A DNA stretch of 64,000 bases, from the NCBI GenBank assembly GCA_013138735.1, contig WTCE01000001.1, forward strand, positions 1 to 64,000, read 5' to 3'. The notes beneath the pieces are model-generated. The model saw only the letters and a program-made list of their open reading frames with translations. It was not told where the DNA came from and made no database searches. Position numbers and translations under genes: made by a program. The stretch comes from Crocinitomix sp. Lineage in GTDB: Bacteria; Bacteroidota; Bacteroidia; Flavobacteriales_D; Crocinitomicaceae. Below are positions 1 through 64,000 of this stretch, in pieces. The number at the start of each line of letters is the position of its first letter. Position 1 is the first letter of the stretch.

Positions 1-65
1 TTAAAAAAAAATGACCAAGAATACCTATTGAATCCCCATAGCTTTTGATGACCCCGAGAGGAGGA

Positions 66-128
66 GTGCAACACACGCTCTAATGAACTGCGGCCTTACC
101 GCAATTCATTAGAGCTTAATTGTTAGGC
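66..128 (+). repeat. attC-like hairpin at a gene breakpoint
   Basis: The arms 77-93 and 99-115 form a 17-bp inverted repeat with one C/A mismatch (88/104) and a 5-nt loop. An AAC triplet (70-72, within gtgcaac) and a GTTAGGC (122-128, matching GTTRRRY) flank the stem. This is the general layout of integron attC sites (R''-L''-loop-L'-R', here 63 bp). The left box has one departure from RYYYAAC. The reductase remnant begins immediately after it. No integrase is in view, and GTTAGGCC also reads naturally as Val-Arg-Pro of the reductase, so the resemblance could be partly chance. Confidence 0.35.
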
Positions 129-592
129 CAAGTTATTTCATGCAAAATATAACAACTACTTTGCTCCCCGAGATTCGAAATTCACACTCAATAACGCTTC
201 CTTCAGGAAAAGCAAAATTTATTTGGATTGATGTTGAAAATATTGGAGAGGCTATATCTGTACTCATTGAATCCTTTCAAAACCATAAGAATATGGTATA
301 TGAAATAACAGTAGGAGAGAATAAAAATTTTGATGAAGTCACGGAAATAATGTCAGAAATTACAGGGATTAAGATTAGTTTTAACAAAATTAATCCAATT
401 AGCTTTTATTTCAAAAAGAAAAAAAATGGTTTGGAAAGTGGTTTTGCCCTTATTATGACAATTTTACACTTTTTGCCTCGGTTTCAAAAACCTCCCAAAA
501 TTTCTGATAGTTATAACAAACTTACAGGAAGTAATCCAACGACAATAAGGGAAATTATTGAAAGAGAAAAACAAAAAATGATTTCGACTTAA
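113..592 (+). pseudogene. 5'-truncated NmrA-like NAD(P)-binding reductase
   Basis: This is the C-terminal part of an NmrA/SDR-type NAD(P)-binding oxidoreductase of unknown substrate. The open frame reads L-I-V-R-P-S-Y-F-M-Q-N just before and across the first ATG at 140. That is the conserved segment found mid-protein in this family, which usually spans about 280-300 residues. Only about 155 residues remain, and the N-terminal Rossmann half with its glycine motif is absent. In this frame a TAG at 110-112 closes the reading within the hairpin at 77-115, so the gene was cut there. The ATG at 140 gives a 150-residue ORF that is unlikely to fold alone. No operon partner is visible. Confidence 0.7.
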
Positions 593-635
593 TAGAGGAT
601 AATGAATTTTTGAAATAGTAAAATTAGACGCTCTA

Positions 636-836
636 TTAAAAACAATTCAACTTTTCCAAACCAATAATTTCTAATTCAACTTCTTCGTGGTCATCATTAT
701 CACTCAATACATACGTAATTGTAAAATATTGATCAACTTCTTTTGTTCCGTTTAAATCAAATTTCATCAAAATATTTTCCGCTGCGAAATTTGAAAGATC
801 GAAGAACAAATATTTTTGATTTGAAAAAACGAAATC
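636..836 (-). pseudogene. short coding remnant, unknown family
   Basis: A minus-strand frame of 66 codons runs from just after a TAA (837-839) to a TAA at 636-638. The first ATG (765-767) would give a 43-residue acidic peptide beginning MKFDLNGTKE and ending GLEKLNCF. The frame continues upstream of that ATG with protein-like composition (SNQKYLFFDLSNFAAENIL), which suggests the 3' end of a longer lost gene rather than a real small protein. I do not recognise the family. It ends about 45 bases from the reductase remnant's stop, in a convergent arrangement. Confidence 0.3.
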
Positions 837-849
837 TTAGCAAAGAATC

Positions 850-940
850 TTAAAAAGACGACTTTATTTCGTTGAAAACCTCCTCCAACGCCTTCAAATC
901 CTCAAAAACAGGGTTCGATAACAGTCCCCTTCTCTCCGCG
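850..940 (-). repeat. GLLSNP repeat, copy A
   Basis: This copy is nearly identical to copy C at 3755-3818 over about 65 bases. Read on the minus strand it encodes AERRGLLSNPVFEDLKALEE followed by VFNEIKSSF and a stop at 850-852. On the plus strand it lies directly 5' of the terminator at 947-976. It may be the 3' end of a mobile or multicopy coding sequence, or a conserved 3'-UTR module. I cannot assign it to a named family. Confidence 0.55.
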
Positions 941-946
941 AAAAGG

Positions 947-976
947 AAACCAAGTGCATTGCACTTGGTTTTTTTA
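947..976 (+). terminator. intrinsic terminator next to repeat A
   Basis: The arms 947-958 and 960-971 are perfect inverted repeats (aaaccaagtgca / tgcacttggttt). The right arm runs into a T-tract. It would stop rightward transcription between the eroded region and the T9SS gene at 1257. Confidence 0.6.
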
Positions 977-1028
977 TTGGAATCAACCGCAGTTTTACTT
1001 TGAATTGAGAACAAGAAAAAAATCAAAA

Positions 1029-1140
1029 TTATTTCTGAAAGAAAGAATTGGTTTCTATGCTTTGGGTGGATACCTTATCCTTGATCGCTTTCATAATCTG
1101 AAATGAAGGATGGGAATGTAATCCCTCTCTTTCCGCGAGC
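1029..1140 (-). repeat. GLLSNP repeat, diverged copy B
   Basis: The minus-strand frame encodes LAEREGLHSHPSFQIMKAIK and ends with TAA at 1029-1031. Against copy A (AERRGLLSNPVFEDLKAL) the spacing of AER-GL-S-P-F-(L/M)KA is kept, while the nucleotide sequence has diverged strongly. This favours past protein-level constraint. No clear terminator hairpin accompanies it. It fills most of the space upstream of the gene at 1257. Confidence 0.35.
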
Positions 1141-1256
1141 ATTTTTGAAAAACTACATTTTTTTTTATAAATACCCAACCTAAACTTATTTTTTTCCGTT
1201 AACTGTGGACAGGATCAAACAAAATTAATCCTTTATTTTCAAACGAAAGCACTAGA

Positions 1257-3746
1257 ATGAAACTATCATTACTCCTTGTATTTACATTTATTGGTTTCCA
1301 CTCATTCAGTCAAAAGGCGAATGACGAATGGGGCATTCAACTCTTTTCAAATTTAGGGTTTACTCAATGTATCAATAATGACATGTATATAATGGACGAA
1401 CAAATCGATTATTTTGTTGAAAAAAATAACTATCAAATATTCCTTTCGGATGATGCGTTTGTTTTTGGTGTGAAAGAAGAAAATGTAGATAGCGAAAATC
1501 AAGTGTCAAGAGAATACGAGGAACACCAACGGGAAGTAAAACTTGCAACATGGAATTATTTTAAAATTGAATTTCAAAAAGTCACTACCGGAAAAACCAT
1601 AGGGGCAATAGACAAAAAAAATCATACGTACCATTATCAAGACACGGACAACGAATCTAGCACGGTTATCCTAAATTGTTTTGATAAATTAATTTATCAA
1701 AACCTATATCCAAATATTGATCTCGTTTTGGAACTGCCCAATTATGGGGGGTTAAAATATAGTTTTCATGTGCATCCAGGAGGAGATTATAAGGATATTC
1801 AGATGAAATATTTTGGTGTAAATGTAAATTTTAATAACAAAAGGGGACTTCAATTAACCTCAGAATTTCATGATTTTTCAGATGCGGCTCCTAAATCATT
1901 TGTCAATTCTGAAGAACTTTGCACCAAATTTTGCATCAAAGAAAATACAGTCTCATTTAGTTTAGATGAATATGATTTAACAGATGAATTAATTATTGAC
2001 CCTTGGTTGGTATCAGATTTATCCGCCGCCTTTGTTGACCATCACAACGGATATGAAGTTGGATATGATGATGAAGGCAATTGCGCTGTGTTGGGAAATT
2101 ATGGAGAAAAGGTTGCGTTATTTGATAATACCGGCACTTTGCTTTGGACTTTTGCACTTGCTGATCTAGGTGAAGGTCCACTCTTACCAGGAGATCTTGA
2201 GGTAAATCCACTTAACGGAGACATCTACGTGTCTTTTGGAATATCAGGCTACCTCGCACGTATCAATTTGGCAGGAGAATTGGTTAATACTTTTTATTTC
2301 CCTGCTGATCCTTGTCCCAGAGAAATTTGGAGATTGAGGTTTAATAAATTTGAAAATGTGCTTTATGCTGGACTTGGTGGTTGGAGTCCGTGTAATACTC
2401 CTTTAGCTATTTTTAGCGCAGATTTATCAGAATATGAGATCTACGACCACCCTTTAAGCGACGTTCCAGTTGAGGGAAATAAAGATGTTACCTTAATGGC
2501 AACTAGCCCAGATCATGATGAGATTTATATTATGACGGCCGCCAACCCGTACACCAGCCCTGATCACAACATTTTATATAGGGTCGATTATTCGGACCCC
2601 TCGTCGGTAATTTGGGAAAAGGATAGTCATCATGAATTTATCGAAATATCAAGTGTTGCCTATGGTCCTTGGGCTGAACGACCAAATGGTTTTAATGGTT
2701 TAGTTTGTACTTATGACTTCCTTTTTTCCTATGATGGAAACATAGTTAAAAAGTATAATAAAGAGACTGGAGTAATTTTGGATTCTTTGATTTTATATGG
2801 TGCTGAATTCACTTACGGTGGTTTTGATTTTGATCCTTGTGGATCGTTATTTATCGGATCCAATAATGATGTTTTGGAATATTCTCAAGACTTGGAGTTC
2901 ATAAATAGTTACCCTCTGCCTGACAGGTGTTTTGATTTACGAGTTGCAAATGGATTTGTTTATATTTCAGGTGAAGGTTTTGTGTCACGAATTGACTTAG
3001 AAACTGAAGGTGTTTTACTTACTAAAACAAATGCTATTTGCGACTCTTGTAATGGATCAGCTAAGGTAGACACAAGCGCCTGTAAATTACCAGATTTTGA
3101 AAGTGTTGTATGGAGTCCAGGTGGCGAAACTGATTTAATGATTACAGATCTTTGTCCTGGATTGTATATTGCCACTGTAACTACTTTAGATGGAGATGGG
3201 GAGGAAATAATATATGTTGACACTATAGAGGTTGAATTGATTGAAACGTTAATTCCAGTAGACTTATCTACGGGTTTGCAATCAGACACTATTTGTTCAC
3301 AAAGTGGTGCTATTGAGCTAATAATGGAGCCTGAAGGTGGGGAACTATTTGGACCAGGGTTATCTGATTCTGAATTTAATCCTTCGGATGTAGGGACAGG
3401 TGTTTACTTGATTTATTATACTTATTCTGATGAATTTGGATGTTATGGCGAAGATTCTCTTACGTTCACGGTTGTTGATTGTTTGGGAATTAATGATGAG
3501 CATAAAAATATAATCAATGTTTTCCCAAATCCTTTTGACGACTTTACAACAATAAATTTTAATGTCGAACTCAAAGGTCAAAATCAATTAATTATCTACA
3601 ATTCTCTTGGCCAAGAAGTTTATCGTAAAGAAAATATATCTGGTTCTGGATTGACAATGAGTAAGAAGGAATTGGCGGCAGGTGTTTATTTACTTTCGTT
3701 GTTCTATCAAAATGAAAGATACAACATTAAGTTAATTGCTCAATAA
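1257..3746 (+). CDS. T9SS type A sorting domain protein (secreted beta-propeller)
   Basis: This is an 829-residue secreted protein. Residues 1-19 are a signal peptide (MKLSLLLVFTFIGFHSFSQ). The N-terminal 240 residues resemble the DUF7948-type domain of its neighbour, with Y-x-N-x-Y-P-N-I-D and 'KYSFHVHPGG' motifs. A beta-propeller-like region (about 250-590) follows, then a Cys-containing SprB-like repeat with CDSCNGSAK and LCPGLY. The C-terminal 85 residues are a type IX secretion sorting domain: N-V-F-P-N-P-F-D, a YNSLGQEVY motif, then LAAGVYLL. The product should therefore be exported by T9SS and anchored or released at the surface. Role unknown. It is monocistronic, with repeat C and a terminator directly downstream. 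Confidence 0.85.
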   Translation: MKLSLLLVFTFIGFHSFSQKANDEWGIQLFSNLGFTQCINNDMYIMDEQIDYFVEKNNYQIFLSDDAFVFGVKEENVDSENQVSREYEEHQREVKLATWNYFKIEFQKVTTGKTIGAIDKKNHTYHYQDTDNESSTVILNCFDKLIYQNLYPNIDLVLELPNYGGLKYSFHVHPGGDYKDIQMKYFGVNVNFNNKRGLQLTSEFHDFSDAAPKSFVNSEELCTKFCIKENTVSFSLDEYDLTDELIIDPWLVSDLSAAFVDHHNGYEVGYDDEGNCAVLGNYGEKVALFDNTGTLLWTFALADLGEGPLLPGDLEVNPLNGDIYVSFGISGYLARINLAGELVNTFYFPADPCPREIWRLRFNKFENVLYAGLGGWSPCNTPLAIFSADLSEYEIYDHPLSDVPVEGNKDVTLMATSPDHDEIYIMTAANPYTSPDHNILYRVDYSDPSSVIWEKDSHHEFIEISSVAYGPWAERPNGFNGLVCTYDFLFSYDGNIVKKYNKETGVILDSLILYGAEFTYGGFDFDPCGSLFIGSNNDVLEYSQDLEFINSYPLPDRCFDLRVANGFVYISGEGFVSRIDLETEGVLLTKTNAICDSCNGSAKVDTSACKLPDFESVVWSPGGETDLMITDLCPGLYIATVTTLDGDGEEIIYVDTIEVELIETLIPVDLSTGLQSDTICSQSGAIELIMEPEGGELFGPGLSDSEFNPSDVGTGVYLIYYTYSDEFGCYGEDSLTFTVVDCLGINDEHKNIINVFPNPFDDFTTINFNVELKGQNQLIIYNSLGQEVYRKENISGSGLTMSKKELAAGVYLLSLFYQNERYNIKLIAQ

Positions 3747-3754
3747 TAGTTTCT

Positions 3755-3818
3755 AAAACCTCCTCCAACGCCTTTAAATCCTCAAAAAGAGGGTTCGATA
3801 ACAGTCCCCTTCTCTCCG
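3755..3818 (-). repeat. GLLSNP repeat, copy C
   Basis: This copy begins eight bases after the stop of the T9SS gene and is about 97% identical to copy A by eye. The minus-strand frame encodes TERRGLLSNPLFEDLKALEE. It could be read as part of a 72-codon ORF (3727-3945), but that ORF crosses the terminator stem and overlaps the end of the T9SS gene, so I treat it as a repeat, not a gene. Confidence 0.6.
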
Positions 3819-3826
3819 TAACGAAA

Positions 3827-3856
3827 AAGCTGAGCGCGTAGTGCTTGGCTTTTTTT
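3827..3856 (+). terminator. intrinsic terminator after the first T9SS gene
   Basis: The arms 3827-3837 (aagctgagcgc) and 3841-3851 (gtgcttggctt) pair with several G-U type matches around a 3-nt loop, followed by a T-run. The stem is unrelated in sequence to those at 947 and 7688 although all three sit at the same place next to the repeat. Confidence 0.6.
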
Positions 3857-3954
3857 GTGAAATAAATCGAAACTTGTTTCGGGTTAAAAAAATCTGGGGA
3901 GCAAAGCACAAAAGAAGAAATGACCATCAGCTGTTTAGGGATCAATTGGACATT

Positions 3955-4014
3955 GAATGGATAGTTCAGTTGACTGGTTTGTCGTAGACCGAGCTAAATG
4001 ATTTGGCTAAGTAA
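3955..4014 (+). pseudogene. possible Rpn-type nuclease/transposase tail remnant
   Basis: The frame reads EWIVQLTGLS, stop, TELNDLAK, stop. The 'LTGLS..E(I/L)..L' pattern is typical of the C-terminal tail of Rpn/PD-(D/E)XK putative transposase proteins. Only about 20 codons remain, with an internal TAG. The rest of 3857-4140 shows nothing I can name. Confidence 0.25.
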
Positions 4015-4140
4015 AAAGGGCTTTTGTAAATCATTTCTACGAAAATTCTGAACAATCTTTAGATGAAATCAACCTTTTGCTGCTGAAAGCCGTTATGTTA
4101 TATAGATAAAAGCCCCTAAAATCATTCAGGAATTCGACTC

Positions 4141-7100
4141 ATGAAATATATTACAGCATTATTTCTTCTATTTACCTTGATAATTTTTTCTTCATGCTCT
4201 TATGCACAGGATTCCGAATTAGAAAGAATTCAATCTGCTGATAGATCATCTAAGATTGGTTTTCAAGAAAATAAAGGACAGTTTGAGGACATTAATCACG
4301 CACCTGTACCCTATGTCTTGTTTAAACTGGAATCTGCAGGACTCAATGTTTGGATCACCAATACGGGTTTAACATATCATATTTTTGACATAGAAAAGAA
4401 ATACTTACCTAAAGATAGCCTTAAAGTTGGTAGCGAGGAAAAGATTAAAATAATGCATTCAAGAAGGATCGATATGATCTTAAAAAATGCAAGCATAAAA
4501 AAAGAAAATATTTCTACCTCAAATATAATTTCGCAAGGTGAACACAATTACTATTTGGGAAACTGCCCAGCGGGAGTTTTTGATGTAAAAACGTACGAAG
4601 AAATATTGATTAAGGAAATTTATGCGGGTATTGATTGGAAAATCTATATTACGCAATCAGGCGAATTAAAATATGATTTTATTGTCCATCCTAATGCAAA
4701 TCCAGGACTAATAAAATTAGTTTATGAAGGCTACGGAAGTATAGAGACCAAGCCAACACAATTGCACTTTGAAACAGATTTAGGGACGCTATCAGAAGGC
4801 GAGTTGATTTGTTTTCAGAATGGTGAAAAAGTAAGGGCAACTTATCAATTTCATAAAAACGATAACCTTACCCATCTAGGGGCAGGTAACTTTAGCAACG
4901 GAAACGAGCAACCCGTCATGGAAAATTCTTTTTCAGTTGAAACAACGATCGATTTATCTGATTATGACGAAAGCCAAGAATTAATAATTGATCCAGAGTT
5001 AGTATGGGGTACTTGTTACGGAGGGAATTCTTACGAAGGAATTATATCTATTACTACTGACCAAGATGGGAGTCTATTCGCTACTGGATATTGCCATTCT
5101 ACTGATTTTCCTGTTATGGATACTGGAACTTACTTTCAAGAATCCGCGACACCCTTGGAGACTTTTGTATTAAAATTCAATAATAATAGTAATTTAATTT
5201 GGGCAACATATTATGGAGGAAGCGAAAATGAAAAAGGGTCTTCTATAACTGTTGACTTAAATAATGATATTTGGCTTACAGGGTATACACTTTCTGAGGA
5301 CTTGCCAACTTTTGCGCCACCAATGGATGGTTTTTTTCAACCTACTATAGCAGGTGATAGAAATTTGTTTATTGCTAAGTTCAACAATAGTGGGGAAATT
5401 TTATTGGCAACCTACTACGGAGGGTCGTATGCGGATATCGGAGATGCAATTACAACTGATTTATTTGGTAACGTTTTTATAACAGGTACTTCCCATTCTG
5501 ATGATTTTCCTTTAGCAGATAATGGAACCTATTTTGATGATACTTTCGAGTGGACTTCGGATCTTTTCATATTAAAATTTAATGCCGAATTCGAAAGAGA
5601 GTGGGCGACTTATTATGGTGGGATTGGTCAAGAAGAAGGAACCGATATTACATGTGATTTGAGTGGTAATGTATTAGTGACTGGATTAACCACATCTTCA
5701 GATTTTGAAACAGAGGATTGTGGAGGGTATTACCAAACCTCATCTAATGCAAGAGAAGGGTTTTTATTGAAATTTGATAATATTGGAAATCGAATTTGGG
5801 CAACATTCCTTGGTGGAAATTGGCATGATGAAGGAACTTCCGTTTTAACAGATCAAAATGATAATATATTTGTCTCAGGAGTTACCTCATCAACCGATTT
5901 TCCAGTATTAGACGCTGGAACTTATTTTCAGGAAGAAAACGCAGGCGGAAAAGATGCTTTTATCACTAAATTTGACAGTGATCACAATCTTATTTGGGGA
6001 TCTTATTACGGAGGCTATAACAATGACGGGATTGCTAGTGGAGTCACGGACACACCAGACCAACTGGCAATTGACCAATGTGGAAATGTGTATTTCGTTT
6101 TTTCTACTTTTCACTATACTGGTGAAGAAGATATTCCATTATATACGCCAGGTGACTGTTATTTCTATGATATAGTGGAGAGCGGTAGACATCTTTTTTT
6201 AACACGATTTCAAAATGATGGAACACTTGATTTTGCCTCTTATATTGCCAGAGGTTTTAGAACGAATATTGCACTGGATGGTGATAACAATATCTTTCTT
6301 GGTAGTGAAGTAGGCTATATCCCTATAGATGATCCCTATTTACCAAATCCAGGAGGAGGCGCTTATCATCAACTTGGTAATGGTATTGAAGATTGTACAT
6401 TTTTCAAACTTATAGATACATTAGTTGCAACTAAAATTCAACCTGAAGATACGTTATGTGCATGTGATGGTATAGCAACCGTTTCTTTATGCGGTACTCC
6501 TCCTTATAGTTATAAATGGAGTACAGGTTTGGAAATAATTGACACTTCGGCTAATGTAATTAGTTTAACTGATTTATGTCCAGGTGAGTATTGGGTTGAA
6601 GTAAAAGCCGGTTGTTATGAAATTGACACCATTTATTTCACATTTGAAGGTTATATTTCAGGTTTAGAATTAGATCTGGGAGCAGACACAACAGTTTGCA
6701 ATGACATTTTTTGGACACTAGATGCTGGAAACCCAGGTGCCGAATATAGCTGGCATGACATGAGTACAGAACAATTTTTTACGGCTTATACTAGCGGTAC
6801 ATATTGGGTGACCGTTTATGATGGATTGGGCTGCAGTTTAACGGACTCTATAACCTTGTCTATCGGAGAAATAGTTGTTGACCTTGGTAACGATACCACT
6901 ATTTGTTATTCGGAGGATACTTTGATTTTAAATGCTGGTTTTGCTGGGGCTTCGTTCAGTTGGCAGGATGAAAGTGATGAACAGTTCTAAGATGTTCTCA
7001 CGAGTGGGATTTACTGGGTGCAAGTAGATAGTGCGGGCTGTTTAGGATCAGATACAATCCTTGTGACTGCGCATCCTGATATCCTTATTGATCTAGGTGA

Positions 7101-7560
7101 AGACACCATTCTTTGTGGAGGTGAAATACTATTCTTGGATGCATTAAATGACGGGGCTGAATTTTTATGGAACACAGGTGAAACCACGCAAATTATTGAA
7201 ATCGCAAGTTCTGGTAACTATTGGGTTAATGTAAGTAATGATTATTGTGATGGTAAAGATTCTATCCATGTAACTTTAGTTGATTGTGCAAGCATTACTG
7301 AAACTAATAATAGCGTCATTACTATTTTCCCCAATCCTTTTAATGCGTATACAACTGTTTATTTTCCCGAAGAGTTTAGTGAAAGTCATGCAATTATTAT
7401 TCATGACATTTTGGGAAAAGAAATCTATCGAATAGAAAATTTAACAGGTTCATCTATTAACATTGGCAAGGAACATTTTGCTAGTGGTACATATATTTTG
7501 TCCATAGTTAATTATTCAAATCAAGAAATCATAGCTAGAGAAAAATTAATTTCTCAATAG
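4141..7560 (+). pseudogene. T9SS SBBP-repeat protein with in-frame stop
   Basis: This is a secreted protein of 1139 codons interrupted by one TAA at 6988-6990. Residues 1-23 are a signal peptide with a lipoprotein-like Cys. Residues 40-290 are a DUF7948-type domain beginning IGFQENKGQFED. About five SBBP-type propeller repeats follow, marked by (W/L)ATYYGG, then Cys-containing SprB-like repeats. The same frame continues without shift after the stop (7018 is in phase). It carries another repeat (DLGEDT..LCGG) and a complete T9SS type A domain with TIFPNPFNAY, HDILGKEIY and FASGTYILS. As read, the product is a 949-residue protein without its sorting signal. The preceding repeat has TEQFFTAY where this one has DEQF-stop-DV, so a single base change explains it. 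Sequencing error, true nonsense mutation and read-through are all possible. Confidence 0.8.
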
Positions 7561-7573
7561 GTTGAATAATTCT

Positions 7574-7686
7574 TTAAACCTCCCTCAAAACCTCATCTAA
7601 CGCCTTTAAATCCTCAATAACCTTCGTGAAACGGCTTTGGTCGTCGAAGAAAACAGGATTCGATAACAGTCCCCCGCTCGCCACGT
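7574..7686 (-). repeat. GLLSNP repeat, copy D with in-frame insertion
   Basis: The minus-strand frame encodes ASGGLLSNPVF, an extra segment (FDDQSRFTKVI), then EDLKALDEVLREV and a stop at 7574-7576. Compared with copies A and C the insertion is a multiple of three bases, and the changes E/D and V/L are conservative. It lies 14 bases after the second T9SS gene and abuts the terminator at 7688. Confidence 0.5.
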
Positions 7687-7687
7687 A

Positions 7688-7723
7688 AAACCAGATTCAT
7701 TTTTATGAATCTGGTTTTTTTTT
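7688..7723 (+). terminator. intrinsic terminator after the second T9SS gene
   Basis: A perfect 13-bp stem (7688-7700 with 7705-7717, aaaccagattcat / atgaatctggttt), a TTTT loop and a run of nine T on the plus strand. Confidence 0.75.
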
Positions 7724-7732
7724 ACCCAAGAC

Positions 7733-7915
7733 TATTACTATGACTTATGTCGTTTAAGTGCTTACTCCAAAATGCATGATAGGATTTATATAGGTTATTC
7801 TGCAAACCTAATTGCAAGAATAAATGCGTTTAACAACTCTCAAAAAAGTCACACTAGAATTTATAGACCATGGATAGTAGGACATGTTGAGTTATTCCAT
7901 CTCCATTTGGCGTAA
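7733..7915 (+). pseudogene. GIY-YIG nuclease domain remnant
   Basis: The frame reads Y-S-K-M-H-D-R-I-Y-I-G-Y-S-A-N-L-I-A-R-I, then HTRIYRPW, and ends at TAA 7913-7915. The RIYIGYSANLIARI stretch matches the YIG half and following helix of small UvrC-like GIY-YIG proteins (usually 80-100 residues), and 'RPW' is the usual next landmark. The N-terminal GIY strand is degraded, and the protein stops early at HLHLA. The first in-frame ATG (7772) would give 47 residues. It is probably dead. 7916-8060 shows nothing else I can support. Confidence 0.5.
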
Positions 7916-8060
7916 AATATTTATGCCTGAGAATTGGATTGGTTCATAAAGTGATTGATTCACAAACTCCACCTGTACAGGAACTGTCACTCGGGAGCAA
8001 TAACATACAATTTCAAGTTTTTATAGCTAGACAAAAATATAGCGTCACGATCTATTCCAC

Positions 8061-8714
8061 CTACAAAGTAAGAGACCTACCAATCAACTTCTCGCTTTTA
8101 TTCTTTAGGTTAAATTCATCCATGTTTTGCCCTTGCAAACAAATAGCAGCCTGATAATTTGAATTAAAAGGAAATGAACTGATACACCACTTATCATGGC
8201 CATCATTAATGATTTCTTGTAGGCAATTCTCATGTCGTAATCCTTTGAGTATGCCTATTCCTTTGGCTTTTAAAAATGCTTCTTTTCTGGTCCAGACATT
8301 GAAGAATGCATCTGTTTTTCTTTGTGCAGAACTGATATGTTGTTTTTCATCTTGATGAAAATGCCGTTTCATACCGGTTAAATCAATTTCTTTAATTAGT
8401 TCAATATCAATGCCTATTTCAACTGATGAAAATCCAGCTATCACAATTGTACCTGAGTGACTAATATTGAATTTGACACCAGAAATCATAGGTTTTCCAT
8501 CAGGCGAAACCTCCCACTGATTCCAGTCAAAGTGAATAGCGTTTTCTTTACAATAAAGTGCAACTAGTAATTTGCCGTACAATTTGAGTTGTTGATCTGT
8601 TAATTGCCAATAACGCAAAATATCTTTTTGTATATGACCAGGTAGTTGTTTAAGATCAGCGCGAAACTGTTCTTCTGAAATATTGGTGATATCAATGTAC
8701 CAAACTTCAGTCAT
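8061..8714 (-). CDS. Sfp-type 4'-phosphopantetheinyl transferase
   Basis: This enzyme transfers phosphopantetheine from CoA to the active serine of carrier domains, converting the apo carriers of this locus to holo form. The 217-residue protein has the two family signatures: GIDIELI at 101-107 (Mg-binding D103 and E105), and W-T-R-K-E-A-F-L-K-A-K-G at 141-152. The length fits the Sfp/Gsp group rather than the shorter AcpS type. It is the last gene of the minus-strand locus. The locus holds ten carrier domains (seven in the NRPS proteins and three free-standing), so a dedicated PPTase is expected. No terminator was recognised after its stop. Confidence 0.92.
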   Translation of the reverse strand: MTEVWYIDITNISEEQFRADLKQLPGHIQKDILRYWQLTDQQLKLYGKLLVALYCKENAIHFDWNQWEVSPDGKPMISGVKFNISHSGTIVIAGFSSVEIGIDIELIKEIDLTGMKRHFHQDEKQHISSAQRKTDAFFNVWTRKEAFLKAKGIGILKGLRHENCLQEIINDGHDKWCISSFPFNSNYQAAICLQGQNMDEFNLKNKSEKLIGRSLTL

Positions 8715-8751
8715 GATGAGAATAAATCGCGTTTGTATTTAGCATTGTGCA

Positions 8752-10392
8752 TTAGTTTTTGACTGAAAAATTTTCTCCAATCAACTTTCCATCTTCCATT
8801 TTAAAAAGACGGTCTGCACACTGATAATATTTGTCATCATGGGTTATTGCCAATATTGTTATTCCACTCTTTTTAATTATTGGAATTATTTCTAAATAAA
8901 ATTTCGCTCTAAATTGTGGATCTTGATCTGCGGCCCACTCATCCAAAATGAGAATAGGTTTTTGTTCTAGAAGTGCAGCAATTAAAGCTAAACGTTTTCG
9001 CTGACCAGTAGATAAATCTGTAGAAGAGAATCCAGTTTCACCAACCTCTACTTTATCATCTATCTCAAATAACTTAAGATACTCCTTTGCCTTTTCTCTA
9101 TTAAGATTCTCGTTACCATAGAACTCATCAAAAAGATAAAAATCAGCCAACACTACACTGAATAGTGCTTTTACTTTTTGAATGTCCTTTTCATTTAATG
9201 CGTTCTCATTTAAAGATAAATTTCCTTGGCTTGGTTTATATATATTCAGAATCAAGTTAATAAGTGTTGTTTTGCCACTTCCATTCCCACCGTAAATAAA
9301 AATAACCTCATTTTTATTTATGGATAAATTTACGGGGCCAATTTTAAATTTACTTTTCGGATATTCAAATTCATAATCCACAAATTTTAATTGGCTAAAA
9401 GAAAAATCATCATCCAATTTGACCGCTATATTTGGCGTATCAATGTTCCCCAATTCCTTTTTTAAATCTACCATTCTTTTGAGGGATATTCTGGCACGAG
9501 AAATTACAGGAATTATCATCATTACTGTTGCGATTGGTCCCAAAATATATAATAAGACAAAAACATAACTAATAATAACTGCTGTTGAAATGTCAAAAAA
9601 TGAACCGGCATAAAGCAGCACAAAAGCGATTAAAACGTAAAAAAGCAATTGCCCTACAATTTGGCTATTCAAAAATCCAATGAGTGCTTTTTTATTGTTT
9701 GACAAGCCATCATTCACTACTACTTCTAATCTTTTATTATAAATATGTTCCCCTTTCGAGGGATCCACACTGATTTCTTTTGCTCCGCCCAAAATAGCAT
9801 TGAAATAATTCATAAAACTTCGTTCTAAATCTCGAACTTTATTGAATCTTTTATTCCCATTTACAGTCATTAATTGATAAGCAACAATGCCAAGAATAAT
9901 CGCACCTAAGCTTATTCCAAACATCACCATAGAAACATAGGCCATATATATTAAAGAGGCTATAATCAATACAATTGAAGTTATAAAATCAATAATTAAC
10001 AAGGATGCTTGTGTAATACTACCTACATCATTCGTTAGGGTAGAATAAATTTCATTTTTATGTTCTTTCACCTTATCATAAGGCGCCTTAATGACTTGTT
10101 TAACAATGTCTTTTCTTAGGTTCCAATATATGTTTTGTGATAAATTTATGATGCCACCAGAGAGCAGTCTTCTCGTAAGAAAGAAAGCTAAGATTAGACC
10201 CACAAACATTATTGAAAAATCAACACTTATAGCAGAATTTGGATCAGAAATGGAAAATGCTATTATGCTATTTACTAGGACAATGAATCCAAAACCAGAT
10301 AGACCAGATATTATTGATAGTGCGACATATGCAAAAATTGAGGCAGTGGATTTTTCAGATAAATTAACTATTACAGATAGCCCAATTTTCAT
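8752..10392 (-). CDS. PvdE/SyrD-type cyclic peptide export ABC transporter
   Basis: This is a 546-residue half-transporter with a membrane domain (about 1-310, several hydrophobic helices) fused to an ATPase domain. Walker A is GGNGSGKTT near residue 370, the signature is LSTGQRK near 468, and Walker B is ILILDEWAADQDP near 487. The DEWAADQDP form is typical of the PvdE/SyrD family, which moves non-ribosomal peptides or their precursors across the inner membrane. Placement between the PPTase and the methyltransferase suggests export of the lipopeptide. This contrasts with the C39-peptidase exporter at the other end of the locus, which is better suited to a ribosomal peptide. There are 96 bases upstream to the next gene. 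Confidence 0.9.
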   Translation of the reverse strand: MKIGLSVIVNLSEKSTASIFAYVALSIISGLSGFGFIVLVNSIIAFSISDPNSAISVDFSIMFVGLILAFFLTRRLLSGGIINLSQNIYWNLRKDIVKQVIKAPYDKVKEHKNEIYSTLTNDVGSITQASLLIIDFITSIVLIIASLIYMAYVSMVMFGISLGAIILGIVAYQLMTVNGNKRFNKVRDLERSFMNYFNAILGGAKEISVDPSKGEHIYNKRLEVVVNDGLSNNKKALIGFLNSQIVGQLLFYVLIAFVLLYAGSFFDISTAVIISYVFVLLYILGPIATVMMIIPVISRARISLKRMVDLKKELGNIDTPNIAVKLDDDFSFSQLKFVDYEFEYPKSKFKIGPVNLSINKNEVIFIYGGNGSGKTTLINLILNIYKPSQGNLSLNENALNEKDIQKVKALFSVVLADFYLFDEFYGNENLNREKAKEYLKLFEIDDKVEVGETGFSSTDLSTGQRKRLALIAALLEQKPILILDEWAADQDPQFRAKFYLEIIPIIKKSGITILAITHDDKYYQCADRLFKMEDGKLIGENFSVKN

Positions 10393-10488
10393 TTTGATTG
10401 TTTTTTACGCTTTATCTGTTCAATATATCCATAGCATTACAAGTGATTAATCAACAGTATCTTTTTCATAAGACAATGTGACTTTTTT

Positions 10489-11514
10489 TTATCCTAAAAG
10501 CACCTCTTTAGTCTCAAATTCTCTAGGCTCGTAAGTGTTAGCTAAATCTGCAATAACCTTGATATGCTCATGAGATGATCCACAACAACCACCGATCATG
10601 TTTACTATTTTTTGATCTAGATAAGCCTTCATTATATCTCCCATTTCATCACTCGTCATGTCGTATTGACCGAACTCATTAGGCATTCCTGCATTTGGAT
10701 AAATACTTAAGGGTAATGAAGAATATTTAGAGAAATCCTTACAGAACGATAACATCTGCTCAGGTCCAAATGAACAGTTAAGACCAACACTGATTAATTC
10801 AGTAGCATGTTCAACCGAAACTAGAAAAGCTTCAAGCGTTTGCCCAGATAAAAGTCTTCCACTTTGGTCAATGGAACAAGAGATCATTAGTGGCATATCT
10901 ATTCCTCGTTCTTGTTTTAATTCTTCCAAGGCAGCAATTGCCACTTTACAATTCATTGTATCGAAAATCGTTTCGACAAGAATTAAATCACTTCCTCCAT
11001 CAATAAGCGCACGAATTTGTTCTTTATAGGCTTTATGAAGATCGTCGTATGAAATTTCTCTTTTCCCTGGTAAGTCAACATCTACTGAAACACTTAACAT
11101 TTTACTCGTTGGCCCAATTGAACCAGCAACATAGCGCGGTTTATTTGGAGTTTTGATATTAAATTCATCAACTATCTCACGCGCAATTTTTGCGCCAGCC
11201 AATGTCATTTCATAAGCATAATCTTCTAAACCATATTCCATTTGATTTAGAGAGCTAGAACATAGGGTACCTGTTTCAATTATATCTGCTCCAGCTTCCA
11301 AAAACCCTCTATGTATCGCTTTAATTACTTCAGGTTTAGTAATGCATAATAAATCATTATTACCCTGTAAGCTTTTATTATAATTTTTAAATTCTTCTCC
11401 TCTATATTCCTCTTCAGAGAGTTTATACTTTTGGATATTAGTACCCATTGCACCATCAATAATCATAATTCGATTTTTCAATGTGGCCATTATTTTATCG
11501 TAAACTTTCTCCAT
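10489..11514 (-). CDS. homocysteine S-methyltransferase (MetH N-domain type)
   Basis: The family moves a methyl group to homocysteine to form methionine. The 341-residue protein begins the domain with MIIDGAMGTNIQ and keeps the zinc cysteines in G-L-N-C-S (near 246) and G-G-C-C-G-S (near 310). It equals the first domain of cobalamin-dependent MetH only; the folate, B12 and activation domains are absent. Many Bacteroidota split MetH this way, but no second half lies nearby. In this locus it probably regenerates methionine, and so SAM, for the B12/radical SAM enzymes, or it methylates a pathway thiol. A 16-bp inverted repeat lies 19 bases upstream of its start. Confidence 0.85.
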   Translation of the reverse strand: MEKVYDKIMATLKNRIMIIDGAMGTNIQKYKLSEEEYRGEEFKNYNKSLQGNNDLLCITKPEVIKAIHRGFLEAGADIIETGTLCSSSLNQMEYGLEDYAYEMTLAGAKIAREIVDEFNIKTPNKPRYVAGSIGPTSKMLSVSVDVDLPGKREISYDDLHKAYKEQIRALIDGGSDLILVETIFDTMNCKVAIAALEELKQERGIDMPLMISCSIDQSGRLLSGQTLEAFLVSVEHATELISVGLNCSFGPEQMLSFCKDFSKYSSLPLSIYPNAGMPNEFGQYDMTSDEMGDIMKAYLDQKIVNMIGGCCGSSHEHIKVIADLANTYEPREFETKEVLLG

Positions 11515-11532
11515 TTTTTCTTTGTTCAGTTA

Positions 11533-11585
11533 AAGAATTGATTTGTTAACAAAATTACTACATTTCCGATAACAAATCAATTCTT
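11533..11585 (-). promoter_or_regulatory. 16-bp perfect inverted repeat upstream of the methyltransferase
   Basis: The arms 11533-11548 (aagaattgatttgtta) and 11570-11585 are exact reverse complements with a 21-nt spacer. Neither side is followed by a T-tract, so it is not a standard terminator. It lies between the P450 stop (11597) and the methyltransferase start (11514). It could be an operator, an mRNA-stabilising hairpin or an attenuator. Confidence 0.4.
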
Positions 11586-11596
11586 GAGACATTTTA

Positions 11597-12835
11597 CTAA
11601 CGATTATTTAGTTTTGCTTTTACACTAACCAATCCTCTTAATCCTGTATTATTTCTCCATTTAGTCTCTTCTGCGAGTTCAATATTAGGATATTTCTCTA
11701 ATAACAAGCGTAAAGTCACATTGGCCTCCATTTTCACGATAACCTGTCCAATACATTCATGCATCCCTGTTCCGAAAGCATAATTGGGTGCCGCATCTCT
11801 ATGGATATCAAAAGTATGTGGGTTTTTATGAACACTTCCGTCGCGGTTTCCAGCTCCGAGCATAATTGATACATAATCACCTTCTTTCAATGTACTTCCA
11901 TTGTAATCAAAATCTTTTTTGACCATCCTTCCAACATACTGAATTGGACTATGAAAACGAATTGACTCGTCAATATGTTTGGCTATTAATTTAGGGTCAT
12001 TTAATAATTCCTTTTTAACACCATCTTCGCTTAACATTAAATAAATACTATTTGAAATTAAGTTTTTCGTCATTTCACCACCTTTAAAGGCTATTAATGT
12101 GCATTGTGCGAAGATTTCATCCACACTTAAAATTTCATCTTCGGTATTCGCTATAATAAGCCTTGAGAGCAGATCGTTGCCTAAACGTTTCTTCTTTCTG
12201 TCGTCATAAAGTTTCTTGAAGTATTCTTGAAATTCAAGCATAGAATCTTGAGCGGCGCCAATGACGCGAACATCTGGCTTTTCGGATCCCATATAGGCAG
12301 CAATACTGTCAATCCATTTAGACAATTGACGCGAGTCTGAAAGTGGAACACCGAAAAGTGCCGTAATTGTAATTAACGGTACCTTTTTAGCCAATTCCTC
12401 TGTAATATTGACAATTTTCTTTTCAGAAAAATGTTTTAGCACCACTTCTACAGCATCTGCAATTTCATTTTCGAATTTTTGAATAAATTCTCTAGTGAAA
12501 CCTGCTGCCATTACTTGTCTAATCTTAGTATGTTCTGGTGCATCATAATATGCGAACCACTGGGAGTGTAGATTGACAAGTTTTTCAAATTGCCCTTGTA
12601 ATTCTAAAGGGAGGGCCATAATTAAACATGCTTGTCTTTGACTCGATAGATGTTCAGTATCATTCAAAAAGTTACCAATATCTTCGTGTCCCATCACCAA
12701 CCAAGCACCATTTAAGATGTTGTCTGACTTGTAAAGCGAACCTCTTTTTTGTCTTAAAAGGTCATAATTTTCGTGAATGTTTTGGATTACTTCTGAGCTC
12801 GAGAAATCCGGTTCAATTGATTTTACATTTTCCAT
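11597..12835 (-). CDS. cytochrome P450 with altered I-helix (Met for Thr)
   Basis: This is a 412-residue bacterial class P450. The heme-binding loop FGTGMHECIG (near residue 360) and the E-S-I-R of the ExxR motif are intact, so heme binding is expected. In the I-helix the usual AG-x-E-T-T reads K-G-G-E254-M255-T: the alcohol residue of the acid-alcohol pair that helps split dioxygen is Met. Its paralogue at 12985 keeps A-G-N-E-T-T. The two proteins align end to end, including their N-termini and the GLRGL C-terminal region, so one arose by duplication. The gene lies after the terminator at 12933-12970 and probably has its own promoter in 12836-12932. Its substrate is unknown: perhaps a carrier-bound residue, or it may perform atypical chemistry. 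Confidence 0.9.
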   Translation of the reverse strand: MENVKSIEPDFSSSEVIQNIHENYDLLRQKRGSLYKSDNILNGAWLVMGHEDIGNFLNDTEHLSSQRQACLIMALPLELQGQFEKLVNLHSQWFAYYDAPEHTKIRQVMAAGFTREFIQKFENEIADAVEVVLKHFSEKKIVNITEELAKKVPLITITALFGVPLSDSRQLSKWIDSIAAYMGSEKPDVRVIGAAQDSMLEFQEYFKKLYDDRKKKRLGNDLLSRLIIANTEDEILSVDEIFAQCTLIAFKGGEMTKNLISNSIYLMLSEDGVKKELLNDPKLIAKHIDESIRFHSPIQYVGRMVKKDFDYNGSTLKEGDYVSIMLGAGNRDGSVHKNPHTFDIHRDAAPNYAFGTGMHECIGQVIVKMEANVTLRLLLEKYPNIELAEETKWRNNTGLRGLVSVKAKLNNR

Positions 12836-12932
12836 ATATTATATTTTTGGGTTAGACTTCAATTTAGAAATAATAAACCAATTTATCAAGAAAATCATCT
12901 AAAAATCAGATCATTAACCTGAGATCGACACT

Positions 12933-12970
12933 AAAAAACTCTTCACAATTGATATTTCAATTGTGAAGAG
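12933..12970 (-). terminator. intrinsic terminator of the main biosynthetic operon
   Basis: A perfect 14-bp stem (12939-12952 with 12957-12970, ctcttcacaattga / tcaattgtgaagag) and a 4-nt loop, followed on the minus strand by six T (12933-12938 read as A on the plus strand). It lies 14 bases after the stop of the P450 at 12985 and separates it from the second P450. Confidence 0.85.
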
Positions 12971-12984
12971 CCGACGTTAATGGC

Positions 12985-14214
12985 CTAAGGATTAAGTTTT
13001 ACGTTAACTGTTTTTAATCCTCTTAATCCTGGATTGTTTCTCCAAAATGATTTTTCGGCTAATTGTATTTCAGGGTATTTATCTAGTAATAAATTGAGCG
13101 TTAATTTAGCCTCCATTTTTGCTAATACTTGCCCAATACATGAGTGAATTCCAGGACCAAATGATAAATGAGGCCCTTCATTTCTATGAATATTGAATTC
13201 ATCAGGGGCAGTGAAAACTTTTTCATCCCTATTTCCAGCCCCAAGCATAACTGCTATATAATCTCCTTTTTTGAATTCGTGACCTTTATAGGTATAATCT
13301 TGTTTTACTATTCTATTGACAAATTGAACTGGGTTTTCATAACGCAATGATTCATCAATCAATTGTGGGATCAATTTTTTGTTGTCCATAACCTCTTCTT
13401 TAAGACCAGGTTCATTTAGCAATAAATAAAGGGTAGTAGAAATTAAGTTTTTTGTTGTTTCATTTCCAGCAAATGCGACTAGTGAACATTGCGCAAAAAG
13501 TTCGTCTCGCGTTAAGTTATCCTCTTTTTCATGCGCGGCTATTAAAAGAGAGAGCATATCGTCATCTTCTGTGTTTTTGGCACGTTCATCTAAAACTTTT
13601 TCAAAATATGTTCTAAATGAGATGATGGCATTTTGAGCATTTTCGATAACTTTTAAATTTGGCTTTTCAGCTCCCATATAAGCGGCAATACCATCTATCC
13701 ATTCAGATAATTTGGATACGTCTCCTAAATCAACTCCCAGTAATGCTGTGATTGTTAATAAAGGGACATGCTTTGAAATTTCCTCAGTTATATCTAGTGT
13801 GCTATAAGGATCAAGCTTATTTAATATTGTTTCTATATGATCGGAAATTTCAATTTCAAGTTTTTGGAGAACTTTTTTAGAAAATCCCCTCCCCATAATT
13901 TTACGAATTCTTGTATGCTCTGGTGGATCATAATGAACGTACCATTGCGAATGAATTTTGATCAATTCATCAAATTTATTTTGCTCTTCAATAGGCAGGG
14001 CATCAATCAAATACCTTTCGCGCTTACTACTGACAAAGGTTGTGTCTTTCAAAAAATAAATGATATCCTCATAATCAAAAATAAGCCAACAACCATTAAA
14101 TATAGTTTCAGACTTATAAATTGGATCAATTGATTTTATAGCTTCATAATGGGGGTACGGATTTTGAACAACTTCTTGACTTGATAAGTCAGGTTCTTTA
14201 AATATATTTTCCAT
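12985..14214 (-). CDS. cytochrome P450 (canonical)
   Basis: This is a 409-residue soluble P450 monooxygenase. It keeps A-G-N-E252-T253-T in the I-helix, E-S-L-R in the K-helix and the heme loop F-G-P-G-I-H-S-C-I-G. It is the last gene of the long operon, 27 bases after the ferredoxin gene, which is its likely electron donor. P450s in NRPS loci often hydroxylate or cross-link carrier-bound residues; that is inference here. It is a full-length paralogue of the P450 at 11597, from which it differs at the catalytic threonine. Confidence 0.93.
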   Translation of the reverse strand: MENIFKEPDLSSQEVVQNPYPHYEAIKSIDPIYKSETIFNGCWLIFDYEDIIYFLKDTTFVSSKRERYLIDALPIEEQNKFDELIKIHSQWYVHYDPPEHTRIRKIMGRGFSKKVLQKLEIEISDHIETILNKLDPYSTLDITEEISKHVPLLTITALLGVDLGDVSKLSEWIDGIAAYMGAEKPNLKVIENAQNAIISFRTYFEKVLDERAKNTEDDDMLSLLIAAHEKEDNLTRDELFAQCSLVAFAGNETTKNLISTTLYLLLNEPGLKEEVMDNKKLIPQLIDESLRYENPVQFVNRIVKQDYTYKGHEFKKGDYIAVMLGAGNRDEKVFTAPDEFNIHRNEGPHLSFGPGIHSCIGQVLAKMEAKLTLNLLLDKYPEIQLAEKSFWRNNPGLRGLKTVNVKLNP

Positions 14215-14241
14215 AAGTTTTGGTTTTTTCTTGTTCAGTGA

Positions 14242-14586
14242 TTAAGGGTGAAGAAAATTCTTCTTTTTCAACAAATCACTTTGAGATTCTACATAGTTTT
14301 CGTCACTTATGCAACAGTCGACTGGGCATTCTACTGCGCACTGAGGCTCTTCATGGAAGCCAACACATTCGGTACATTTCTCTGGGACAATAAAAAAGAA
14401 ATCGTCAGATAATGCTTTTTGGTTAGCTGTAGAATCAACTTCTTTTCCATTGACTTGTACTTTTCCAACATAGGTGTTTCCTTCTGATATAGTCCACTCT
14501 TCTTCATATACGTATATTGAAGTATTTGGACAGGCATCAACGCAAGCACCACAGTTAATACATTCATCCGTAATTTTTAATGCCAT
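14242..14586 (-). CDS. 4Fe-4S dicluster ferredoxin
   Basis: A 114-residue electron carrier with two 4Fe-4S motifs: C9-x2-C12-x2-C15-x3-C19-P, and C71-x2-C74-x8-C83-x3-C87-P. The C-x2-C-x8-C spacing and the long loop between the clusters match YfhL-like dicluster ferredoxins common in Bacteroidota. It sits between the nitrilase-like gene and the P450, with gaps of 6 and 27 bases. It could reduce the P450s, the five radical SAM enzymes, or both. The clusters appear complete. Confidence 0.9.
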   Translation of the reverse strand: MALKITDECINCGACVDACPNTSIYVYEEEWTISEGNTYVGKVQVNGKEVDSTANQKALSDDFFFIVPEKCTECVGFHEEPQCAVECPVDCCISDENYVESQSDLLKKKNFLHP

Positions 14587-14592
14587 AAGTTT

Positions 14593-15492
14593 TTATTTTT
14601 TTAGTAATAATTTTATTTCTTTCAGAGTTAAAATGTTAAGCGCAGTTAAAGTAGGAATCACCTCAACATTTGATTGAGATTCCACATACAACAAGCGTTC
14701 TTTTTCGATTAGATTAACTGTAAAGTGTTCTTCTAATTTATTTACTAATTCATCAAGTGGCATGGGTAGTAAATCAATGCTAATGAATGCATAATCACAG
14801 TTGATTGATTTGCATAAAGAACTTTCCATTCTTTCTGTTTCTCCGATAGTTTTACCGAGCGGATCAATAATCCGCGAGCCACCTTGTCGATTAGAAGTTA
14901 CAACAAACGTTTTATGCTGTTGTGCAATACTATTAATGAGCTGTCCACCGTGAAATGCTGTCACCCAAAAAATCAAATTTAGCGGTGTAGCATTCTTCTC
15001 AAATACTGTGTTAAATTGATATACATCACTACAAATAAATATCCCAATGGTTCCAAAATCGCAGGTGACAATTGGTGCCGTTTCTCCTTTTTTAACGCCG
15101 AGTTCAAATGAATTAAAGTTCTCATCATCTGGCCAAGGGAATTGTTTATGATATTCATAAATAACTTCGCCATTTCTATTAATTAAAACAGCTGCGTTAA
15201 CATAATCTGTGCCTGTTGAAAGATAGAGCGGACATATAATGTATGTGCGGTGCTTTTTTGCTATTTCGGAAAATTGGGTAATTGTTGGGCCGTTTATCTC
15301 TTCTGCCAATTCACTAACATCATTTACCCTAACATTTTTGACTGAAAAAGCTTCGGGGAGACATACAATATCAACATTTTTATTTTCATCCAATTTCTTA
15401 TTCAGTTCTTTAATGATGGCTTTATTATTTCCTTCTTTGGATCGGGACAAAACCCGCGTCTGATCAATTGTTATGATAGAAATTGATTTCAT
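14593..15492 (-). CDS. carbon-nitrogen hydrolase (nitrilase superfamily)
   Basis: The superfamily hydrolyses or forms amide-type C-N bonds through a Glu-Lys-Cys triad. In this 299-residue protein I place E47 (CLPEAF), K116 (YHKQFPW) and C154 (IFICSDV). The region after the Cys contains a FWVTAFHGG segment and an R-Q-G-G-S-R-I-I-D-P-L-G stretch typical of the fold. The substrate cannot be read from sequence; a pathway amide, nitrile or N-acyl group are all possible. It is tightly coupled to its neighbours, with one base to the upstream gene and six to the ferredoxin. Confidence 0.85.
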   Translation of the reverse strand: MKSISIITIDQTRVLSRSKEGNNKAIIKELNKKLDENKNVDIVCLPEAFSVKNVRVNDVSELAEEINGPTITQFSEIAKKHRTYIICPLYLSTGTDYVNAAVLINRNGEVIYEYHKQFPWPDDENFNSFELGVKKGETAPIVTCDFGTIGIFICSDVYQFNTVFEKNATPLNLIFWVTAFHGGQLINSIAQQHKTFVVTSNRQGGSRIIDPLGKTIGETERMESSLCKSINCDYAFISIDLLPMPLDELVNKLEEHFTVNLIEKERLLYVESQSNVEVIPTLTALNILTLKEIKLLLKK

Positions 15493-15493
15493 A

Positions 15494-16903
15494 TTATTTA
15501 GTGAATGTCAATGAATAAATTTTTGCCAATGCACCACTTAAACTGATGAATTGTGTATTTGACGGTATGCGTTTTTCATTGCTCCAGGAAAGAATTTCAG
15601 CTATTGCATTCGAAGAAATTGTGTCACAATCTTTAAAATGACACCCATCTATTTCCTTTTTATTTCCATCTAATAATGCTACTTTAATGGCGCCTTTAGC
15701 ATCTGAAATGGCGTTAATATAAACGTTCATTCCAACTTTATCGGGTATTAAGATTAGAACGCTGCCTTCTGTTTCATTAAACCGAACTGCACTAAAACGG
15801 TCTTTTGTTAACTCAGCCAAGCCTACCCCAAAGGCTTGACTTTGTGCCATTTCCTTTTCATCCATTCTAGCATCCATTCCGCCGTAGAAAATTTTTATCG
15901 TTTTTTCTTCTTGAATAAAAGTTGGCTGAACAAACAAAACTCCTCCATCCCACTCTCCCTTATTTCCATTTGCAATAAAAGGGATACTTTCATTCGGGTG
16001 AATCCATGTTTTGCTGTCCTTACTATATAATAAGTGTATGTCCACCGTATTTTTATCATTTTTATGATGAAAAATTTCTAATAAACCAATATAATAATTG
16101 TAGTATGGGGTAATGCTTAAACGGTGATAGTCAGATTGTTTATTGTCCTTTTTTGGTTTGAGTATAATTTCATGATTTGTCCAATTGACAAGATCAATAC
16201 TTTCACAACGTGCAATCATTCTTGAACAATCTTGTTCTTCCAACATCAGGTCTTTATGGCTCTTTTCGTCGTATACCAACTCGCCGTCATACATTACCTT
16301 TCGCAGTAAAATGTATTTATTTAAACCGGGATCAAAATAAAAATTAATGGTATCGTCAGCAGCATAGAAAGAAAGGTTATGAGCTATTTTGTCTATGGGA
16401 GTTTGCCAAACAACATCTCCGGGCAAATCCCAATTTACACCATCCGGTGAAAAGGCAATTCTTACTCCTTTTCCTAAGGGTTCAAAATCGCCATAATAAG
16501 CCATCACATATTGCTTATCTCCAACTGCTATATCTCTTTTAATTACGCAAGGTTGGTCAGCAGATAGGACACGCTTTAACAGGTTATTATTCCCGTTATT
16601 TACTTTGCTTATATTGTTTAAGTTTGGTTTTTTCCAAATCAACCCATCTTCACTTTCAGCATACGCTATGGCTTCATCCAAACAATCATAGGGCTCTTTT
16701 TCATCCAACCACCATTGTGTATAATACATTTTATAATGGTCACTATCTTTTATGACAGATCCGTAGGTGCATATCAATGATTCCCACGGTTGATCTTTGG
16801 TTAAGACAGGGTTATGCTGCAATTTTACAGGAGTATTTAACTCAAAACTCACATTATGAAAATCAGCAAGTTCGCTTGCATCAAAAAAGAGAATTTTATG
16901 CAT
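15494..16903 (-). CDS. GH43/32-like five-bladed beta-propeller protein
   Basis: A 469-residue protein resembling the glycoside hydrolase clan of five-bladed propellers (GH32/43/68/117/130). It shows repeated W/Y-rich blades such as KMYYTQWW, ESEDGLIWKKP and FSPDGVNWDL, then YSKDSKTWIHP and KIFYGGMDARM. No signal peptide is visible, so it should act in the cytoplasm. A glycosidase, phosphorylase or glycosyl-transfer role is possible, and no glycosyltransferase accompanies it. It overlaps the aaRS-like gene by 8 bases, so it belongs to the operon. I cannot name the catalytic residues with confidence. Confidence 0.65.
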   Translation of the reverse strand: MHKILFFDASELADFHNVSFELNTPVKLQHNPVLTKDQPWESLICTYGSVIKDSDHYKMYYTQWWLDEKEPYDCLDEAIAYAESEDGLIWKKPNLNNISKVNNGNNNLLKRVLSADQPCVIKRDIAVGDKQYVMAYYGDFEPLGKGVRIAFSPDGVNWDLPGDVVWQTPIDKIAHNLSFYAADDTINFYFDPGLNKYILLRKVMYDGELVYDEKSHKDLMLEEQDCSRMIARCESIDLVNWTNHEIILKPKKDNKQSDYHRLSITPYYNYYIGLLEIFHHKNDKNTVDIHLLYSKDSKTWIHPNESIPFIANGNKGEWDGGVLFVQPTFIQEEKTIKIFYGGMDARMDEKEMAQSQAFGVGLAELTKDRFSAVRFNETEGSVLILIPDKVGMNVYINAISDAKGAIKVALLDGNKKEIDGCHFKDCDTISSNAIAEILSWSNEKRIPSNTQFISLSGALAKIYSLTFTK

Positions 16904-18062
16904 TTGTGTTCAAGTTTAGTTGTTTCCTAATGTCTTCAAATTTTGATGCTAGGTTTTTAAAATCCTCAAAATGATAAAGTCCTATCGCATAGGTCAATCG
17001 TTCAAGTCCAACACCCATGCAACAACTCATAGCCTCGTCACCTTTGTAATTGATGTTATATTTTTTAGAAAAAAAGTTCTTATGAAAATTGATGGATGAA
17101 AATGACATCCAGTTCCCCGAGCTCTCTACTTTTGTTTTGACTTCAAATTTTGATTTACTCATATTTTGCATGAGGCTATATTTTTGATAATTCGAAACAA
17201 AAAACAGGTCATTTGCTGTCGCAATAGATGACTCCAAGTTGAATACTTCAATAATGGTTTTCATTAGGAGCAGGTATTGATCAAAAAAAAGATCAATCGT
17301 TTGGTCGTCAGCAACAATTACAATTTCTCTCATTTTAAATTCTGAAAGTCTTTCAAATGTGCTTGTCCTTCCTCTTTCATTTCGGTGACAGTTTCCTAAT
17401 AAGCTGAAAAATTGAGGGGTTTGAAAATCTTTACCGTCTAAAAGTTGATAGAGTGGACTGCATGCCGAAGTTTTTAAACAATGGGTTGGAGGAATTAAAT
17501 TTTTATTCTCAAATTTTCCATCCGTCTGAAATTTTGACATCACGTCATAATCTGCCTGTAAACTAGTAGGGAAATAAATTATTTGGGGATATTCATCTAT
17601 TATACCAAGCGCTTTATAGCTTTTTTTATCCAGAAATGTGGGTAGATTAAGTTCTGTTGCCCCCATTTTTTTTCCCCAATCAACAATTAATTTATCTAAG
17701 GATAATAAACATTCCAAAATAATTCCACCATAGGATACATGACCTTCGCCCGATTCAAAAACCAAGCCTTTTTTTAACCAGTTCTCCCAGGTATTGTTGT
17801 TTTGTTTTAAGGTAGATTGATGGCTATAAATTTCCTTTACTCTTTTCTTAATGGCGCTTTTCCCCAACTTATTAAAGAGCTCTTCAATCAATTCATTCAA
17901 TTCTATTTCCGATCCGCTATATTCTATTTCAATGCAGCCTTCATCCTCCTTATGTGTGACATTTATTTCTTTGTCAGACCCATATGAAATAACGGCTGTA
18001 AAGTAGGTTTCATCAATATCAAATTTCTTTAAAATTTGATCATCTATCGTTTGTTTCGTCAT
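16896..18062 (-). CDS. class II aaRS-like amino acid:[carrier protein] ligase candidate
   Basis: A 388-residue protein with a class II synthetase catalytic core. Motif 2 is C-H-R-N-E-R (225-230) followed by F-E-R-L-S-E-F-K-M-R-E (236-246), and motif 3 is G-V-G-L-E-R-L (350-356). No tRNA-anticodon-binding domain or long coiled-coil arm is apparent; the N-terminal 90 residues are unrelated to those of SerRS. A Cys-containing segment (CLKTSAC, 195-201) precedes motif 2, as in SerRS-like amino acid:[carrier protein] ligases, which charge phosphopantetheine carriers instead of tRNA. Being in an operon with three free carriers fits that role. It starts inside the ATGA overlap with the radical SAM gene at 18059. 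The amino acid is not predictable by eye. Confidence 0.75.
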   Translation of the reverse strand: MTKQTIDDQILKKFDIDETYFTAVISYGSDKEINVTHKEDEGCIEIEYSGSEIELNELIEELFNKLGKSAIKKRVKEIYSHQSTLKQNNNTWENWLKKGLVFESGEGHVSYGGIILECLLSLDKLIVDWGKKMGATELNLPTFLDKKSYKALGIIDEYPQIIYFPTSLQADYDVMSKFQTDGKFENKNLIPPTHCLKTSACSPLYQLLDGKDFQTPQFFSLLGNCHRNERGRTSTFERLSEFKMREIVIVADDQTIDLFFDQYLLLMKTIIEVFNLESSIATANDLFFVSNYQKYSLMQNMSKSKFEVKTKVESSGNWMSFSSINFHKNFFSKKYNINYKGDEAMSCCMGVGLERLTYAIGLYHFEDFKNLASKFEDIRKQLNLNTNA

Positions 18063-19453
18063 ATAAATTGACTTAACATTTCTACATTGTTCTTTTCAAA
18101 GCTTCTTTCTTGCCAAATGTCGTAAGAAAGATACATGGGGACATTTCGAAATTTCCGTCTGAGTTTAATATTGTGTCTGAACATCTCCTTGTCTAGCTCG
18201 GGGTATTGTGTTTTATACAGTTTTTGACTTGAGAAATCAAAATCTGCCCAGCCTTCTAATTCTTCAGGAACAATATATAGGTGTTGAAATTCTTTAATGT
18301 ATTGTGTTCCATAAACCGGATTATAATATCCTAATTCACCAGAGGGAGCACCAATTAATTCACTTATTTCGAAATGCAATTCTAATGATTTCTTTACAGA
18401 TTCCATACTCTCAACCGGATAGCTGAGCACATAAGAAAAGTGTGGTAAAATTTGATATTCTTCCCATAACAATTTTGCAATCCTTACGGTATCAACGGCT
18501 TTTATTCCCTTCTTATAAATCTTTAAGGTTTCCTCAGTTGCTGCCTCTGCTCCTAAAAAGAGCATTTCGCATCCAGCTATTTTCATTTTTTCAAGAATTC
18601 CCTTTTTATGCATTGAATCGATATCAGAAAGACGCGCTGTACAGATCCAATTTAGGTTTACTTCGCGTTCAATCATCAAATCGCAAAAATCATGTAAGCG
18701 TTGTTTATGCGCCACAAATAACGCATCTTGAAATAATACGCCATCTGCACCATACCTTTCCTTTAAAGCGACTAAATGATCCACCAATTCAATGGCAGGA
18801 ACACCATTCCATCCCGCTACGCCCTCAGCCGTCTCACTGCAAAAAGAACAGGAAAAAGGACAACCGATACTCGAAATATAATCGATCATTCGAGTACTTC
18901 TTCTGGATGTTAAATAGTAGGGTTCATAATCACTGATATACTTATCGTACTGCGGAATTAGAAGCGGTTCTTTTTTATAACTTTTAACAGGTCCCCTAAC
19001 AATTTCATTGTTTTCATCTTTCAAATAGATATTTGGGATTTGTCGTAGTTTTTCAAAGTCCCCTAAGGCCGACAATAATTCTGCAATAGAAAGCTCTCCT
19101 CTTCCTTGAATAACAATGTCAACCAATTCATGCTTTATGGTAGGCAAAGGAGCTACTGTAGGCAGTGCTCCGCCGTAAATCACAACAATGTTCGGATATT
19201 TTTCTTTCACAACAGAAATAGCTTCCAAGGAAGTTTTAACTTGTGTGCCGGGCATAGTCCCTACCAATATTGCGTCAACATTAGCAGCAACTTTTAGCAG
19301 TTCTTCAATCGGATTATCTACAACTCTTCCATCAATTAATTCCATAGCATGCCCACTACCTTCTAAACCTTTTTGCAGATGGAGGTAGGCTAACGGAGCC
19401 GTAACTAAGTAGTTATTAATTATTGGTGGGTGATAAAATACTACGCGGACCAT
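18059..19453 (-). CDS. B12-binding-domain radical SAM enzyme
   Basis: A 464-residue protein with an N-terminal cobalamin-binding-like Rossmann domain (about 1-140, DAILVGTMPGTQ.. and YGGALPTV) and a radical SAM core whose C-x3-C-x2-C is C-P-F-S-C-S-F-C near residue 200. Members of this class methylate unactivated carbons or do related radical chemistry using SAM, a 4Fe-4S cluster and often cobalamin. It overlaps both neighbours (13 bases with 19441, 4 bases with the aaRS-like gene). It is distinct in sequence from the paralogous pair at 19441 and 23781. Substrate unknown. Confidence 0.88.
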   Translation of the reverse strand: MVRVVFYHPPIINNYLVTAPLAYLHLQKGLEGSGHAMELIDGRVVDNPIEELLKVAANVDAILVGTMPGTQVKTSLEAISVVKEKYPNIVVIYGGALPTVAPLPTIKHELVDIVIQGRGELSIAELLSALGDFEKLRQIPNIYLKDENNEIVRGPVKSYKKEPLLIPQYDKYISDYEPYYLTSRRSTRMIDYISSIGCPFSCSFCSETAEGVAGWNGVPAIELVDHLVALKERYGADGVLFQDALFVAHKQRLHDFCDLMIEREVNLNWICTARLSDIDSMHKKGILEKMKIAGCEMLFLGAEAATEETLKIYKKGIKAVDTVRIAKLLWEEYQILPHFSYVLSYPVESMESVKKSLELHFEISELIGAPSGELGYYNPVYGTQYIKEFQHLYIVPEELEGWADFDFSSQKLYKTQYPELDKEMFRHNIKLRRKFRNVPMYLSYDIWQERSFEKNNVEMLSQFI

Positions 19454-20970
19454 TCTATTTTCGTTTTAATGTTTTTCACAAAACTTGATTTTTGCATGTC
19501 GGTAGCATACGCTCTAAATTCATCCAATTTTGTTATGTTCAATTTATAGAGTGAATTAATTGCTCCAATAATTTCTTCTTCTGTAAAAAACTTGGATTGC
19601 ATTTCCAGCATACTGTCAATCCGTTTTGGATTAAATATGATGCGATAAACAAAGTAATCTTTAAGGTATCTTATAAACTTATTTGGCAAGGTTGGTGTTT
19701 CATATTTCTCAACCTCATGATACAGGTTGTTAATTGAATTATTTATCATCTCTCTTGTAAACCCTTCAGACATTGCTATATCTGCCATGGCTGTACCGGG
19801 GTAATATCTTGAAAAGAAGATGTAAAGAAAATTCAGTTGATCGCACTCTTCTGCAAACTCTAAAGTTAAAAGCGCTTCTTCTTGCGTTTCTGTAGGAAGC
19901 CCGAATAAGAAAAAGGCGTTCACCATCACATTCTGACTACAGGCATAATCTATATTCTCTTTTATTTTCTTTACGTTCAAATACTTTTTGATCTTTTTTT
20001 GCAACCTCATAGAAGCTGTTTCAACAGCAAAAGTCACAAAGATGGTTCCGGCTGCAACCATTTTATCAATGTAATGTTTATCGATAGTATCTCCTCTAAT
20101 TCCGTTGGGGAAGTACAGGTTTACATCCATGTCACTGGCTATTACTAAATCGAAAACATCAATAGCTCTTTGATAATCAACATTAAAAATATCATCTACA
20201 AAGAATATATCTTTGATGCCATGATCATCATAGAGTACTTTCATTTCACTAAAAATATCTTCAGGGCTTCGCAGTCTTGCCGATTTACCAAAAATATTAT
20301 GACAATAAACGCAACGATAAGGACAACCTCTAGAGGTTAAAATCACACCTTGTTTCCGTCGGTTATAACCATAATTCATTTTCCCATCATATTTGTCGAA
20401 ATCAAAAGAAGCATAATCGGGTAAAGGAAGGTCATCTAAGTTTTTAATTTGAGCGACTTCAAAATTGTTCTTGCCGTAAACAATTCCTTTTATTTCTTTT
20501 TCCTTAATTATTCTATCCTCTTGAAAGGCTTTTACAATTTCATAAAACGTATTCTCACCTTCTCCAATGGTGACATAATCATAGATGCCGGTTTCGAACA
20601 TTGTATTTGGGTCGTCATTCGCAATTGGTCCACCCAAAGCCATTATCAACTTGTCATCAGGATAGGTTTTCTTATAGGTATCTTTGATATTTTGGGAAGT
20701 AATTAGTAATCCTTCTTGATCTAATGACATTGCTCTAAAACCTAGAATATCCGGTTTCTCTTTCAGAATATATGCCATCAATTCTTCATCTCCATTAAAG
20801 TCGATAAATGATTTGATAATCTCCCCTTCAAATTCAACCTCCATCTTTTTTAGATAGGCTATTAGATATTGCAAACCAATGGGCAAAACGAATTGATTAT
20901 CATCCACATTATAGTGATTGGTAAATAATCCATTTTGATAATCAATTAATATAATTTTTGTGCGTTTCAT
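19441..20970 (-). CDS. B12-binding-domain radical SAM enzyme (paralogue 1)
   Basis: A 509-residue enzyme with an N-terminal B12-type domain (about 1-170, LGFRAMSLDQEG, LGGPIANDDP, YVTIGEGENT), the cluster motif C-P-Y-R-C-V-Y-C near residue 217 and the shared IFFVDDIFNVD strand. It is clearly paralogous to the protein at 23781; both have FTSRGCPY/LTSRGCPY, VDDIFN and LYFPNG. Probable role: SAM- and cobalamin-dependent methylation or another radical modification of a carrier-bound intermediate (inference). It lies 5 bases from the KAS III-like gene. Confidence 0.88.
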   Translation of the reverse strand: MKRTKIILIDYQNGLFTNHYNVDDNQFVLPIGLQYLIAYLKKMEVEFEGEIIKSFIDFNGDEELMAYILKEKPDILGFRAMSLDQEGLLITSQNIKDTYKKTYPDDKLIMALGGPIANDDPNTMFETGIYDYVTIGEGENTFYEIVKAFQEDRIIKEKEIKGIVYGKNNFEVAQIKNLDDLPLPDYASFDFDKYDGKMNYGYNRRKQGVILTSRGCPYRCVYCHNIFGKSARLRSPEDIFSEMKVLYDDHGIKDIFFVDDIFNVDYQRAIDVFDLVIASDMDVNLYFPNGIRGDTIDKHYIDKMVAAGTIFVTFAVETASMRLQKKIKKYLNVKKIKENIDYACSQNVMVNAFFLFGLPTETQEEALLTLEFAEECDQLNFLYIFFSRYYPGTAMADIAMSEGFTREMINNSINNLYHEVEKYETPTLPNKFIRYLKDYFVYRIIFNPKRIDSMLEMQSKFFTEEEIIGAINSLYKLNITKLDEFRAYATDMQKSSFVKNIKTKIEWSA

Positions 20971-20975
20971 ACTTC

Positions 20976-21956
20976 TTAATTTTTAATGAGACTTACAGCC
21001 CAGGAAAACCCTGCTCCGCTTGAAATGGCTACTATATTTTTTGCCTTTTCTAATTTTCCTTGTTCTGTTGAATGACACATATTAATTATGATGTCAGATC
21101 CAAAAACATGACCATGTCCTTTCATTTTTCCATAATGTAATTGGTCTTCACTTAGCTGAAGAGCGCTCTTTAGTCCTACATAATCATTGTGACTCATATT
21201 TTGATATAAAACCAAATCTATATCCTCAATTTTGAGCGAATTATTCCTTAATACTTTATTAAATAGGTCGTAGATTACTTTATAATGGAGGGGTTGAATT
21301 TTATTTTCAAACTCTTTGTATTTAAAATTCCCTTTTAAGTCGTGTCTCACCCCTAAGACAGGGTTTAATCGTCCCATATTATAGCACTCAACATCCACCA
21401 ATTGCATAGTTGAATCGGTTTCGGATTGCAGCAAAATTGCACTGGCCCCGTCACCAAGAACATTTAAGCCCGGATTGTATCTGTTTCCAATAACATGATC
21501 TTCTGAAAACAGCAATACATTTTTATATTGATCATTTGCTTGCATGAATGCTTGCGCCGTTTTTAAAGCGAGCATAAAGGATAAACAACCGCCGTTTCCG
21601 ACACTCAAAACAAGTGCGTTTCTTGCATTTAATTGTTCTTGAATTTTATTGCCAATTGACAGTCCATTCTCAAGTTTAGATACCACGCTGTAATCAATAA
21701 TCAAATCTAATTCTCTCCCATCACTCTTATCAGTCAATACCTTTTCGATTACGGAAATAACTTCTGTGCCTGGATTATAGTTTTGATAAACAGAAACCGC
21801 TTCTATCTCATCTAATGTTATGTTTTGAAACTTTGGAGATTCCAAATCATCCACATGATCAGAAAAGTCATCAATAAAAACTTGCCTTAATTCAGCAATA
21901 GGGATTTTATCAATAGGAACCTGATAATCAAAAGAAGTTATATAAGTATTGTTCAT
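20976..21956 (-). CDS. KAS III-like thiolase-fold protein
   Basis: A 326-residue 3-oxoacyl-ACP-synthase III-family protein. The nucleophile is C124 in G-N-G-G-C-L-S-F, and a G-D-G-A-S-A motif follows at 168-173. The catalytic His is probably H256 (QNMSHND). Where FabH has the Asn of its triad, this protein reads K-G-H-G-H-V-F-G-S-D (279-288), a pattern seen in KAS III-like enzymes used for acyl transfer rather than fatty-acid initiation. It lies 2 bases from the carrier protein gene at 21959, its likely partner. It could condense, or transfer, an acyl group on that carrier. Confidence 0.82.
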   Translation of the reverse strand: MNNTYITSFDYQVPIDKIPIAELRQVFIDDFSDHVDDLESPKFQNITLDEIEAVSVYQNYNPGTEVISVIEKVLTDKSDGRELDLIIDYSVVSKLENGLSIGNKIQEQLNARNALVLSVGNGGCLSFMLALKTAQAFMQANDQYKNVLLFSEDHVIGNRYNPGLNVLGDGASAILLQSETDSTMQLVDVECYNMGRLNPVLGVRHDLKGNFKYKEFENKIQPLHYKVIYDLFNKVLRNNSLKIEDIDLVLYQNMSHNDYVGLKSALQLSEDQLHYGKMKGHGHVFGSDIIINMCHSTEQGKLEKAKNIVAISSGAGFSWAVSLIKN

Positions 21957-21958
21957 TC

Positions 21959-22225
21959 TTATTTTATATTTTTAACAATGAGGCTTTCTATCGTTAATAG
22001 GTTCTGGAAATCATCCCGATTTATTTCAATTTCATAAAAATCTAACCCATAATTTTTCTCTATAAACATGATAAGTGTCATCATTGATAATGAATCTATA
22101 ATTCCTAATTTCAAGAGCTCAGTTTCATCATTTATTTCGATTTTATCATTTTTTATGAATTGCTCGCTGATGTAATTTTTCACGTTCAACTTTACGCCAA
22201 CCGTTTCTTCTTTAGTTTTTATCAT
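21959..22225 (-). CDS. free-standing carrier protein 1
   Basis: An 88-residue acyl/peptidyl carrier. The phosphopantetheine serine is in L-G-I-I-D-S-L-S, with acidic flanks in helix II as in ACPs and in DltC-like aminoacyl carriers. It sits between the KAS III-like gene and the PhyH-like gene, with gaps of 2 and 1 bases, so it is translated with them. The cargo is unknown; it is a candidate acceptor for the aaRS-like ligase or for KAS III-mediated transfer. Confidence 0.88.
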   Translation of the reverse strand: MIKTKEETVGVKLNVKNYISEQFIKNDKIEINDETELLKLGIIDSLSMMTLIMFIEKNYGLDFYEIEINRDDFQNLLTIESLIVKNIK

Positions 22226-22226
22226 G

Positions 22227-23012
22227 TTAATTTTTTTTAAAGAATTGAATATTTTTATTCGTTACAGGCTGACTGCCATTTTTTATTCCTTCATATATTT
22301 CCGGACATGCATTTTGTTTGGCCTTCGCTTCAACAAAAACACTTTCTTCTGAGGCATAGTGCAAAGAAAAAGCTGGTCTCCAAAGATTTGATTGATTGAT
22401 TCCACTGCCGTGAATTACATTACAGTCAAAAAATACGACATCTCCCTTTTGTACATTAAGCGTTATAGGTTCTATAAATGGGGCCTCTGAGTCAATTTGT
22501 TTTAATAAATCATTACCATCTGAGTTTTCATGTAAATTTTCAACCGGAAGCGCAGTTCCATATTTATGAGAACCAGGATAGATGATTAATGGTCCCAATT
22601 TCTCATCTAAGTCGCATAAAGGAATCCAGCATGTGATGCACTTAGATTCTTTCGTCAATGGAAAATAACTGGTGTCTTGATGCATGTTAACGCCAATACA
22701 GCCTGGAGGTTTATTTATAAACTGATCCTCAAGTACTGAAACACCACCTGTATCCATTAGTTTGCAAGCAGTATTAATAATCTCTTGTATTGAGCAATGC
22801 TGTATAAAGGCTTCCTCTAATAGTCTATTGTTTACGATCCAAAATGAATTCTTTTCATTTTTATATTGGGATACCGTATCATAATATTTAGCTCCTTTAG
22901 AATACCATTTATTTACGATAGTCTCTATTTCTTGGTGAATTTTATCTACTAATGTCGTTGGTAATAGGTTCTTTACAATGACATAACCTTCGTTTATATA
23001 TTGATCTATCAT
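22227..23012 (-). CDS. phytanoyl-CoA dioxygenase-family Fe(II)/2-oxoglutarate enzyme
   Basis: A 261-residue oxygenase. The iron ligands are visible as H-Q-D (HQDTSYFP) and the distal H in VIHGSG, with the 2-oxoglutarate-binding R in R-P-A-F-S-L-H-Y. Family members hydroxylate or halogenate carbon centres, some on carrier-bound amino acids. Tight packing (1-base gaps) between an FGE-fold gene and a carrier protein gene suggests a carrier-bound substrate. The HxD motif keeps its Asp, which argues for hydroxylation rather than halogenation. Confidence 0.87.
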   Translation of the reverse strand: MIDQYINEGYVIVKNLLPTTLVDKIHQEIETIVNKWYSKGAKYYDTVSQYKNEKNSFWIVNNRLLEEAFIQHCSIQEIINTACKLMDTGGVSVLEDQFINKPPGCIGVNMHQDTSYFPLTKESKCITCWIPLCDLDEKLGPLIIYPGSHKYGTALPVENLHENSDGNDLLKQIDSEAPFIEPITLNVQKGDVVFFDCNVIHGSGINQSNLWRPAFSLHYASEESVFVEAKAKQNACPEIYEGIKNGSQPVTNKNIQFFKKN

Positions 23013-23013
23013 C

Positions 23014-23778
23014 CTATTTTTGTTTTAAATGAGGTTCATAGTTTGCTCCAATTCTGAAGCCATTACTTTTTAAACAACTTTTTTCGTGACAAGAAAATCG
23101 CTTACTGTTTCGGAGGTTATTCTTTTCCGATAGAATAAAGGATCCTCCTTTGATTACTCTGTGTTCCTTAATGGCATCTGATTCACTCTGATTAAGTGTA
23201 AAACCGTATTCATCATTTACCCATTCAAAGATATTTCCTGTCATATTATAGAGTCCGTTTTCTTGGGGTGTTCCGCAATCCACATTTTCAGGTTTACTTT
23301 TTCCAAATACATATTTACTTGGATCAAAATCATTACCAAATGCCCATTTGGTGTTATTGCTTCCCATGGCGGCAAATTGCCACTCGGCTTCTGAAAGCAG
23401 TCTGAATTGAACATTCTCTTTTTGAGAGAGCCACCCGCAATAAGCGTTTGCTCCAGTCCATGAAACAGAGGTTACAGGTTGCATAGCATCCGCTTTATCA
23501 ATTGAAAAATGTTCTTTGTTTCTAGTGATACAACTAAAGGCATCAAGATCAATGTATTCATCAATCAACCCTTGACTATCTGCCGGTATTTCATTCAAAA
23601 AACCAACAAATTCGCCAAGGCTAACGCAATATTTACCCGCATAGAAAGACGACATTTCAAGTTCTTGTATAGGGTATTCATCTTTATCACCATCTCCCCA
23701 AATATCTCCAAATTTGAACCGACCGCCTTCTAACAGCACTAACTGTGTTTTTTCTATGACTAACTCTTTCTCAATCAT
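23014..23778 (-). CDS. FGE/SUMF1-fold protein 1
   Basis: A 254-residue formylglycine-generating-enzyme fold protein. Landmarks in order are L-L-E-G-G-R-F-K-F-G-D, FRLLSEAEWQFAA, GLYNMTGNIFEW, V-I-K-G-G-S-F and GFRIG. The C-terminal part has R-F-S-C-H-E-K-S-C close to GFRIG. Its two Cys are not obviously in register with the copper-binding Cys pair of true FGEs. The fold is also used by iron oxidases (EgtB, PvdO types) and by non-enzymatic scaffolds. There is no sulfatase partner here, so a tailoring role is more likely. It is a paralogue of the protein at 26917. Confidence 0.82.
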   Translation of the reverse strand: MIEKELVIEKTQLVLLEGGRFKFGDIWGDGDKDEYPIQELEMSSFYAGKYCVSLGEFVGFLNEIPADSQGLIDEYIDLDAFSCITRNKEHFSIDKADAMQPVTSVSWTGANAYCGWLSQKENVQFRLLSEAEWQFAAMGSNNTKWAFGNDFDPSKYVFGKSKPENVDCGTPQENGLYNMTGNIFEWVNDEYGFTLNQSESDAIKEHRVIKGGSFILSEKNNLRNSKRFSCHEKSCLKSNGFRIGANYEPHLKQK

Positions 23779-23780
23779 CC

Positions 23781-25259
23781 TTATACATTTAAAAATGGCA
23801 TAATGTCCTTGTCTATGTTATTGACCTTTTTTCTAAAAAAAACGGAGTACATATCGTTAATTTCATCTTGTGTAAAATGATGATCGAGGATATTTATTGA
23901 ATTCTCAATTCTTTCTTTATTCATAAAGATGTTTCTCAAATACCAATAGTTCAGTTTTTCAAAATCCTTGGTTTTAATGTCCGGAGTATCTTGAAAACTA
24001 TAATTGTGGTATGCACCTGTGAGTTTATCCGCTTCTAGATTAATTCCAAAATCGCCGGCACTATTAAACAGGGACGTGTCTTGAAAGTATTTCACACTAA
24101 AATAATAAGGTAGTGTTAGGTGCTTAAAATCAGCAAAAAATTCAAGCGATTTCTCTGCTTCAGAAATTGTTTCAGTAGGAAAACCTACCATTAAGCAACA
24201 ATTCGTGATAATGTTCTTTTCACAGGAATAATCTACTACTTCCTTTAGCTTGTCAACATTAACATATTTTTTTATGACTTTTTGAATCCTTTTGGAGGAT
24301 GATTCCAATGAGTAAGTAATCCAGATTGTTCCAGCTTTTACCATATCATCAATTAGCTGAGGAGTTAAGATGTCAGCTCTTAATCCATTCGGGAAATAGA
24401 GGTTAACTTTAGGTCCATAATTGATCATATAATCGTTAAATTCAACTAAACGATTTTTGTCTAAATTGAAAATATCGTCCACTATGGCAAAATCTTTTAC
24501 TCCGTGGTTTTCATATAGGTAATGAATTTCATGCACCAAATTTTCAACTGTTCTATACCGAAACTTTTTTCCAAATACAACGTGACAATAGGTACATTGA
24601 TAAGGACATCCCCGTGACGTGAAAAGTGCTGCCATTTTTCTTCTGGTATATCCGTAATTCAGAAAATTAGAATATTTATCAAAATCAATGACATCATAAT
24701 CAGGTATGGGCAATGTATCAATATCATCAATCAACGGTCTTGCCTTTGTTGTTATGATCTTCTGTTCCTTTTTAAGGATTAGTCCTGCAATATCTGCCTT
24801 ATGATCGATTACATATTGTTTCCCAGAGTCATGGTACATCTGTACAATCTCTAAAAACGTCTCTTCTCCCTCGCCTTGAACATATAAATCGAATAAATTA
24901 TTTTCGAATAAATTCTCGGCAGACGGCGAAACATTTGGTCCACCTGCAACAAGCAGGGCTTCGCTGTCTAATGACCGAATAAAATTTATAATATCCTGTA
25001 TTACATTATTGTAAAAAATGACACATTTAATCCCAATTATATCCGGTTTAAATGCGTCCATCACTTTTTTAAGATCTGAAGGATCATCAAAGTCAATAAT
25101 CGTACTGATTACCTTTATTTCAAGTTCCCCTTCAAAATGCTTTTTAATATAGGCAGACAAATACATGAGACCCAATGGCACCATCACCTGATCATTATGC
25201 TTCAGCTGTTTATTATTGGTGATCCACTGATCACTTGGTTCTATTAAAAGAATTCTCAT
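23781..25259 (-). CDS. B12-binding-domain radical SAM enzyme (paralogue 2)
   Basis: A 492-residue enzyme with an N-terminal B12-type domain (about 1-160, IIGIKCVIFYNN, VAGGPNVSP, LYVQGEGEET) and a radical SAM core (C-P-Y-Q-C-T-Y-C near 218, then VDDIFNLD). It is homologous along its full length to the protein at 19441. The two may act on different positions, or in sequence. It lies 2 bases from the FGE-fold gene and 15 bases from the HemN-like gene. Methylation is the most common reaction in the class, but other radical chemistry cannot be excluded. Confidence 0.88.
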   Translation of the reverse strand: MRILLIEPSDQWITNNKQLKHNDQVMVPLGLMYLSAYIKKHFEGELEIKVISTIIDFDDPSDLKKVMDAFKPDIIGIKCVIFYNNVIQDIINFIRSLDSEALLVAGGPNVSPSAENLFENNLFDLYVQGEGEETFLEIVQMYHDSGKQYVIDHKADIAGLILKKEQKIITTKARPLIDDIDTLPIPDYDVIDFDKYSNFLNYGYTRRKMAALFTSRGCPYQCTYCHVVFGKKFRYRTVENLVHEIHYLYENHGVKDFAIVDDIFNLDKNRLVEFNDYMINYGPKVNLYFPNGLRADILTPQLIDDMVKAGTIWITYSLESSSKRIQKVIKKYVNVDKLKEVVDYSCEKNIITNCCLMVGFPTETISEAEKSLEFFADFKHLTLPYYFSVKYFQDTSLFNSAGDFGINLEADKLTGAYHNYSFQDTPDIKTKDFEKLNYWYLRNIFMNKERIENSINILDHHFTQDEINDMYSVFFRKKVNNIDKDIMPFLNV

Positions 25260-25274
25260 AATTCCTATTTGGGT

Positions 25275-26639
25275 TTAAACATTCATTAAATCTTGATTGA
25301 ATAGATTCTTTTTCTCTTGAATACTTTTGAACATGCTTTTAGCCATTCTACCCATCTCATCATCACTGTGAAAAAAGTACTGAATGTTACCAGCCCACAT
25401 TTTTCCTTTTTCAGTAATTCCAACACTATCATCAGTTGTATACATATAATCATTGTGGGCCATGATGTCAATCTTCTCTTTAAATCGACTATAATTAATG
25501 TCTGTTTTTTTACGCTCTAGGAAGTAAGGCACCAACATGATATCTCTTTCTTCTAATTGCGTTTGAGTTACATCATTTCCAGCTTCAAGTGGAAAAAGAC
25601 CGTTGTTAATATCTTCGATATATTTTTCCAAATTCGTATGATTTCTGTAATTTTTTCCAGTACTATATAGGAATGTTCTTCCAGATGGTCCAAACGAAAT
25701 TAGGTCTGAGTTAAATACATTCAGAATGCCATTTTCATGTGGCATGTGCTCAGGATTGTTCCAATTAACGCTTCTTGTTTGCGGATAACCGTGCCCTTCA
25801 AAACCTTCCATTAAAGCTTGAAACATATTGATTTCACTTATGTTATTTGGAATGGTATTAAATTTCCCTGCATCTACCATTTTTTGGAGTTTGGTATTTG
25901 GCGAAATATTTAAATCGTAGGCATCAATCACCCAAGGACTTAGCTCTGCAATTCGATCTACGTTGTAACGAATTTCAGTTACATTTTGATCTGGGCAATT
26001 GTATAATATATCACATCCCCACTCTCCAAAATCGGCTCTTTCAATCGCTTTAACGGATTTATAAACGTCAGTAACATCTGGCAATACCCCTAGCTTTTTT
26101 CTAAGTCTTTCGTTAAACGTTTGAATCCCCATTGAGGTTCTTGTAACACCATGCGCTTTTAATGCCTTTAGCTTGTCTTTATCTTGCAATGAAAAGGCAT
26201 CTCCTTCAATAGAAACAACACCTACTTCGCTACAATCTAAGTTTTTATATAGTGCATCAAGAATGGTAATAATGTGCTCTGTACCCAATAACATTGGAGT
26301 TCCTCCACCCCAATTGATGTTTGTGATTTTAACTCCTTTAAAGAAGCCTCTTTCAGCATACATTTCAATTTCTTTAACTAATGCTTTTACAAATGGCTCT
26401 ATCATAGCCGTATGACTTCTTTCTGGAACTTTATAGAAAGGACAATAATTGCATAAATAGGAGCAAAAAGGAATATGAATATAAACCATTTGCTGCCGAT
26501 CTGTTTTGATGCGCGGCTTATCCAAAAAAGACATGTATTCGGCTTGCGTATCTTTCTTTATTCCGTCTTGAAAAAGACAAATACTTGGGTATCTATAAAA
26601 GTTCGTTAATTTTTCTTTAAAATCTATCGTATCGTTCAT
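25275..26639 (-). CDS. HemN/HemW-like radical SAM enzyme
   Basis: A 454-residue protein. Its N-terminus reads M-V-Y-I-H-I-P-F-C-S-Y-L-C-N-Y-C, the coproporphyrinogen-oxidase-like cluster motif near residue 57, followed by W-G-G-G-T-P. This family includes heme chaperones and class C radical SAM methylases or cyclopropanases (for example NosN-type enzymes), which bind two SAM molecules. In a biosynthetic operon without heme genes the latter is more likely. It lies 4 bases after a free carrier protein gene (26644). No B12 domain is present. Confidence 0.85.
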   Translation of the reverse strand: MNDTIDFKEKLTNFYRYPSICLFQDGIKKDTQAEYMSFLDKPRIKTDRQQMVYIHIPFCSYLCNYCPFYKVPERSHTAMIEPFVKALVKEIEMYAERGFFKGVKITNINWGGGTPMLLGTEHIITILDALYKNLDCSEVGVVSIEGDAFSLQDKDKLKALKAHGVTRTSMGIQTFNERLRKKLGVLPDVTDVYKSVKAIERADFGEWGCDILYNCPDQNVTEIRYNVDRIAELSPWVIDAYDLNISPNTKLQKMVDAGKFNTIPNNISEINMFQALMEGFEGHGYPQTRSVNWNNPEHMPHENGILNVFNSDLISFGPSGRTFLYSTGKNYRNHTNLEKYIEDINNGLFPLEAGNDVTQTQLEERDIMLVPYFLERKKTDINYSRFKEKIDIMAHNDYMYTTDDSVGITEKGKMWAGNIQYFFHSDDEMGRMAKSMFKSIQEKKNLFNQDLMNV

Positions 26640-26643
26640 AATG

Positions 26644-26907
26644 TTATTGTTTTATTTGGGTTTTATACTTTAATACTAAATCAGCTATTGAGTTGGGAGT
26701 ATTAAAATTATCCAATGTAATATCGTTGTAATCAAACTCTTCTATTTCAAACACTTCCTGCATGTGGGAGATAAGTCTAATCACGCCCATTGAGTCAATT
26801 AGTCCCGTTTTCCATAATTCAGTATTATCTTCAATTTTCACGGTTTCATTATAAACTACTTTCGCGCTAACAAATGACTTAACTGCAGCTATTATTTCGT
26901 TTTTCAT
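26644..26907 (-). CDS. free-standing carrier protein 2
   Basis: An 87-residue carrier protein with the attachment serine in T-G-L-I-D-S-M-G and an acidic C-terminal half. The G-(I/L)-I-D-S form is shared with carrier protein 1 but not with carrier protein 3 (GLTS). It lies between an FGE-fold gene and the HemN-like radical SAM gene. The FGE-then-carrier order occurs twice in the operon. Confidence 0.87.
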   Translation of the reverse strand: MKNEIIAAVKSFVSAKVVYNETVKIEDNTELWKTGLIDSMGVIRLISHMQEVFEIEEFDYNDITLDNFNTPNSIADLVLKYKTQIKQ

Positions 26908-26916
26908 ATTTTTCTA

Positions 26917-27789
26917 TTAAAATTTATTAGACCCTATTCTAAAGCCATCAATCATGCATTTGGCATTAAAGTGGATGGCATGTCTATATGAAGGGCGTTG
27001 TTTTTCCATTCCATCCATAAAACTTCCTCCACGAATCACCTTAAAAGAAGATTTATTCCCCTCTGGATTATTGTAGGATTGATCTTTATACTCGCAATAT
27101 GAATCATGGCACCATTCATTTACATTGCCATTCATTTCATATAATCCGTATCCATTGGCAGGAAATGTTCCAACAGGTACTGGTGAATATTCGTATAAAC
27201 CAAAGGCTCCAACTTTTAAGAAACCCGCTTTTTTATTCGAAAATTCTCCTTCATACTTGTTATAATTCACCAAATCAGTTGAAGGCGTTTTTCCATGAGA
27301 AAAATCATTCAATTCAGGACCTCTGCATGCGAATTCCCATTCTGCCTCTTTAAGTAAGCGGATTCCATTTTTTGATGTATCCGAATTCAGTGTTTTCAAA
27401 TCATAGACATTTTCTAGTCCAAATTTATTGGACAACCAATTGCAGTATGCAATTGCTCCAACATAAGAAACCTGAATCATTGGATAATTTTCTGCGCCCT
27501 TGGCGATTGAATATTTTTTACCTTGTTTATGAATTAAACATGGATCTATAAAATCACACCACAGTTCATCAAAAAAAGCGGATTCATCATTTATGAAAGC
27601 GGCATATTCTTTAGCTGTCACGGCATATTTACCAATCATAAAATCATCTACTAAAACGGCATGACTGGGGCCTTCTTGCGCAAATCCTACTCCAATTGCA
27701 TCTCCTCTTAAAAACTCTCCTCCTGCAATATCTACGAGATTGCAAGCCTCAATTACTTCTGAAGATTTAGCTATTTGAACCTGTTCCAT
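26917..27789 (-). CDS. FGE/SUMF1-fold protein 2
   Basis: A 290-residue protein of the formylglycine-generating-enzyme fold. Landmarks are I-A-G-G-E-F-L-R-G-D, KYAVTAKEYAAFIN, IRLLKEAEWEFAC, GLYEMNGNVNEW, V-I-R-G-G-S-F and GFRIG. In the region where FGEs have Y-R-C-A-A-R this protein has Y-R-H-A-I-H, so classical copper-dependent FGE activity is unlikely. An oxidase or structural role is possible. It sits between a radical SAM gene (6 bases) and carrier protein 2 (10 bases). Confidence 0.82.
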   Translation of the reverse strand: MEQVQIAKSSEVIEACNLVDIAGGEFLRGDAIGVGFAQEGPSHAVLVDDFMIGKYAVTAKEYAAFINDESAFFDELWCDFIDPCLIHKQGKKYSIAKGAENYPMIQVSYVGAIAYCNWLSNKFGLENVYDLKTLNSDTSKNGIRLLKEAEWEFACRGPELNDFSHGKTPSTDLVNYNKYEGEFSNKKAGFLKVGAFGLYEYSPVPVGTFPANGYGLYEMNGNVNEWCHDSYCEYKDQSYNNPEGNKSSFKVIRGGSFMDGMEKQRPSYRHAIHFNAKCMIDGFRIGSNKF

Positions 27790-27794
27790 ATACC

Positions 27795-28766
27795 TTACAA
27801 ATTTCTAGCGCAAGCACATTCATTTGTAGCTAAAAACTTCTCTAAATCTGGGTGCATATTATCATGTATGTCTACTAGTTTATCTCCTTTAAAAACATTA
27901 GCGATAACTTTTGGAGCACCTAGCTCACATACTAAAACATCTCCATTACTGTGTAAGTGCAATTGCTTTTTACCTTCAATACAGCCAGGAAAGAACACAC
28001 CATTTTTATTATAGAACGGAGCAATTTCAGCCATAAATTCAGTGCCACATAGGTTTAAGCAACTAAAAAATATTTCTAAATTTTCTGGCTTATTATGAAT
28101 TACTTTTCTGATTACATCTCTAATTTCTTCAGGTGATACAACATCATCCCAACATTTTTGCTCTTGTGGAACTGCATTTTGAAGTTCAATTTTATCTACG
28201 CCAAGGCTATGAATGAAATTGACAAGTTTTAAGATGTTTTTATGTGTTTTGTCGAAGATGATTGTTTCTACAATTACATCTATCTCACTCTCGGCACATA
28301 AGGCTATGTTTTTTATTATTTTTTCAAAGTTTTTTTCATTTACTTTATAGTAAGCAGCATGTTCGGCAGCATCATAAAAGTTCAATGAAAAGTGGAGGAA
28401 ATTTAATCCTGCATCTTGCAATTCTTTAATTCTACCTGGGGTTAAAACGGTACCATTTGAATTTATTTGAGTCAAAATATTGTTCTCACCACAATATTTA
28501 ACCACATCTAAACAGGTTTGGTATTTAAGCAGGACTTCTCCACCAGATAATTTAACCCTTTTTAGTTTTGGAACGGATTTAATTGTCTCAATAGCATCTT
28601 CTGCACTCATAGAAACTGAATTACCAAAATCCCATGCTGTGCAATAGTCACATTTCATATTACACATTGATGTAATCCCTATTTCTAGACATTCCACTCC
28701 ATAACCAGTGTCTTCACCCTTATTTAGTTCAGAACTTTTAAAGCTTACTTTTTCCGTTTTTATCAT
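27795..28766 (-). CDS. radical SAM protein with SPASM/twitch-like C-terminus
   Basis: A 323-residue radical SAM enzyme with C-N-M-K-C-D-Y-C near residue 34 and an L-S-G-G-E SAM-binding motif. There is no B12 domain. Further cysteines occur late in the sequence (FPGCIEGKK, DVLVCELG and the C-terminal C-A-C-A), which may bind an auxiliary cluster as in SPASM or twitch enzymes. Such enzymes often modify peptide or amino-acid substrates. Here it lies between the PaaK-like ligase and the FGE-fold gene, so a carrier-bound substrate is plausible. Confidence 0.85.
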   Translation of the reverse strand: MIKTEKVSFKSSELNKGEDTGYGVECLEIGITSMCNMKCDYCTAWDFGNSVSMSAEDAIETIKSVPKLKRVKLSGGEVLLKYQTCLDVVKYCGENNILTQINSNGTVLTPGRIKELQDAGLNFLHFSLNFYDAAEHAAYYKVNEKNFEKIIKNIALCAESEIDVIVETIIFDKTHKNILKLVNFIHSLGVDKIELQNAVPQEQKCWDDVVSPEEIRDVIRKVIHNKPENLEIFFSCLNLCGTEFMAEIAPFYNKNGVFFPGCIEGKKQLHLHSNGDVLVCELGAPKVIANVFKGDKLVDIHDNMHPDLEKFLATNECACARNL

Positions 28767-28806
28767 ATTATTAATTATTTATTAGGTTAACGATTTTCGT
28801 TTTTTA

Positions 28807-30042
28807 TTACATTATAGACTTGAATACTCTTTCTTTTTTGTTGCGATAAATGGCATCTTCGATTGTTTTGAGTTTATAGCTAAGTTTAATTGGGTAACCT
28901 ATTTCACTAGAAACCGCCAATTCATATTCTGTAAAAAAAGAAGGACTAAACCCCTCATTAGCGACATATAGCACCTCAAAATCTGTATAATTATGCTGTA
29001 TTACATTGTACCATTTCACATAATCTTTTCCTTGCTTTACTAAATTGTTCATTGCTGCAGAAAAAATATCGTATCCGCAAATAGTAACATCTTGCGCATC
29101 TTTTTGCCCCAATAACAAATTGATGTAATCAATTTTCCGTGTCCCTGACAATGAAATAACGGGTTGTTTGTTACCACAATCACAGCTATTAGAAATGAAG
29201 CCTATATCGCTTGTTTTATATCGGATAATTGGTTGAATTTCATTTACTAGAGAAGTAATCAAGATTTCTCCAGTCTCTCCAGCAGCCATTGCTTGATTTG
29301 CGTTATCGACAGAAACAACTTCAGCAATAACATTTTCATTGATATGAAGCTGTCCTTTTTCGCATTCATAAGCGAGGTTGTAACACTCCAAACAACCATA
29401 ACAATTAATAAGTTTTGTATTAAAACTTTTCTCTACCAAGGCCTTATCTGATTCAGAAATACTTTCCGAAACGGATTCGATAAATTCAATAGACCATTTT
29501 TTTAAGTCAAATCCAAATTCATGAATATACTTAGCGTAATAGATTAAAAGCATTGGGTTACCGTGTAGTACTGTTGGTTTTACTTCGTCTCTCAAGTAAA
29601 TTAGCACCTTTAAAATGTTAGAATTGTTTAGGTTTCCTAGTCCATTTTGGTAGCCATTACTTTCGTAGTCTCTATTATGGATAAAACAGAACATATTGTC
29701 AAGCGTATAATTACGGTAAATATGTTTTCTTTTACGGAGAAGGCTCAAGGCATATTTAGTTGCTTCTTTTTTCGATTTAACGCATAAAAGCGGGTATCCA
29801 CTTGAACCTGAAGTATATTCAACAATTAAATCACAATCGCCATTTTCATCAATAATTGATTGGTAAGCTTCGTGGTAAATTTCACTTATAAAACCAAGGC
29901 GATTATTGATCATTGCACTTTTATCAACAATTGGAAAATCATTCAGAGACAGGGCTGTTCCTTTTGGGTGCATTCCCTTATAAAAAGGCACGTTGTTAAC
30001 CGCCTTTTCAAGTATATTTTGTAGCCGAATAGTATTACTCAT
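28807..30042 (-). CDS. PaaK/CapK-like adenylate-forming enzyme
   Basis: A 411-residue member of the phenylacetate-CoA-ligase-like branch of the ANL superfamily, which activates carboxylic acids as acyl-adenylates. It has the P-loop E-Y-T-S-G-S-S-G-Y-P, an I-N-C-Y-G-C-L-E core, and I-R-Y-K-T-S-D-I-G-F followed by C-D-C-G (a PaaK-type Cys cluster). The substrate is probably an aryl, acyl or amino acid, passed to CoA or a carrier protein. It overlaps the next ligase gene by one base. Confidence 0.8.
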   Translation of the reverse strand: MSNTIRLQNILEKAVNNVPFYKGMHPKGTALSLNDFPIVDKSAMINNRLGFISEIYHEAYQSIIDENGDCDLIVEYTSGSSGYPLLCVKSKKEATKYALSLLRKRKHIYRNYTLDNMFCFIHNRDYESNGYQNGLGNLNNSNILKVLIYLRDEVKPTVLHGNPMLLIYYAKYIHEFGFDLKKWSIEFIESVSESISESDKALVEKSFNTKLINCYGCLECYNLAYECEKGQLHINENVIAEVVSVDNANQAMAAGETGEILITSLVNEIQPIIRYKTSDIGFISNSCDCGNKQPVISLSGTRKIDYINLLLGQKDAQDVTICGYDIFSAAMNNLVKQGKDYVKWYNVIQHNYTDFEVLYVANEGFSPSFFTEYELAVSSEIGYPIKLSYKLKTIEDAIYRNKKERVFKSIM

Positions 30043-31436
30043 TATTTTCGTATCATCTTACCAGTTTCACCTTTATTTATTTCATCTACTATTTGAATTT
30101 CTTTTGGCCATTTCAACGGATTTAACAGGTTTGTTAAATAGCTATGAACGGCAGATAAGGTGATGGGAGGGTTATTATCTTTCGTAATTTGAAGTACTGG
30201 AATTTCTCCATACATTTCATCTTTTTTGGGTTTAATTATAAATGAACGTTTAGGCAATAGTTCATTTAATACAGCTTCTATTTCTTCTGGGTAAATATTA
30301 TAGCCTCCACAAATAATTGTGTTTTTTATTCTTCCTTTAATTATTATTCTTCCTGACTTGTCAATAACCGCAATGTCACCGGTATGCAACCAACCGTTGC
30401 AAATAGTTTGTTCGCAAAATTCAGGGGCTTCAAAATATTCAGTAATAACTGAATCCCCTTTTACACACAGTTCCCCATCTTCTAATACTTTTACTTCAAG
30501 ACCATTAATAGGATATCCATTTGTAAGCACTCTTGGACCAGCTTCGGTGAGTCCATAGGTATTATAAATGTCAGCATTGGGCAATAATTCTTTTAGAGAT
30601 TTATTATTTGCTTCATTTATAAAATCGCCTCCAATGCAAATTTGCACAAGCGAATCCAATTTATATTTGCTTAAATACCGATAATTGAGTAATGTTTTGA
30701 GTTGTGTAGGAACTAAATATACGCTTTTTATTTTTCTTTTTTGGATCTGCTTAAAAATTTCCTTGGGATAAAAAACTTGAGCCTCAGACAATTCGATACA
30801 AGAACCGTCAATCGCTGCGCCAATAATTTGTGCGGTAATTGTATACGCCCCTACTATTGGTAATACAATTAGGCTATAATTTTCTGGAATGCGCTTCAAA
30901 GAAAGCAGGTGGTTTTTAGCATTTAAAAAGAGTGCTTCTCCTGAATGTTCAACTAGCTTAGGTTCAGCGGTTGTTCCAGAAGTTTTAAGAATAAGCGCCC
31001 CACATCCTTTTACCTTTTCAGAAGGTTTGGAAGGAGATTTAATGATTTCAAATTTGAAATCAGAATTTAGGGTGAAAATTCCATCCACAAAATTCTCCAA
31101 ATTTTCTTTTGGAAGTTTTTTTACGTTGGGAACAAATAACCAATTAGATTTAACTTTTTCGCTAAGTGCAATTATTTCTTTAGCAGTTGAACTTGTTGAA
31201 AGCGGAACAACACAATTATCTAAGGACCAGAGCAACCAAAACGCTGTTATGGATTTTATTGATTGATCCATAATTGCTAAAACTCTTGTTTCAGAGATCG
31301 CTGACTTGCTCAAAAACGTTTTGTTTTCTTCAATTATTTCTAATAAATCTTTAAAAGAAATATTTCTAGAGGGACTCCTTAAATAGATTCGATCAGGGGA
31401 TTGATTTGTCAATATGTTTAATGCCCAATTATACAT
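30042..31436 (-). CDS. stand-alone AMP-dependent acyl/aminoacyl ligase
   Basis: A 464-residue ANL enzyme with L-K-T-S-G-T-T-A-E-P-K, N-T-Y-G-L-T-E-A-G, GWLHTGD and a C-terminal ETGKMIRK that holds the catalytic Lys. It overlaps the carrier protein gene at 31429 by 8 bases, like a split A-T pair. It is therefore the best candidate to load carrier protein 3. Its length is shorter than that of NRPS A domains plus linkers, and its motif form is closer to acyl-CoA synthetases. Confidence 0.83.
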   Translation of the reverse strand: MYNWALNILTNQSPDRIYLRSPSRNISFKDLLEIIEENKTFLSKSAISETRVLAIMDQSIKSITAFWLLWSLDNCVVPLSTSSTAKEIIALSEKVKSNWLFVPNVKKLPKENLENFVDGIFTLNSDFKFEIIKSPSKPSEKVKGCGALILKTSGTTAEPKLVEHSGEALFLNAKNHLLSLKRIPENYSLIVLPIVGAYTITAQIIGAAIDGSCIELSEAQVFYPKEIFKQIQKRKIKSVYLVPTQLKTLLNYRYLSKYKLDSLVQICIGGDFINEANNKSLKELLPNADIYNTYGLTEAGPRVLTNGYPINGLEVKVLEDGELCVKGDSVITEYFEAPEFCEQTICNGWLHTGDIAVIDKSGRIIIKGRIKNTIICGGYNIYPEEIEAVLNELLPKRSFIIKPKKDEMYGEIPVLQITKDNNPPITLSAVHSYLTNLLNPLKWPKEIQIVDEINKGETGKMIRK

Positions 31437-31668
31437 GTTGCTTATTCACAACTTTTTCAATATTGTTAATTGTTTGGAAATTTTCCAGGTCTAAATCATC
31501 ATCATCAAAAATGATATTGAACTCCGACTCTAGATAAAAGATTAGATTCATAATTTGAATAGAGGTAAGACCCACTTCTTCAATTAAATCTGTATCATTC
31601 CCAAAATCCAACTCTTTAACTTCTACTTTTTTCACAACGGCAATGCCTTGTTTTATTCGTTCTTTCAT
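31429..31668 (-). CDS. free-standing carrier protein 3
   Basis: A 79-residue carrier with the attachment serine in V-G-L-T-S-I-Q-I and a strongly acidic helix region (DDDDLDLE). It is coupled to the downstream AMP-ligase by an 8-base overlap and lies 4 bases from the SDR gene, which in turn overlaps the NRPS gene that ends in a bare C domain. It is therefore the nearest candidate to deliver a unit to that terminal C domain (inference). Confidence 0.87.
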   Translation of the reverse strand: MKERIKQGIAVVKKVEVKELDFGNDTDLIEEVGLTSIQIMNLIFYLESEFNIIFDDDDLDLENFQTINNIEKVVNKQHV

Positions 31669-31672
31669 GTCT

Positions 31673-32386
31673 TTATTTATTTAATCGACTATCTATATTA
31701 AATTCTTGCCCCGTAACACCACTTAAACTATCGGCACATATAAAACTGATGAAGTCAACCAGGTTTGATAAGTTGTGTTTAATCCCTAATAATGATTTCT
31801 CCGTTTCTTCAATTTCTTTTGCTTCTGAAAATTGATTGAGTTGAGATGGAATGAAACCTGGATTTACGATATTCACTCTAAGATTATAAGGAGCAAGCTC
31901 AACAGCAAGTGTTTTTGATAAGGAGATTAAGCCTGCTTTTGAAGCATTATACCCTCCTTGATAAGGCAAATTTCCATTAGCAGCACTCGACCCTATATTT
32001 ATAATTTGTCCCTTTTTTCTTCGAGCTGCGTACTTGCTAAAGTACTTGCACATTAAAAATGTTCCCGTTAGGTTCGTATCTATCATTTCTTTCCAATCTT
32101 TTGTTTTCAATTGGGTGAGCATGCCGCCAACATTTGTTCCGGCGTTGTTAATTAATGTGTCAATTGGAAGTGCTTTTTCATTGAAAAAATGATTGAAACA
32201 ATCTTTAACATCCGCCTCTTCCGAAATGTCTAATTTGAATGTATGTAAACGCTCAGATTGCGGCAATTTATCATTAGATATGTCATTACGATATGTCGCT
32301 ATAACGGTGTGACCTTCTTCAAGAAGACGCCCCACTATATTTTTGCCAATCCTGCTGGAGATACCTCCTGTAACTAATATATTCAT
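31673..32386 (-). CDS. SDR-family ketoreductase (FabG-like)
   Basis: A 237-residue short-chain dehydrogenase. It has the cofactor motif T-G-G-I-S-S-R-I-G at the N-terminus, then N-N-A-G-T-N, catalytic S in IGSSAANG and the Y-N-A-S-K pair. NADPH-dependent reduction of a beta-keto or aldehyde group is likely. Next to carrier protein 3 and with a KAS III-like protein in the operon, it could reduce a carrier-bound ketone. It overlaps the NRPS gene by 4 bases. Confidence 0.88.
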   Translation of the reverse strand: MNILVTGGISSRIGKNIVGRLLEEGHTVIATYRNDISNDKLPQSERLHTFKLDISEEADVKDCFNHFFNEKALPIDTLINNAGTNVGGMLTQLKTKDWKEMIDTNLTGTFLMCKYFSKYAARRKKGQIINIGSSAANGNLPYQGGYNASKAGLISLSKTLAVELAPYNLRVNIVNPGFIPSQLNQFSEAKEIEETEKSLLGIKHNLSNLVDFISFICADSLSGVTGQEFNIDSRLNK

Positions 32387-35300
32387 TGTATTGTCTCCTT
32401 CTTTTTTAAGTTAAGGTCTCCAACCAATAATGCTGGATTGTTTAGTTGGGTTGACAGAATTTTCACAAAATCATTCATAGCTTGTTCAATATCATGAGTT
32501 GAGAACATTGAACTGAAATAGCTCACCCATATTTCAGTTGTATTGGCGTGTTGCTTTAGATAAAGCATAAACTCCATTTTAGATCCCTTTGTGTTTTTTT
32601 TATGGTAAGCCGAAAAGTCAACAATTGGTGGTGCCTCCAATGCCGAAGCATAATTATAGAACACAGAGATTATTTCTTCCCATTTTTTATCTACAACGGC
32701 ACAATATTTTTCTAAGGGAAAAAATTGATACTGAATACTTTCATTGAAGTCGTTTGAAATATTTTCCAATAATGTATTTAGTGCAATGGAGTCCTTCACG
32801 TTATTTCTCAGAATCATGGAGCAAGCAAAAAAACCAACAGTATTTTGAAATGCCTTGTGCACTCTATTTGAGAGCGGAATTCCAACACTGATATCGCCAT
32901 TTTCTGCTTTTTTATAGAGTAAAACATAAAATGTAGTCAGCAAAATGAGTTGTTCTGATATTTTATGCTTTTCAGAATACTGCGTTAATAAATGCTGGGT
33001 ATTTAGATCTAAAACGAATCGATACCCACTACTATTGGTTGCGTACTCGTCCTTACTAGGAAAGGATTTAGGCATTCCAACATTTTGAATGTCCCCTTTA
33101 AATTTCTTTCGCCAAAACTCAGTAACTTCTTGTAGTAGTTTCGGTTGTTTCAATATTTTATCCTCCCAAGCGGCATAATCAATAAAATTAAGGTCAGCCG
33201 ATCTTTCCTTATAAGCGTCTTCAATAATAAGGGCAAAATCTCTTTTAATAATTTCTAGTGATATACCATCACAAATGATGTGGTTGATAACGAAAATAAG
33301 GTGAAAGGATGTTGCTGAAGTAAGGAAATATTTTATTCTAAAATAGGGCGCTTTTTGCAAATCAAAAGGAATCTTGCTTTCACTTTCAAATTGTTCTGCA
33401 AGATATTCCTTCTGTTTTTCTTCATTTAAATCAGTTATATCGTCTCCATAAAGTATCGGTTCGAATTTGTCCAAAATGGCTTGCGTCAATATTTCATTTT
33501 GACGGTAGAATTTAATTTTTAAAATGGGATGAATCTCAGCCAATTTTTTTATCCATTTTATCAGTTCAATCTCGTCAAACGGAGCAGAGATGTCTTCTGA
33601 AATCGTCATATTATATTTAGGGTTTTCCGGCTCTTTCATACAACTTTTCCAGAGTCGATCTTGGGAAATTGTACATGGAAAAAATGCTTGATCTTCAGCT
33701 TTGGAAACAAGATGATAAACATTGCTATTATATTCTAAATCAACTTTACTTTTTGAATTAATCAATATAACCTGCTGCTCAATAGTTGTATTTAATAAAA
33801 GCTCTCGATATTTTATTTTTACACCAAATTTTTCGGCTATTTCATTAATCAACATGGACAATTTTAAACTATGTCCTCCTACTTCGAAAAAATCACTGTT
33901 TGGCGTTAGGTTAATTTCACCAAGTAATGCGCTCCAAATCTGCATTAATCGGATTTCTTCTTCATTCGCTGCTCTTGTCTCTAACGTATGAGCTTCATTT
34001 GCAATCTTACTTAAAAGCGCCGATCGGTCTATTTTCCCATTGGCAGTTAATGAAATATTATCCAGTAAATAGATTTGAGAAGGTAGACTATAGGAAGGCA
34101 AGACAGTTTTTAAATACTGTTTTAATTCAGCTAATGTAATACCATTTTCTACTACTACAAAAGCAATTAATTCTTGTTCATCATTCTTATTTGATCTTGG
34201 AATGACTACAGCATCCCTGACATTTTCATGACGTAATAAAGAACTTTCAATTTCTCCTAATTCAATTCTGTAGCCCCTTATTTTCACTTGGTCATCTTCT
34301 CTTCCCAAATAGGCTATACTGCCATCAGGAAGCCAAAAACCATAATCACCCGTTAAATAAATGTTTTGCTTCTTATCTAATGGATTAGGGATGAATTTTT
34401 CATTGCTTTTTTCTTGGTCGCCCAAATAACCTCTTGCTAAACCAGCTCCTCCAAAACAAATTTGACCTTTAACTCCTTTTGGAGTCAGTTGTAAATTTTC
34501 ATCAAGAATAAGCGCTGTTGTACCACTTATGGGTTTTCCAATTGGAATTTCACCTGCCTCTTTTTCAATTTTATGCGTTAAGGAGAAGGTTGTATTTTCT
34601 GTTGGCCCGTATCCGTTAATGACATTCAATTTCGGATATTCTTTTCGAACTTTATTGATATGAAATGGCGATAATTTCTCGCCTCCAACAAGTATTGTTT
34701 CCAATGTTGAAAAAACACTTATTTTAGTTTGAACCAATTGGTTAAACCATCCCGAAGTAAACCACATTTTGGTAATTTCGTGCTTCTTAATTAATTGGCT
34801 CAGCCTCGTTGTGTCCATCAAGTCATCTTGACTACACAATACCAACTTGCCTCCATTTAGAAGCATTCCCCAGTATTCAAAAGTTGTTGCATCAAAAGAA
34901 ACTGCTCCGGTGGATATTAAGGCATCATTTTTAGAAAAGTGAATATAATTGGGTGCTTTAACCAGTCTTATAACACTTTTATTCTCAATCATAACCCCTT
35001 TAGGAATTCCGGTTGATCCTGATGTAAACATGACATAAGCCAAGTTGCTGCCATCCTTTTTTAAGGTTAGGTTATTCTCTGAATATTCGTTTTTACAGGT
35101 ATTAAATTTTCCGAACTCAGCCTTATCTATAGATACCTTGGCATTAATTTGATTTTCAAAATCAACACTTCTCTTTTCAGGAAGTCCTGCGTCAATTGGT
35201 ACATAAGCTCCACCAGTTTTTAAAATACCAAGCATTGCAACCATCATTTCTAGAGACTTTTCAAGCTTAAGACCTATTAGGTCATCTGGCTCAATAGCAT

Positions 35301-38300
35301 ACGTGTTTAATAAATAATGTGCAAATTGATTTGAGGCTTCATTTAGCGCTTCATAGGTAAACGCCTTGTCTTTATAAGCTACTGCTATTGCATGTGGTGT
35401 TGCACTTGCCTGATTTTCAAATAATGACGCAATTGTATCTTCGGAGTTCAATGAAAAGGAACTCTTGTTAAATTCATAGCGTAGTTCATTCTCTTCTTCT
35501 GTTCTCAGGTATTTTAAGCTTTGAATTGTTGCTGTTGGTTTTTCTACAATTGACTCAAATAATTGCGTAAAATGATCTCCTAATTGATTAACCGTTTCGG
35601 TATTAAACAAATCCGTATTATACTCAATTGACACAAGAAATGCCTCCCCTGATTCACTAAAATTAAAAGTCAAATCAAACTTACTGCCTACTTGTTTATT
35701 ATCGGTATACCATTTAAAGCTAAGCTCCTCTAAATCCTCAGTTTTACTTAGGTCTGATGTTGCGGTATTTTGTAATACCACCATCACATCAAACAACTGA
35801 TTTTGATTGAGCGCTCCGCTTGCGTGTAATTCGGCTATAAGCATGTCAAAAGGATAGTCTTGATGCTTATAAGCTCCTAATGTCACTTCCTTTACTTCAT
35901 CTAGTAGCTCTAAAAAAGTGTTTTCACCCTTAAATAGTGTTCGTAATGCCAAGGTATTGGCATAAAATCCAATCTGATCTTCAAGATCTAAATGATTCCT
36001 ACCAGCAATTGGACTTCCAAGTATTATATCGTTTTGCCCCGTATAGCGATAAAGTAATGTGTTTACAATGCCCATTAAGCCCATAAACAAAGAGCAGTCT
36101 TTTCTTTGGGTGATTTTCCGGAGCGCATTAATCGCCGTTTTCGGAATTATTTTAGTGACAACACTCCCATTATATGTTTTTATAGCTGGCCTGGGTTGAT
36201 CGGTTCGCAGACCTAAGATTGGTAAGTCTGATTTTTTTGAGAATTGCGTCAACCAATAATTGCTAAGTGTATTCAAATGTTCACCGTTTAGCTGGTTTAT
36301 TTGCCAAAGTGTGTAATCTTTATATTGAATATTTAATGGAGAAAGCGGATGTTTCTCATTTTTTAAAATGGCATTATATACTAAAGTAAACTCCTTAATA
36401 AGAACATTGAAACTCCATCCATCACTAATGATGTGATGTAAATTTAGATTCAATATGTGCCGATTATCAGACAATTGCAATACGCCAATTTTAATGAGTG
36501 GTCCTTTTTCTAAATCAAAAAGTTGGATAGCTGCAGTTTCTATATAAGCCTTGACTTTGTCTTCTTTATTGTTGTCGCCTCTAAAGTCTTGAAAATCAAC
36601 ATTAAAACGAGAGTTATTGTAGGGGGTAACTTCCTGTCTGGTGGTTTTATGCTCCTCAATAAAAACGGTTCTTAATATTTCATGCCGCTGGATTATTACT
36701 TCAAATGCTTGTTGAAATTTGACTTGGTCAATATCGCCTTCAATTTCAAATGAATAAGGCATATTGTAGGCGATTGAAGTCTCTTCTGACTGGCATAAAG
36801 TCCATAACCTAAGTTGTGCATTAGATAATGGATAGTTCTTTTGTGGTTTTGCTCTTGAAATAGGAATATAGACTGACTTTTCTTTATTGGAAATAATTAT
36901 TGCCTGAGACTCCAACGAAGGATTTAAAAATATATCCTTTAAATCAACTGTTACGTCAAAAGCTTTATGATACTCATTGGTAAGTACGATTGCTGAAATG
37001 CTGTTTCCGCCTAATACGAAAAAGTCATTTGTTACGCTTATTTCCTTTTTCCGTAGAACTTTGCTCCATATTTCAACTAATTTTTCTTCTAAAGTATTCC
37101 GTGGAGCAACTCGTTTAACTTCATTTGAGAATTCGGGTATTTCCAAATTCATCAATTTTTTACGATCAACTTTACGATTAACCGTCAAAGGGAATTCCTC
37201 AATTTGGATTATTATTGACGGAACCATATAGTCAGGAAGTGAATTTTTTACATAATTTTTTACATCCTCTGTTTTAAGGTTCTCTTTTCCTGTGATGAAT
37301 GCGACAATCGTTTTTTCAAACTTTTTTTCGTGAACAATAACTGCAGCTCCTGTAATAGATTCAAAGGAGTTTAGCAAAAATTCAATTTCACCCAATTCAA
37401 CGCGATACCCTCTAATTTTTAATTGATTGTCTTTTCTACCAACAAAGCATATATTACCGTTTGATAATTTATAGCCGATATCTCCTGTGTTATAATAACG
37501 TCCAAAAGAGGCGTTCAAGAATTTTTCTGCCGTTAGCTGCTCATTATTGAGATACCCGCGAGCTAATGCATGACCAGCAACACAAATATTTCCCTTAACT
37601 CCTTTGGGTACAATATTTCCATAATCATCCAAAATATAAACTTGGGTATTGCTAATTGCTGTCCCAATTGTTGGCTTTGAAATAAACTCATTAACATTCG
37701 CCTTTGTTATTTCAAAAGTGCAAACTCCAATTGTTGTTTCAGTTGGTCCATAGTGGTTAATCAAACGAATGTCAGATTGCGTTATAATAGATTCCACATC
37801 CTTTAAATTGGGCGATTCACCCCCAATTAATAAAAGTCCCAATTGGCTGTTGAATAAATCTGACTGGCTATAAGTCAATAAACCATTTAGGAATATAGGG
37901 GTTGTTTTTACGAATGTAATATTGTGCTCCTTAATGTATTTCGAAACTACTCTCGGATCCTTGGAAGCGTATTCGTCCATTATATGAACTTCGGCTCCAT
38001 TTAAAATCCCTCCGAAAAGACTTGTATAAATCAAATCAAAAGAAAGACTTGAAAGTAATACTGTTTTGTCCCGATTGCTTATGTCATAAGTTTCGCCGAA
38101 CCATTGACAATAATTAAGCAAAGCGCCATGCGTTACCATTACGCCTTTGGGCGTTCCTGTTGAACCAGAAGTGTAAATTGCATAAACCAATGCATCTGCA
38201 GAAATGGCTTTTTTCAATTTTGGCTTTTCTGCTGAAAATTCAGCACGATTTTGGCGAAATTCTTGAATGAATTCTGCATCAATAAACACCTTACAGTCTG

Positions 38301-41300
38301 CATCTTTATTTATAAATGACACCCTGTTTTCTGACAAGGACGGATCCAATGGAACAAATGCTCCACCTACTTTTATCACACCCCAAATTGCAATTAAAGT
38401 CCACGTTGTTCTTTCCATTTTTATGGAAAGAAAATCCTCATTCTCTACTCCATGTTCAATTCGCAAATAATTCGCAAACTGATTGGAGAGTTGATCCAAT
38501 TCCTTAAATGATATTTTTTGTTGGTTAAAAACAATTGCTGTGTTATCTGGATTTTCGTTTACCTGACCTTCTAGGAAGTCAATTAAATTGAGATCGGACA
38601 AGCTGTTTGTCAGTTTAGTTGAAAGCTTTATTTGCTCTGATTCTGGCAAATAAATAAGATCGGAAAATGGCCTTTCTGGTGCTTGGAGCATTGTTTCTAA
38701 TAATGCTTGATAATGGACTAATGCTTGTTCCATTATTTCACGGTCATAGATATTGGTGTCAAATTTTACTAGAAGCGAAAGTTCATTATCCTTTTCGAAA
38801 AACGCGAAATCAATATCAGACTTGCTAAATCCTTGGCCATAATCAATGACCTCATTTATTACTTTTGTTGGATTATTTTTTGCTAAAAAATTGTTTTGCA
38901 GTGAGAACATTACATCAAACAACTGATTTCTTGATGGATTCAGCTCAAGTGATAATTCTTCAATCAATAAATCGAAAGGATAAGATTTATGACTAAAAAT
39001 GGTAGCCATCTTGTCTTTTACACGGTGGATAAATGAACTGAAACTTTCAGATTCGTCAACCTGATTTCTTATGGCTATTGTATTGAGATAAAACCCGATT
39101 TGATTCTCTAATTCACTGCGGTTGCGAATAGAAATGGGAGATCCAACAACAATATCACTTTCGCCTGTGTATTTTTTAATGAAAACATTAAGCGTAGTTA
39201 ACAGGCCTGCAAATAAGGTAGTCTCATTCTGCTGGCAAAATTCCTTTAATTCAATTGTCGTGTTTTCCGAAAAATGAAAACCAAGTATTTTAGCTTGCCT
39301 ATCACTTAATTTCGGCCGTTTTTTAGCTAAAGGGAAATTAATTTCTGGGGGATGAATGGAAAACTCTTTTTTCCAAAAGGATAGCTGTTCACCTGGTTTT
39401 TCTTTCTCATCTATTTCAGCATTATTTACAACATAATCTTTGTACTGAAATGATAATTTCTCTAAACTTAAGGGCGCATTATTTTTGTAATGCGCATAAA
39501 AGGCATAGAGTTCTTTCTCCAATATTTCAATACTCTGCCCATCACTAATAATGTGATGCATATTGTAGTAAAATATTATTTCTTGATTTGAAACTTTAAA
39601 GAAAATGGCTCTAAACAAAGGCCCTTTTTCTAAGTCAAAAACTGAAAATGAATCATTTAATATGGCCTTATTGCATTCTTCTATTCCGTTTTTAGTTGTT
39701 GAAAAATCAAAGAATGGAATTTTTATATCGGATTTCCCCGAGGGAAGTACCCATTGCCTGATAGCTTCTGACTCCGTTTTTTTAAATGTGGTTCTTAAAA
39801 TTTCATGCCGTTTAATTAAGGCATTAAATGCTTTTTCAAAAAGGCTTATGTCAACATCAGGATTGAGTGAAAGTTGAGATGGCATATTGTAGCTAATCGA
39901 CCTTTCTTCAATTTGGCTCAAGATCCAAATGCGCTTTTGTCCAGAAGATAATGGATATGATTTTTGTGCAGCAGCTTTTATAATTTTACGCTCAAAGGTT
40001 GTCTCCGCATTTTCAATCAAATAGCAATTTTCACTTAGGGTAGGCTTTTTGAAAATGTCATTTAAGTCAATTCGTTTCCCAAATATTTCTAAGTATTTAG
40101 CTTGTAAGCGAATTGCGCTCAAACTATCCCCGCCCAGTTGAAAAAAGTTAACATTAACGCCTATTTTTTCAACGGCTAATACCTCTTGCCAAATTTCAAC
40201 TAATTTAACTTCGGTTTCAGTTTTTGGTGGAACATAAACCTGCGCTAAAATTTGAGGTTTTGGTAATTTATTCCCATCCACTTTCCCGTTCGTTGTCATT
40301 GGAATAAAATCGACAATTTCAATCGCTGACGGTATCATGTACAAGGGAAGTTCCTTTACCAAGAGATCAAACAGGGCTGTTTGTTTTAAATTCTCACCAG
40401 CAACCCACGTTATCAATGAATTTCCGATTACACTTGTGTAAGCATTTGATACATTTACTATTTCTAATAATTTAGAATTGATTTCATCCACCTCAATTCT
40501 ATAACCACGGTGTTTTATTTGATTGTCTTTTCGGCCAAAGAATTGAATTTTCCCTTCGCTTGTCCAACAAGCTAAATCACCTGTAGCATATACTTTTTTA
40601 TCCAATTTTTTTAACGTAAAAAACTTTTCAGCTGATAAGGCGGGTTGATTTAAATAACCCGTCGCAATAGAAGGACCGGCAATTAATAATTCTCCAACAA
40701 CATTTTTCGGTAGTAAGTTCCCAAAGTCGTCAACAATATATACTTGCGTATTTCCAATTGGCTTGCCAATTATATTTACAGGGAACGCTGCTATATCTTG
40801 GTTGACAATTGCATCAATTGTAATTTCAGTTGGGCCATAATGATTGTTTAGCTGAACAGATGGAAGTTTTTTCTTTAATTTTCCCACCAAATTATGGTTC
40901 AATGATTCACCACCTATACATACTATTTTGAGTATATCATTCAACGCTTTGGCCTGAAGTTCGGTAAACTCAGCCGCTATATGCGTGAAATAAGATGGAG
41001 TGCCTTGTAAAACAGACACCTTATAGGCTGAGATTTCGGAGATCGTTAAGGCAATATCTTTAGGGTTTGAAGCAATTGCAATTCTCCCTCCATTAAGCAT
41101 TGGCAAAATCAACTCCAAAAAGGCAACATCAAAAGATGGATTTGTTAATGTAAGTGTGACAGATTCATCATTTAAATTTAAAAGCTTTGCTTCTTCACTT
41201 AGCTTGTTTGTTAAAGCATGATGCGATATTACAACACCTTTTGGCTTTCCAGTTGAGCCCGAAGTATAAAGCACGTAAGCAGGATCCTCTTTCGATAATT

Positions 41301-43254
41301 GTACAAAGTTTTCAGTTAGTTCAGTGGTAAAACGCTGCTCAAAAAAGGCTTCATTAATAATCAGTTTTGCCTTACAATCTTTGCTAATCTCAGCTTTTCT
41401 ATTCGTTGGGATGCTTACATCAACGGGAACATAAACTGCGCCTATCATCCATATAGCAAGCATAGTTGCAACTAAATTTCCATCAGCTGTTAACTGCACT
41501 ACTAGATGCTCACCTTTAGTCACGCCTTGCTTCCGTAAGTCAAAAGCAATGCACTTTGACTTAATCCAAAGTTGCTTGTAGGAAACTTCGGACCTTGCAT
41601 TTTGAAGAACGATCTTTTCTGAATATTCCTGAAATTTTTGAGCTAATATTTCAATAATATTATCAGGCACATTGCCTACTCCATTTGCTAAGCTCCCCCA
41701 TTTTTCAATTTCAGTTTGTTGTTGGTCATCTAATAGTGATAGTTGACTCAAACGGGCATTTGAATGAAGCAATATTTGACGACAGACATTAACTAACTGT
41801 TCTGAAATTGAAGTAATAAATTCTTTTGAATACAATTCATGATTATATTCAAACCTGAGCAATGTCTCGCTCGAATATTCAAGCACAGAGCAGGTCAAAT
41901 TATACAGCGCATTAGTACTAGACGGGAAAATATTTTCGCCATTTACATTCCCATCCATCTGCCGATAATTAGAAAAGGCAATTAACGTATCAAATAAGGG
42001 GAATTTGTTTCCTTCTCTTTGGTAATGTATATCCTCCAGAATGAATTCAAATGGATAAACTTGATGTTCTAATACTTGAATAAAATCATTCTTCAACCTT
42101 TTTAATTGATTGATGACCGTGTCAGCATAATCAAATTGCAAGCGTAAGGGCAACATATTGACCAAATCCCCTATTATACTGCCCAATTGCGGGTGATTAC
42201 GACTTTCACTTGGTGTACCAATAACCAAGTCTTTGGCGCGGCTATTCTTGGATAAGACAAACCCAAAAGCAAACGTATAAAATTGCGTTAGCCGAATCTT
42301 TTCTTTTTTGCAAAAATCATCAACTTCACTTTTTAATTTTGTATCAATTCTAATTTCAATATCTCCTTCATAATGAGGAGAAGTTGGTTTATTTGCAACG
42401 AAAAGTTGAAAATCATCTGAATAATCTTTCAGGTAGTTTTTCCAAAAGTCAGTGCTTGTATTGTGATTTGATTTATCACTAATCCATTTAATATAATCGT
42501 GGTATTGAATGTGTTTATTTTGATAATCCTCCCCTTTTTCTACCTGATCGTAAATCGTAAAGATTTCCTTCATTATTAATTCTAATGAAACGCCATCCGC
42601 AATGAGGTGATGCACATTTAAAAAGAACTTGTATTGATTCTTTCCAAGATTAAATATGTCTATGGTCCAAGGTGCTTTTTGATCAAAATTCAGTCCTTGC
42701 GCAAAACGATCTTTTATTACATTATCAATGAAATTTATTTGCTCACTACTAGACAAGTGCTGTAATTCTGTAATTGTTAAATGTTCGCCTAGGTTCACAT
42801 TGGAGATTTGTTGGAATGGTTCTCCCATATTTTCTCCAAAAACAAACGCTAATGCCAAATGCTCTTTTGTAAGAATCTTTAATGTTTCTTTAAATAAGTC
42901 AATCTTGAAGTTCGGAATGTGAAAATCATTTATTTCAGGAATACAATAAAGCCGCTTATCATTTTCAATTTTTAATTGTACCCAAATTCGCTTTTGATTG
43001 GGTGATAAGGGAATTTTCTTGTTATTAACGAGCGTTGTTTTTTCTATTGAAGCAATCGCCTTTTTTTGATCTTTTAGAAAAAGAATTATTGCTTCTCTAG
43101 CATTACGAATTTCCTTTTTGTTTGCATCATTGAGTTGCGCCAAATCACCTTTAACACTCAAGTTGTCGCCACTTGCGTCCAGGGAAATTCGAATTCCTTT
43201 TCCTTTATACTTGGATAATATGTCAATGACTTCTTTCATTCTTCTTTCACTCAC
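32383..43254 (-). CDS. NRPS C-A-T-C-A-T-C-A-T-C (modules 4-6 plus terminal C)
   Basis: This 3623-residue terminal NRPS carries a TubC-like docking domain (1-60) and then C (HHLIADG near 218), A (YTSGSTG near 668), T (LGGDS near 1041), C (HHIISDG near 1235), A (near 1696), T (LGGNS near 2083), C (near 2275), A (near 2746), T (VGGHS near 3125) and a last C (N-H-I-I-C-D-G near 3328, catalytic second His kept). Hand-aligned ten-residue codes are DVLQCGHIDK (no match I recall), DLTKLGHIGK (Asp-type) and DAFWLGGTFK (Val-type). There is no epimerase and no thioesterase, so release must use the terminal C domain or another enzyme. The GTG at 43254 overlaps the upstream stop; an ATG at 43239 aligns better with the N-terminus of the paralogue. 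Confidence 0.95.
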   Translation of the reverse strand: MSERRMKEVIDILSKYKGKGIRISLDASGDNLSVKGDLAQLNDANKKEIRNAREAIILFLKDQKKAIASIEKTTLVNNKKIPLSPNQKRIWVQLKIENDKRLYCIPEINDFHIPNFKIDLFKETLKILTKEHLALAFVFGENMGEPFQQISNVNLGEHLTITELQHLSSSEQINFIDNVIKDRFAQGLNFDQKAPWTIDIFNLGKNQYKFFLNVHHLIADGVSLELIMKEIFTIYDQVEKGEDYQNKHIQYHDYIKWISDKSNHNTSTDFWKNYLKDYSDDFQLFVANKPTSPHYEGDIEIRIDTKLKSEVDDFCKKEKIRLTQFYTFAFGFVLSKNSRAKDLVIGTPSESRNHPQLGSIIGDLVNMLPLRLQFDYADTVINQLKRLKNDFIQVLEHQVYPFEFILEDIHYQREGNKFPLFDTLIAFSNYRQMDGNVNGENIFPSSTNALYNLTCSVLEYSSETLLRFEYNHELYSKEFITSISEQLVNVCRQILLHSNARLSQLSLLDDQQQTEIEKWGSLANGVGNVPDNIIEILAQKFQEYSEKIVLQNARSEVSYKQLWIKSKCIAFDLRKQGVTKGEHLVVQLTADGNLVATMLAIWMIGAVYVPVDVSIPTNRKAEISKDCKAKLIINEAFFEQRFTTELTENFVQLSKEDPAYVLYTSGSTGKPKGVVISHHALTNKLSEEAKLLNLNDESVTLTLTNPSFDVAFLELILPMLNGGRIAIASNPKDIALTISEISAYKVSVLQGTPSYFTHIAAEFTELQAKALNDILKIVCIGGESLNHNLVGKLKKKLPSVQLNNHYGPTEITIDAIVNQDIAAFPVNIIGKPIGNTQVYIVDDFGNLLPKNVVGELLIAGPSIATGYLNQPALSAEKFFTLKKLDKKVYATGDLACWTSEGKIQFFGRKDNQIKHRGYRIEVDEINSKLLEIVNVSNAYTSVIGNSLITWVAGENLKQTALFDLLVKELPLYMIPSAIEIVDFIPMTTNGKVDGNKLPKPQILAQVYVPPKTETEVKLVEIWQEVLAVEKIGVNVNFFQLGGDSLSAIRLQAKYLEIFGKRIDLNDIFKKPTLSENCYLIENAETTFERKIIKAAAQKSYPLSSGQKRIWILSQIEERSISYNMPSQLSLNPDVDISLFEKAFNALIKRHEILRTTFKKTESEAIRQWVLPSGKSDIKIPFFDFSTTKNGIEECNKAILNDSFSVFDLEKGPLFRAIFFKVSNQEIIFYYNMHHIISDGQSIEILEKELYAFYAHYKNNAPLSLEKLSFQYKDYVVNNAEIDEKEKPGEQLSFWKKEFSIHPPEINFPLAKKRPKLSDRQAKILGFHFSENTTIELKEFCQQNETTLFAGLLTTLNVFIKKYTGESDIVVGSPISIRNRSELENQIGFYLNTIAIRNQVDESESFSSFIHRVKDKMATIFSHKSYPFDLLIEELSLELNPSRNQLFDVMFSLQNNFLAKNNPTKVINEVIDYGQGFSKSDIDFAFFEKDNELSLLVKFDTNIYDREIMEQALVHYQALLETMLQAPERPFSDLIYLPESEQIKLSTKLTNSLSDLNLIDFLEGQVNENPDNTAIVFNQQKISFKELDQLSNQFANYLRIEHGVENEDFLSIKMERTTWTLIAIWGVIKVGGAFVPLDPSLSENRVSFINKDADCKVFIDAEFIQEFRQNRAEFSAEKPKLKKAISADALVYAIYTSGSTGTPKGVMVTHGALLNYCQWFGETYDISNRDKTVLLSSLSFDLIYTSLFGGILNGAEVHIMDEYASKDPRVVSKYIKEHNITFVKTTPIFLNGLLTYSQSDLFNSQLGLLLIGGESPNLKDVESIITQSDIRLINHYGPTETTIGVCTFEITKANVNEFISKPTIGTAISNTQVYILDDYGNIVPKGVKGNICVAGHALARGYLNNEQLTAEKFLNASFGRYYNTGDIGYKLSNGNICFVGRKDNQLKIRGYRVELGEIEFLLNSFESITGAAVIVHEKKFEKTIVAFITGKENLKTEDVKNYVKNSLPDYMVPSIIIQIEEFPLTVNRKVDRKKLMNLEIPEFSNEVKRVAPRNTLEEKLVEIWSKVLRKKEISVTNDFFVLGGNSISAIVLTNEYHKAFDVTVDLKDIFLNPSLESQAIIISNKEKSVYIPISRAKPQKNYPLSNAQLRLWTLCQSEETSIAYNMPYSFEIEGDIDQVKFQQAFEVIIQRHEILRTVFIEEHKTTRQEVTPYNNSRFNVDFQDFRGDNNKEDKVKAYIETAAIQLFDLEKGPLIKIGVLQLSDNRHILNLNLHHIISDGWSFNVLIKEFTLVYNAILKNEKHPLSPLNIQYKDYTLWQINQLNGEHLNTLSNYWLTQFSKKSDLPILGLRTDQPRPAIKTYNGSVVTKIIPKTAINALRKITQRKDCSLFMGLMGIVNTLLYRYTGQNDIILGSPIAGRNHLDLEDQIGFYANTLALRTLFKGENTFLELLDEVKEVTLGAYKHQDYPFDMLIAELHASGALNQNQLFDVMVVLQNTATSDLSKTEDLEELSFKWYTDNKQVGSKFDLTFNFSESGEAFLVSIEYNTDLFNTETVNQLGDHFTQLFESIVEKPTATIQSLKYLRTEEENELRYEFNKSSFSLNSEDTIASLFENQASATPHAIAVAYKDKAFTYEALNEASNQFAHYLLNTYAIEPDDLIGLKLEKSLEMMVAMLGILKTGGAYVPIDAGLPEKRSVDFENQINAKVSIDKAEFGKFNTCKNEYSENNLTLKKDGSNLAYVMFTSGSTGIPKGVMIENKSVIRLVKAPNYIHFSKNDALISTGAVSFDATTFEYWGMLLNGGKLVLCSQDDLMDTTRLSQLIKKHEITKMWFTSGWFNQLVQTKISVFSTLETILVGGEKLSPFHINKVRKEYPKLNVINGYGPTENTTFSLTHKIEKEAGEIPIGKPISGTTALILDENLQLTPKGVKGQICFGGAGLARGYLGDQEKSNEKFIPNPLDKKQNIYLTGDYGFWLPDGSIAYLGREDDQVKIRGYRIELGEIESSLLRHENVRDAVVIPRSNKNDEQELIAFVVVENGITLAELKQYLKTVLPSYSLPSQIYLLDNISLTANGKIDRSALLSKIANEAHTLETRAANEEEIRLMQIWSALLGEINLTPNSDFFEVGGHSLKLSMLINEIAEKFGVKIKYRELLLNTTIEQQVILINSKSKVDLEYNSNVYHLVSKAEDQAFFPCTISQDRLWKSCMKEPENPKYNMTISEDISAPFDEIELIKWIKKLAEIHPILKIKFYRQNEILTQAILDKFEPILYGDDITDLNEEKQKEYLAEQFESESKIPFDLQKAPYFRIKYFLTSATSFHLIFVINHIICDGISLEIIKRDFALIIEDAYKERSADLNFIDYAAWEDKILKQPKLLQEVTEFWRKKFKGDIQNVGMPKSFPSKDEYATNSSGYRFVLDLNTQHLLTQYSEKHKISEQLILLTTFYVLLYKKAENGDISVGIPLSNRVHKAFQNTVGFFACSMILRNNVKDSIALNTLLENISNDFNESIQYQFFPLEKYCAVVDKKWEEIISVFYNYASALEAPPIVDFSAYHKKNTKGSKMEFMLYLKQHANTTEIWVSYFSSMFSTHDIEQAMNDFVKILSTQLNNPALLVGDLNLKKKETIQ

Positions 43255-46200
43255 ATTATTAATTCATCATTATCTGATCCCATTTCGTTTTCATCATTCA
43301 CCCAACTAACGGTGTCAACATAATTCGACAAATTTTCAACTGTAGCATCTGCAAATAAATTTTTCAAATCTATTTTCACATTAAATTCTTCTTGAATTTT
43401 AGAAATGACACGCGTTGCTTTTAAACTGTGTCCGCCCAAATCAAAAAAGTTATCTTGAATGCCTATTTTTTCGTGTTCCAAAACCTCTTGCCAAATGGCA
43501 ATAATTTTTCGATCAATTTCGTTTCTTGGCGCGATATAATTAGTTCTATTTATCTCCTTGATATTTGGATGCGGTAAAGCTTCTTTGTTTAATTTCCCAT
43601 TTGATGTCAGCGGAAATTCATCCAAAATCATGAACTGACTTGGAACCATATAAGCGGGTAATTTTTTGGATAAGTCTAATCTAAAATTTGGAACTTCGTT
43701 TTCAGCATCAAGCAAAATTAGATAAGCAATTAACTCATGTTCTTCTGCTTCATTTTTAAGCGTAATAATAACGGCCGCTTCAACCATTTCATGACTTTGG
43801 ATTGCAATTTCAACTTCAGAGAGTTCTATTCTGTGCCCTCTAATTTTAACTTGGTCATCTTTTCTACCGATATATTCTAAATCGCCATTCGGCAGTATTT
43901 TAGCAAAATCGCCCGATTTATAGATGCGTTGGTCTGCATAAAATGGGCTTTGTAGGAAGCGTTGTTTTGTTAGTTCCGGTTGCATATGATAACCTCTAGC
44001 AACCCCTGCTCCACCCACAAATAATTCTCCAACAACACCTACGGGGCATGGTTTTAAATCATTATCAAGTACATAACAACTAAGTGTTGGAATAGGCAGT
44101 CCTATGTTACATTTATTTGACTGAATTTCAATTGAAGTAATCTCTTTATAGGTTACATGTACGGTAGTTTCGGTAATGCCATACATGTTTATTAGCTTAC
44201 ATTCCGAAAAGGCTTTGTGCCAATGCTCCAAGGTGAATGGAGAAAGTGATTCCCCTCCAAAAATAACATAGCGTAAGTTTAAGGGATGCGTAAAAAATCT
44301 GTTCTTATTATGTAGAGATAAACTTCTGAAAGCAGTAGGTGTTTGATTCAGAACTGTGATTTCTTCATCCTTTAAAAAATCATAGAACGCAATTGAATCC
44401 TGGGCGATTTCTTTGGGTACCATCACCAGAGTTCCTCCTTTTAGTAAGGCGCCATACATTTCCCATACAGAAAAGTCGAAACAGTAAGAATGAAATAAGC
44501 TCCACTTATCGCTTGAATTGAAATCAAATAAATCACTCTCATTAAACAAGAGACGGTTTACGTTTCCATGTTCAATTAATACCCCCTTAGGCTTTCCTGT
44601 TGTGCCTGAGGTATAAATGATATAAGCCAAATTATTTGCTTTAATGGCTACCTCAAATGTCTTTTTGCTAAATTCTACTTGGGTTACATCAACAACCTTT
44701 AGCGCCTTCGTTTCTGCAATTTTTTCCGCATTTAATTCCAAATCTGTCAAGAGTAGCTTGGCTCCTGAATTGGTCAAAATATACGCGAACCGTTCGAAAG
44801 GATAATCGGGATCAACAGGAACATAAGCTGCCCCAGCCTTTAGGACTCCTAAAATGCAAATTAACATCCATTCCGATCGGCTGGTATGTAAGACAATTAA
44901 GTCTTCTGTTTTAACCCCATAGTTTTCATGCAACGTCATGGCCAATTGCCCACTTCGTTCATCCAACTCTTTATAAGTAATTAATTGATCAGCCACTTTA
45001 AGCGCTATACTATTAGGGTTTTCCTCAACTGATTTATTAAAGCGGGACAAAATGGTTTCATCCTTATCATAAGCAACATTGCTTTGATCAGCTTTGCCCA
45101 ACAATACTTCAATGTCTTTTTTATCTAAAACTGATATGTCCTTTATCGCTACCTCATGATTTTCGCATGTTGTCTCAAGAATCAAACTGAGCTGTTTTAC
45201 CATCCTTCTTATGGTCGATTCGTCAAATAAATCGGTATTATATTCAAACTCCAGTTTGAGTGCACCTTCCTCCTCTACAAAGGAAAAAGTGAGGTCATAT
45301 TTTGTATAACTTCCTGAAAGATTCAACTTAGAAAAATGGATACTTTCATCCAAATCAATCGCGTCAATGTCAACTTGATCAAAGTTTTGCAATGTCACCA
45401 TCACGTCAAATAATGGCGACCGTGATAGATCTCTTTTAGGTTGTAATTCTTCTACCAATTTGTCAAAGGGAAAATGTTGATGGTCGAATGCCTTCAATAA
45501 CTGTTCTCTTTGAGCGTGCAAAAGGTCTTTAAAGGATTGTTCACCTTTTAATAGCGTTCGAATTGGTAAAGTGTTTACAAAAAAGCCGATTTGCTGCTGT
45601 AATTGAATTGATTCTCTTCCTAAAACAGGAATTCCAATGGTTATATCGTCACTATTGGCAAGTTTCTTCATTAAAACATTGACATGAGCCAGCAGCCCCA
45701 TAAATAAACTAGTTCCATTTTCAGAAGCCTGTTTATTGAGTGCCGCAGTTATTGTTTTTGAAAAAACGTGTTTTATCGCATTGCCATTGTACGTTTTTAA
45801 AGCTGGCCTCGGGCGGTCGTAAGGAAGTTCAAGCATTTGAACGCCATCTGCAAAAACCTCGTCTTTCCAGTAAGAAAGCTGATTTGCAAGCACTTCATCA
45901 GTCATTTCTTCCCGTTGCCAAATAGCAAAGTCCTTGTATTGAACCTTTAACGGTATTAATTCGGACGCTTGATTTGCTGCCAAGCTTGCATATGCTTTTA
46001 TAACATCTTTGAACAAGACGCCTAAGGACCATCCATCACTGATGATATGATGCATATTAAAAGAAAGTATTGTTCTATTTTCTTGTTTCCATAGTGAGAC
46101 CGCCACCAAGGGACCTTTTTCAAGATCGAAGGGTTTTGCCCAGTTATTCAATACCTCTTCTTGAAGCGAAGTTGATTTGTCCAACGTATGCTCCGTTATT

Positions 46201-49200
46201 TTAATGTAGCGTTCATCAAAGCTTAATATAATTTGCATTGGAACACCATCAATCTCTTTAAAAACCGTTCTTAAACTCTCATGTTTTTCAACGGTCATAT
46301 TTATTGCCTTTTCAAGTGTAACAATATTTAAATCGCCCTTAATTTCAAACGCTACGGGCATGTGGTAGGCTTTTGAAACATCCTTAAAATTGTTCAAAAT
46401 CCATAGTCTTTCTTGCGCAAAAGATACCGGGTAAGCGTTGTCTTGTGCGCTTGCAACTGGTTCAATTTTCGATTTGCTAATTTTCCCTTTTTTATCCAGC
46501 AACTCGGATTGTTCCAATACGGTTGGGAATTGGAAAATTTCATTCAATGTTAATTCTTTCGAAAAAGTATTTGCAACTAAGCTTTTCAATTGAGTTGCTT
46601 TAAGACTATGTCCTCCCAAATCAAAGAAATTGGCATTTATACCAAAGCTATTGACGTGCAATACCTGCTCCCATAATGCTAACAATTGTTTCTGCTTTTT
46701 GCTTTTGGGTAAAACAACTTTAGCTGTCTCATTTAACACTAGATCAGGTAGTTGTTTTTTATCAACTTTGCCGTTTGCATTCATTGGAATTTCGGGCAAC
46801 TCTATGAATGCAGATGGCAGCATATACTCCGGCAACTTTTCAAGAAGCTGCGCTTTTATTTCAGACTTTTGTAACTGCTTAGATAATTGATAATAGGCAA
46901 TGATTTCGGATTCATCTCTGATATTTTTAATAATAACAACAGCCTGTTTTATTTGTGGAATTTGTTCGAGTTGATATTCAATTTCGCCCAATTCAATTCT
47001 ATATCCTCTAACTTTTACTTGATCATCTATTCGACCAATAAATTCAACTTGTCCACTACTAGACCATTTTCCAATATCCCCAGTTTTATACATTTTTGCA
47101 CCTGCGAGAAATGGATTATCTATAAATTTTTTAGTGGTCAATTTAGGTTGCATATAATACCCCTTAGCCACACTCTCTCCAGACAAGTATATTTCCCCTT
47201 CAACGCCAAGCGGTAATAGTTGAAGATTATCATTCAATATATAGAGGTGGGTATCCTTAATTGGTTTTCCAATTGGAATATAAGAAAGCTCATCAGCTAA
47301 AAAACGATAGTAAGTACTATACGTGGTATCTTCTGAAGGTCCGTATAAATTCCTGATCTCAATTTTTTCGTAATCTAATTGCTCTTTAAAAATGCGAGGT
47401 ATTGGCTCACCGGCCATGTTCAATGCCGTCACATTTTTCCAACTCATATTTATATCCAATAAATTGCGAACAACAGATGGAACGGTATTAATTAGAATGT
47501 TTTGATCGGTTGAAATATAATCGGCAATTTCCGTAGCATTGTCTAATAAGCGAATGGCTTTGCCCTGTAGCAATGGTAGCAATATTTCAAAAACTGATAA
47601 ATCAAAACAATAAGAAGTTCCTGCATAGAGCAGGTCATAATTTGTATTAGCAAATTCCTGATTCGCCCATTTTAAAAAGGCGATTCCATTTTTATTCGAA
47701 ATTTCAACTCCTTTAGGTTTTCCAGTTGAACCGGATGTATAAATTAAATATGCCGTATCTTCTCGTGTATCTTTATCGGCAATTTCGAACGTATTATTCT
47801 CTTCAATCTCTTCTATCCTTATGCTATTACCATTAAAGCTATTTGGCATAACACCCTCCCCTTGCTTATCAACTATTAATGTGCTAATCTCGGCGTTATT
47901 AAGAATATATTCAATCCGCAAATTCGGGTAATTCACATCAATCGGGACATAGGTTTTATTTGCTTTTAAAGCTCCTAAAATTGTAAACAGCACATTTTCA
48001 GTTCGAGATATAAGTAAACCTACTTTTTTACTCTTTGATTGCGCAAGCACGTGTGCAATTGCATTTGACCTTTTGTTAATGGTATCGTATGAGAATGAGT
48101 TGGCTCCAACTATCAATCCAATTTTATCGCATAAATCAGTTAGTTTAGGTTTTAAAAGGGCAATTATGCTTAGCTCCTCATGTGTTTCAATAGGTTGGTT
48201 AAAGGTATTCAGTAGTAAGTCTTTCTCTTTCTTATTCAGTATTTCAATATCCTTCAATAAAATATTGGAATCTTGAAGAATTTGATCCACCACAAAAGAG
48301 AACAAACTGTGTAAACCTTGAATGGTTGACTTTTTGAACAATTTAGTTTTGTATTCAATTTCTACAAAATGTCCTAAACTTTTCTCCTGTGAAAAGCTAA
48401 AACTTAGATCAAACTTTGAAGTTACATTCTCTTTATAAGCCTTCGAACTTTTATCCATCATGTCTCCGAAATATTTCATTTCGAAACCATGCTGCTGTGT
48501 AATGTCCATAGATCCATCACTAATGGCATTATTTTGGACAACCATCATCACGTCAAAAAGTGGATTTCTTGAAGTGTCTCTAATTATTTCTTCGCCTGCT
48601 AAAATTAAATCGAGTGGATAGTCTTGATAATTGAATAAGGTTAACGAATCGGAAGAAAGCGCACTTAAATAATCTTCGAATGTAGTATTAGAACCAAAAT
48701 GAGATACTAGCGGAAGTGTATTTACATAGAGGCCAATTTGTGCTTCCAATTGAGGATGTGATCGCCCAGCAACAGGTGTTCCAATAATTAATTTATTCTG
48801 ACTTGTCCATTTATGAAGCGTTATACTTAAAGCGGCTCGAAAAAAGTTAAAAAGTGTTGTTTTTTGATCACGCGAAAATGCCTCAACCTCGTTATATTGC
48901 TCTTTTTCAAAATAAAATTTTTGAGCACTTCCATCAAAATTATTTACAGATGGGCGCGGAAAGTCAATTGGTAAATTAATACTTTCAACTTTGTCCAGTT
49001 TCTTTTGTTTCCAAAATTCTTTGGCTCCTTTCCCAAAGTCTCCATTTAATTTTTCGAAGAGCCAATTGGAATAGTCTTTATATTGAATGTCTAATGGCGC
49101 TAAAAAATCAGTGTTTCCTTTGCAAATTTTGGTATAGTTACTCAAAATTTCTTGAATCAATATGCCTGAGGACCAACCGTCACTAATAATGTGATGCATG

Positions 49201-49805
49201 TTCACCATTAAGACGGATTCTTCTTGATTGATTTGATAGATTTTAGCACGAAAAAGAGGCGCCTTTTCGAGGTCAAAAGAATAATTAGTGAATTTCACCT
49301 TCTCTTTATTGACTGCCTTTTGTAAACCTAAAGGTGTGTCAAGTGAAGCAATTTCAAGCTTAAACTCAACTGTTTCATGAATGAATTGAACTCCTTTATC
49401 AGTAACAATTTTAAACGCTGTTCTTAAGCTTTCGTGTCGTTCAATACTTTTCCGAATCGCTTCTTGAAAATTATCTGTATTTACATTCCCTTTAAAATGA
49501 AAAATTTCAGGAATATTATAAGCTTCATTCCCTCCATCAAATTGACTCAATATCCAAATTCTTTGTTGCGCATTTGAAAGGGGATAATACGCTGCATTTT
49601 CACACTTAGAAATAAGTTCTATGCCAGCCGCACTTTCACTAGATTCTGAGAGAAACGCGATTAAATCCGCCTTATTTAGTTTTACCTCATCAATTACTGA
49701 TTGAGGCAAGGTTTTTACATCACCAACCAATTTTAACTGGTCGTTTTCCAATTTAGGTACAACCTTAAAGGCTTTTAACTTTGTTATTATTTCTATTGCT
49801 TTCAC
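43251..49805 (-). CDS. NRPS C-A-T-C-A-T (modules 2-3)
   Basis: This 2184-residue NRPS has an N-terminal TubC-like docking domain (1-55). It continues C (HHIISDG near 205), A (YTSGSTG near 690), T (LGGHS near 1066), C (near 1253), A (YTSGTTG near 1735) and T (LGGHS near 2125). Hand-read codes are DLFTNALTYK (close to an Ala-type code) and DFWNIGMVHK (identical to the standard Thr code). The protein ends in a short acidic tail with D-N-D-E-L-I-M, a likely docking motif for the next subunit. All condensation and carrier motifs look intact. It lies 8 bases from the upstream NRPS and overlaps the next by 4. Confidence 0.95.
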   Translation of the reverse strand: MKAIEIITKLKAFKVVPKLENDQLKLVGDVKTLPQSVIDEVKLNKADLIAFLSESSESAAGIELISKCENAAYYPLSNAQQRIWILSQFDGGNEAYNIPEIFHFKGNVNTDNFQEAIRKSIERHESLRTAFKIVTDKGVQFIHETVEFKLEIASLDTPLGLQKAVNKEKVKFTNYSFDLEKAPLFRAKIYQINQEESVLMVNMHHIISDGWSSGILIQEILSNYTKICKGNTDFLAPLDIQYKDYSNWLFEKLNGDFGKGAKEFWKQKKLDKVESINLPIDFPRPSVNNFDGSAQKFYFEKEQYNEVEAFSRDQKTTLFNFFRAALSITLHKWTSQNKLIIGTPVAGRSHPQLEAQIGLYVNTLPLVSHFGSNTTFEDYLSALSSDSLTLFNYQDYPLDLILAGEEIIRDTSRNPLFDVMMVVQNNAISDGSMDITQQHGFEMKYFGDMMDKSSKAYKENVTSKFDLSFSFSQEKSLGHFVEIEYKTKLFKKSTIQGLHSLFSFVVDQILQDSNILLKDIEILNKKEKDLLLNTFNQPIETHEELSIIALLKPKLTDLCDKIGLIVGANSFSYDTINKRSNAIAHVLAQSKSKKVGLLISRTENVLFTILGALKANKTYVPIDVNYPNLRIEYILNNAEISTLIVDKQGEGVMPNSFNGNSIRIEEIEENNTFEIADKDTREDTAYLIYTSGSTGKPKGVEISNKNGIAFLKWANQEFANTNYDLLYAGTSYCFDLSVFEILLPLLQGKAIRLLDNATEIADYISTDQNILINTVPSVVRNLLDINMSWKNVTALNMAGEPIPRIFKEQLDYEKIEIRNLYGPSEDTTYSTYYRFLADELSYIPIGKPIKDTHLYILNDNLQLLPLGVEGEIYLSGESVAKGYYMQPKLTTKKFIDNPFLAGAKMYKTGDIGKWSSSGQVEFIGRIDDQVKVRGYRIELGEIEYQLEQIPQIKQAVVIIKNIRDESEIIAYYQLSKQLQKSEIKAQLLEKLPEYMLPSAFIELPEIPMNANGKVDKKQLPDLVLNETAKVVLPKSKKQKQLLALWEQVLHVNSFGINANFFDLGGHSLKATQLKSLVANTFSKELTLNEIFQFPTVLEQSELLDKKGKISKSKIEPVASAQDNAYPVSFAQERLWILNNFKDVSKAYHMPVAFEIKGDLNIVTLEKAINMTVEKHESLRTVFKEIDGVPMQIILSFDERYIKITEHTLDKSTSLQEEVLNNWAKPFDLEKGPLVAVSLWKQENRTILSFNMHHIISDGWSLGVLFKDVIKAYASLAANQASELIPLKVQYKDFAIWQREEMTDEVLANQLSYWKDEVFADGVQMLELPYDRPRPALKTYNGNAIKHVFSKTITAALNKQASENGTSLFMGLLAHVNVLMKKLANSDDITIGIPVLGRESIQLQQQIGFFVNTLPIRTLLKGEQSFKDLLHAQREQLLKAFDHQHFPFDKLVEELQPKRDLSRSPLFDVMVTLQNFDQVDIDAIDLDESIHFSKLNLSGSYTKYDLTFSFVEEEGALKLEFEYNTDLFDESTIRRMVKQLSLILETTCENHEVAIKDISVLDKKDIEVLLGKADQSNVAYDKDETILSRFNKSVEENPNSIALKVADQLITYKELDERSGQLAMTLHENYGVKTEDLIVLHTSRSEWMLICILGVLKAGAAYVPVDPDYPFERFAYILTNSGAKLLLTDLELNAEKIAETKALKVVDVTQVEFSKKTFEVAIKANNLAYIIYTSGTTGKPKGVLIEHGNVNRLLFNESDLFDFNSSDKWSLFHSYCFDFSVWEMYGALLKGGTLVMVPKEIAQDSIAFYDFLKDEEITVLNQTPTAFRSLSLHNKNRFFTHPLNLRYVIFGGESLSPFTLEHWHKAFSECKLINMYGITETTVHVTYKEITSIEIQSNKCNIGLPIPTLSCYVLDNDLKPCPVGVVGELFVGGAGVARGYHMQPELTKQRFLQSPFYADQRIYKSGDFAKILPNGDLEYIGRKDDQVKIRGHRIELSEVEIAIQSHEMVEAAVIITLKNEAEEHELIAYLILLDAENEVPNFRLDLSKKLPAYMVPSQFMILDEFPLTSNGKLNKEALPHPNIKEINRTNYIAPRNEIDRKIIAIWQEVLEHEKIGIQDNFFDLGGHSLKATRVISKIQEEFNVKIDLKNLFADATVENLSNYVDTVSWVNDENEMGSDNDELIM

Positions 49806-49813
49806 TTGATTAT

Positions 49814-52800
49814 TTAAATCAGTATTTCATCTTGTTTCTCGCCAAATTCATCCTTTGACTTTTCAATCCACAATACGGTTTCAATGTATTGCGATAGTTT
49901 TTTTATAGTCCCTGTCTCATAAAACGTTTTTAGACTTATTTTTTTACCCAATTGCATTTCTATTTGCGTTAATAATTTTATCGCATTTATGCTGTGTCCA
50001 CCCAATTCATGAAAGTTTTGTGTAATACCAAAATCGCTCACCTCAAGCACGGTTTTCCACAGGTTAAATAACTTAATTTCTATATCTGTTGTAGGCAAAA
50101 TGATTTCAAAGTCATTGAACTGAATCATTTTTATTAATTCATTTTTATCAATTTTCCCTTGAACATTAACAGGGATTTTTTCTAGCACAAAAATTTGATC
50201 TGGAACAAAATAATGTGGCAATTTTGCTGCCATTTCTTTTTTGCAATCGTCAATACTAAAACTTGCGTTATTAACCGCAACAAATACACATAAAGCCTTT
50301 TTATGAACAAGTGCAATGGCTTGATTTACTAAGGTGTTTTCTTCAATTATTGCTTCAATAGCTCCCAATTCAATGCGGAATCCTCTTATTTTTACCTGCG
50401 CGTCTTTTCTTCCTAATATGATAATTTCATTCTCAGAATTTTTAAATCCTAAATCGCCCGTAGCATATACTTGCGTGCCTTCTTTATCTTGAATTTGAAT
50501 TGAACTGAAACCTGTACCTAATACCGCTTCCCGATTCAAATATCCATCTGCCAAACTGTTGCCAGCCAAAACAAGCTCACCTACAACACCATTCGGTAGA
50601 ATTTTTTTGTCCTTATTTAAAATAAAAACTTGCGTATTTAGAATCGGAGTGCCAACTGTTATTTCACTTAATTTTGGGTTAATTTCTTTTAGCGTGGCAT
50701 TTACAGTATACTCTGTGGGTCCATAAGCGTTAAATAGTTTAATATTATCTCCATGACTTTGAAACCAGTTTTTAACCGAAATCAAATTCATACTTTCACC
50801 GCCTACAGCAATTGTCCTCACTTTTTTAGGAAAACGCGTTATCGCTATACACTCTTCCCAAAAAGTTGTAGGAAGATTTAGAATTGAAATGGAAGATTCA
50901 TCACAATAATTCGCGAAGTTAGATAAGCTCTCAATTGTTGTTATTTTTCGCATAACAACCTTTGCTCCAACCGCCAGGTATGGAAAAATTTCTTCAACCG
51001 ACATGTCAAAAGACAAAGATGAAAATTGTAAAATTGCATCTTCCGAATCTAAGTCATATGCATCAATCATGGCGTAGCACAAATTCACTAAACCGCGTTG
51101 ATTGATAAGCACTCCTTTAGGAACCCCAGTTGTTCCAGAGGTATAAATAACATAACTTTTGTTAGACCATTCAGCCACATAATCACCTTGCGCAATAGCA
51201 ATTAAATCCTCAATAATAAGCTGCTTGAAAAATGGAAGTTCCACATCTGAAAATCCAAAGCGGATTTGGCAATCCGCAACAATTAATTTTTGACGCGCTA
51301 AAGGAAGTTTTTGGTCAACAGGAACATATACTCCTCCCGCTTTCATAATTCCTAAAATGGCGATTAATTCAAGCAAATTAAAGCTGCTGTGTAATAAAAC
51401 ACATTCTCCTCTTTTTAATTTATAGGTATTGACTAAAACTGAGGCCAAATTATCTGATTTCTCATTTAACATGGCATACGTGAGCTTCTCTGTACCCTGC
51501 TCAATAGCAGTACGGTTGGGATAGTTATCTAAGCTCTTTTGAAATAAATCTAAAAAGTGCTTTTGTTTTATTTCTTTGCGCCTCCCAAATCCCTTTTTCA
51601 GAACTGTATCAATTGTTTCTGTCTCTAAAAAACGAACCTGACGCAATGCTTTATTTTGGTCAATTTCCATTTGTTCAAAGAGGGTATTCATAACCTCAAT
51701 AACCGAATTTGCAATTTCCTTTGAAAAATGAGATTCGTTATATTTTAAGTCAAGGGTCAACGTTTCACTGCATTCAAAAACCTCCAATTCCATTTTGAAA
51801 TTTCCTTTTTGAATATGCTGCTTGCTATTGTATAAATCACAACCAGCCTCTAAGGTTGTAATGTACTTTTCTTCTTTCTCAAATAATTTCTGAAATTGAT
51901 CCTTTTCATCAAAAGCTTGATAAGCAAAATAGAATAAACCTAAGGCATTAGTGGTTTCTTTTGCAGGATTTGAAGCTCTTAATAAGTGCGTATATGGAAT
52001 TGATTGATATTTTAATGTCTTTTTAAAATAGCTATTCATTAAGGCGATAAACTCAGAAAAGGTCGTCTTTTCATTCACTTCGCTCTTTAAATACATGAGG
52101 TTTACCAAATAACCATATTCGTTCAAACGATTCAGGCTAGCCCTACTGCTAAAAGGAGATACAGTACAAATCTGTTCGTTAGATGTTAAATAGGAGAGTG
52201 CTAAATGGTAACTACTTAAAATGATTATGAACGGGGATACGTTATAGGCAGCTGCCAACTTAAAAAGTGTGTCCTTATTCAATTCACACGCAAGGTGACC
52301 AACTGATTTATTTTCATACTCTACTTGCGATAATAAGCCATTGATGTTTGGATATGCCACAATATTGCTAAAAAGGTTCAATGCATTTGACATTAAACTT
52401 TGATTATTGATAGCGCGCGTTTCTTCAGCAAGAATATCATCCTTAGAAACATTTTTTTTAATTGGCTTTTTCCCTTTCAGTATTTCAATCCAATGCTCAA
52501 ATAAAATAGCCAACGACCACCCGTCTGTAACAATATGATGCACAATAAATGTGACTTCGGTCAAGGCCTTTTTAGCATCATAAAAAATATGCAATTCTGA
52601 TAAACTGTCCTTTTCTAAATCCGTCTCTGCTTTATACGCATCAATTATAGCTTGTCTATATTTTTGCTCACTCTCATGATAGGTTTCATGAAAGAGTTTG
52701 GTCAAATTAAAAACCTGATTTACGCCCCCGTTTTCTAGCACAAAATTGGTTGCAGAATATCCTAAATTTTCAAGTGTAGTTTTTAATGATTTATTTAGTT

Positions 52801-54889
52801 TCTCTCTTTGATTTCTTTTAGCTCTAATTTTAAAGGAAAATCCGATTTGATTTTCAGTCAAACCATTTTGAACGGCCAACCATAAACCTTGTTGATTAGC
52901 ACTCACCTGCCCTATTTCAATCGCCTCCGCATCCGGCGAATTTTCCTGCTTAAGTTCTGTAATTAAATCTCCTATCGTAATATCATCAAATATGAAATCT
53001 AAATTTAATTTAACACCCGTTGTCTGTTCTAAACTAGCCGTAAACATCATTAGTTTAATGGAATCTAGGCCTATTTCATGTAATTTTGTTTCCGCTGCTA
53101 AACTTAATTTTTCGCCTAGTATTTGTGCAATTTCTTCTTCTAAGAAAAGTAGCATATTGTCCACCCTTTCTTCCGTTTTAAGTGGCGTTTTTATATTTTG
53201 CTTTACGGCATTAGAAGCTGAATAGGTTAAAAGACTTCCTAAAAGCTTAAACTTGTTTTCGAGATACTGCAATTTGCAATTAGAGCGTTGAATTTTACCG
53301 CTAGACGTTTTAGAAATGCTCATTGGACTTAAAAGCACAATATCATTTGCAGTTAGTCCCAGATTAGAAGAAAGAGCCCCATTAATGGCCGAATAAATCT
53401 CACTCTCATTGATTTTTCGATAATGACTCCTATTGATTTCTACTGCTACTATTATGTTTTCTATGTGATTAGAATCAATAGAAAAAACGGCACATCCATT
53501 TTCAGTTAATGCGCTGTGCGAACTTGTTACAATCCTTTCAATATCATAAGGGTAATAGTTTACTCCGTTGTGAATGATGATTTCTTTTTTTCTGCCTGTG
53601 ATATAAAGGTGCTGATCGATTAGGCAGCCTAAGTCTCCCGTGTTTATAAACTGAGAACCCTCATATTCAATAGAAAATTCTGACTCGTTCCTATTCCAAT
53701 AACCTTGGGTAACATTTGCCCCAGATATATAGATTGTACCAATTTGTCTCGTTTCCAAACGGTCTCCATTGTCGTTTAAAATAAGAACGGTACAACCTGC
53801 TCTAACTTTTCCCGAAGAAACGAAGACAACCTCACCAGCTTCGTCTTGAATTACAGTTCGATTTTTTATCGCATTTGAATTGGTTCGAATGGTTTTTATT
53901 CCTTCGTTTTTATCATACCCCGCAACCATTAATGTGGCTTCGGCTAGACCATAACAGGGGTAAATTGCATTTGGATTTAATCCATATTTTTTAAAGCGAG
54001 CGAGAAATTCAGATACCGTATCATACCGTACTTTTTCTGCTCCATTAAACGCAATTTCTAAGGAGGATAGATCAAGGTTTGCATTGCTAAGATCTATCTT
54101 ATTTAATAAATCGTAGGCAAAATTTGGAGCTCCGCTTAAAGTCGCTTTATATTTTGTAATTGCTTTCAACCATCTTAAGGGACTTTGTAAAAAATGAGCA
54201 GGAGCAAAAAACACGCACATAGCGCCAATGTATACATTGTGCAATATATTGCCGATTAAGCCCATGTCATGATACATAGGTAACCATGATACAATGACGG
54301 AAGTTGAATCTTGTAAAATGGCCTGCTTAATTTGTTCTTGGTTGGAGATTAAATTTTTGTTACTTACAATAACCCCCTTTGGATTCCCTGTACTACCAGA
54401 TGTATATTGAATAAATGCAATATTTTCTTCGGACTGGTAGTTTTCAAATTTGAAATTATCATTGGGTACACAATCCTCTAAACAAATAATTTGACACTTA
54501 TCCAGTATTTCTTGATCAAAACGGTCTAATTTTTCCTTTGACTTTTTTGTTGTGAGTATTGTTGTTGCGCCAGAGTTTTCTAAGATATGTACTAATCGAT
54601 CTGCATGCTTACTGCTTCTTGGAGGATAAACAGGAATTGCAATTACACCTGCGGATAAACAGGACAAAAAAGCTTCCACATATTCTATTCCTGTAGGGTA
54701 AAGTAACAGAACAGGTTTTTGAAATAGCTTCAGATTTGATAAACTTCCGCCGTATTTATTTACTTTTTCCCATAATGCACTATAACTCACACATATCTCC
54801 TGCTCTTCTCCATCTTTTAGAAAAATAAAAGCTGTTTTGTCTGGCTGAGACAAAGCTATGTCTGAAAATATTTGGGTTAGTAATTTCAT
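49814..54889 (-). CDS. NRPS loading protein FAAL-ACP-C-A-T
   Basis: This 1691-residue initiating enzyme starts with a fatty acyl-AMP ligase (1-555; YTSGSTG near 160, SWLPMYHDMGLIG) that activates a fatty acid and passes it to the adjacent ACP (serine near 608 in GLDSIKLM). A C domain follows (V-H-H-I-V-T-D-G near 785), which should acylate the first amino acid. Then come A (YTSGTTG near 1250) and T (LGGHS, serine near 1632). The A code reads DMENAGAVNK; its E at position 3 recalls ornithine-type codes, but this is weak. The tail ends in K-Q-D-E-I-L-I, matching the tail of the next NRPS. Being first in the series, it fixes the product as a lipopeptide. Confidence 0.95.
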   Translation of the reverse strand: MKLLTQIFSDIALSQPDKTAFIFLKDGEEQEICVSYSALWEKVNKYGGSLSNLKLFQKPVLLLYPTGIEYVEAFLSCLSAGVIAIPVYPPRSSKHADRLVHILENSGATTILTTKKSKEKLDRFDQEILDKCQIICLEDCVPNDNFKFENYQSEENIAFIQYTSGSTGNPKGVIVSNKNLISNQEQIKQAILQDSTSVIVSWLPMYHDMGLIGNILHNVYIGAMCVFFAPAHFLQSPLRWLKAITKYKATLSGAPNFAYDLLNKIDLSNANLDLSSLEIAFNGAEKVRYDTVSEFLARFKKYGLNPNAIYPCYGLAEATLMVAGYDKNEGIKTIRTNSNAIKNRTVIQDEAGEVVFVSSGKVRAGCTVLILNDNGDRLETRQIGTIYISGANVTQGYWNRNESEFSIEYEGSQFINTGDLGCLIDQHLYITGRKKEIIIHNGVNYYPYDIERIVTSSHSALTENGCAVFSIDSNHIENIIVAVEINRSHYRKINESEIYSAINGALSSNLGLTANDIVLLSPMSISKTSSGKIQRSNCKLQYLENKFKLLGSLLTYSASNAVKQNIKTPLKTEERVDNMLLFLEEEIAQILGEKLSLAAETKLHEIGLDSIKLMMFTASLEQTTGVKLNLDFIFDDITIGDLITELKQENSPDAEAIEIGQVSANQQGLWLAVQNGLTENQIGFSFKIRAKRNQREKLNKSLKTTLENLGYSATNFVLENGGVNQVFNLTKLFHETYHESEQKYRQAIIDAYKAETDLEKDSLSELHIFYDAKKALTEVTFIVHHIVTDGWSLAILFEHWIEILKGKKPIKKNVSKDDILAEETRAINNQSLMSNALNLFSNIVAYPNINGLLSQVEYENKSVGHLACELNKDTLFKLAAAYNVSPFIIILSSYHLALSYLTSNEQICTVSPFSSRASLNRLNEYGYLVNLMYLKSEVNEKTTFSEFIALMNSYFKKTLKYQSIPYTHLLRASNPAKETTNALGLFYFAYQAFDEKDQFQKLFEKEEKYITTLEAGCDLYNSKQHIQKGNFKMELEVFECSETLTLDLKYNESHFSKEIANSVIEVMNTLFEQMEIDQNKALRQVRFLETETIDTVLKKGFGRRKEIKQKHFLDLFQKSLDNYPNRTAIEQGTEKLTYAMLNEKSDNLASVLVNTYKLKRGECVLLHSSFNLLELIAILGIMKAGGVYVPVDQKLPLARQKLIVADCQIRFGFSDVELPFFKQLIIEDLIAIAQGDYVAEWSNKSYVIYTSGTTGVPKGVLINQRGLVNLCYAMIDAYDLDSEDAILQFSSLSFDMSVEEIFPYLAVGAKVVMRKITTIESLSNFANYCDESSISILNLPTTFWEECIAITRFPKKVRTIAVGGESMNLISVKNWFQSHGDNIKLFNAYGPTEYTVNATLKEINPKLSEITVGTPILNTQVFILNKDKKILPNGVVGELVLAGNSLADGYLNREAVLGTGFSSIQIQDKEGTQVYATGDLGFKNSENEIIILGRKDAQVKIRGFRIELGAIEAIIEENTLVNQAIALVHKKALCVFVAVNNASFSIDDCKKEMAAKLPHYFVPDQIFVLEKIPVNVQGKIDKNELIKMIQFNDFEIILPTTDIEIKLFNLWKTVLEVSDFGITQNFHELGGHSINAIKLLTQIEMQLGKKISLKTFYETGTIKKLSQYIETVLWIEKSKDEFGEKQDEILI

Positions 54890-54930
54890 TTAAATTTTGG
54901 GCAAAGTATTCTAACTTTTTAGTTCTTAAT

Positions 54931-57327
54931 TTATTGTATTCTTTCTTTTTCTTTTTCCCCAGGATCTTTTGTATTAGTGACTTTCTCTTTCAATCTTCCA
55001 AAATTATATGTCAGAGAAATTTGATAATAATGGGTATTTAATCTCGTGTCATAAACGACTTTTGTTGCTCCGATTTCAAAATTTCCGGCTTCTCTATTAG
55101 TTCTAAAAATGTCATTTGCTAAAAGTCTTACTGATAATTTATTTTTCAAAAAACTTTTTGAGACACCGCATGAAATTGAATAGGTTGGTTCAGTAAAATA
55201 GATGCCATCATTTTGTTTGCCAATATATGCTCCGAAAAGTTCAATATTGAACCATTGTTTCACATTGAATTTGTTATAAGAATAAAGGTATAAGCGCGGG
55301 GTAATACCTGTCGTGGTAAAAATTGGTCGATCATCCGTAATTTTATCAAAGGAAAGACTAGCCGTTGTATAGGACGAATATCCCTTCAAATCAACAGGAA
55401 TAGAAAGCGTTGCAAAGTAGGAATCTAAATGTTGCACATTGATTGTTCTCAAAACCACACTATTTGGACCCGTTGTCCCTTGTTCAATCAGATTTCTAAA
55501 CGAATTACTAGAACTGTTGTAACCCAATTTCAAAAAGTTAAACCCTTGAATGTTAAAATTCAACTCGAATGCCTGTGTTTTTTCAGGAACCAAAAACGGG
55601 TTCCCTTGAAAGGACGTTAATGAATCTTGATATTGGATAAAAGGATCTAATTCTTGGTATTTAGGACGATCTATACGGGAAGAATAAGCTAATCCGATTG
55701 AAAAAATTTCTGTAATTTTCGCTATAATAGAAGTGTTTGGAAACAAATTCAAATAGGAAGTATCAATGATCTGTTGATCTGTAACTTTGGAGTAGCCATT
55801 AGCAATTGTATACTCTGTTCGCGCACCAATTTTATAGGTGATTTTGGAGTTAATTGATCCGAAATACTGCAAATATGCCGCAGGAACAGCCTCTTTATAT
55901 TCAAAATTATTTGACAATCCTGTCAATAATTCAAAATCGACTTCATTTGACAACTTAGAATAAAAATCAATTTGCCCTGTATTTTGCGCATATGCGTATT
56001 TTGCTCCGGTTTCCAAATACGAGGTATTCTTAAACTTTTTGACATAATCCAATTGCGTTGTAAAAATTGATATTGCTGTCAATCCTCTTGAATCTCGATT
56101 TGAAGTGTAAGATAAAACGTCTTCAACAAAATAGTCTTCTGTAATTTGATCGTTTAAATTTCCGCTAAAAACAGAGTATTGTGCTGCATAAAAAAGATTA
56201 GACCCCAAAGTATCTAAATCACTTCGATAATTTAAAACGAGCGAATTATTAAACCTTTTATTGCGTCCAGCATTTTGGGTTTGCAGCGTATTATTTTCAC
56301 CTGTTGGGAAAGTGATTTTATTTACGACGGCTTGATTGAGATCCATGATGTCATAAAATCCTCGATACTCAATTGCCACTTTTTTTGTTGAATCAATCTT
56401 ATAGTCAATCCCTAAATTATAAGTTGAAAAATTGGTGATTTTATTTTCATTTAAATGGAAGTTATCAGAAACAAAAATACCGGCATCCGAAGTTAAAGTT
56501 CTTTCAGCTTCGAGTTGATCCCAATCTCGTCCAAGAAAAATTCCATATCCAGTTGAGATAGACCACTTTTTTTTACGATAATTCAAATTGATATTTGTTC
56601 CGCCCAAATAACTTTTAGCTAGTATCGAATTATGATAAACTGTTCCTTGCCAACCTTCTTTATGATAATTAATTGTATGAATATTAATAACCGCTTTTCC
56701 ATTTGCATCATAACGAGCAGATGGATTAGAAATAATTTCAATGTTTTTAACCTGACTGACTGGTATTCCATTCAGTTGATCTATCGTAACAGGATTGCCG
56801 TCCAAATACAAGAGTGCCTCTCCTTTTCCAAAGACAGAAACGCTTCCTCCTGAAACCAATACATTTGGCGACTTGGCTAACACGTCAAGCAATGTTGCGC
56901 TGGAGGCCAACATAGTGTTTTGAACATTTACTTTTACAGCACCTTCAGGAGTGGGTTCAAATAAAGGAAGTTTACCAATAACTGAAACCGTATTCAAATT
57001 ATTTTCATGCAGCAACAATTGAATTGTGCCAAGATCTAATACTTCTTCTTTTTGACTATTTGATGCCTTAAAAATGGTGTCTTGGTAACCTAATGAAGTT
57101 ATTTTTACTAAAAATTCATTTTGAGATAAGCCTGCTAGCTCGGCATCCGATTCAATAAAATAAGTTCCTTTAATAATTGAACTGTCACGTGCAGATAAAG
57201 CCAATAAATTACCTGAAAGTGCTACATTATCCTGACCAATTATTTTAACCTTTAAATTAAAGGTTTCTTCTTGCGCAAATAAAAAGTTGCAAAGGAGGAT
57301 TGAAAGTAACAGGATTACTAATTTCAT
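54931..57327 (-). CDS. TonB-receptor-like plug/beta-barrel outer-membrane protein
   Basis: A 798-residue protein with a signal peptide ending near L-F-A-Q (residues 1-18), an N-terminal beta-sandwich (25-115), a plug-like domain (GEALLYLDGNPVT, IEIISNPSARYDANG) and a large C-terminal beta-barrel rich in alternating aromatic strands, ending in Y-Q-I-S-L-T-Y-N-F-G. It resembles outer-membrane beta-barrel proteins of Bacteroidota related to TonB-dependent receptors. It is the first gene of the long operon, 41 bases before the NRPS loading gene. It may export or re-import the product, or sense it. No TonB box was identified. Confidence 0.85.
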   Translation of the reverse strand: MKLVILLLSILLCNFLFAQEETFNLKVKIIGQDNVALSGNLLALSARDSSIIKGTYFIESDAELAGLSQNEFLVKITSLGYQDTIFKASNSQKEEVLDLGTIQLLLHENNLNTVSVIGKLPLFEPTPEGAVKVNVQNTMLASSATLLDVLAKSPNVLVSGGSVSVFGKGEALLYLDGNPVTIDQLNGIPVSQVKNIEIISNPSARYDANGKAVINIHTINYHKEGWQGTVYHNSILAKSYLGGTNINLNYRKKKWSISTGYGIFLGRDWDQLEAERTLTSDAGIFVSDNFHLNENKITNFSTYNLGIDYKIDSTKKVAIEYRGFYDIMDLNQAVVNKITFPTGENNTLQTQNAGRNKRFNNSLVLNYRSDLDTLGSNLFYAAQYSVFSGNLNDQITEDYFVEDVLSYTSNRDSRGLTAISIFTTQLDYVKKFKNTSYLETGAKYAYAQNTGQIDFYSKLSNEVDFELLTGLSNNFEYKEAVPAAYLQYFGSINSKITYKIGARTEYTIANGYSKVTDQQIIDTSYLNLFPNTSIIAKITEIFSIGLAYSSRIDRPKYQELDPFIQYQDSLTSFQGNPFLVPEKTQAFELNFNIQGFNFLKLGYNSSSNSFRNLIEQGTTGPNSVVLRTINVQHLDSYFATLSIPVDLKGYSSYTTASLSFDKITDDRPIFTTTGITPRLYLYSYNKFNVKQWFNIELFGAYIGKQNDGIYFTEPTYSISCGVSKSFLKNKLSVRLLANDIFRTNREAGNFEIGATKVVYDTRLNTHYYQISLTYNFGRLKEKVTNTKDPGEKEKERIQ

Positions 57328-57363
57328 ACTAAGAATTGGGTCAAAAATTTAAACACGAAGATA

Positions 57364-57388
57364 GTATTATAGCGTACGAAAATAATAC
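57364..57388 (-). promoter_or_regulatory. candidate operator upstream of the main operon
   Basis: gtattat (57364-57370) and ataatac (57382-57388) form a 7-bp inverted repeat with an 11-nt spacer, 37 bases upstream of the receptor start codon. It is the only striking symmetric element in the 278-base gap that must contain the promoter of the 44-kb operon. No regulator gene is visible in the window. Confidence 0.3.
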
Positions 57389-57605
57389 GCATAAAGACCT
57401 ATGATTGATTGTAAAATCTAGGTATTTAGTACTACGTGTATTTTTTTAGGAAGAAACAATTTCCTGTATGGTATTTTACAGCGTGGCATTGCTTTTACAA
57501 TTTGGCGATTTGTTTGTGGGCTGTTCGCAAATCCAAAACATGTTACGAAATATCCAATATATCCCAACAGAAACCTTGAAGCAGTCCCTTCCTATTTTTC
57601 AGACA

Positions 57606-58877
57606 CTAAAAAATGGAGCTCACAATCTCTGCAAACTTCAAACGATATTCGGCTTGAATCAATTCAGATTCTGCTTTGAAAAAAGCATCCTTATTCTGCA
57701 AGTATTGATAATAATCAATTGCACCATTATCATATTGCAATGAAGCATCTTCAAAGAGTAATTGATATGATTTGAAAGAAGCCTGAGCAAATTTTAAGGC
57801 TATTTTTTGATTATCAACTTCTAATTTATTTTCGAGTTTTGTGTTCGTTAATTCGGCTGATCTTTTTTCATTTTCAACTCGGATTCGTTCAAATTCTTGC
57901 TTATTAATTTCAATTTGAGAATAGGTCGCTACGCCATTAAAAATTGGCACTGATAAGGTTGCGTAAACTGATTGATAGAAGTTTTCATTTATCTGATCTC
58001 CAAATGGTTTTGGAATAAAACTCCCGTCTGGGCTGGTAAATTTATTATTTTCAGAATACCCAGATCCTATTGAACCGTTCACCGTTATAGTCGGCGAAAA
58101 ACTTCCTTTTATTTGTTTCGCAAGTAAGAGATTCTTTTCTGCTCGTAAGACGTTGAGCTGGGTTTCATCAACAGTTACGCTATTTATCAATGAAATGCTA
58201 TCGGTAAGGCTAAAAGTAGCGTCTGGTGTAATACCAATTAGTAATTGCAATAAGAAAAGTGACTTTTTTAAATCGTTTTGTGATTGAACAAGTTCGTATT
58301 GATCGTTTGTTTCTTGCGCTTCTGATTCCAATCGATTACGCTTTGTGTCATATTCCAAATCTTCAAGCAGTTTAGCTCGTTTAACTTGTGCTTTAGTAAA
58401 TGATAAATGTTTACTCTTCAGCGAAACGATCTCTTCATTTAGTTTGGCTTGAAGATATGCTCCCAGAATTTCAATGGTTAAATTCCGCTTTTCAATTTCT
58501 TTATTTGCCAAAATTATTGCCTGGTCAATGCCAACTATTTTCTTCTCATAATAATTCTGAAGACCTGAAAATAGTGTTAAGCTACTCGATAAGTAAAAAT
58601 TATTATATCGAACCTGATCCGTTGCAAAACTATTGGTAAAAGGATCAATGGTTTGTCCCCAGTTATAGCCATGAGATGCAGCTCCATTTACGCTTGGCAA
58701 AAAGCTCCATTGATTTGATTTCACATTAAGAGTAGCAATGGAAAAATCTATCTCGGACAATTGCATCTCTGGATTATTGACTAAAGCAGAGTCAATACAA
58801 TTTTGAAGTGTCCAATCATTTTGTCCAAACAAAAGACAGGGAAAGAAAACTATTATTATTACTAGTGTTTTCATCAA
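57606..58877 (-). CDS. TolC-family outer-membrane efflux protein
   Basis: A 423-residue outer-membrane channel component. It has a signal peptide (1-19, ending LLFGQ), then two long alpha-helical stretches rich in E, K, Q and N, separated by beta segments (NNFYLSSSLTLFSG, VYATLSVPIFNG). That is the TolC repeat layout. It ends in a hairpin region (DYYQYLQNKDAFFKAESELI). It overlaps the adaptor gene by 4 bases and completes an ABC-adaptor-channel exporter. Confidence 0.9.
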   Translation of the reverse strand: MMKTLVIIIVFFPCLLFGQNDWTLQNCIDSALVNNPEMQLSEIDFSIATLNVKSNQWSFLPSVNGAASHGYNWGQTIDPFTNSFATDQVRYNNFYLSSSLTLFSGLQNYYEKKIVGIDQAIILANKEIEKRNLTIEILGAYLQAKLNEEIVSLKSKHLSFTKAQVKRAKLLEDLEYDTKRNRLESEAQETNDQYELVQSQNDLKKSLFLLQLLIGITPDATFSLTDSISLINSVTVDETQLNVLRAEKNLLLAKQIKGSFSPTITVNGSIGSGYSENNKFTSPDGSFIPKPFGDQINENFYQSVYATLSVPIFNGVATYSQIEINKQEFERIRVENEKRSAELTNTKLENKLEVDNQKIALKFAQASFKSYQLLFEDASLQYDNGAIDYYQYLQNKDAFFKAESELIQAEYRLKFAEIVSSIF

Positions 58878-60160
58878 TCAAATACCTTTCTAAATTTGTT
58901 GAAAATTCTTGAGAGTAAACGCACATCATTTGTTATTATATCTGCCGTTCCAGACATTTCCGGTGTGTATTCAAATGTTTTGCCATACGAAGATTTCATA
59001 CCATCAGTAAATGAGAATTGAACGCGATACATATCCTCATTTGCAAGCAATGATATCTCGGTCACTTCTCCGTTCAATTGTCCAAATTCTTGGTAAGGGT
59101 ATTTGTCAATTCTGGCACGAACTTTATGCCCTATTTCCAACTTACCATAACCCGATTTAGGAACATCAACATACCCTATATAGCCTTGATTATCTGATAT
59201 TATTGCGAAAAGAGGGGTTTCGGTAGCTATATATTCGTTTTCGTTAAGTGTTTTTAAATAGGTCAACTTTCCACTCGAAGGCGCAATGATTTGATAATTT
59301 AACCGCCATTGATCCAATGCATTTTGAATATTTGTTAAGCCGAGTTCTATTCGTCTTACAAATTCTGTCTGTTTCGATTTATGCTCCTGTTTAAGTCGAT
59401 ACAATTCTCTTCTTAAATTCGTAATAGTTATTGAATTTTCAACGGCAGATTTTTTATAATTCCCAAGATTATTTTCAGCTTGAATCAGCTTTTGTTCTTC
59501 TTCATAAAATTGAACTTTTGAAATCACATTTTCAGCTAGTAATTTTTCATCTATTTTAAACTTTTGTTGGGCGTTCTCAAACTCTTTTTCCGCAGTTTTT
59601 ACCTGTTGCTTGCTCACAGAGCGTAGCATTGTATAATTTTTTATTTGTGCCCCAATTGTCGAAATTTCAAATAGAATTGGATCGGTTTCACGAAAGTTTT
59701 GATACTCCAAGACACCACTTTTTAAAGTGCTATAAGATTCGTAGATACTTCCAAAGTTTAAGTTTTCATCTTTAAATTCGATCGTCAATTCATCACGTTC
59801 AAGTTCTTGTTTAATTTGACTACAAGTTGAGTCAAGATAATCACGCGTCTCCTTTGAAAAAGAATTGCCTATTGTAGCCAGCACATCTCCTTCATTAACA
59901 TTGACACCATCTTCAAAAAATAAAGCCTGTAACTCTCCCGAATTTTTTGACACTAATCTAGTCGGAGGTTCAATTGTTGAAACAGTAACTGTTCCTTCAA
60001 TTACATCTGGATATTTAATAAACCAAGAAATGAAAACCAAGAGTGCGATCAACAAAAACATGAGCGATATTCCTGATCGAATCATCCAATGTGGAACATG
60101 AGACATAATCTCTTGAACTTCGTCACTGCGTAAACTAATATTTTCGTTATTCGTCGGCAT
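58874..60160 (-). CDS. HlyD-family periplasmic adaptor
   Basis: A 428-residue membrane-fusion protein. One N-terminal transmembrane helix (about 30-50, ISLMFLLIALLVFISWF) is followed by a lipoyl/barrel half (VEGTVTVSTIEPPTRLV), a long coiled coil (about 120-270) and the second barrel half (IIAPSSGKLTYLK, VRARIDKYPY). It links the C39 ABC exporter to TolC in type I secretion. It overlaps the transporter by 14 bases and the TolC gene by 4. Confidence 0.92.
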   Translation of the reverse strand: MPTNNENISLRSDEVQEIMSHVPHWMIRSGISLMFLLIALLVFISWFIKYPDVIEGTVTVSTIEPPTRLVSKNSGELQALFFEDGVNVNEGDVLATIGNSFSKETRDYLDSTCSQIKQELERDELTIEFKDENLNFGSIYESYSTLKSGVLEYQNFRETDPILFEISTIGAQIKNYTMLRSVSKQQVKTAEKEFENAQQKFKIDEKLLAENVISKVQFYEEEQKLIQAENNLGNYKKSAVENSITITNLRRELYRLKQEHKSKQTEFVRRIELGLTNIQNALDQWRLNYQIIAPSSGKLTYLKTLNENEYIATETPLFAIISDNQGYIGYVDVPKSGYGKLEIGHKVRARIDKYPYQEFGQLNGEVTEISLLANEDMYRVQFSFTDGMKSSYGKTFEYTPEMSGTADIITNDVRLLSRIFNKFRKVFD

Positions 60161-62360
60161 CTAATTTCCCTAATTCAAGTTGGTTTTTAACTAATTCATA
60201 ATAATTTCCTTTCAAGTCCAATAATTCTTGATGCGTTCCTTGTTCCATCACTGTTCCTTTATCCAAAACAATGATTTGATCGGCGTTTTTAACGGTACTT
60301 AGTCTATGCGCAATTACAATGGCAGTTCTATCTTTAAAAAACTGATTAAGGTTTTCCATGATTACGCGCTCGTTTTTAGCATCTAAGGCACTTGTAGCTT
60401 CGTCAAAGCAAATAATGTCCGGATCCTTATAAACAGCCCGAGCAATCAATAAACGTTGCCTTTGACCACCGCTCATTCCCACACCTTCCATTCCAATTTT
60501 CGTGTTAAATCCGAGAGGTAATTTCTCTATAAATTCCTGAATATTTGCTACCTCCACAGCTCTAACCAATCGATCTGTATCGATAAAGTCTTGACCAATG
60601 GCAATGTTGTTGGCAATGGTGTCATTAAAGATATATCCTTCTTGCATTACTACTCCACATTTCGCACGCCACAAGCTTTGTGAAACATTGTTAAGGTTGA
60701 CATTACCAAAGTTTATATGACCCGTATTTGGCTCATAAAATTTGAGCAAAATTTTCATTAAAGTTGTTTTACCACTTCCACTTGCCCCTACAATTGCTGT
60801 TATTTTATTTGCAGGAATGGTGAGACTTAAGCCATTGATGACCACTTCTTCACTTCCAACGTATCTGAAATCAATGTTTTGAATTTCGATATCGGCATTT
60901 TTAGCAACATGCGTCACTTTTTTTACCTCGCCAGTCTCCTCATCTTCTCTGTTATGAATTTCAGATAAACGTTCTAAAGCAATTTTAGCATCCTGCACAG
61001 AATATACAAACCCAATTAATTGTTGAATTGGACTATTTAGTTGCCCAATAATGTATGAAATGGACATCATCATTCCCAACGTAATTTGTCCATCAATCAC
61101 CAATTTGGCTGAAAAAATACTGATGAAAATATTCTTGATTTCATTGATAAAATTAGAGCCTATTGATTGGGTTTGTTCCAAGGCCAGACTTTTCATTGAA
61201 ATTTTAAAAAGTCGTGCTTGCAAAAATTCCCAACTCCAACGCTTTTGTTTTTCAGCATTATGGAGTTTAATTTCTTGCATTCCATTGATCAGCTCCATGA
61301 CTTTGCTTTGCTCGTCTGACATTTGAGAGAAACGCTTATAGTCTAAATCTTTTCTACGCTTTAAGAAAATAACAACCCAAACAAAATACAAAACACTACC
61401 GATTAAGAAGATGCCGAATATTTTAAGATCATACCACGCTAAGACTCCGCCAAAAACAATAAGGTTAAAGAATGAAAAAAGTACGTTTAAGGATTGTGAG
61501 GTTAACAAGTTTTCTATGCGCTGATGGTCATTAATGCGCTGCATGATATCCCCCGTCATTTTTACATCAAAAAAAGCAATTGGGAGATTCATTAGCTTGA
61601 TGAAAAAATCTGAAATCAAGGAAATGTTAATCCGTGCGCTTAGATGCAAGAGGATCCAACCACGGATAACCTCAATGACTGTGCGCCCTAAGAATAAAAA
61701 TAGTTGCGCGATCAAAATCAAATAAATAAAATCAATATCCTGATTCTGAATCCCTACATCTACAACACTTTGGGTTAAAAACGGAAAGATTAATTGTAAA
61801 GCACTTGCAGCCAACAAACCTAGGGCAAGCTGATACATGAATTTTTTATATCGAAACAAGTATTGATATAAAAATGCAAACCCTTTGCGTTTAGAGCTGT
61901 CGTCCTCTTCTATCTCTTTAAGTCTTGGTGTTGGCTCTAACAATAATGCAATTCCTTCTTCGGTACTGCTATCGGCATTTCCTCCAATCCAATTTTTTAT
62001 AAATTCTGCTTCCGAATATTTCAATAATCCATGTGCCGGGTCGGCTACATAAACAGTTCCTTTTTTTATTTTATATACAACTACAAAATGTTGCTGCTGC
62101 CAAAATACAATTGCGGGTAAAGGTGCTTCCTCTTCGAACTTTTTGAAATCAACTTTTATACCTAAAGATCTGAAGCCAATTTTTTCCGCAGTAACTGAAA
62201 TGTTCTTTAATGAAGTTCCTTCACGAGTGGTTTCGGATAATTTTCGAACTTTCTCCAACGAAATAGAACGACCATAATGTTTTGCGATCATTCGCAAACA
62301 AGTTGGGCCGCAATCCATATTATCGGGCTGCTGGTAAAAAGAAAACTTTATTTTCCCCAT
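60147..62360 (-). CDS. C39-peptidase-containing ABC exporter (PCAT)
   Basis: A 737-residue bacteriocin-type exporter. The N-terminal C39 cysteine peptidase (1-140) has D-C17-G-P-T-C, the His in H-F-V-V-V-Y (near 92) and the Asp in V-A-D-P-A-H-G. A six-helix membrane domain (about 165-470) follows, then an ATPase domain with G-A-S-G-S-G-K-T-T (near 525), M-S-G-G-Q-R-Q and I-I-C-F-D-E-A. Such proteins cut leader peptides after a double-glycine motif and export the core peptide. A GG-type peptide gene lies in the opposite orientation at 63166, a natural substrate. It is first in the transport operon. Confidence 0.93.
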   Translation of the reverse strand: MGKIKFSFYQQPDNMDCGPTCLRMIAKHYGRSISLEKVRKLSETTREGTSLKNISVTAEKIGFRSLGIKVDFKKFEEEAPLPAIVFWQQQHFVVVYKIKKGTVYVADPAHGLLKYSEAEFIKNWIGGNADSSTEEGIALLLEPTPRLKEIEEDDSSKRKGFAFLYQYLFRYKKFMYQLALGLLAASALQLIFPFLTQSVVDVGIQNQDIDFIYLILIAQLFLFLGRTVIEVIRGWILLHLSARINISLISDFFIKLMNLPIAFFDVKMTGDIMQRINDHQRIENLLTSQSLNVLFSFFNLIVFGGVLAWYDLKIFGIFLIGSVLYFVWVVIFLKRRKDLDYKRFSQMSDEQSKVMELINGMQEIKLHNAEKQKRWSWEFLQARLFKISMKSLALEQTQSIGSNFINEIKNIFISIFSAKLVIDGQITLGMMMSISYIIGQLNSPIQQLIGFVYSVQDAKIALERLSEIHNREDEETGEVKKVTHVAKNADIEIQNIDFRYVGSEEVVINGLSLTIPANKITAIVGASGSGKTTLMKILLKFYEPNTGHINFGNVNLNNVSQSLWRAKCGVVMQEGYIFNDTIANNIAIGQDFIDTDRLVRAVEVANIQEFIEKLPLGFNTKIGMEGVGMSGGQRQRLLIARAVYKDPDIICFDEATSALDAKNERVIMENLNQFFKDRTAIVIAHRLSTVKNADQIIVLDKGTVMEQGTHQELLDLKGNYYELVKNQLELGKLDADE

Positions 62361-63165
62361 AAATAGTTTTAGGTTAATTTTATTTCGCCCTTTCTTTCAT
62401 TTGGTCTGAAGGACTATCAAAAATCAGTAAATCTCGAAACTCAACCAAATATAAATCGATTTTTGATAACACTGCTTATTTTTTCAAATAATTTAGACGG
62501 AATTTTGATCATTTCACATTTGATAGAATTGATTTGGTGCATCTCATAATTTAACGGTCAAGTTTCCCTCAATATGGCATTCGAAGACTGTTTTTTAAAT
62601 ATTGATCCAGAAAAGCAATTAATTTCTACTTATTTAAAATATAATAATTGAAATTCATTCCATTTCGCATCCTCTTTTTTGCGATTTCGAACACCAACTT
62701 TCTGCAAGACTCAATCATAAGCGGATTATTTAATCTGCGAAAGTCCCCACTAATTATAACCTTAGGAATCCACGTTCATTGGACAATTAATATCGCCGTT
62801 TGGTAATCACTTCACTCACACCGTTTGACGGACTCATCAGTCTCTTAGATAACGATTTGTCTCCCCCAAAAAAATACTTTTAAAAATTAAGGTTTCAGGA
62901 AAACAATGCTGTTTAAACAGGTGTTTTGGACTCCAATTAACAACATGTTATTTGTTCATATATTGGATAATACGGGCTAAAATTATTTGCTTGAATGTTT
63001 ATTAAATTGTAGATTGCAGTTATAGGTTAACCTACTCCTATACTTTTTTTGATTACAATACTTAGAGGGCAATTCCTACATTTCTTTCTTAGGATTCCTA
63101 TACCATTTTATCATTGGGGAAGCCGAAAACCATTCAGAGTAGGCAACAATTAAAACTTATATATT
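62361..63165. other. 805-base divergent intergenic region
   Basis: It holds no convincing gene. A 24-codon frame near 62574-62650 starts MAFEDCFLNI, but nothing supports it as real. Two perfect 12-bp palindromes are visible: ctgtttaaacag near 62911-62922, and taggttaaccta at 63023-63034. The region must contain promoters for the exporter operon (leftward) and the peptide gene (rightward). Confidence 0.5.
63014..63048 (+). promoter_or_regulatory. possible Bacteroidota-type promoter with palindrome
   Basis: A TTG (63014-63016) and a TA-ct-TTTT element (63041-63048) loosely match the -33 TTG / -7 TAnnTTTG promoter of Bacteroidota, with spacing slightly longer than usual. The perfect palindrome taggttaaccta (63023-63034) lies between them, where a repressor could act. 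It is about 120 bases upstream of the peptide gene. Confidence 0.25.
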
Positions 63166-63309
63166 ATGAATTTGAAAAAACTGAATTCCAAAGCAGTTAA
63201 ATCAATCACAAAAGTAACGAAGTCAACTTCTCTATCTATTGAGAAAATGAGTAAAGTTATGGGTGGTGGATGTTATTCAAATGAGTGCTGTGCACCTAGT
63301 TTGAATTAA
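63166..63309 (+). CDS. GG-leader RiPP/bacteriocin precursor peptide
   Basis: A 47-residue peptide. The leader (1-33) is basic at the N-terminus (MNLKKLNSKA) and has an amphipathic stretch (LSIEKMSKV) directly before G-G-G at 33-35. The core is C-Y-S-N-E-C-C-A-P-S-L-N (36-47), with three Cys and two Ser. The LSxEKMxxVxGG pattern before a Cys-rich core resembles GG-type natural product precursors of Bacteroidota. Cleavage after GG by the C39 exporter at 60147 is expected. The class of modification, if any, is not readable: disulfide, lanthionine-type or radical SAM thioether are all possible. It is too short for usual gene-length cut-offs. Confidence 0.8.
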   Translation: MNLKKLNSKAVKSITKVTKSTSLSIEKMSKVMGGGCYSNECCAPSLN

Positions 63310-63322
63310 TTAATTGTAAAAC

Positions 63323-63355
63323 TAATCCCTGGTAGTAATTTACTATCAGGGATTA
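63323..63355 (+). promoter_or_regulatory. intercistronic hairpin after the precursor gene
   Basis: The arms 63323-63337 and 63341-63355 pair over 15 bp with one G-T type mismatch and a 3-nt loop (taatccctggtagta / tactatcagggatta). No T-tract follows; the next bases are tctcaag. It lies 14 bases after the precursor stop and 15 before the next ORF. That is the place where RiPP operons often carry a partial terminator or an mRNA-protecting stem. Confidence 0.6.
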
Positions 63356-63369
63356 TCTCAAGAAAAAAG

Positions 63370-64000
63370 ATGATCGAAATATTAAAAGGCAATTCAGTTC
63401 AATTGCAATCGCATTGTATTGATAAATATACGGAAAAAGAAAAGGCATTTTTAATTATTGGAGATGGTAAAATTGCTCTACCATATACTGTTATTAGATT
63501 ATTGCTACCGCAATTAAGAAAATTGATTGGTGATAATGAAGTTGATGAGTTGCTAAGGAAACACAAGTTGGTTACCAGTCTTATCTTCCCTAGTTTAACA
63601 CCCCTTTTAAGTGCGCATGATAAATTAGAACAAAGCATCATTAGCGCAAGACTTTCTTCGAACATTACACATAACAGAATAGCAAAAACAACAATTAATG
63701 ACACCTGTGTGGCATTTATAATTGACGCGGTTAAAAGTGATGCTATTAAAATTATTATTCCGGATGTAAGGCATTTGGATGTTGGTAGTATAGATATTTT
63801 AAAACTTTTACTAAAACAATATCCTGACACCGCTCCAGATATAGTTTTGGGTTTTAACCCTGATTGGGGAAAAGAAACTATTGATCGGGAAAATGGTTTG
63901 GTTTGGTATTCTTCCGTTGATGCTCTCATAAATATACAAGCTTTTGTTTATTCGTTTCAAGCCATTGCAATAAACGTATTTGAAATCAATTCAAGTACAA
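63370..64000 (+). CDS. unrecognised ORF downstream of the precursor, partial at window edge
   Basis: An open frame of 210 codons starts at ATG 63370 (MIEILKGNSVQLQSHCIDKY) and stays open to the end of the window. It is soluble-looking, with alternating hydrophobic strands (KAFLIIGDGKIALPY, SDAIKIIIPDVRH, TAPDIVLGFNPDWG) and no signal peptide or membrane segment in the visible part. I do not recognise a family. Its position directly after the precursor and a hairpin suggests a maturation, immunity or regulatory partner (inference). The codon pattern looks like real coding sequence. Confidence 0.7.
   Translation, partial: MIEILKGNSVQLQSHCIDKYTEKEKAFLIIGDGKIALPYTVIRLLLPQLRKLIGDNEVDELLRKHKLVTSLIFPSLTPLLSAHDKLEQSIISARLSSNITHNRIAKTTINDTCVAFIIDAVKSDAIKIIIPDVRHLDVGSIDILKLLLKQYPDTAPDIVLGFNPDWGKETIDRENGLVWYSSVDALINIQAFVYSFQAIAINVFEINSST

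Follow-up and report, generated by a model that had tools for sequence, protein, structure and literature searches.

An operon in Crocinitomix sp. that may join a lipohexapeptide to an end unit built on free carrier proteins

What might be made by a row of radical SAM enzymes and free carrier proteins that runs directly into a set of nonribosomal peptide synthetase (NRPS) genes? In the stretch of Crocinitomix sp. DNA analyzed here (64 kb, hereafter the window), 18 genes, all on the minus strand, occupy positions 14242-31668, with spacings of -13 to +40 bases as checked from the ORF coordinates, and the row continues, co-directional and tightly packed, into an SDR gene and three NRPS genes. The SDR gene overlaps that of NRPS 3 by 4 bases, and carrier 1 lies within 4 bases of the SDR gene. 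Long neighboring frames with family matches are no chance pattern. Families were assigned through Pfam, NCBIfam and PDB sequence searches, from which gene content, gene order, domain architecture and residue patterns were read directly. An earlier reading made from the letters alone, the sequence-only reading, had listed the parts of this interval as separated by gaps of 0-41 bases; the tightness holds with slightly different values, and every listed family was recovered, but the SDR and P450 genes lie just outside the interval, the single P450 has a second one beside it, and a GH130-like gene is an additional member.

The NRPS genes define the first part of the answer:

49814-54889, minus strand: NRPS 1, FAAL-T-C-A-T with a lipid starter (Pfam AMP-dom_DIP2-like part, 49.1 bits; motif order)
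43251-49805, minus strand: NRPS 2, C-A-T-C-A-T (Pfam domain counts, motif order)
33745-43254, minus strand: NRPS 3, three C-A-T modules, then a terminal C domain (Pfam domain counts, motif order)
32383-33744, minus strand: terminal C domain of NRPS 3 (PF00668, 190.6 bits; NHIICDG motif)

A FAAL starter followed by six C-A-T modules is the make-up of a lipopeptide NRPS. Read by eye under the Stachelhaus scheme, the adenylation codes, which are weak guides, presumably correspond to a basic (Orn-like), a small (Ala-like?), a Thr, an unassigned, an Asp-like and a Val residue, the Thr-like code lying in NRPS 2. N-terminal TubC-type docking domains matched in NRPS 2 and NRPS 3 score 22.3 and 15.6 bits, under the Pfam cut-off of 26, and acidic DELI-like tails were seen by eye on NRPS 1 and NRPS 2 and not on NRPS 3, the pattern expected if NRPS 3 acts last. 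The assembly line ends in a condensation domain, with no thioesterase or reductase release domain at this end, and Pfam reported no thioesterase family in any of 33 scanned window proteins, NRPSs included. This terminal domain retains the second His of its motif. No A, T or TE domain follows, so that an acceptor would have to be supplied from elsewhere; in all six modules the A domain is paired with a T domain, which leaves the terminal C domain as the only one in need of an outside partner. With 16-21% identity to the remaining six, the terminal domain stands apart among the seven C domains of the window, as does only one more, the NRPS 1 starter C domain (16-20%). A search of plasmids with the terminal C protein gave remote matches only. 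Terminal C domains can also take free amines or cyclize the chain.

Candidates for the outside partner are encoded in the same row, together with possible loading enzymes:

31429-31668, minus strand: free carrier protein 1 (PP-binding, 35.1 bits, above the Pfam cut-off of 20.8)
26644-26907, minus strand: free carrier protein 2, DltC-like (NF003464 DltC model, 38.0 bits vs a cut-off of 68)
21959-22225, minus strand: free carrier protein 3 (PP-binding, 25.5 bits vs 20.8)
16896-18062, minus strand: class II aaRS-like amino acid:[carrier protein] ligase candidate (NF005479, 103.9 bits vs a cut-off of 357)
28807-30042, minus strand: PaaK-like adenylating enzyme (NCBIfam, sub-cut-off; PDB 9s3l, E 4.5e-22)
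30042-31436, minus strand: AMP-dependent ligase, MenE/AmcH-like (PF00501, 106.4 bits), overlapping carrier 1
8061-8714, minus strand: 4'-phosphopantetheinyl transferase, which activates carriers (Pfam ACPS, 55 bits vs 25)

All three carriers have, by eye, a Ser at the expected site, although carrier 2 stays under the Pfam PP-binding cut-off (16.0 bits vs 20.8) and its assignment rests on the sub-cut-off DltC model. The aaRS-like protein aligns over residues 125-378 with PDB 3mey (Bll0957; E 4.8e-15), including the Cys, Glu and Cys positions that we take to be zinc ligands in that structure, and shares with Bll0957-type amino acid:[carrier protein] ligases the class II aaRS-like catalytic core; because its score of 104 bits is well under the family cut-off, it is called a ligase candidate rather than a member. 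Among the matches listed, its plasmid relatives are 20.9-28.9% identical. The PaaK-like gene has no Pfam match. The AMP ligase matches the AmcH model of the cispentacin AmcH/AmcB pair at 123 bits vs a cut-off of 370, and carriers 1, 2 and 3 match the AmcB model at 34.8, 24.0 and 18.8 bits vs a cut-off of 80. Thus, three loading-enzyme candidates accompany three carriers.

Among these carriers, and not among the NRPS genes, lie the genes for five radical SAM enzymes, three of them B12-binding, and for an oxygenase:

18059-19453, minus strand: B12-binding radical SAM enzyme c, BchE/PhpK-like (PF02310 and PF04055; CX3CX2C)
19441-20970, minus strand: B12-binding radical SAM enzyme b (PF02310 and PF04055)
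23781-25259, minus strand: B12-binding radical SAM enzyme a (PF02310 and PF04055)
25275-26639, minus strand: HemN/HutW-like (class C) radical SAM enzyme (TIGR04107, 171.6 bits vs a cut-off of 400)
27795-28766, minus strand: MoaA/YfkAB-like radical SAM enzyme (PF04055, 81.1 bits; YfkAB model, 75.9 vs 250)
22227-23012, minus strand: PhyH-type Fe/2-oxoglutarate oxygenase (PF05721, 102.7 bits; HxD and a later His present)

Three proteins combine both Pfam domains above cut-off with the CX3CX2C motif, as is characteristic of class B radical SAM enzymes; enzymes a and b are 37% identical in an alignment, and enzyme a matches 9ccb, TokK, AprD4 and CysS in the PDB. The three would most likely carry out C-methylation or a related radical step. 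CysS of the NRPS pathway for cystobactamid is, according to PMC12846815, a B12 radical SAM enzyme that methylates a pantetheine-bound building block and in this respect resembles the window enzymes; it differs in targeting an aromatic methoxy group, and its match to enzyme a (E 5e-7) covers only part of the length. The HemN-like protein matches HemN (1olt) and NocN (9p2u, E 1.2e-19) and is akin to the class C enzymes HutW, NocN and C10P (PMC6050322 for the last), but falls under the family cut-offs. The MoaA/YfkAB-like enzyme has a Cys cluster at its C-terminus. At Rfam gathering thresholds, no cobalamin or SAM riboswitch was detected in the window.

The same row encodes a further protein that may handle acyl groups:

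20976-21956, minus strand: KASIII-like protein, predicted acyltransferase (Pfam; Cys124/His283/Asp288)

The sequence-only reading had listed this protein as KAS III-like, and the residues speak against a condensing enzyme. In alignments with FabH (4wzu, 1zow), Cys124 is kept, the condensing His is replaced by Gln252 and the Asn by His283; the Cys-His-Asn triad is thus absent, and a condensing KASIII role was set aside because both the His and the Asn are replaced. Cys124, His283 and Asp288, residues shared by the L055 relative, instead fit the Cys-His-Asp acyl-transfer triad of the ChlB3/CerJ type: in ChlB3, which transfers acyl groups, Asp301 follows His296 by five residues, the same spacing, a comparison made by the residue numbering given in PMC9573744. 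According to the same source, DpsC, termed a condensing enzyme, has Ser-His-His with a His near the same place; therefore, a His there is alone no proof of acyl transfer. The nearest PDB matches are ordinary FabH enzymes, ChlB3 (7eqi), matched through a two-sequence profile at E 1.2e-7, ranks under several of them, and the window protein is remote in sequence from ChlB3/CerJ-type acyltransferases. Its residue pattern makes an acyltransferase more likely than a condensing enzyme. AfcL of the AFC-BC11 lipopeptide cluster, labeled a KASIII-like acyltransferase in PMC12186527, offers a parallel within a lipopeptide cluster, but AFC-BC11 is assembled without condensation domains, and section 8 of that paper names no radical SAM enzyme. 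Plasmid searches with the window protein gave remote matches only, and its AlphaFold model has a mean pLDDT of 37.6.

The remaining members of the row and its immediate surroundings are as follows:

31673-32386, minus strand: SDR oxidoreductase, FabG-like (PF00106, 148.7 bits)
26917-27789, minus strand: FGE-fold protein a (PF03781, 156.1 bits vs 23.3)
23014-23778, minus strand: FGE-fold protein b (PF03781, 131.9 bits vs 23.3)
15494-16903, minus strand: GH130-like protein (Pfam GH32N, 22.9 bits vs 22.1)
14593-15492, minus strand: nitrilase-superfamily (CN_hydrolase) protein (PF00795, 78.8 bits)
14242-14586, minus strand: ferredoxin, 4Fe-4S type (Pfam Fer4 families)
12985-14214, minus strand: cytochrome P450 a (Pfam p450, 114 bits; heme Cys motif FGPGIHSCIG)
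11597-12835, minus strand: cytochrome P450 b (Pfam p450, 82.9 bits; heme Cys motif FGTGMHECIG)
10489-11514, minus strand: homocysteine S-methyltransferase (PF02574, 292 bits)
8752-10392, minus strand: SyrD/PvdE-type peptide export ABC transporter (TIGR01194, cyclic peptide export ABC transporter, 392.6 bits vs a cut-off of 286.2)

In FGE (6muj), the GGS motif is followed by CHDSYC, whose Cys pair we take to bind copper. The aligned residues of FGE-fold a are D259 and Q264, and those of FGE-fold b, placed only by position in the motif, are L216 and N221; because the pair is missing from both, neither protein was filed as FGE, and an FGE-type oxidase role is rejected with respect to copper-cysteine chemistry only. 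The GH130-like assignment is weak: the beta-1,2-mannobiose phosphorylase model gives 37 bits, far under its cut-off of 450, PDB 7fip is matched at E 4e-4, the mean pLDDT of the AlphaFold model is 31.9, and plasmid searches gave remote matches only, with an unrelated neighborhood around the match. The nitrilase-like protein has candidate E-K-C triad residues, located by eye from motif positions. The ferredoxin is a possible electron donor, and a role in SAM recycling is possible for the homocysteine S-methyltransferase, whose sole match was found in its own genome.

We favor, with a probability of about 0.5, one operon producing a lipohexapeptide with an unusual C-terminal unit built by a carrier-tethered pathway in the style of type II systems; its chemical steps, cargo and product are what we infer from the parts. 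The shared operon with the NRPS genes had been proposed before and is supported, and the terminal C domain without a module makes the idea of an added unit more specific, placing it at the end. The fatty-acyl-AMP ligase would start the chain and the six C-A-T modules would lengthen it, while the aaRS-like ligase and two AMP ligases would load amino acids or small acids onto the carriers. The three B12, the HemN-like and the MoaA-like radical SAM enzymes, along with the PhyH oxygenase, would then alter the carrier-bound cargo, and the KASIII-like protein would shift an acyl group from carrier to carrier. Finally, one of the three free carriers would present the acceptor in trans to the terminal condensation domain, which would couple the end unit to the peptide; release would take a separate step, the P450s may complete the molecule, and the ABC exporter would take the product out. 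The fully elaborated version of this pathway is a more tentative proposal: a type-II-like radical assembly line in which a small building block on three free carriers passes through a PhyH step and as many as five radical SAM steps, is handed from carrier to carrier by a KASIII-derived acyltransferase and is taken up by the terminal C domain as a lipopeptide end piece. The favored arrangement gives no role to the FGE-fold, GH130-like, nitrilase-like and PaaK-like proteins and names no release enzyme, both of which count against it.

Comparison with other genomes indicates an orphan combination of parts of known kinds: nothing close to the complete set was found in the searched genomes. Only the source genome itself yielded the aaRS-like gene (E <= 0.001; 1 of 59 relatives and 1 of 395 phylum genomes), B12 enzyme a (E <= 1e-45; 1 of 395 phylum and 1 of 240 family genomes), the KASIII-like protein (E <= 1e-25; 1 of 395) and the HemN-like protein (E <= 1e-60; 1 of 299 order genomes); these totals (59-395) include the source genome, many genomes recur between samples, a number of them are incomplete, and only part of the first-look candidates were scored in the larger samples. 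The aaRS-like protein by itself, scanned against genome contigs with weak patterns built from one sequence, gave no match. The B12 alignment scan returned at least 587 stretches and at least 450 relatives, and the best 80 of these gave 79 loci, several of them short, none of which held the gene combination in tblastn searches; the fullest among the best 80 of at least 450, in Myxococcus, has matches to four kinds (ABC, P450, B12 radical SAM and HemN-like). Because several loci are short and the relatives number at least 450, some may have been missed. Pfam finds carriers in loci L055 and L015 and PhyH in L013 that our carrier profile and single-sequence PhyH query missed, and counts from these two were therefore not used. 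Viral contigs contained one weak relative.

Partial combinations do occur, and the first two of the following count in favor of the preferred arrangement, the third against it. A Granulicella MAG contig combines a carrier with a B12 radical SAM enzyme and a KASIII-like protein that has matching Cys/His/Asp residues. On a Streptomyces plasmid (L010), an aaRS-like relative lies among free carriers, an AMP ligase, separate condensation-domain proteins, a P450 and a PPTase, with no radical SAM match there. On a Roseibium plasmid, a B12-enzyme relative lies in a sugar/glycan-type cluster beside PhyH genes, away from carriers. Scattering of the genes among unrelated pathways, which would speak against a joint pathway, is thus seen at the family level only, for B12 and KASIII-like relatives. 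No independent relative of the whole set, showing the genes kept together, was found in the genomes and loci searched, and, in agreement with the sequence-only reading, a search of open-licence PMC papers found no described pathway of this make-up.

Other arrangements fit parts of this evidence. The KASIII-like acyltransferase could put a carrier-built acyl group on a peptide side chain, such as a Thr hydroxyl or a basic amine, with the terminal C domain releasing the chain by cyclization or with a free amine. The Cys124/His283/Asp288 pattern suits such an enzyme, and the Thr-like code in NRPS 2 could supply a site. We regard this as unlikely; it leaves the terminal C domain unlinked to the three loading enzymes, and no relative shows this arrangement. 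We consider it improbable that NRPS-bound amino acids or the NRPS-bound peptide are the substrates of the radical SAM and PhyH enzymes, the free carriers providing only a small starter or side supply: although one reading frame of an Aminicenantes contig (L062) contains both a B12-enzyme relative and an NRPS adenylation domain and two loci (L033, L034) hold both NRPS and B12 matches, the radical genes of the window sit with the carriers and its NRPSs contain no radical SAM domain by Pfam. Two neighboring pathways sharing a transcription unit, one being the lipohexapeptide NRPS and the other an unrelated carrier pathway for a second metabolite or lipid, are similarly improbable, since the gene overlap joining the SDR to NRPS 3 and the closeness of carrier 1 argue against a division and the terminal C domain would be left without a carrier, even if B12-enzyme relatives occur with a carrier, AMP ligase and LuxE-like enzyme in L015 and with ketosynthase-like proteins (by eye) in L055, with no NRPS seen at either locus.

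If the carrier-built end unit is real, dedicated carriers, and not free substrates or peptides, would be the site of the radical chemistry, and the operon would be a concrete system with several successive radical SAM steps on carrier-bound intermediates. It would also provide a test case for the recruitment of a unit in trans by a terminal condensation domain and would assign both the aaRS-like carrier ligase, a rare kind, and the KASIII-derived acyltransferase to a single defined pathway, leading to a lipopeptide with an end unit beyond prediction by present rules.

The minus-strand genes called in the sequence-only reading are real and packed as described, with 18 genes between 14242 and 31668 at spacings of -13 to +40 bases, and the same-strand run carries on through an SDR gene (31673-32386) and three NRPS genes (32383-54889) at spacings of -4 to +8 bases. 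Co-directional genes downstream (spacing 27 to 149 bases) encode two P450s, a homocysteine S-methyltransferase, an ABC transporter and a phosphopantetheinyl transferase, the peptide-export ABC transporter scoring above the TIGR01194 cut-off. The G+C content is 33-36% in each 4-kb step, so that base composition does not set the operon apart from the remaining window. A homocysteine S-methyltransferase would be in keeping with heavy SAM consumption; however, as the genome gave no other match, this gene may have a housekeeping role. A gene on the same strand, 41 bases upstream of NRPS 1, encodes an outer-membrane beta-barrel family protein (PF14905; 54931-57327) and may belong to the operon. Farther upstream, genes for a C39-peptidase ABC transporter, an HlyD-like protein (weak match) and an OEP protein (57606-62360) make up a second export system besides the SyrD/PvdE-type one at 8752-10392. 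The sole Rfam match in the window at gathering thresholds is a DUF805b RNA (63113-63145; 38.7 bits versus 35.6).

The three synthetases, encoded on the minus strand within 32383-54889, contain the following Pfam domains:

NRPS 1, minus strand: two AMP-binding domains (one with a DIP2-like part), one condensation (C) domain and two carriers
NRPS 2, minus strand: two C domains, two adenylation (A) domains and two carriers
NRPS 3, minus strand: four C domains, three A domains and three carriers

Taking the DIP2-like part as a sign of a FAAL, the motif order is FAAL-T-C-A-T in NRPS 1, C-A-T-C-A-T in NRPS 2 and three C-A-T modules followed by an extra C domain in NRPS 3; matches under the Pfam cut-off suggest TubC-type N-terminal docking domains in NRPS 2 and NRPS 3. 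The final 453 residues of NRPS 3 form a complete condensation domain (Pfam, 190.6 bits) with the motif NHIICDG in place of the expected HHxxxDG, the second histidine being retained, and no thioesterase or reductase domain follows it in this protein. Since every A domain has its own carrier, this terminal C domain is the sole site in the line that needs an outside acceptor. The earlier proposal, that an unusual amino-acid-derived unit is built on carriers and added to the lipopeptide, is plausible and can now be sharpened to an in-trans carrier pathway that would end at the terminal C domain. With 16-21% identity to the six other C domains of the window, the terminal C stands out from the rest together with one other, the NRPS 1 starter C domain; the latter is still more divergent (16-20%), so distance alone does not mark the terminal C as special. 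The odds of the in-trans reading are unaffected, because it rests on the missing module behind this domain.

A search with the terminal C found matches in 6 of 99 genomes, including its own. In two same-genus genomes with NRPS genes, the best matches were only 22 and 28% identical, and the B12-binding radical SAM enzyme a (23781-25259) was absent from both at the cut-off. Within the genome itself, another condensation-domain match lies near the opposite end of the contig that carries the window (C126; about 94462-95493 of 95886), and further matches on contigs C33, C57, C92 and C93 indicate a genome rich in NRPS genes.

Three candidate enzymes could load the free carriers, namely, an AMP ligase, a PaaK-like enzyme and the aaRS-like protein (16896-18062). 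The genes for carrier 1 (31429-31668) and the AMP ligase share 8 bases; carrier 2 (26644-26907) is DltC-like and the weakest carrier assignment of the three; and the gene for carrier 3 (21959-22225) is flanked by the PhyH and KASIII-like genes. The core of the aaRS-like protein aligns to the Bradyrhizobium carrier ligase Bll0957, with the metal-ligand positions in register. Distant relatives occur in 92 plasmid records, at 20.9-28.9% identity among the matches listed (20 in one search and 50 in another). The nearest partial relative in layout is a Streptomyces locus, where an aaRS-like gene adjoins a carrier and two dehydrogenase-type genes reminiscent of an aminomalonyl-type set. Nearby genes encode a PPTase, a P450, an AMP ligase, one more free carrier and condensation domains as separate proteins; tblastn with the window proteins gave no radical-enzyme match there. 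This layout is a hint of serine or glycine as cargo, not a proof for the enzyme in the window.

All five radical SAM proteins keep the CX3CX2C motif. Three have a B12-binding domain besides the radical SAM domain, and two of these three are 37% identical; the fourth is HemN/HutW-like, and the fifth is MoaA/YfkAB-like with additional cysteines near the C-terminus. Because none reaches an NCBIfam family cut-off among the matches listed (for the fifth, the best 25 of 70), C-methylation by the B12 enzymes is only a guess, if the most likely one. At the two positions where FGE has its copper cysteines, both FGE-fold proteins carry other residues, which rules out the FGE mechanism; a PDB search ties FGE-fold protein a to ToxD, PvdO and CalU17, names known from natural-product pathways.

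Compared with FabH structures, the KASIII-like protein (20976-21956) retains the cysteine, whereas the catalytic His and Asn are replaced by Gln252 and His283, respectively. According to PMC9573744, the acyltransferase ChlB3, which moves an acyl group from one carrier to another, has the triad Cys113, His296 and Asp301; in the window protein, Asp288 follows His283 by five residues, the same spacing. The same text describes DpsC, a condensing enzyme, with Ser-His-His, so that a histidine at this position alone does not prove acyl transfer; unlike DpsC, the window protein retains the cysteine and misses the first histidine. The closest relative found (31% identity; Cys, His and Asp kept) is encoded on a 6.2-kb Granulicella MAG contig that also has genes for a B12 radical SAM enzyme, a carrier and, by eye, two ketosynthase-like proteins. 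A two-sequence profile of both recovers ChlB3 (E 1.2e-7), DpsC and CerJ, ranked under several FabH enzymes. Taken together, the residue pattern, the Granulicella relative and the profile matches favour acyl transfer over chain-building condensation as the predicted activity.

Judged by sequence searches, the gene set looks like an orphan. Matches were confined to its own genome for the aaRS-like gene (1 of 59 relatives and 1 of 395 phylum genomes), B12 enzyme a (E <= 1e-45; 1 of 395 phylum and 1 of 240 family genomes), the KASIII-like gene (E <= 1e-25; 1 of 395) and the HemN-like gene (E <= 1e-60; 1 of 299 order genomes). Scanning genome contigs with the B12 alignment yielded at least 79 loci. 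In a tblastn comparison of 25 window proteins with 94 loci (three window copies excluded from the listing), the fullest were the Streptomyces locus and a Myxococcus locus with ABC, P450, B12 radical SAM and HemN-like matches.

Several loci carry other associations. NRPS and B12 matches are both present in L033 and L034 (tblastn). On an Aminicenantes contig (L062:11741-14711), a B12 radical SAM relative and an NRPS adenylation domain share a single reading frame, by eye with the radical SAM part ahead of the B12-like part; an assembly artefact is possible, given an N run and broken frames nearby. Among plasmids, B12 enzyme a has a single relative at E <= 1e-30; its gene lies on a Roseibium aggregatum plasmid (L013:19132-22207), between two PhyH genes in a sugar/glycan-type cluster, and the two enzyme kinds may recur as a pair. 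A marine-biofilm MAG contig (L015:3726-11377), whose Nanoarchaeota label may result from a binning error, encodes a protein related to B12 enzyme b (38%; window copy 19441-20970) alongside a LuxE-like enzyme, an AMP ligase and a carrier.

Searches of the open-licence PMC literature listed no paper with this combination in its title or the opening of its abstract; subscription papers and preprints fall mostly outside that scope, so a cluster described elsewhere is possible. The gene set joins known kinds of enzyme in a new combination, and it is plausible that the carrier-built unit would leave via the terminal C domain, the natural exit of an in-trans pathway, with a KASIII-derived acyltransferase acting between the two.
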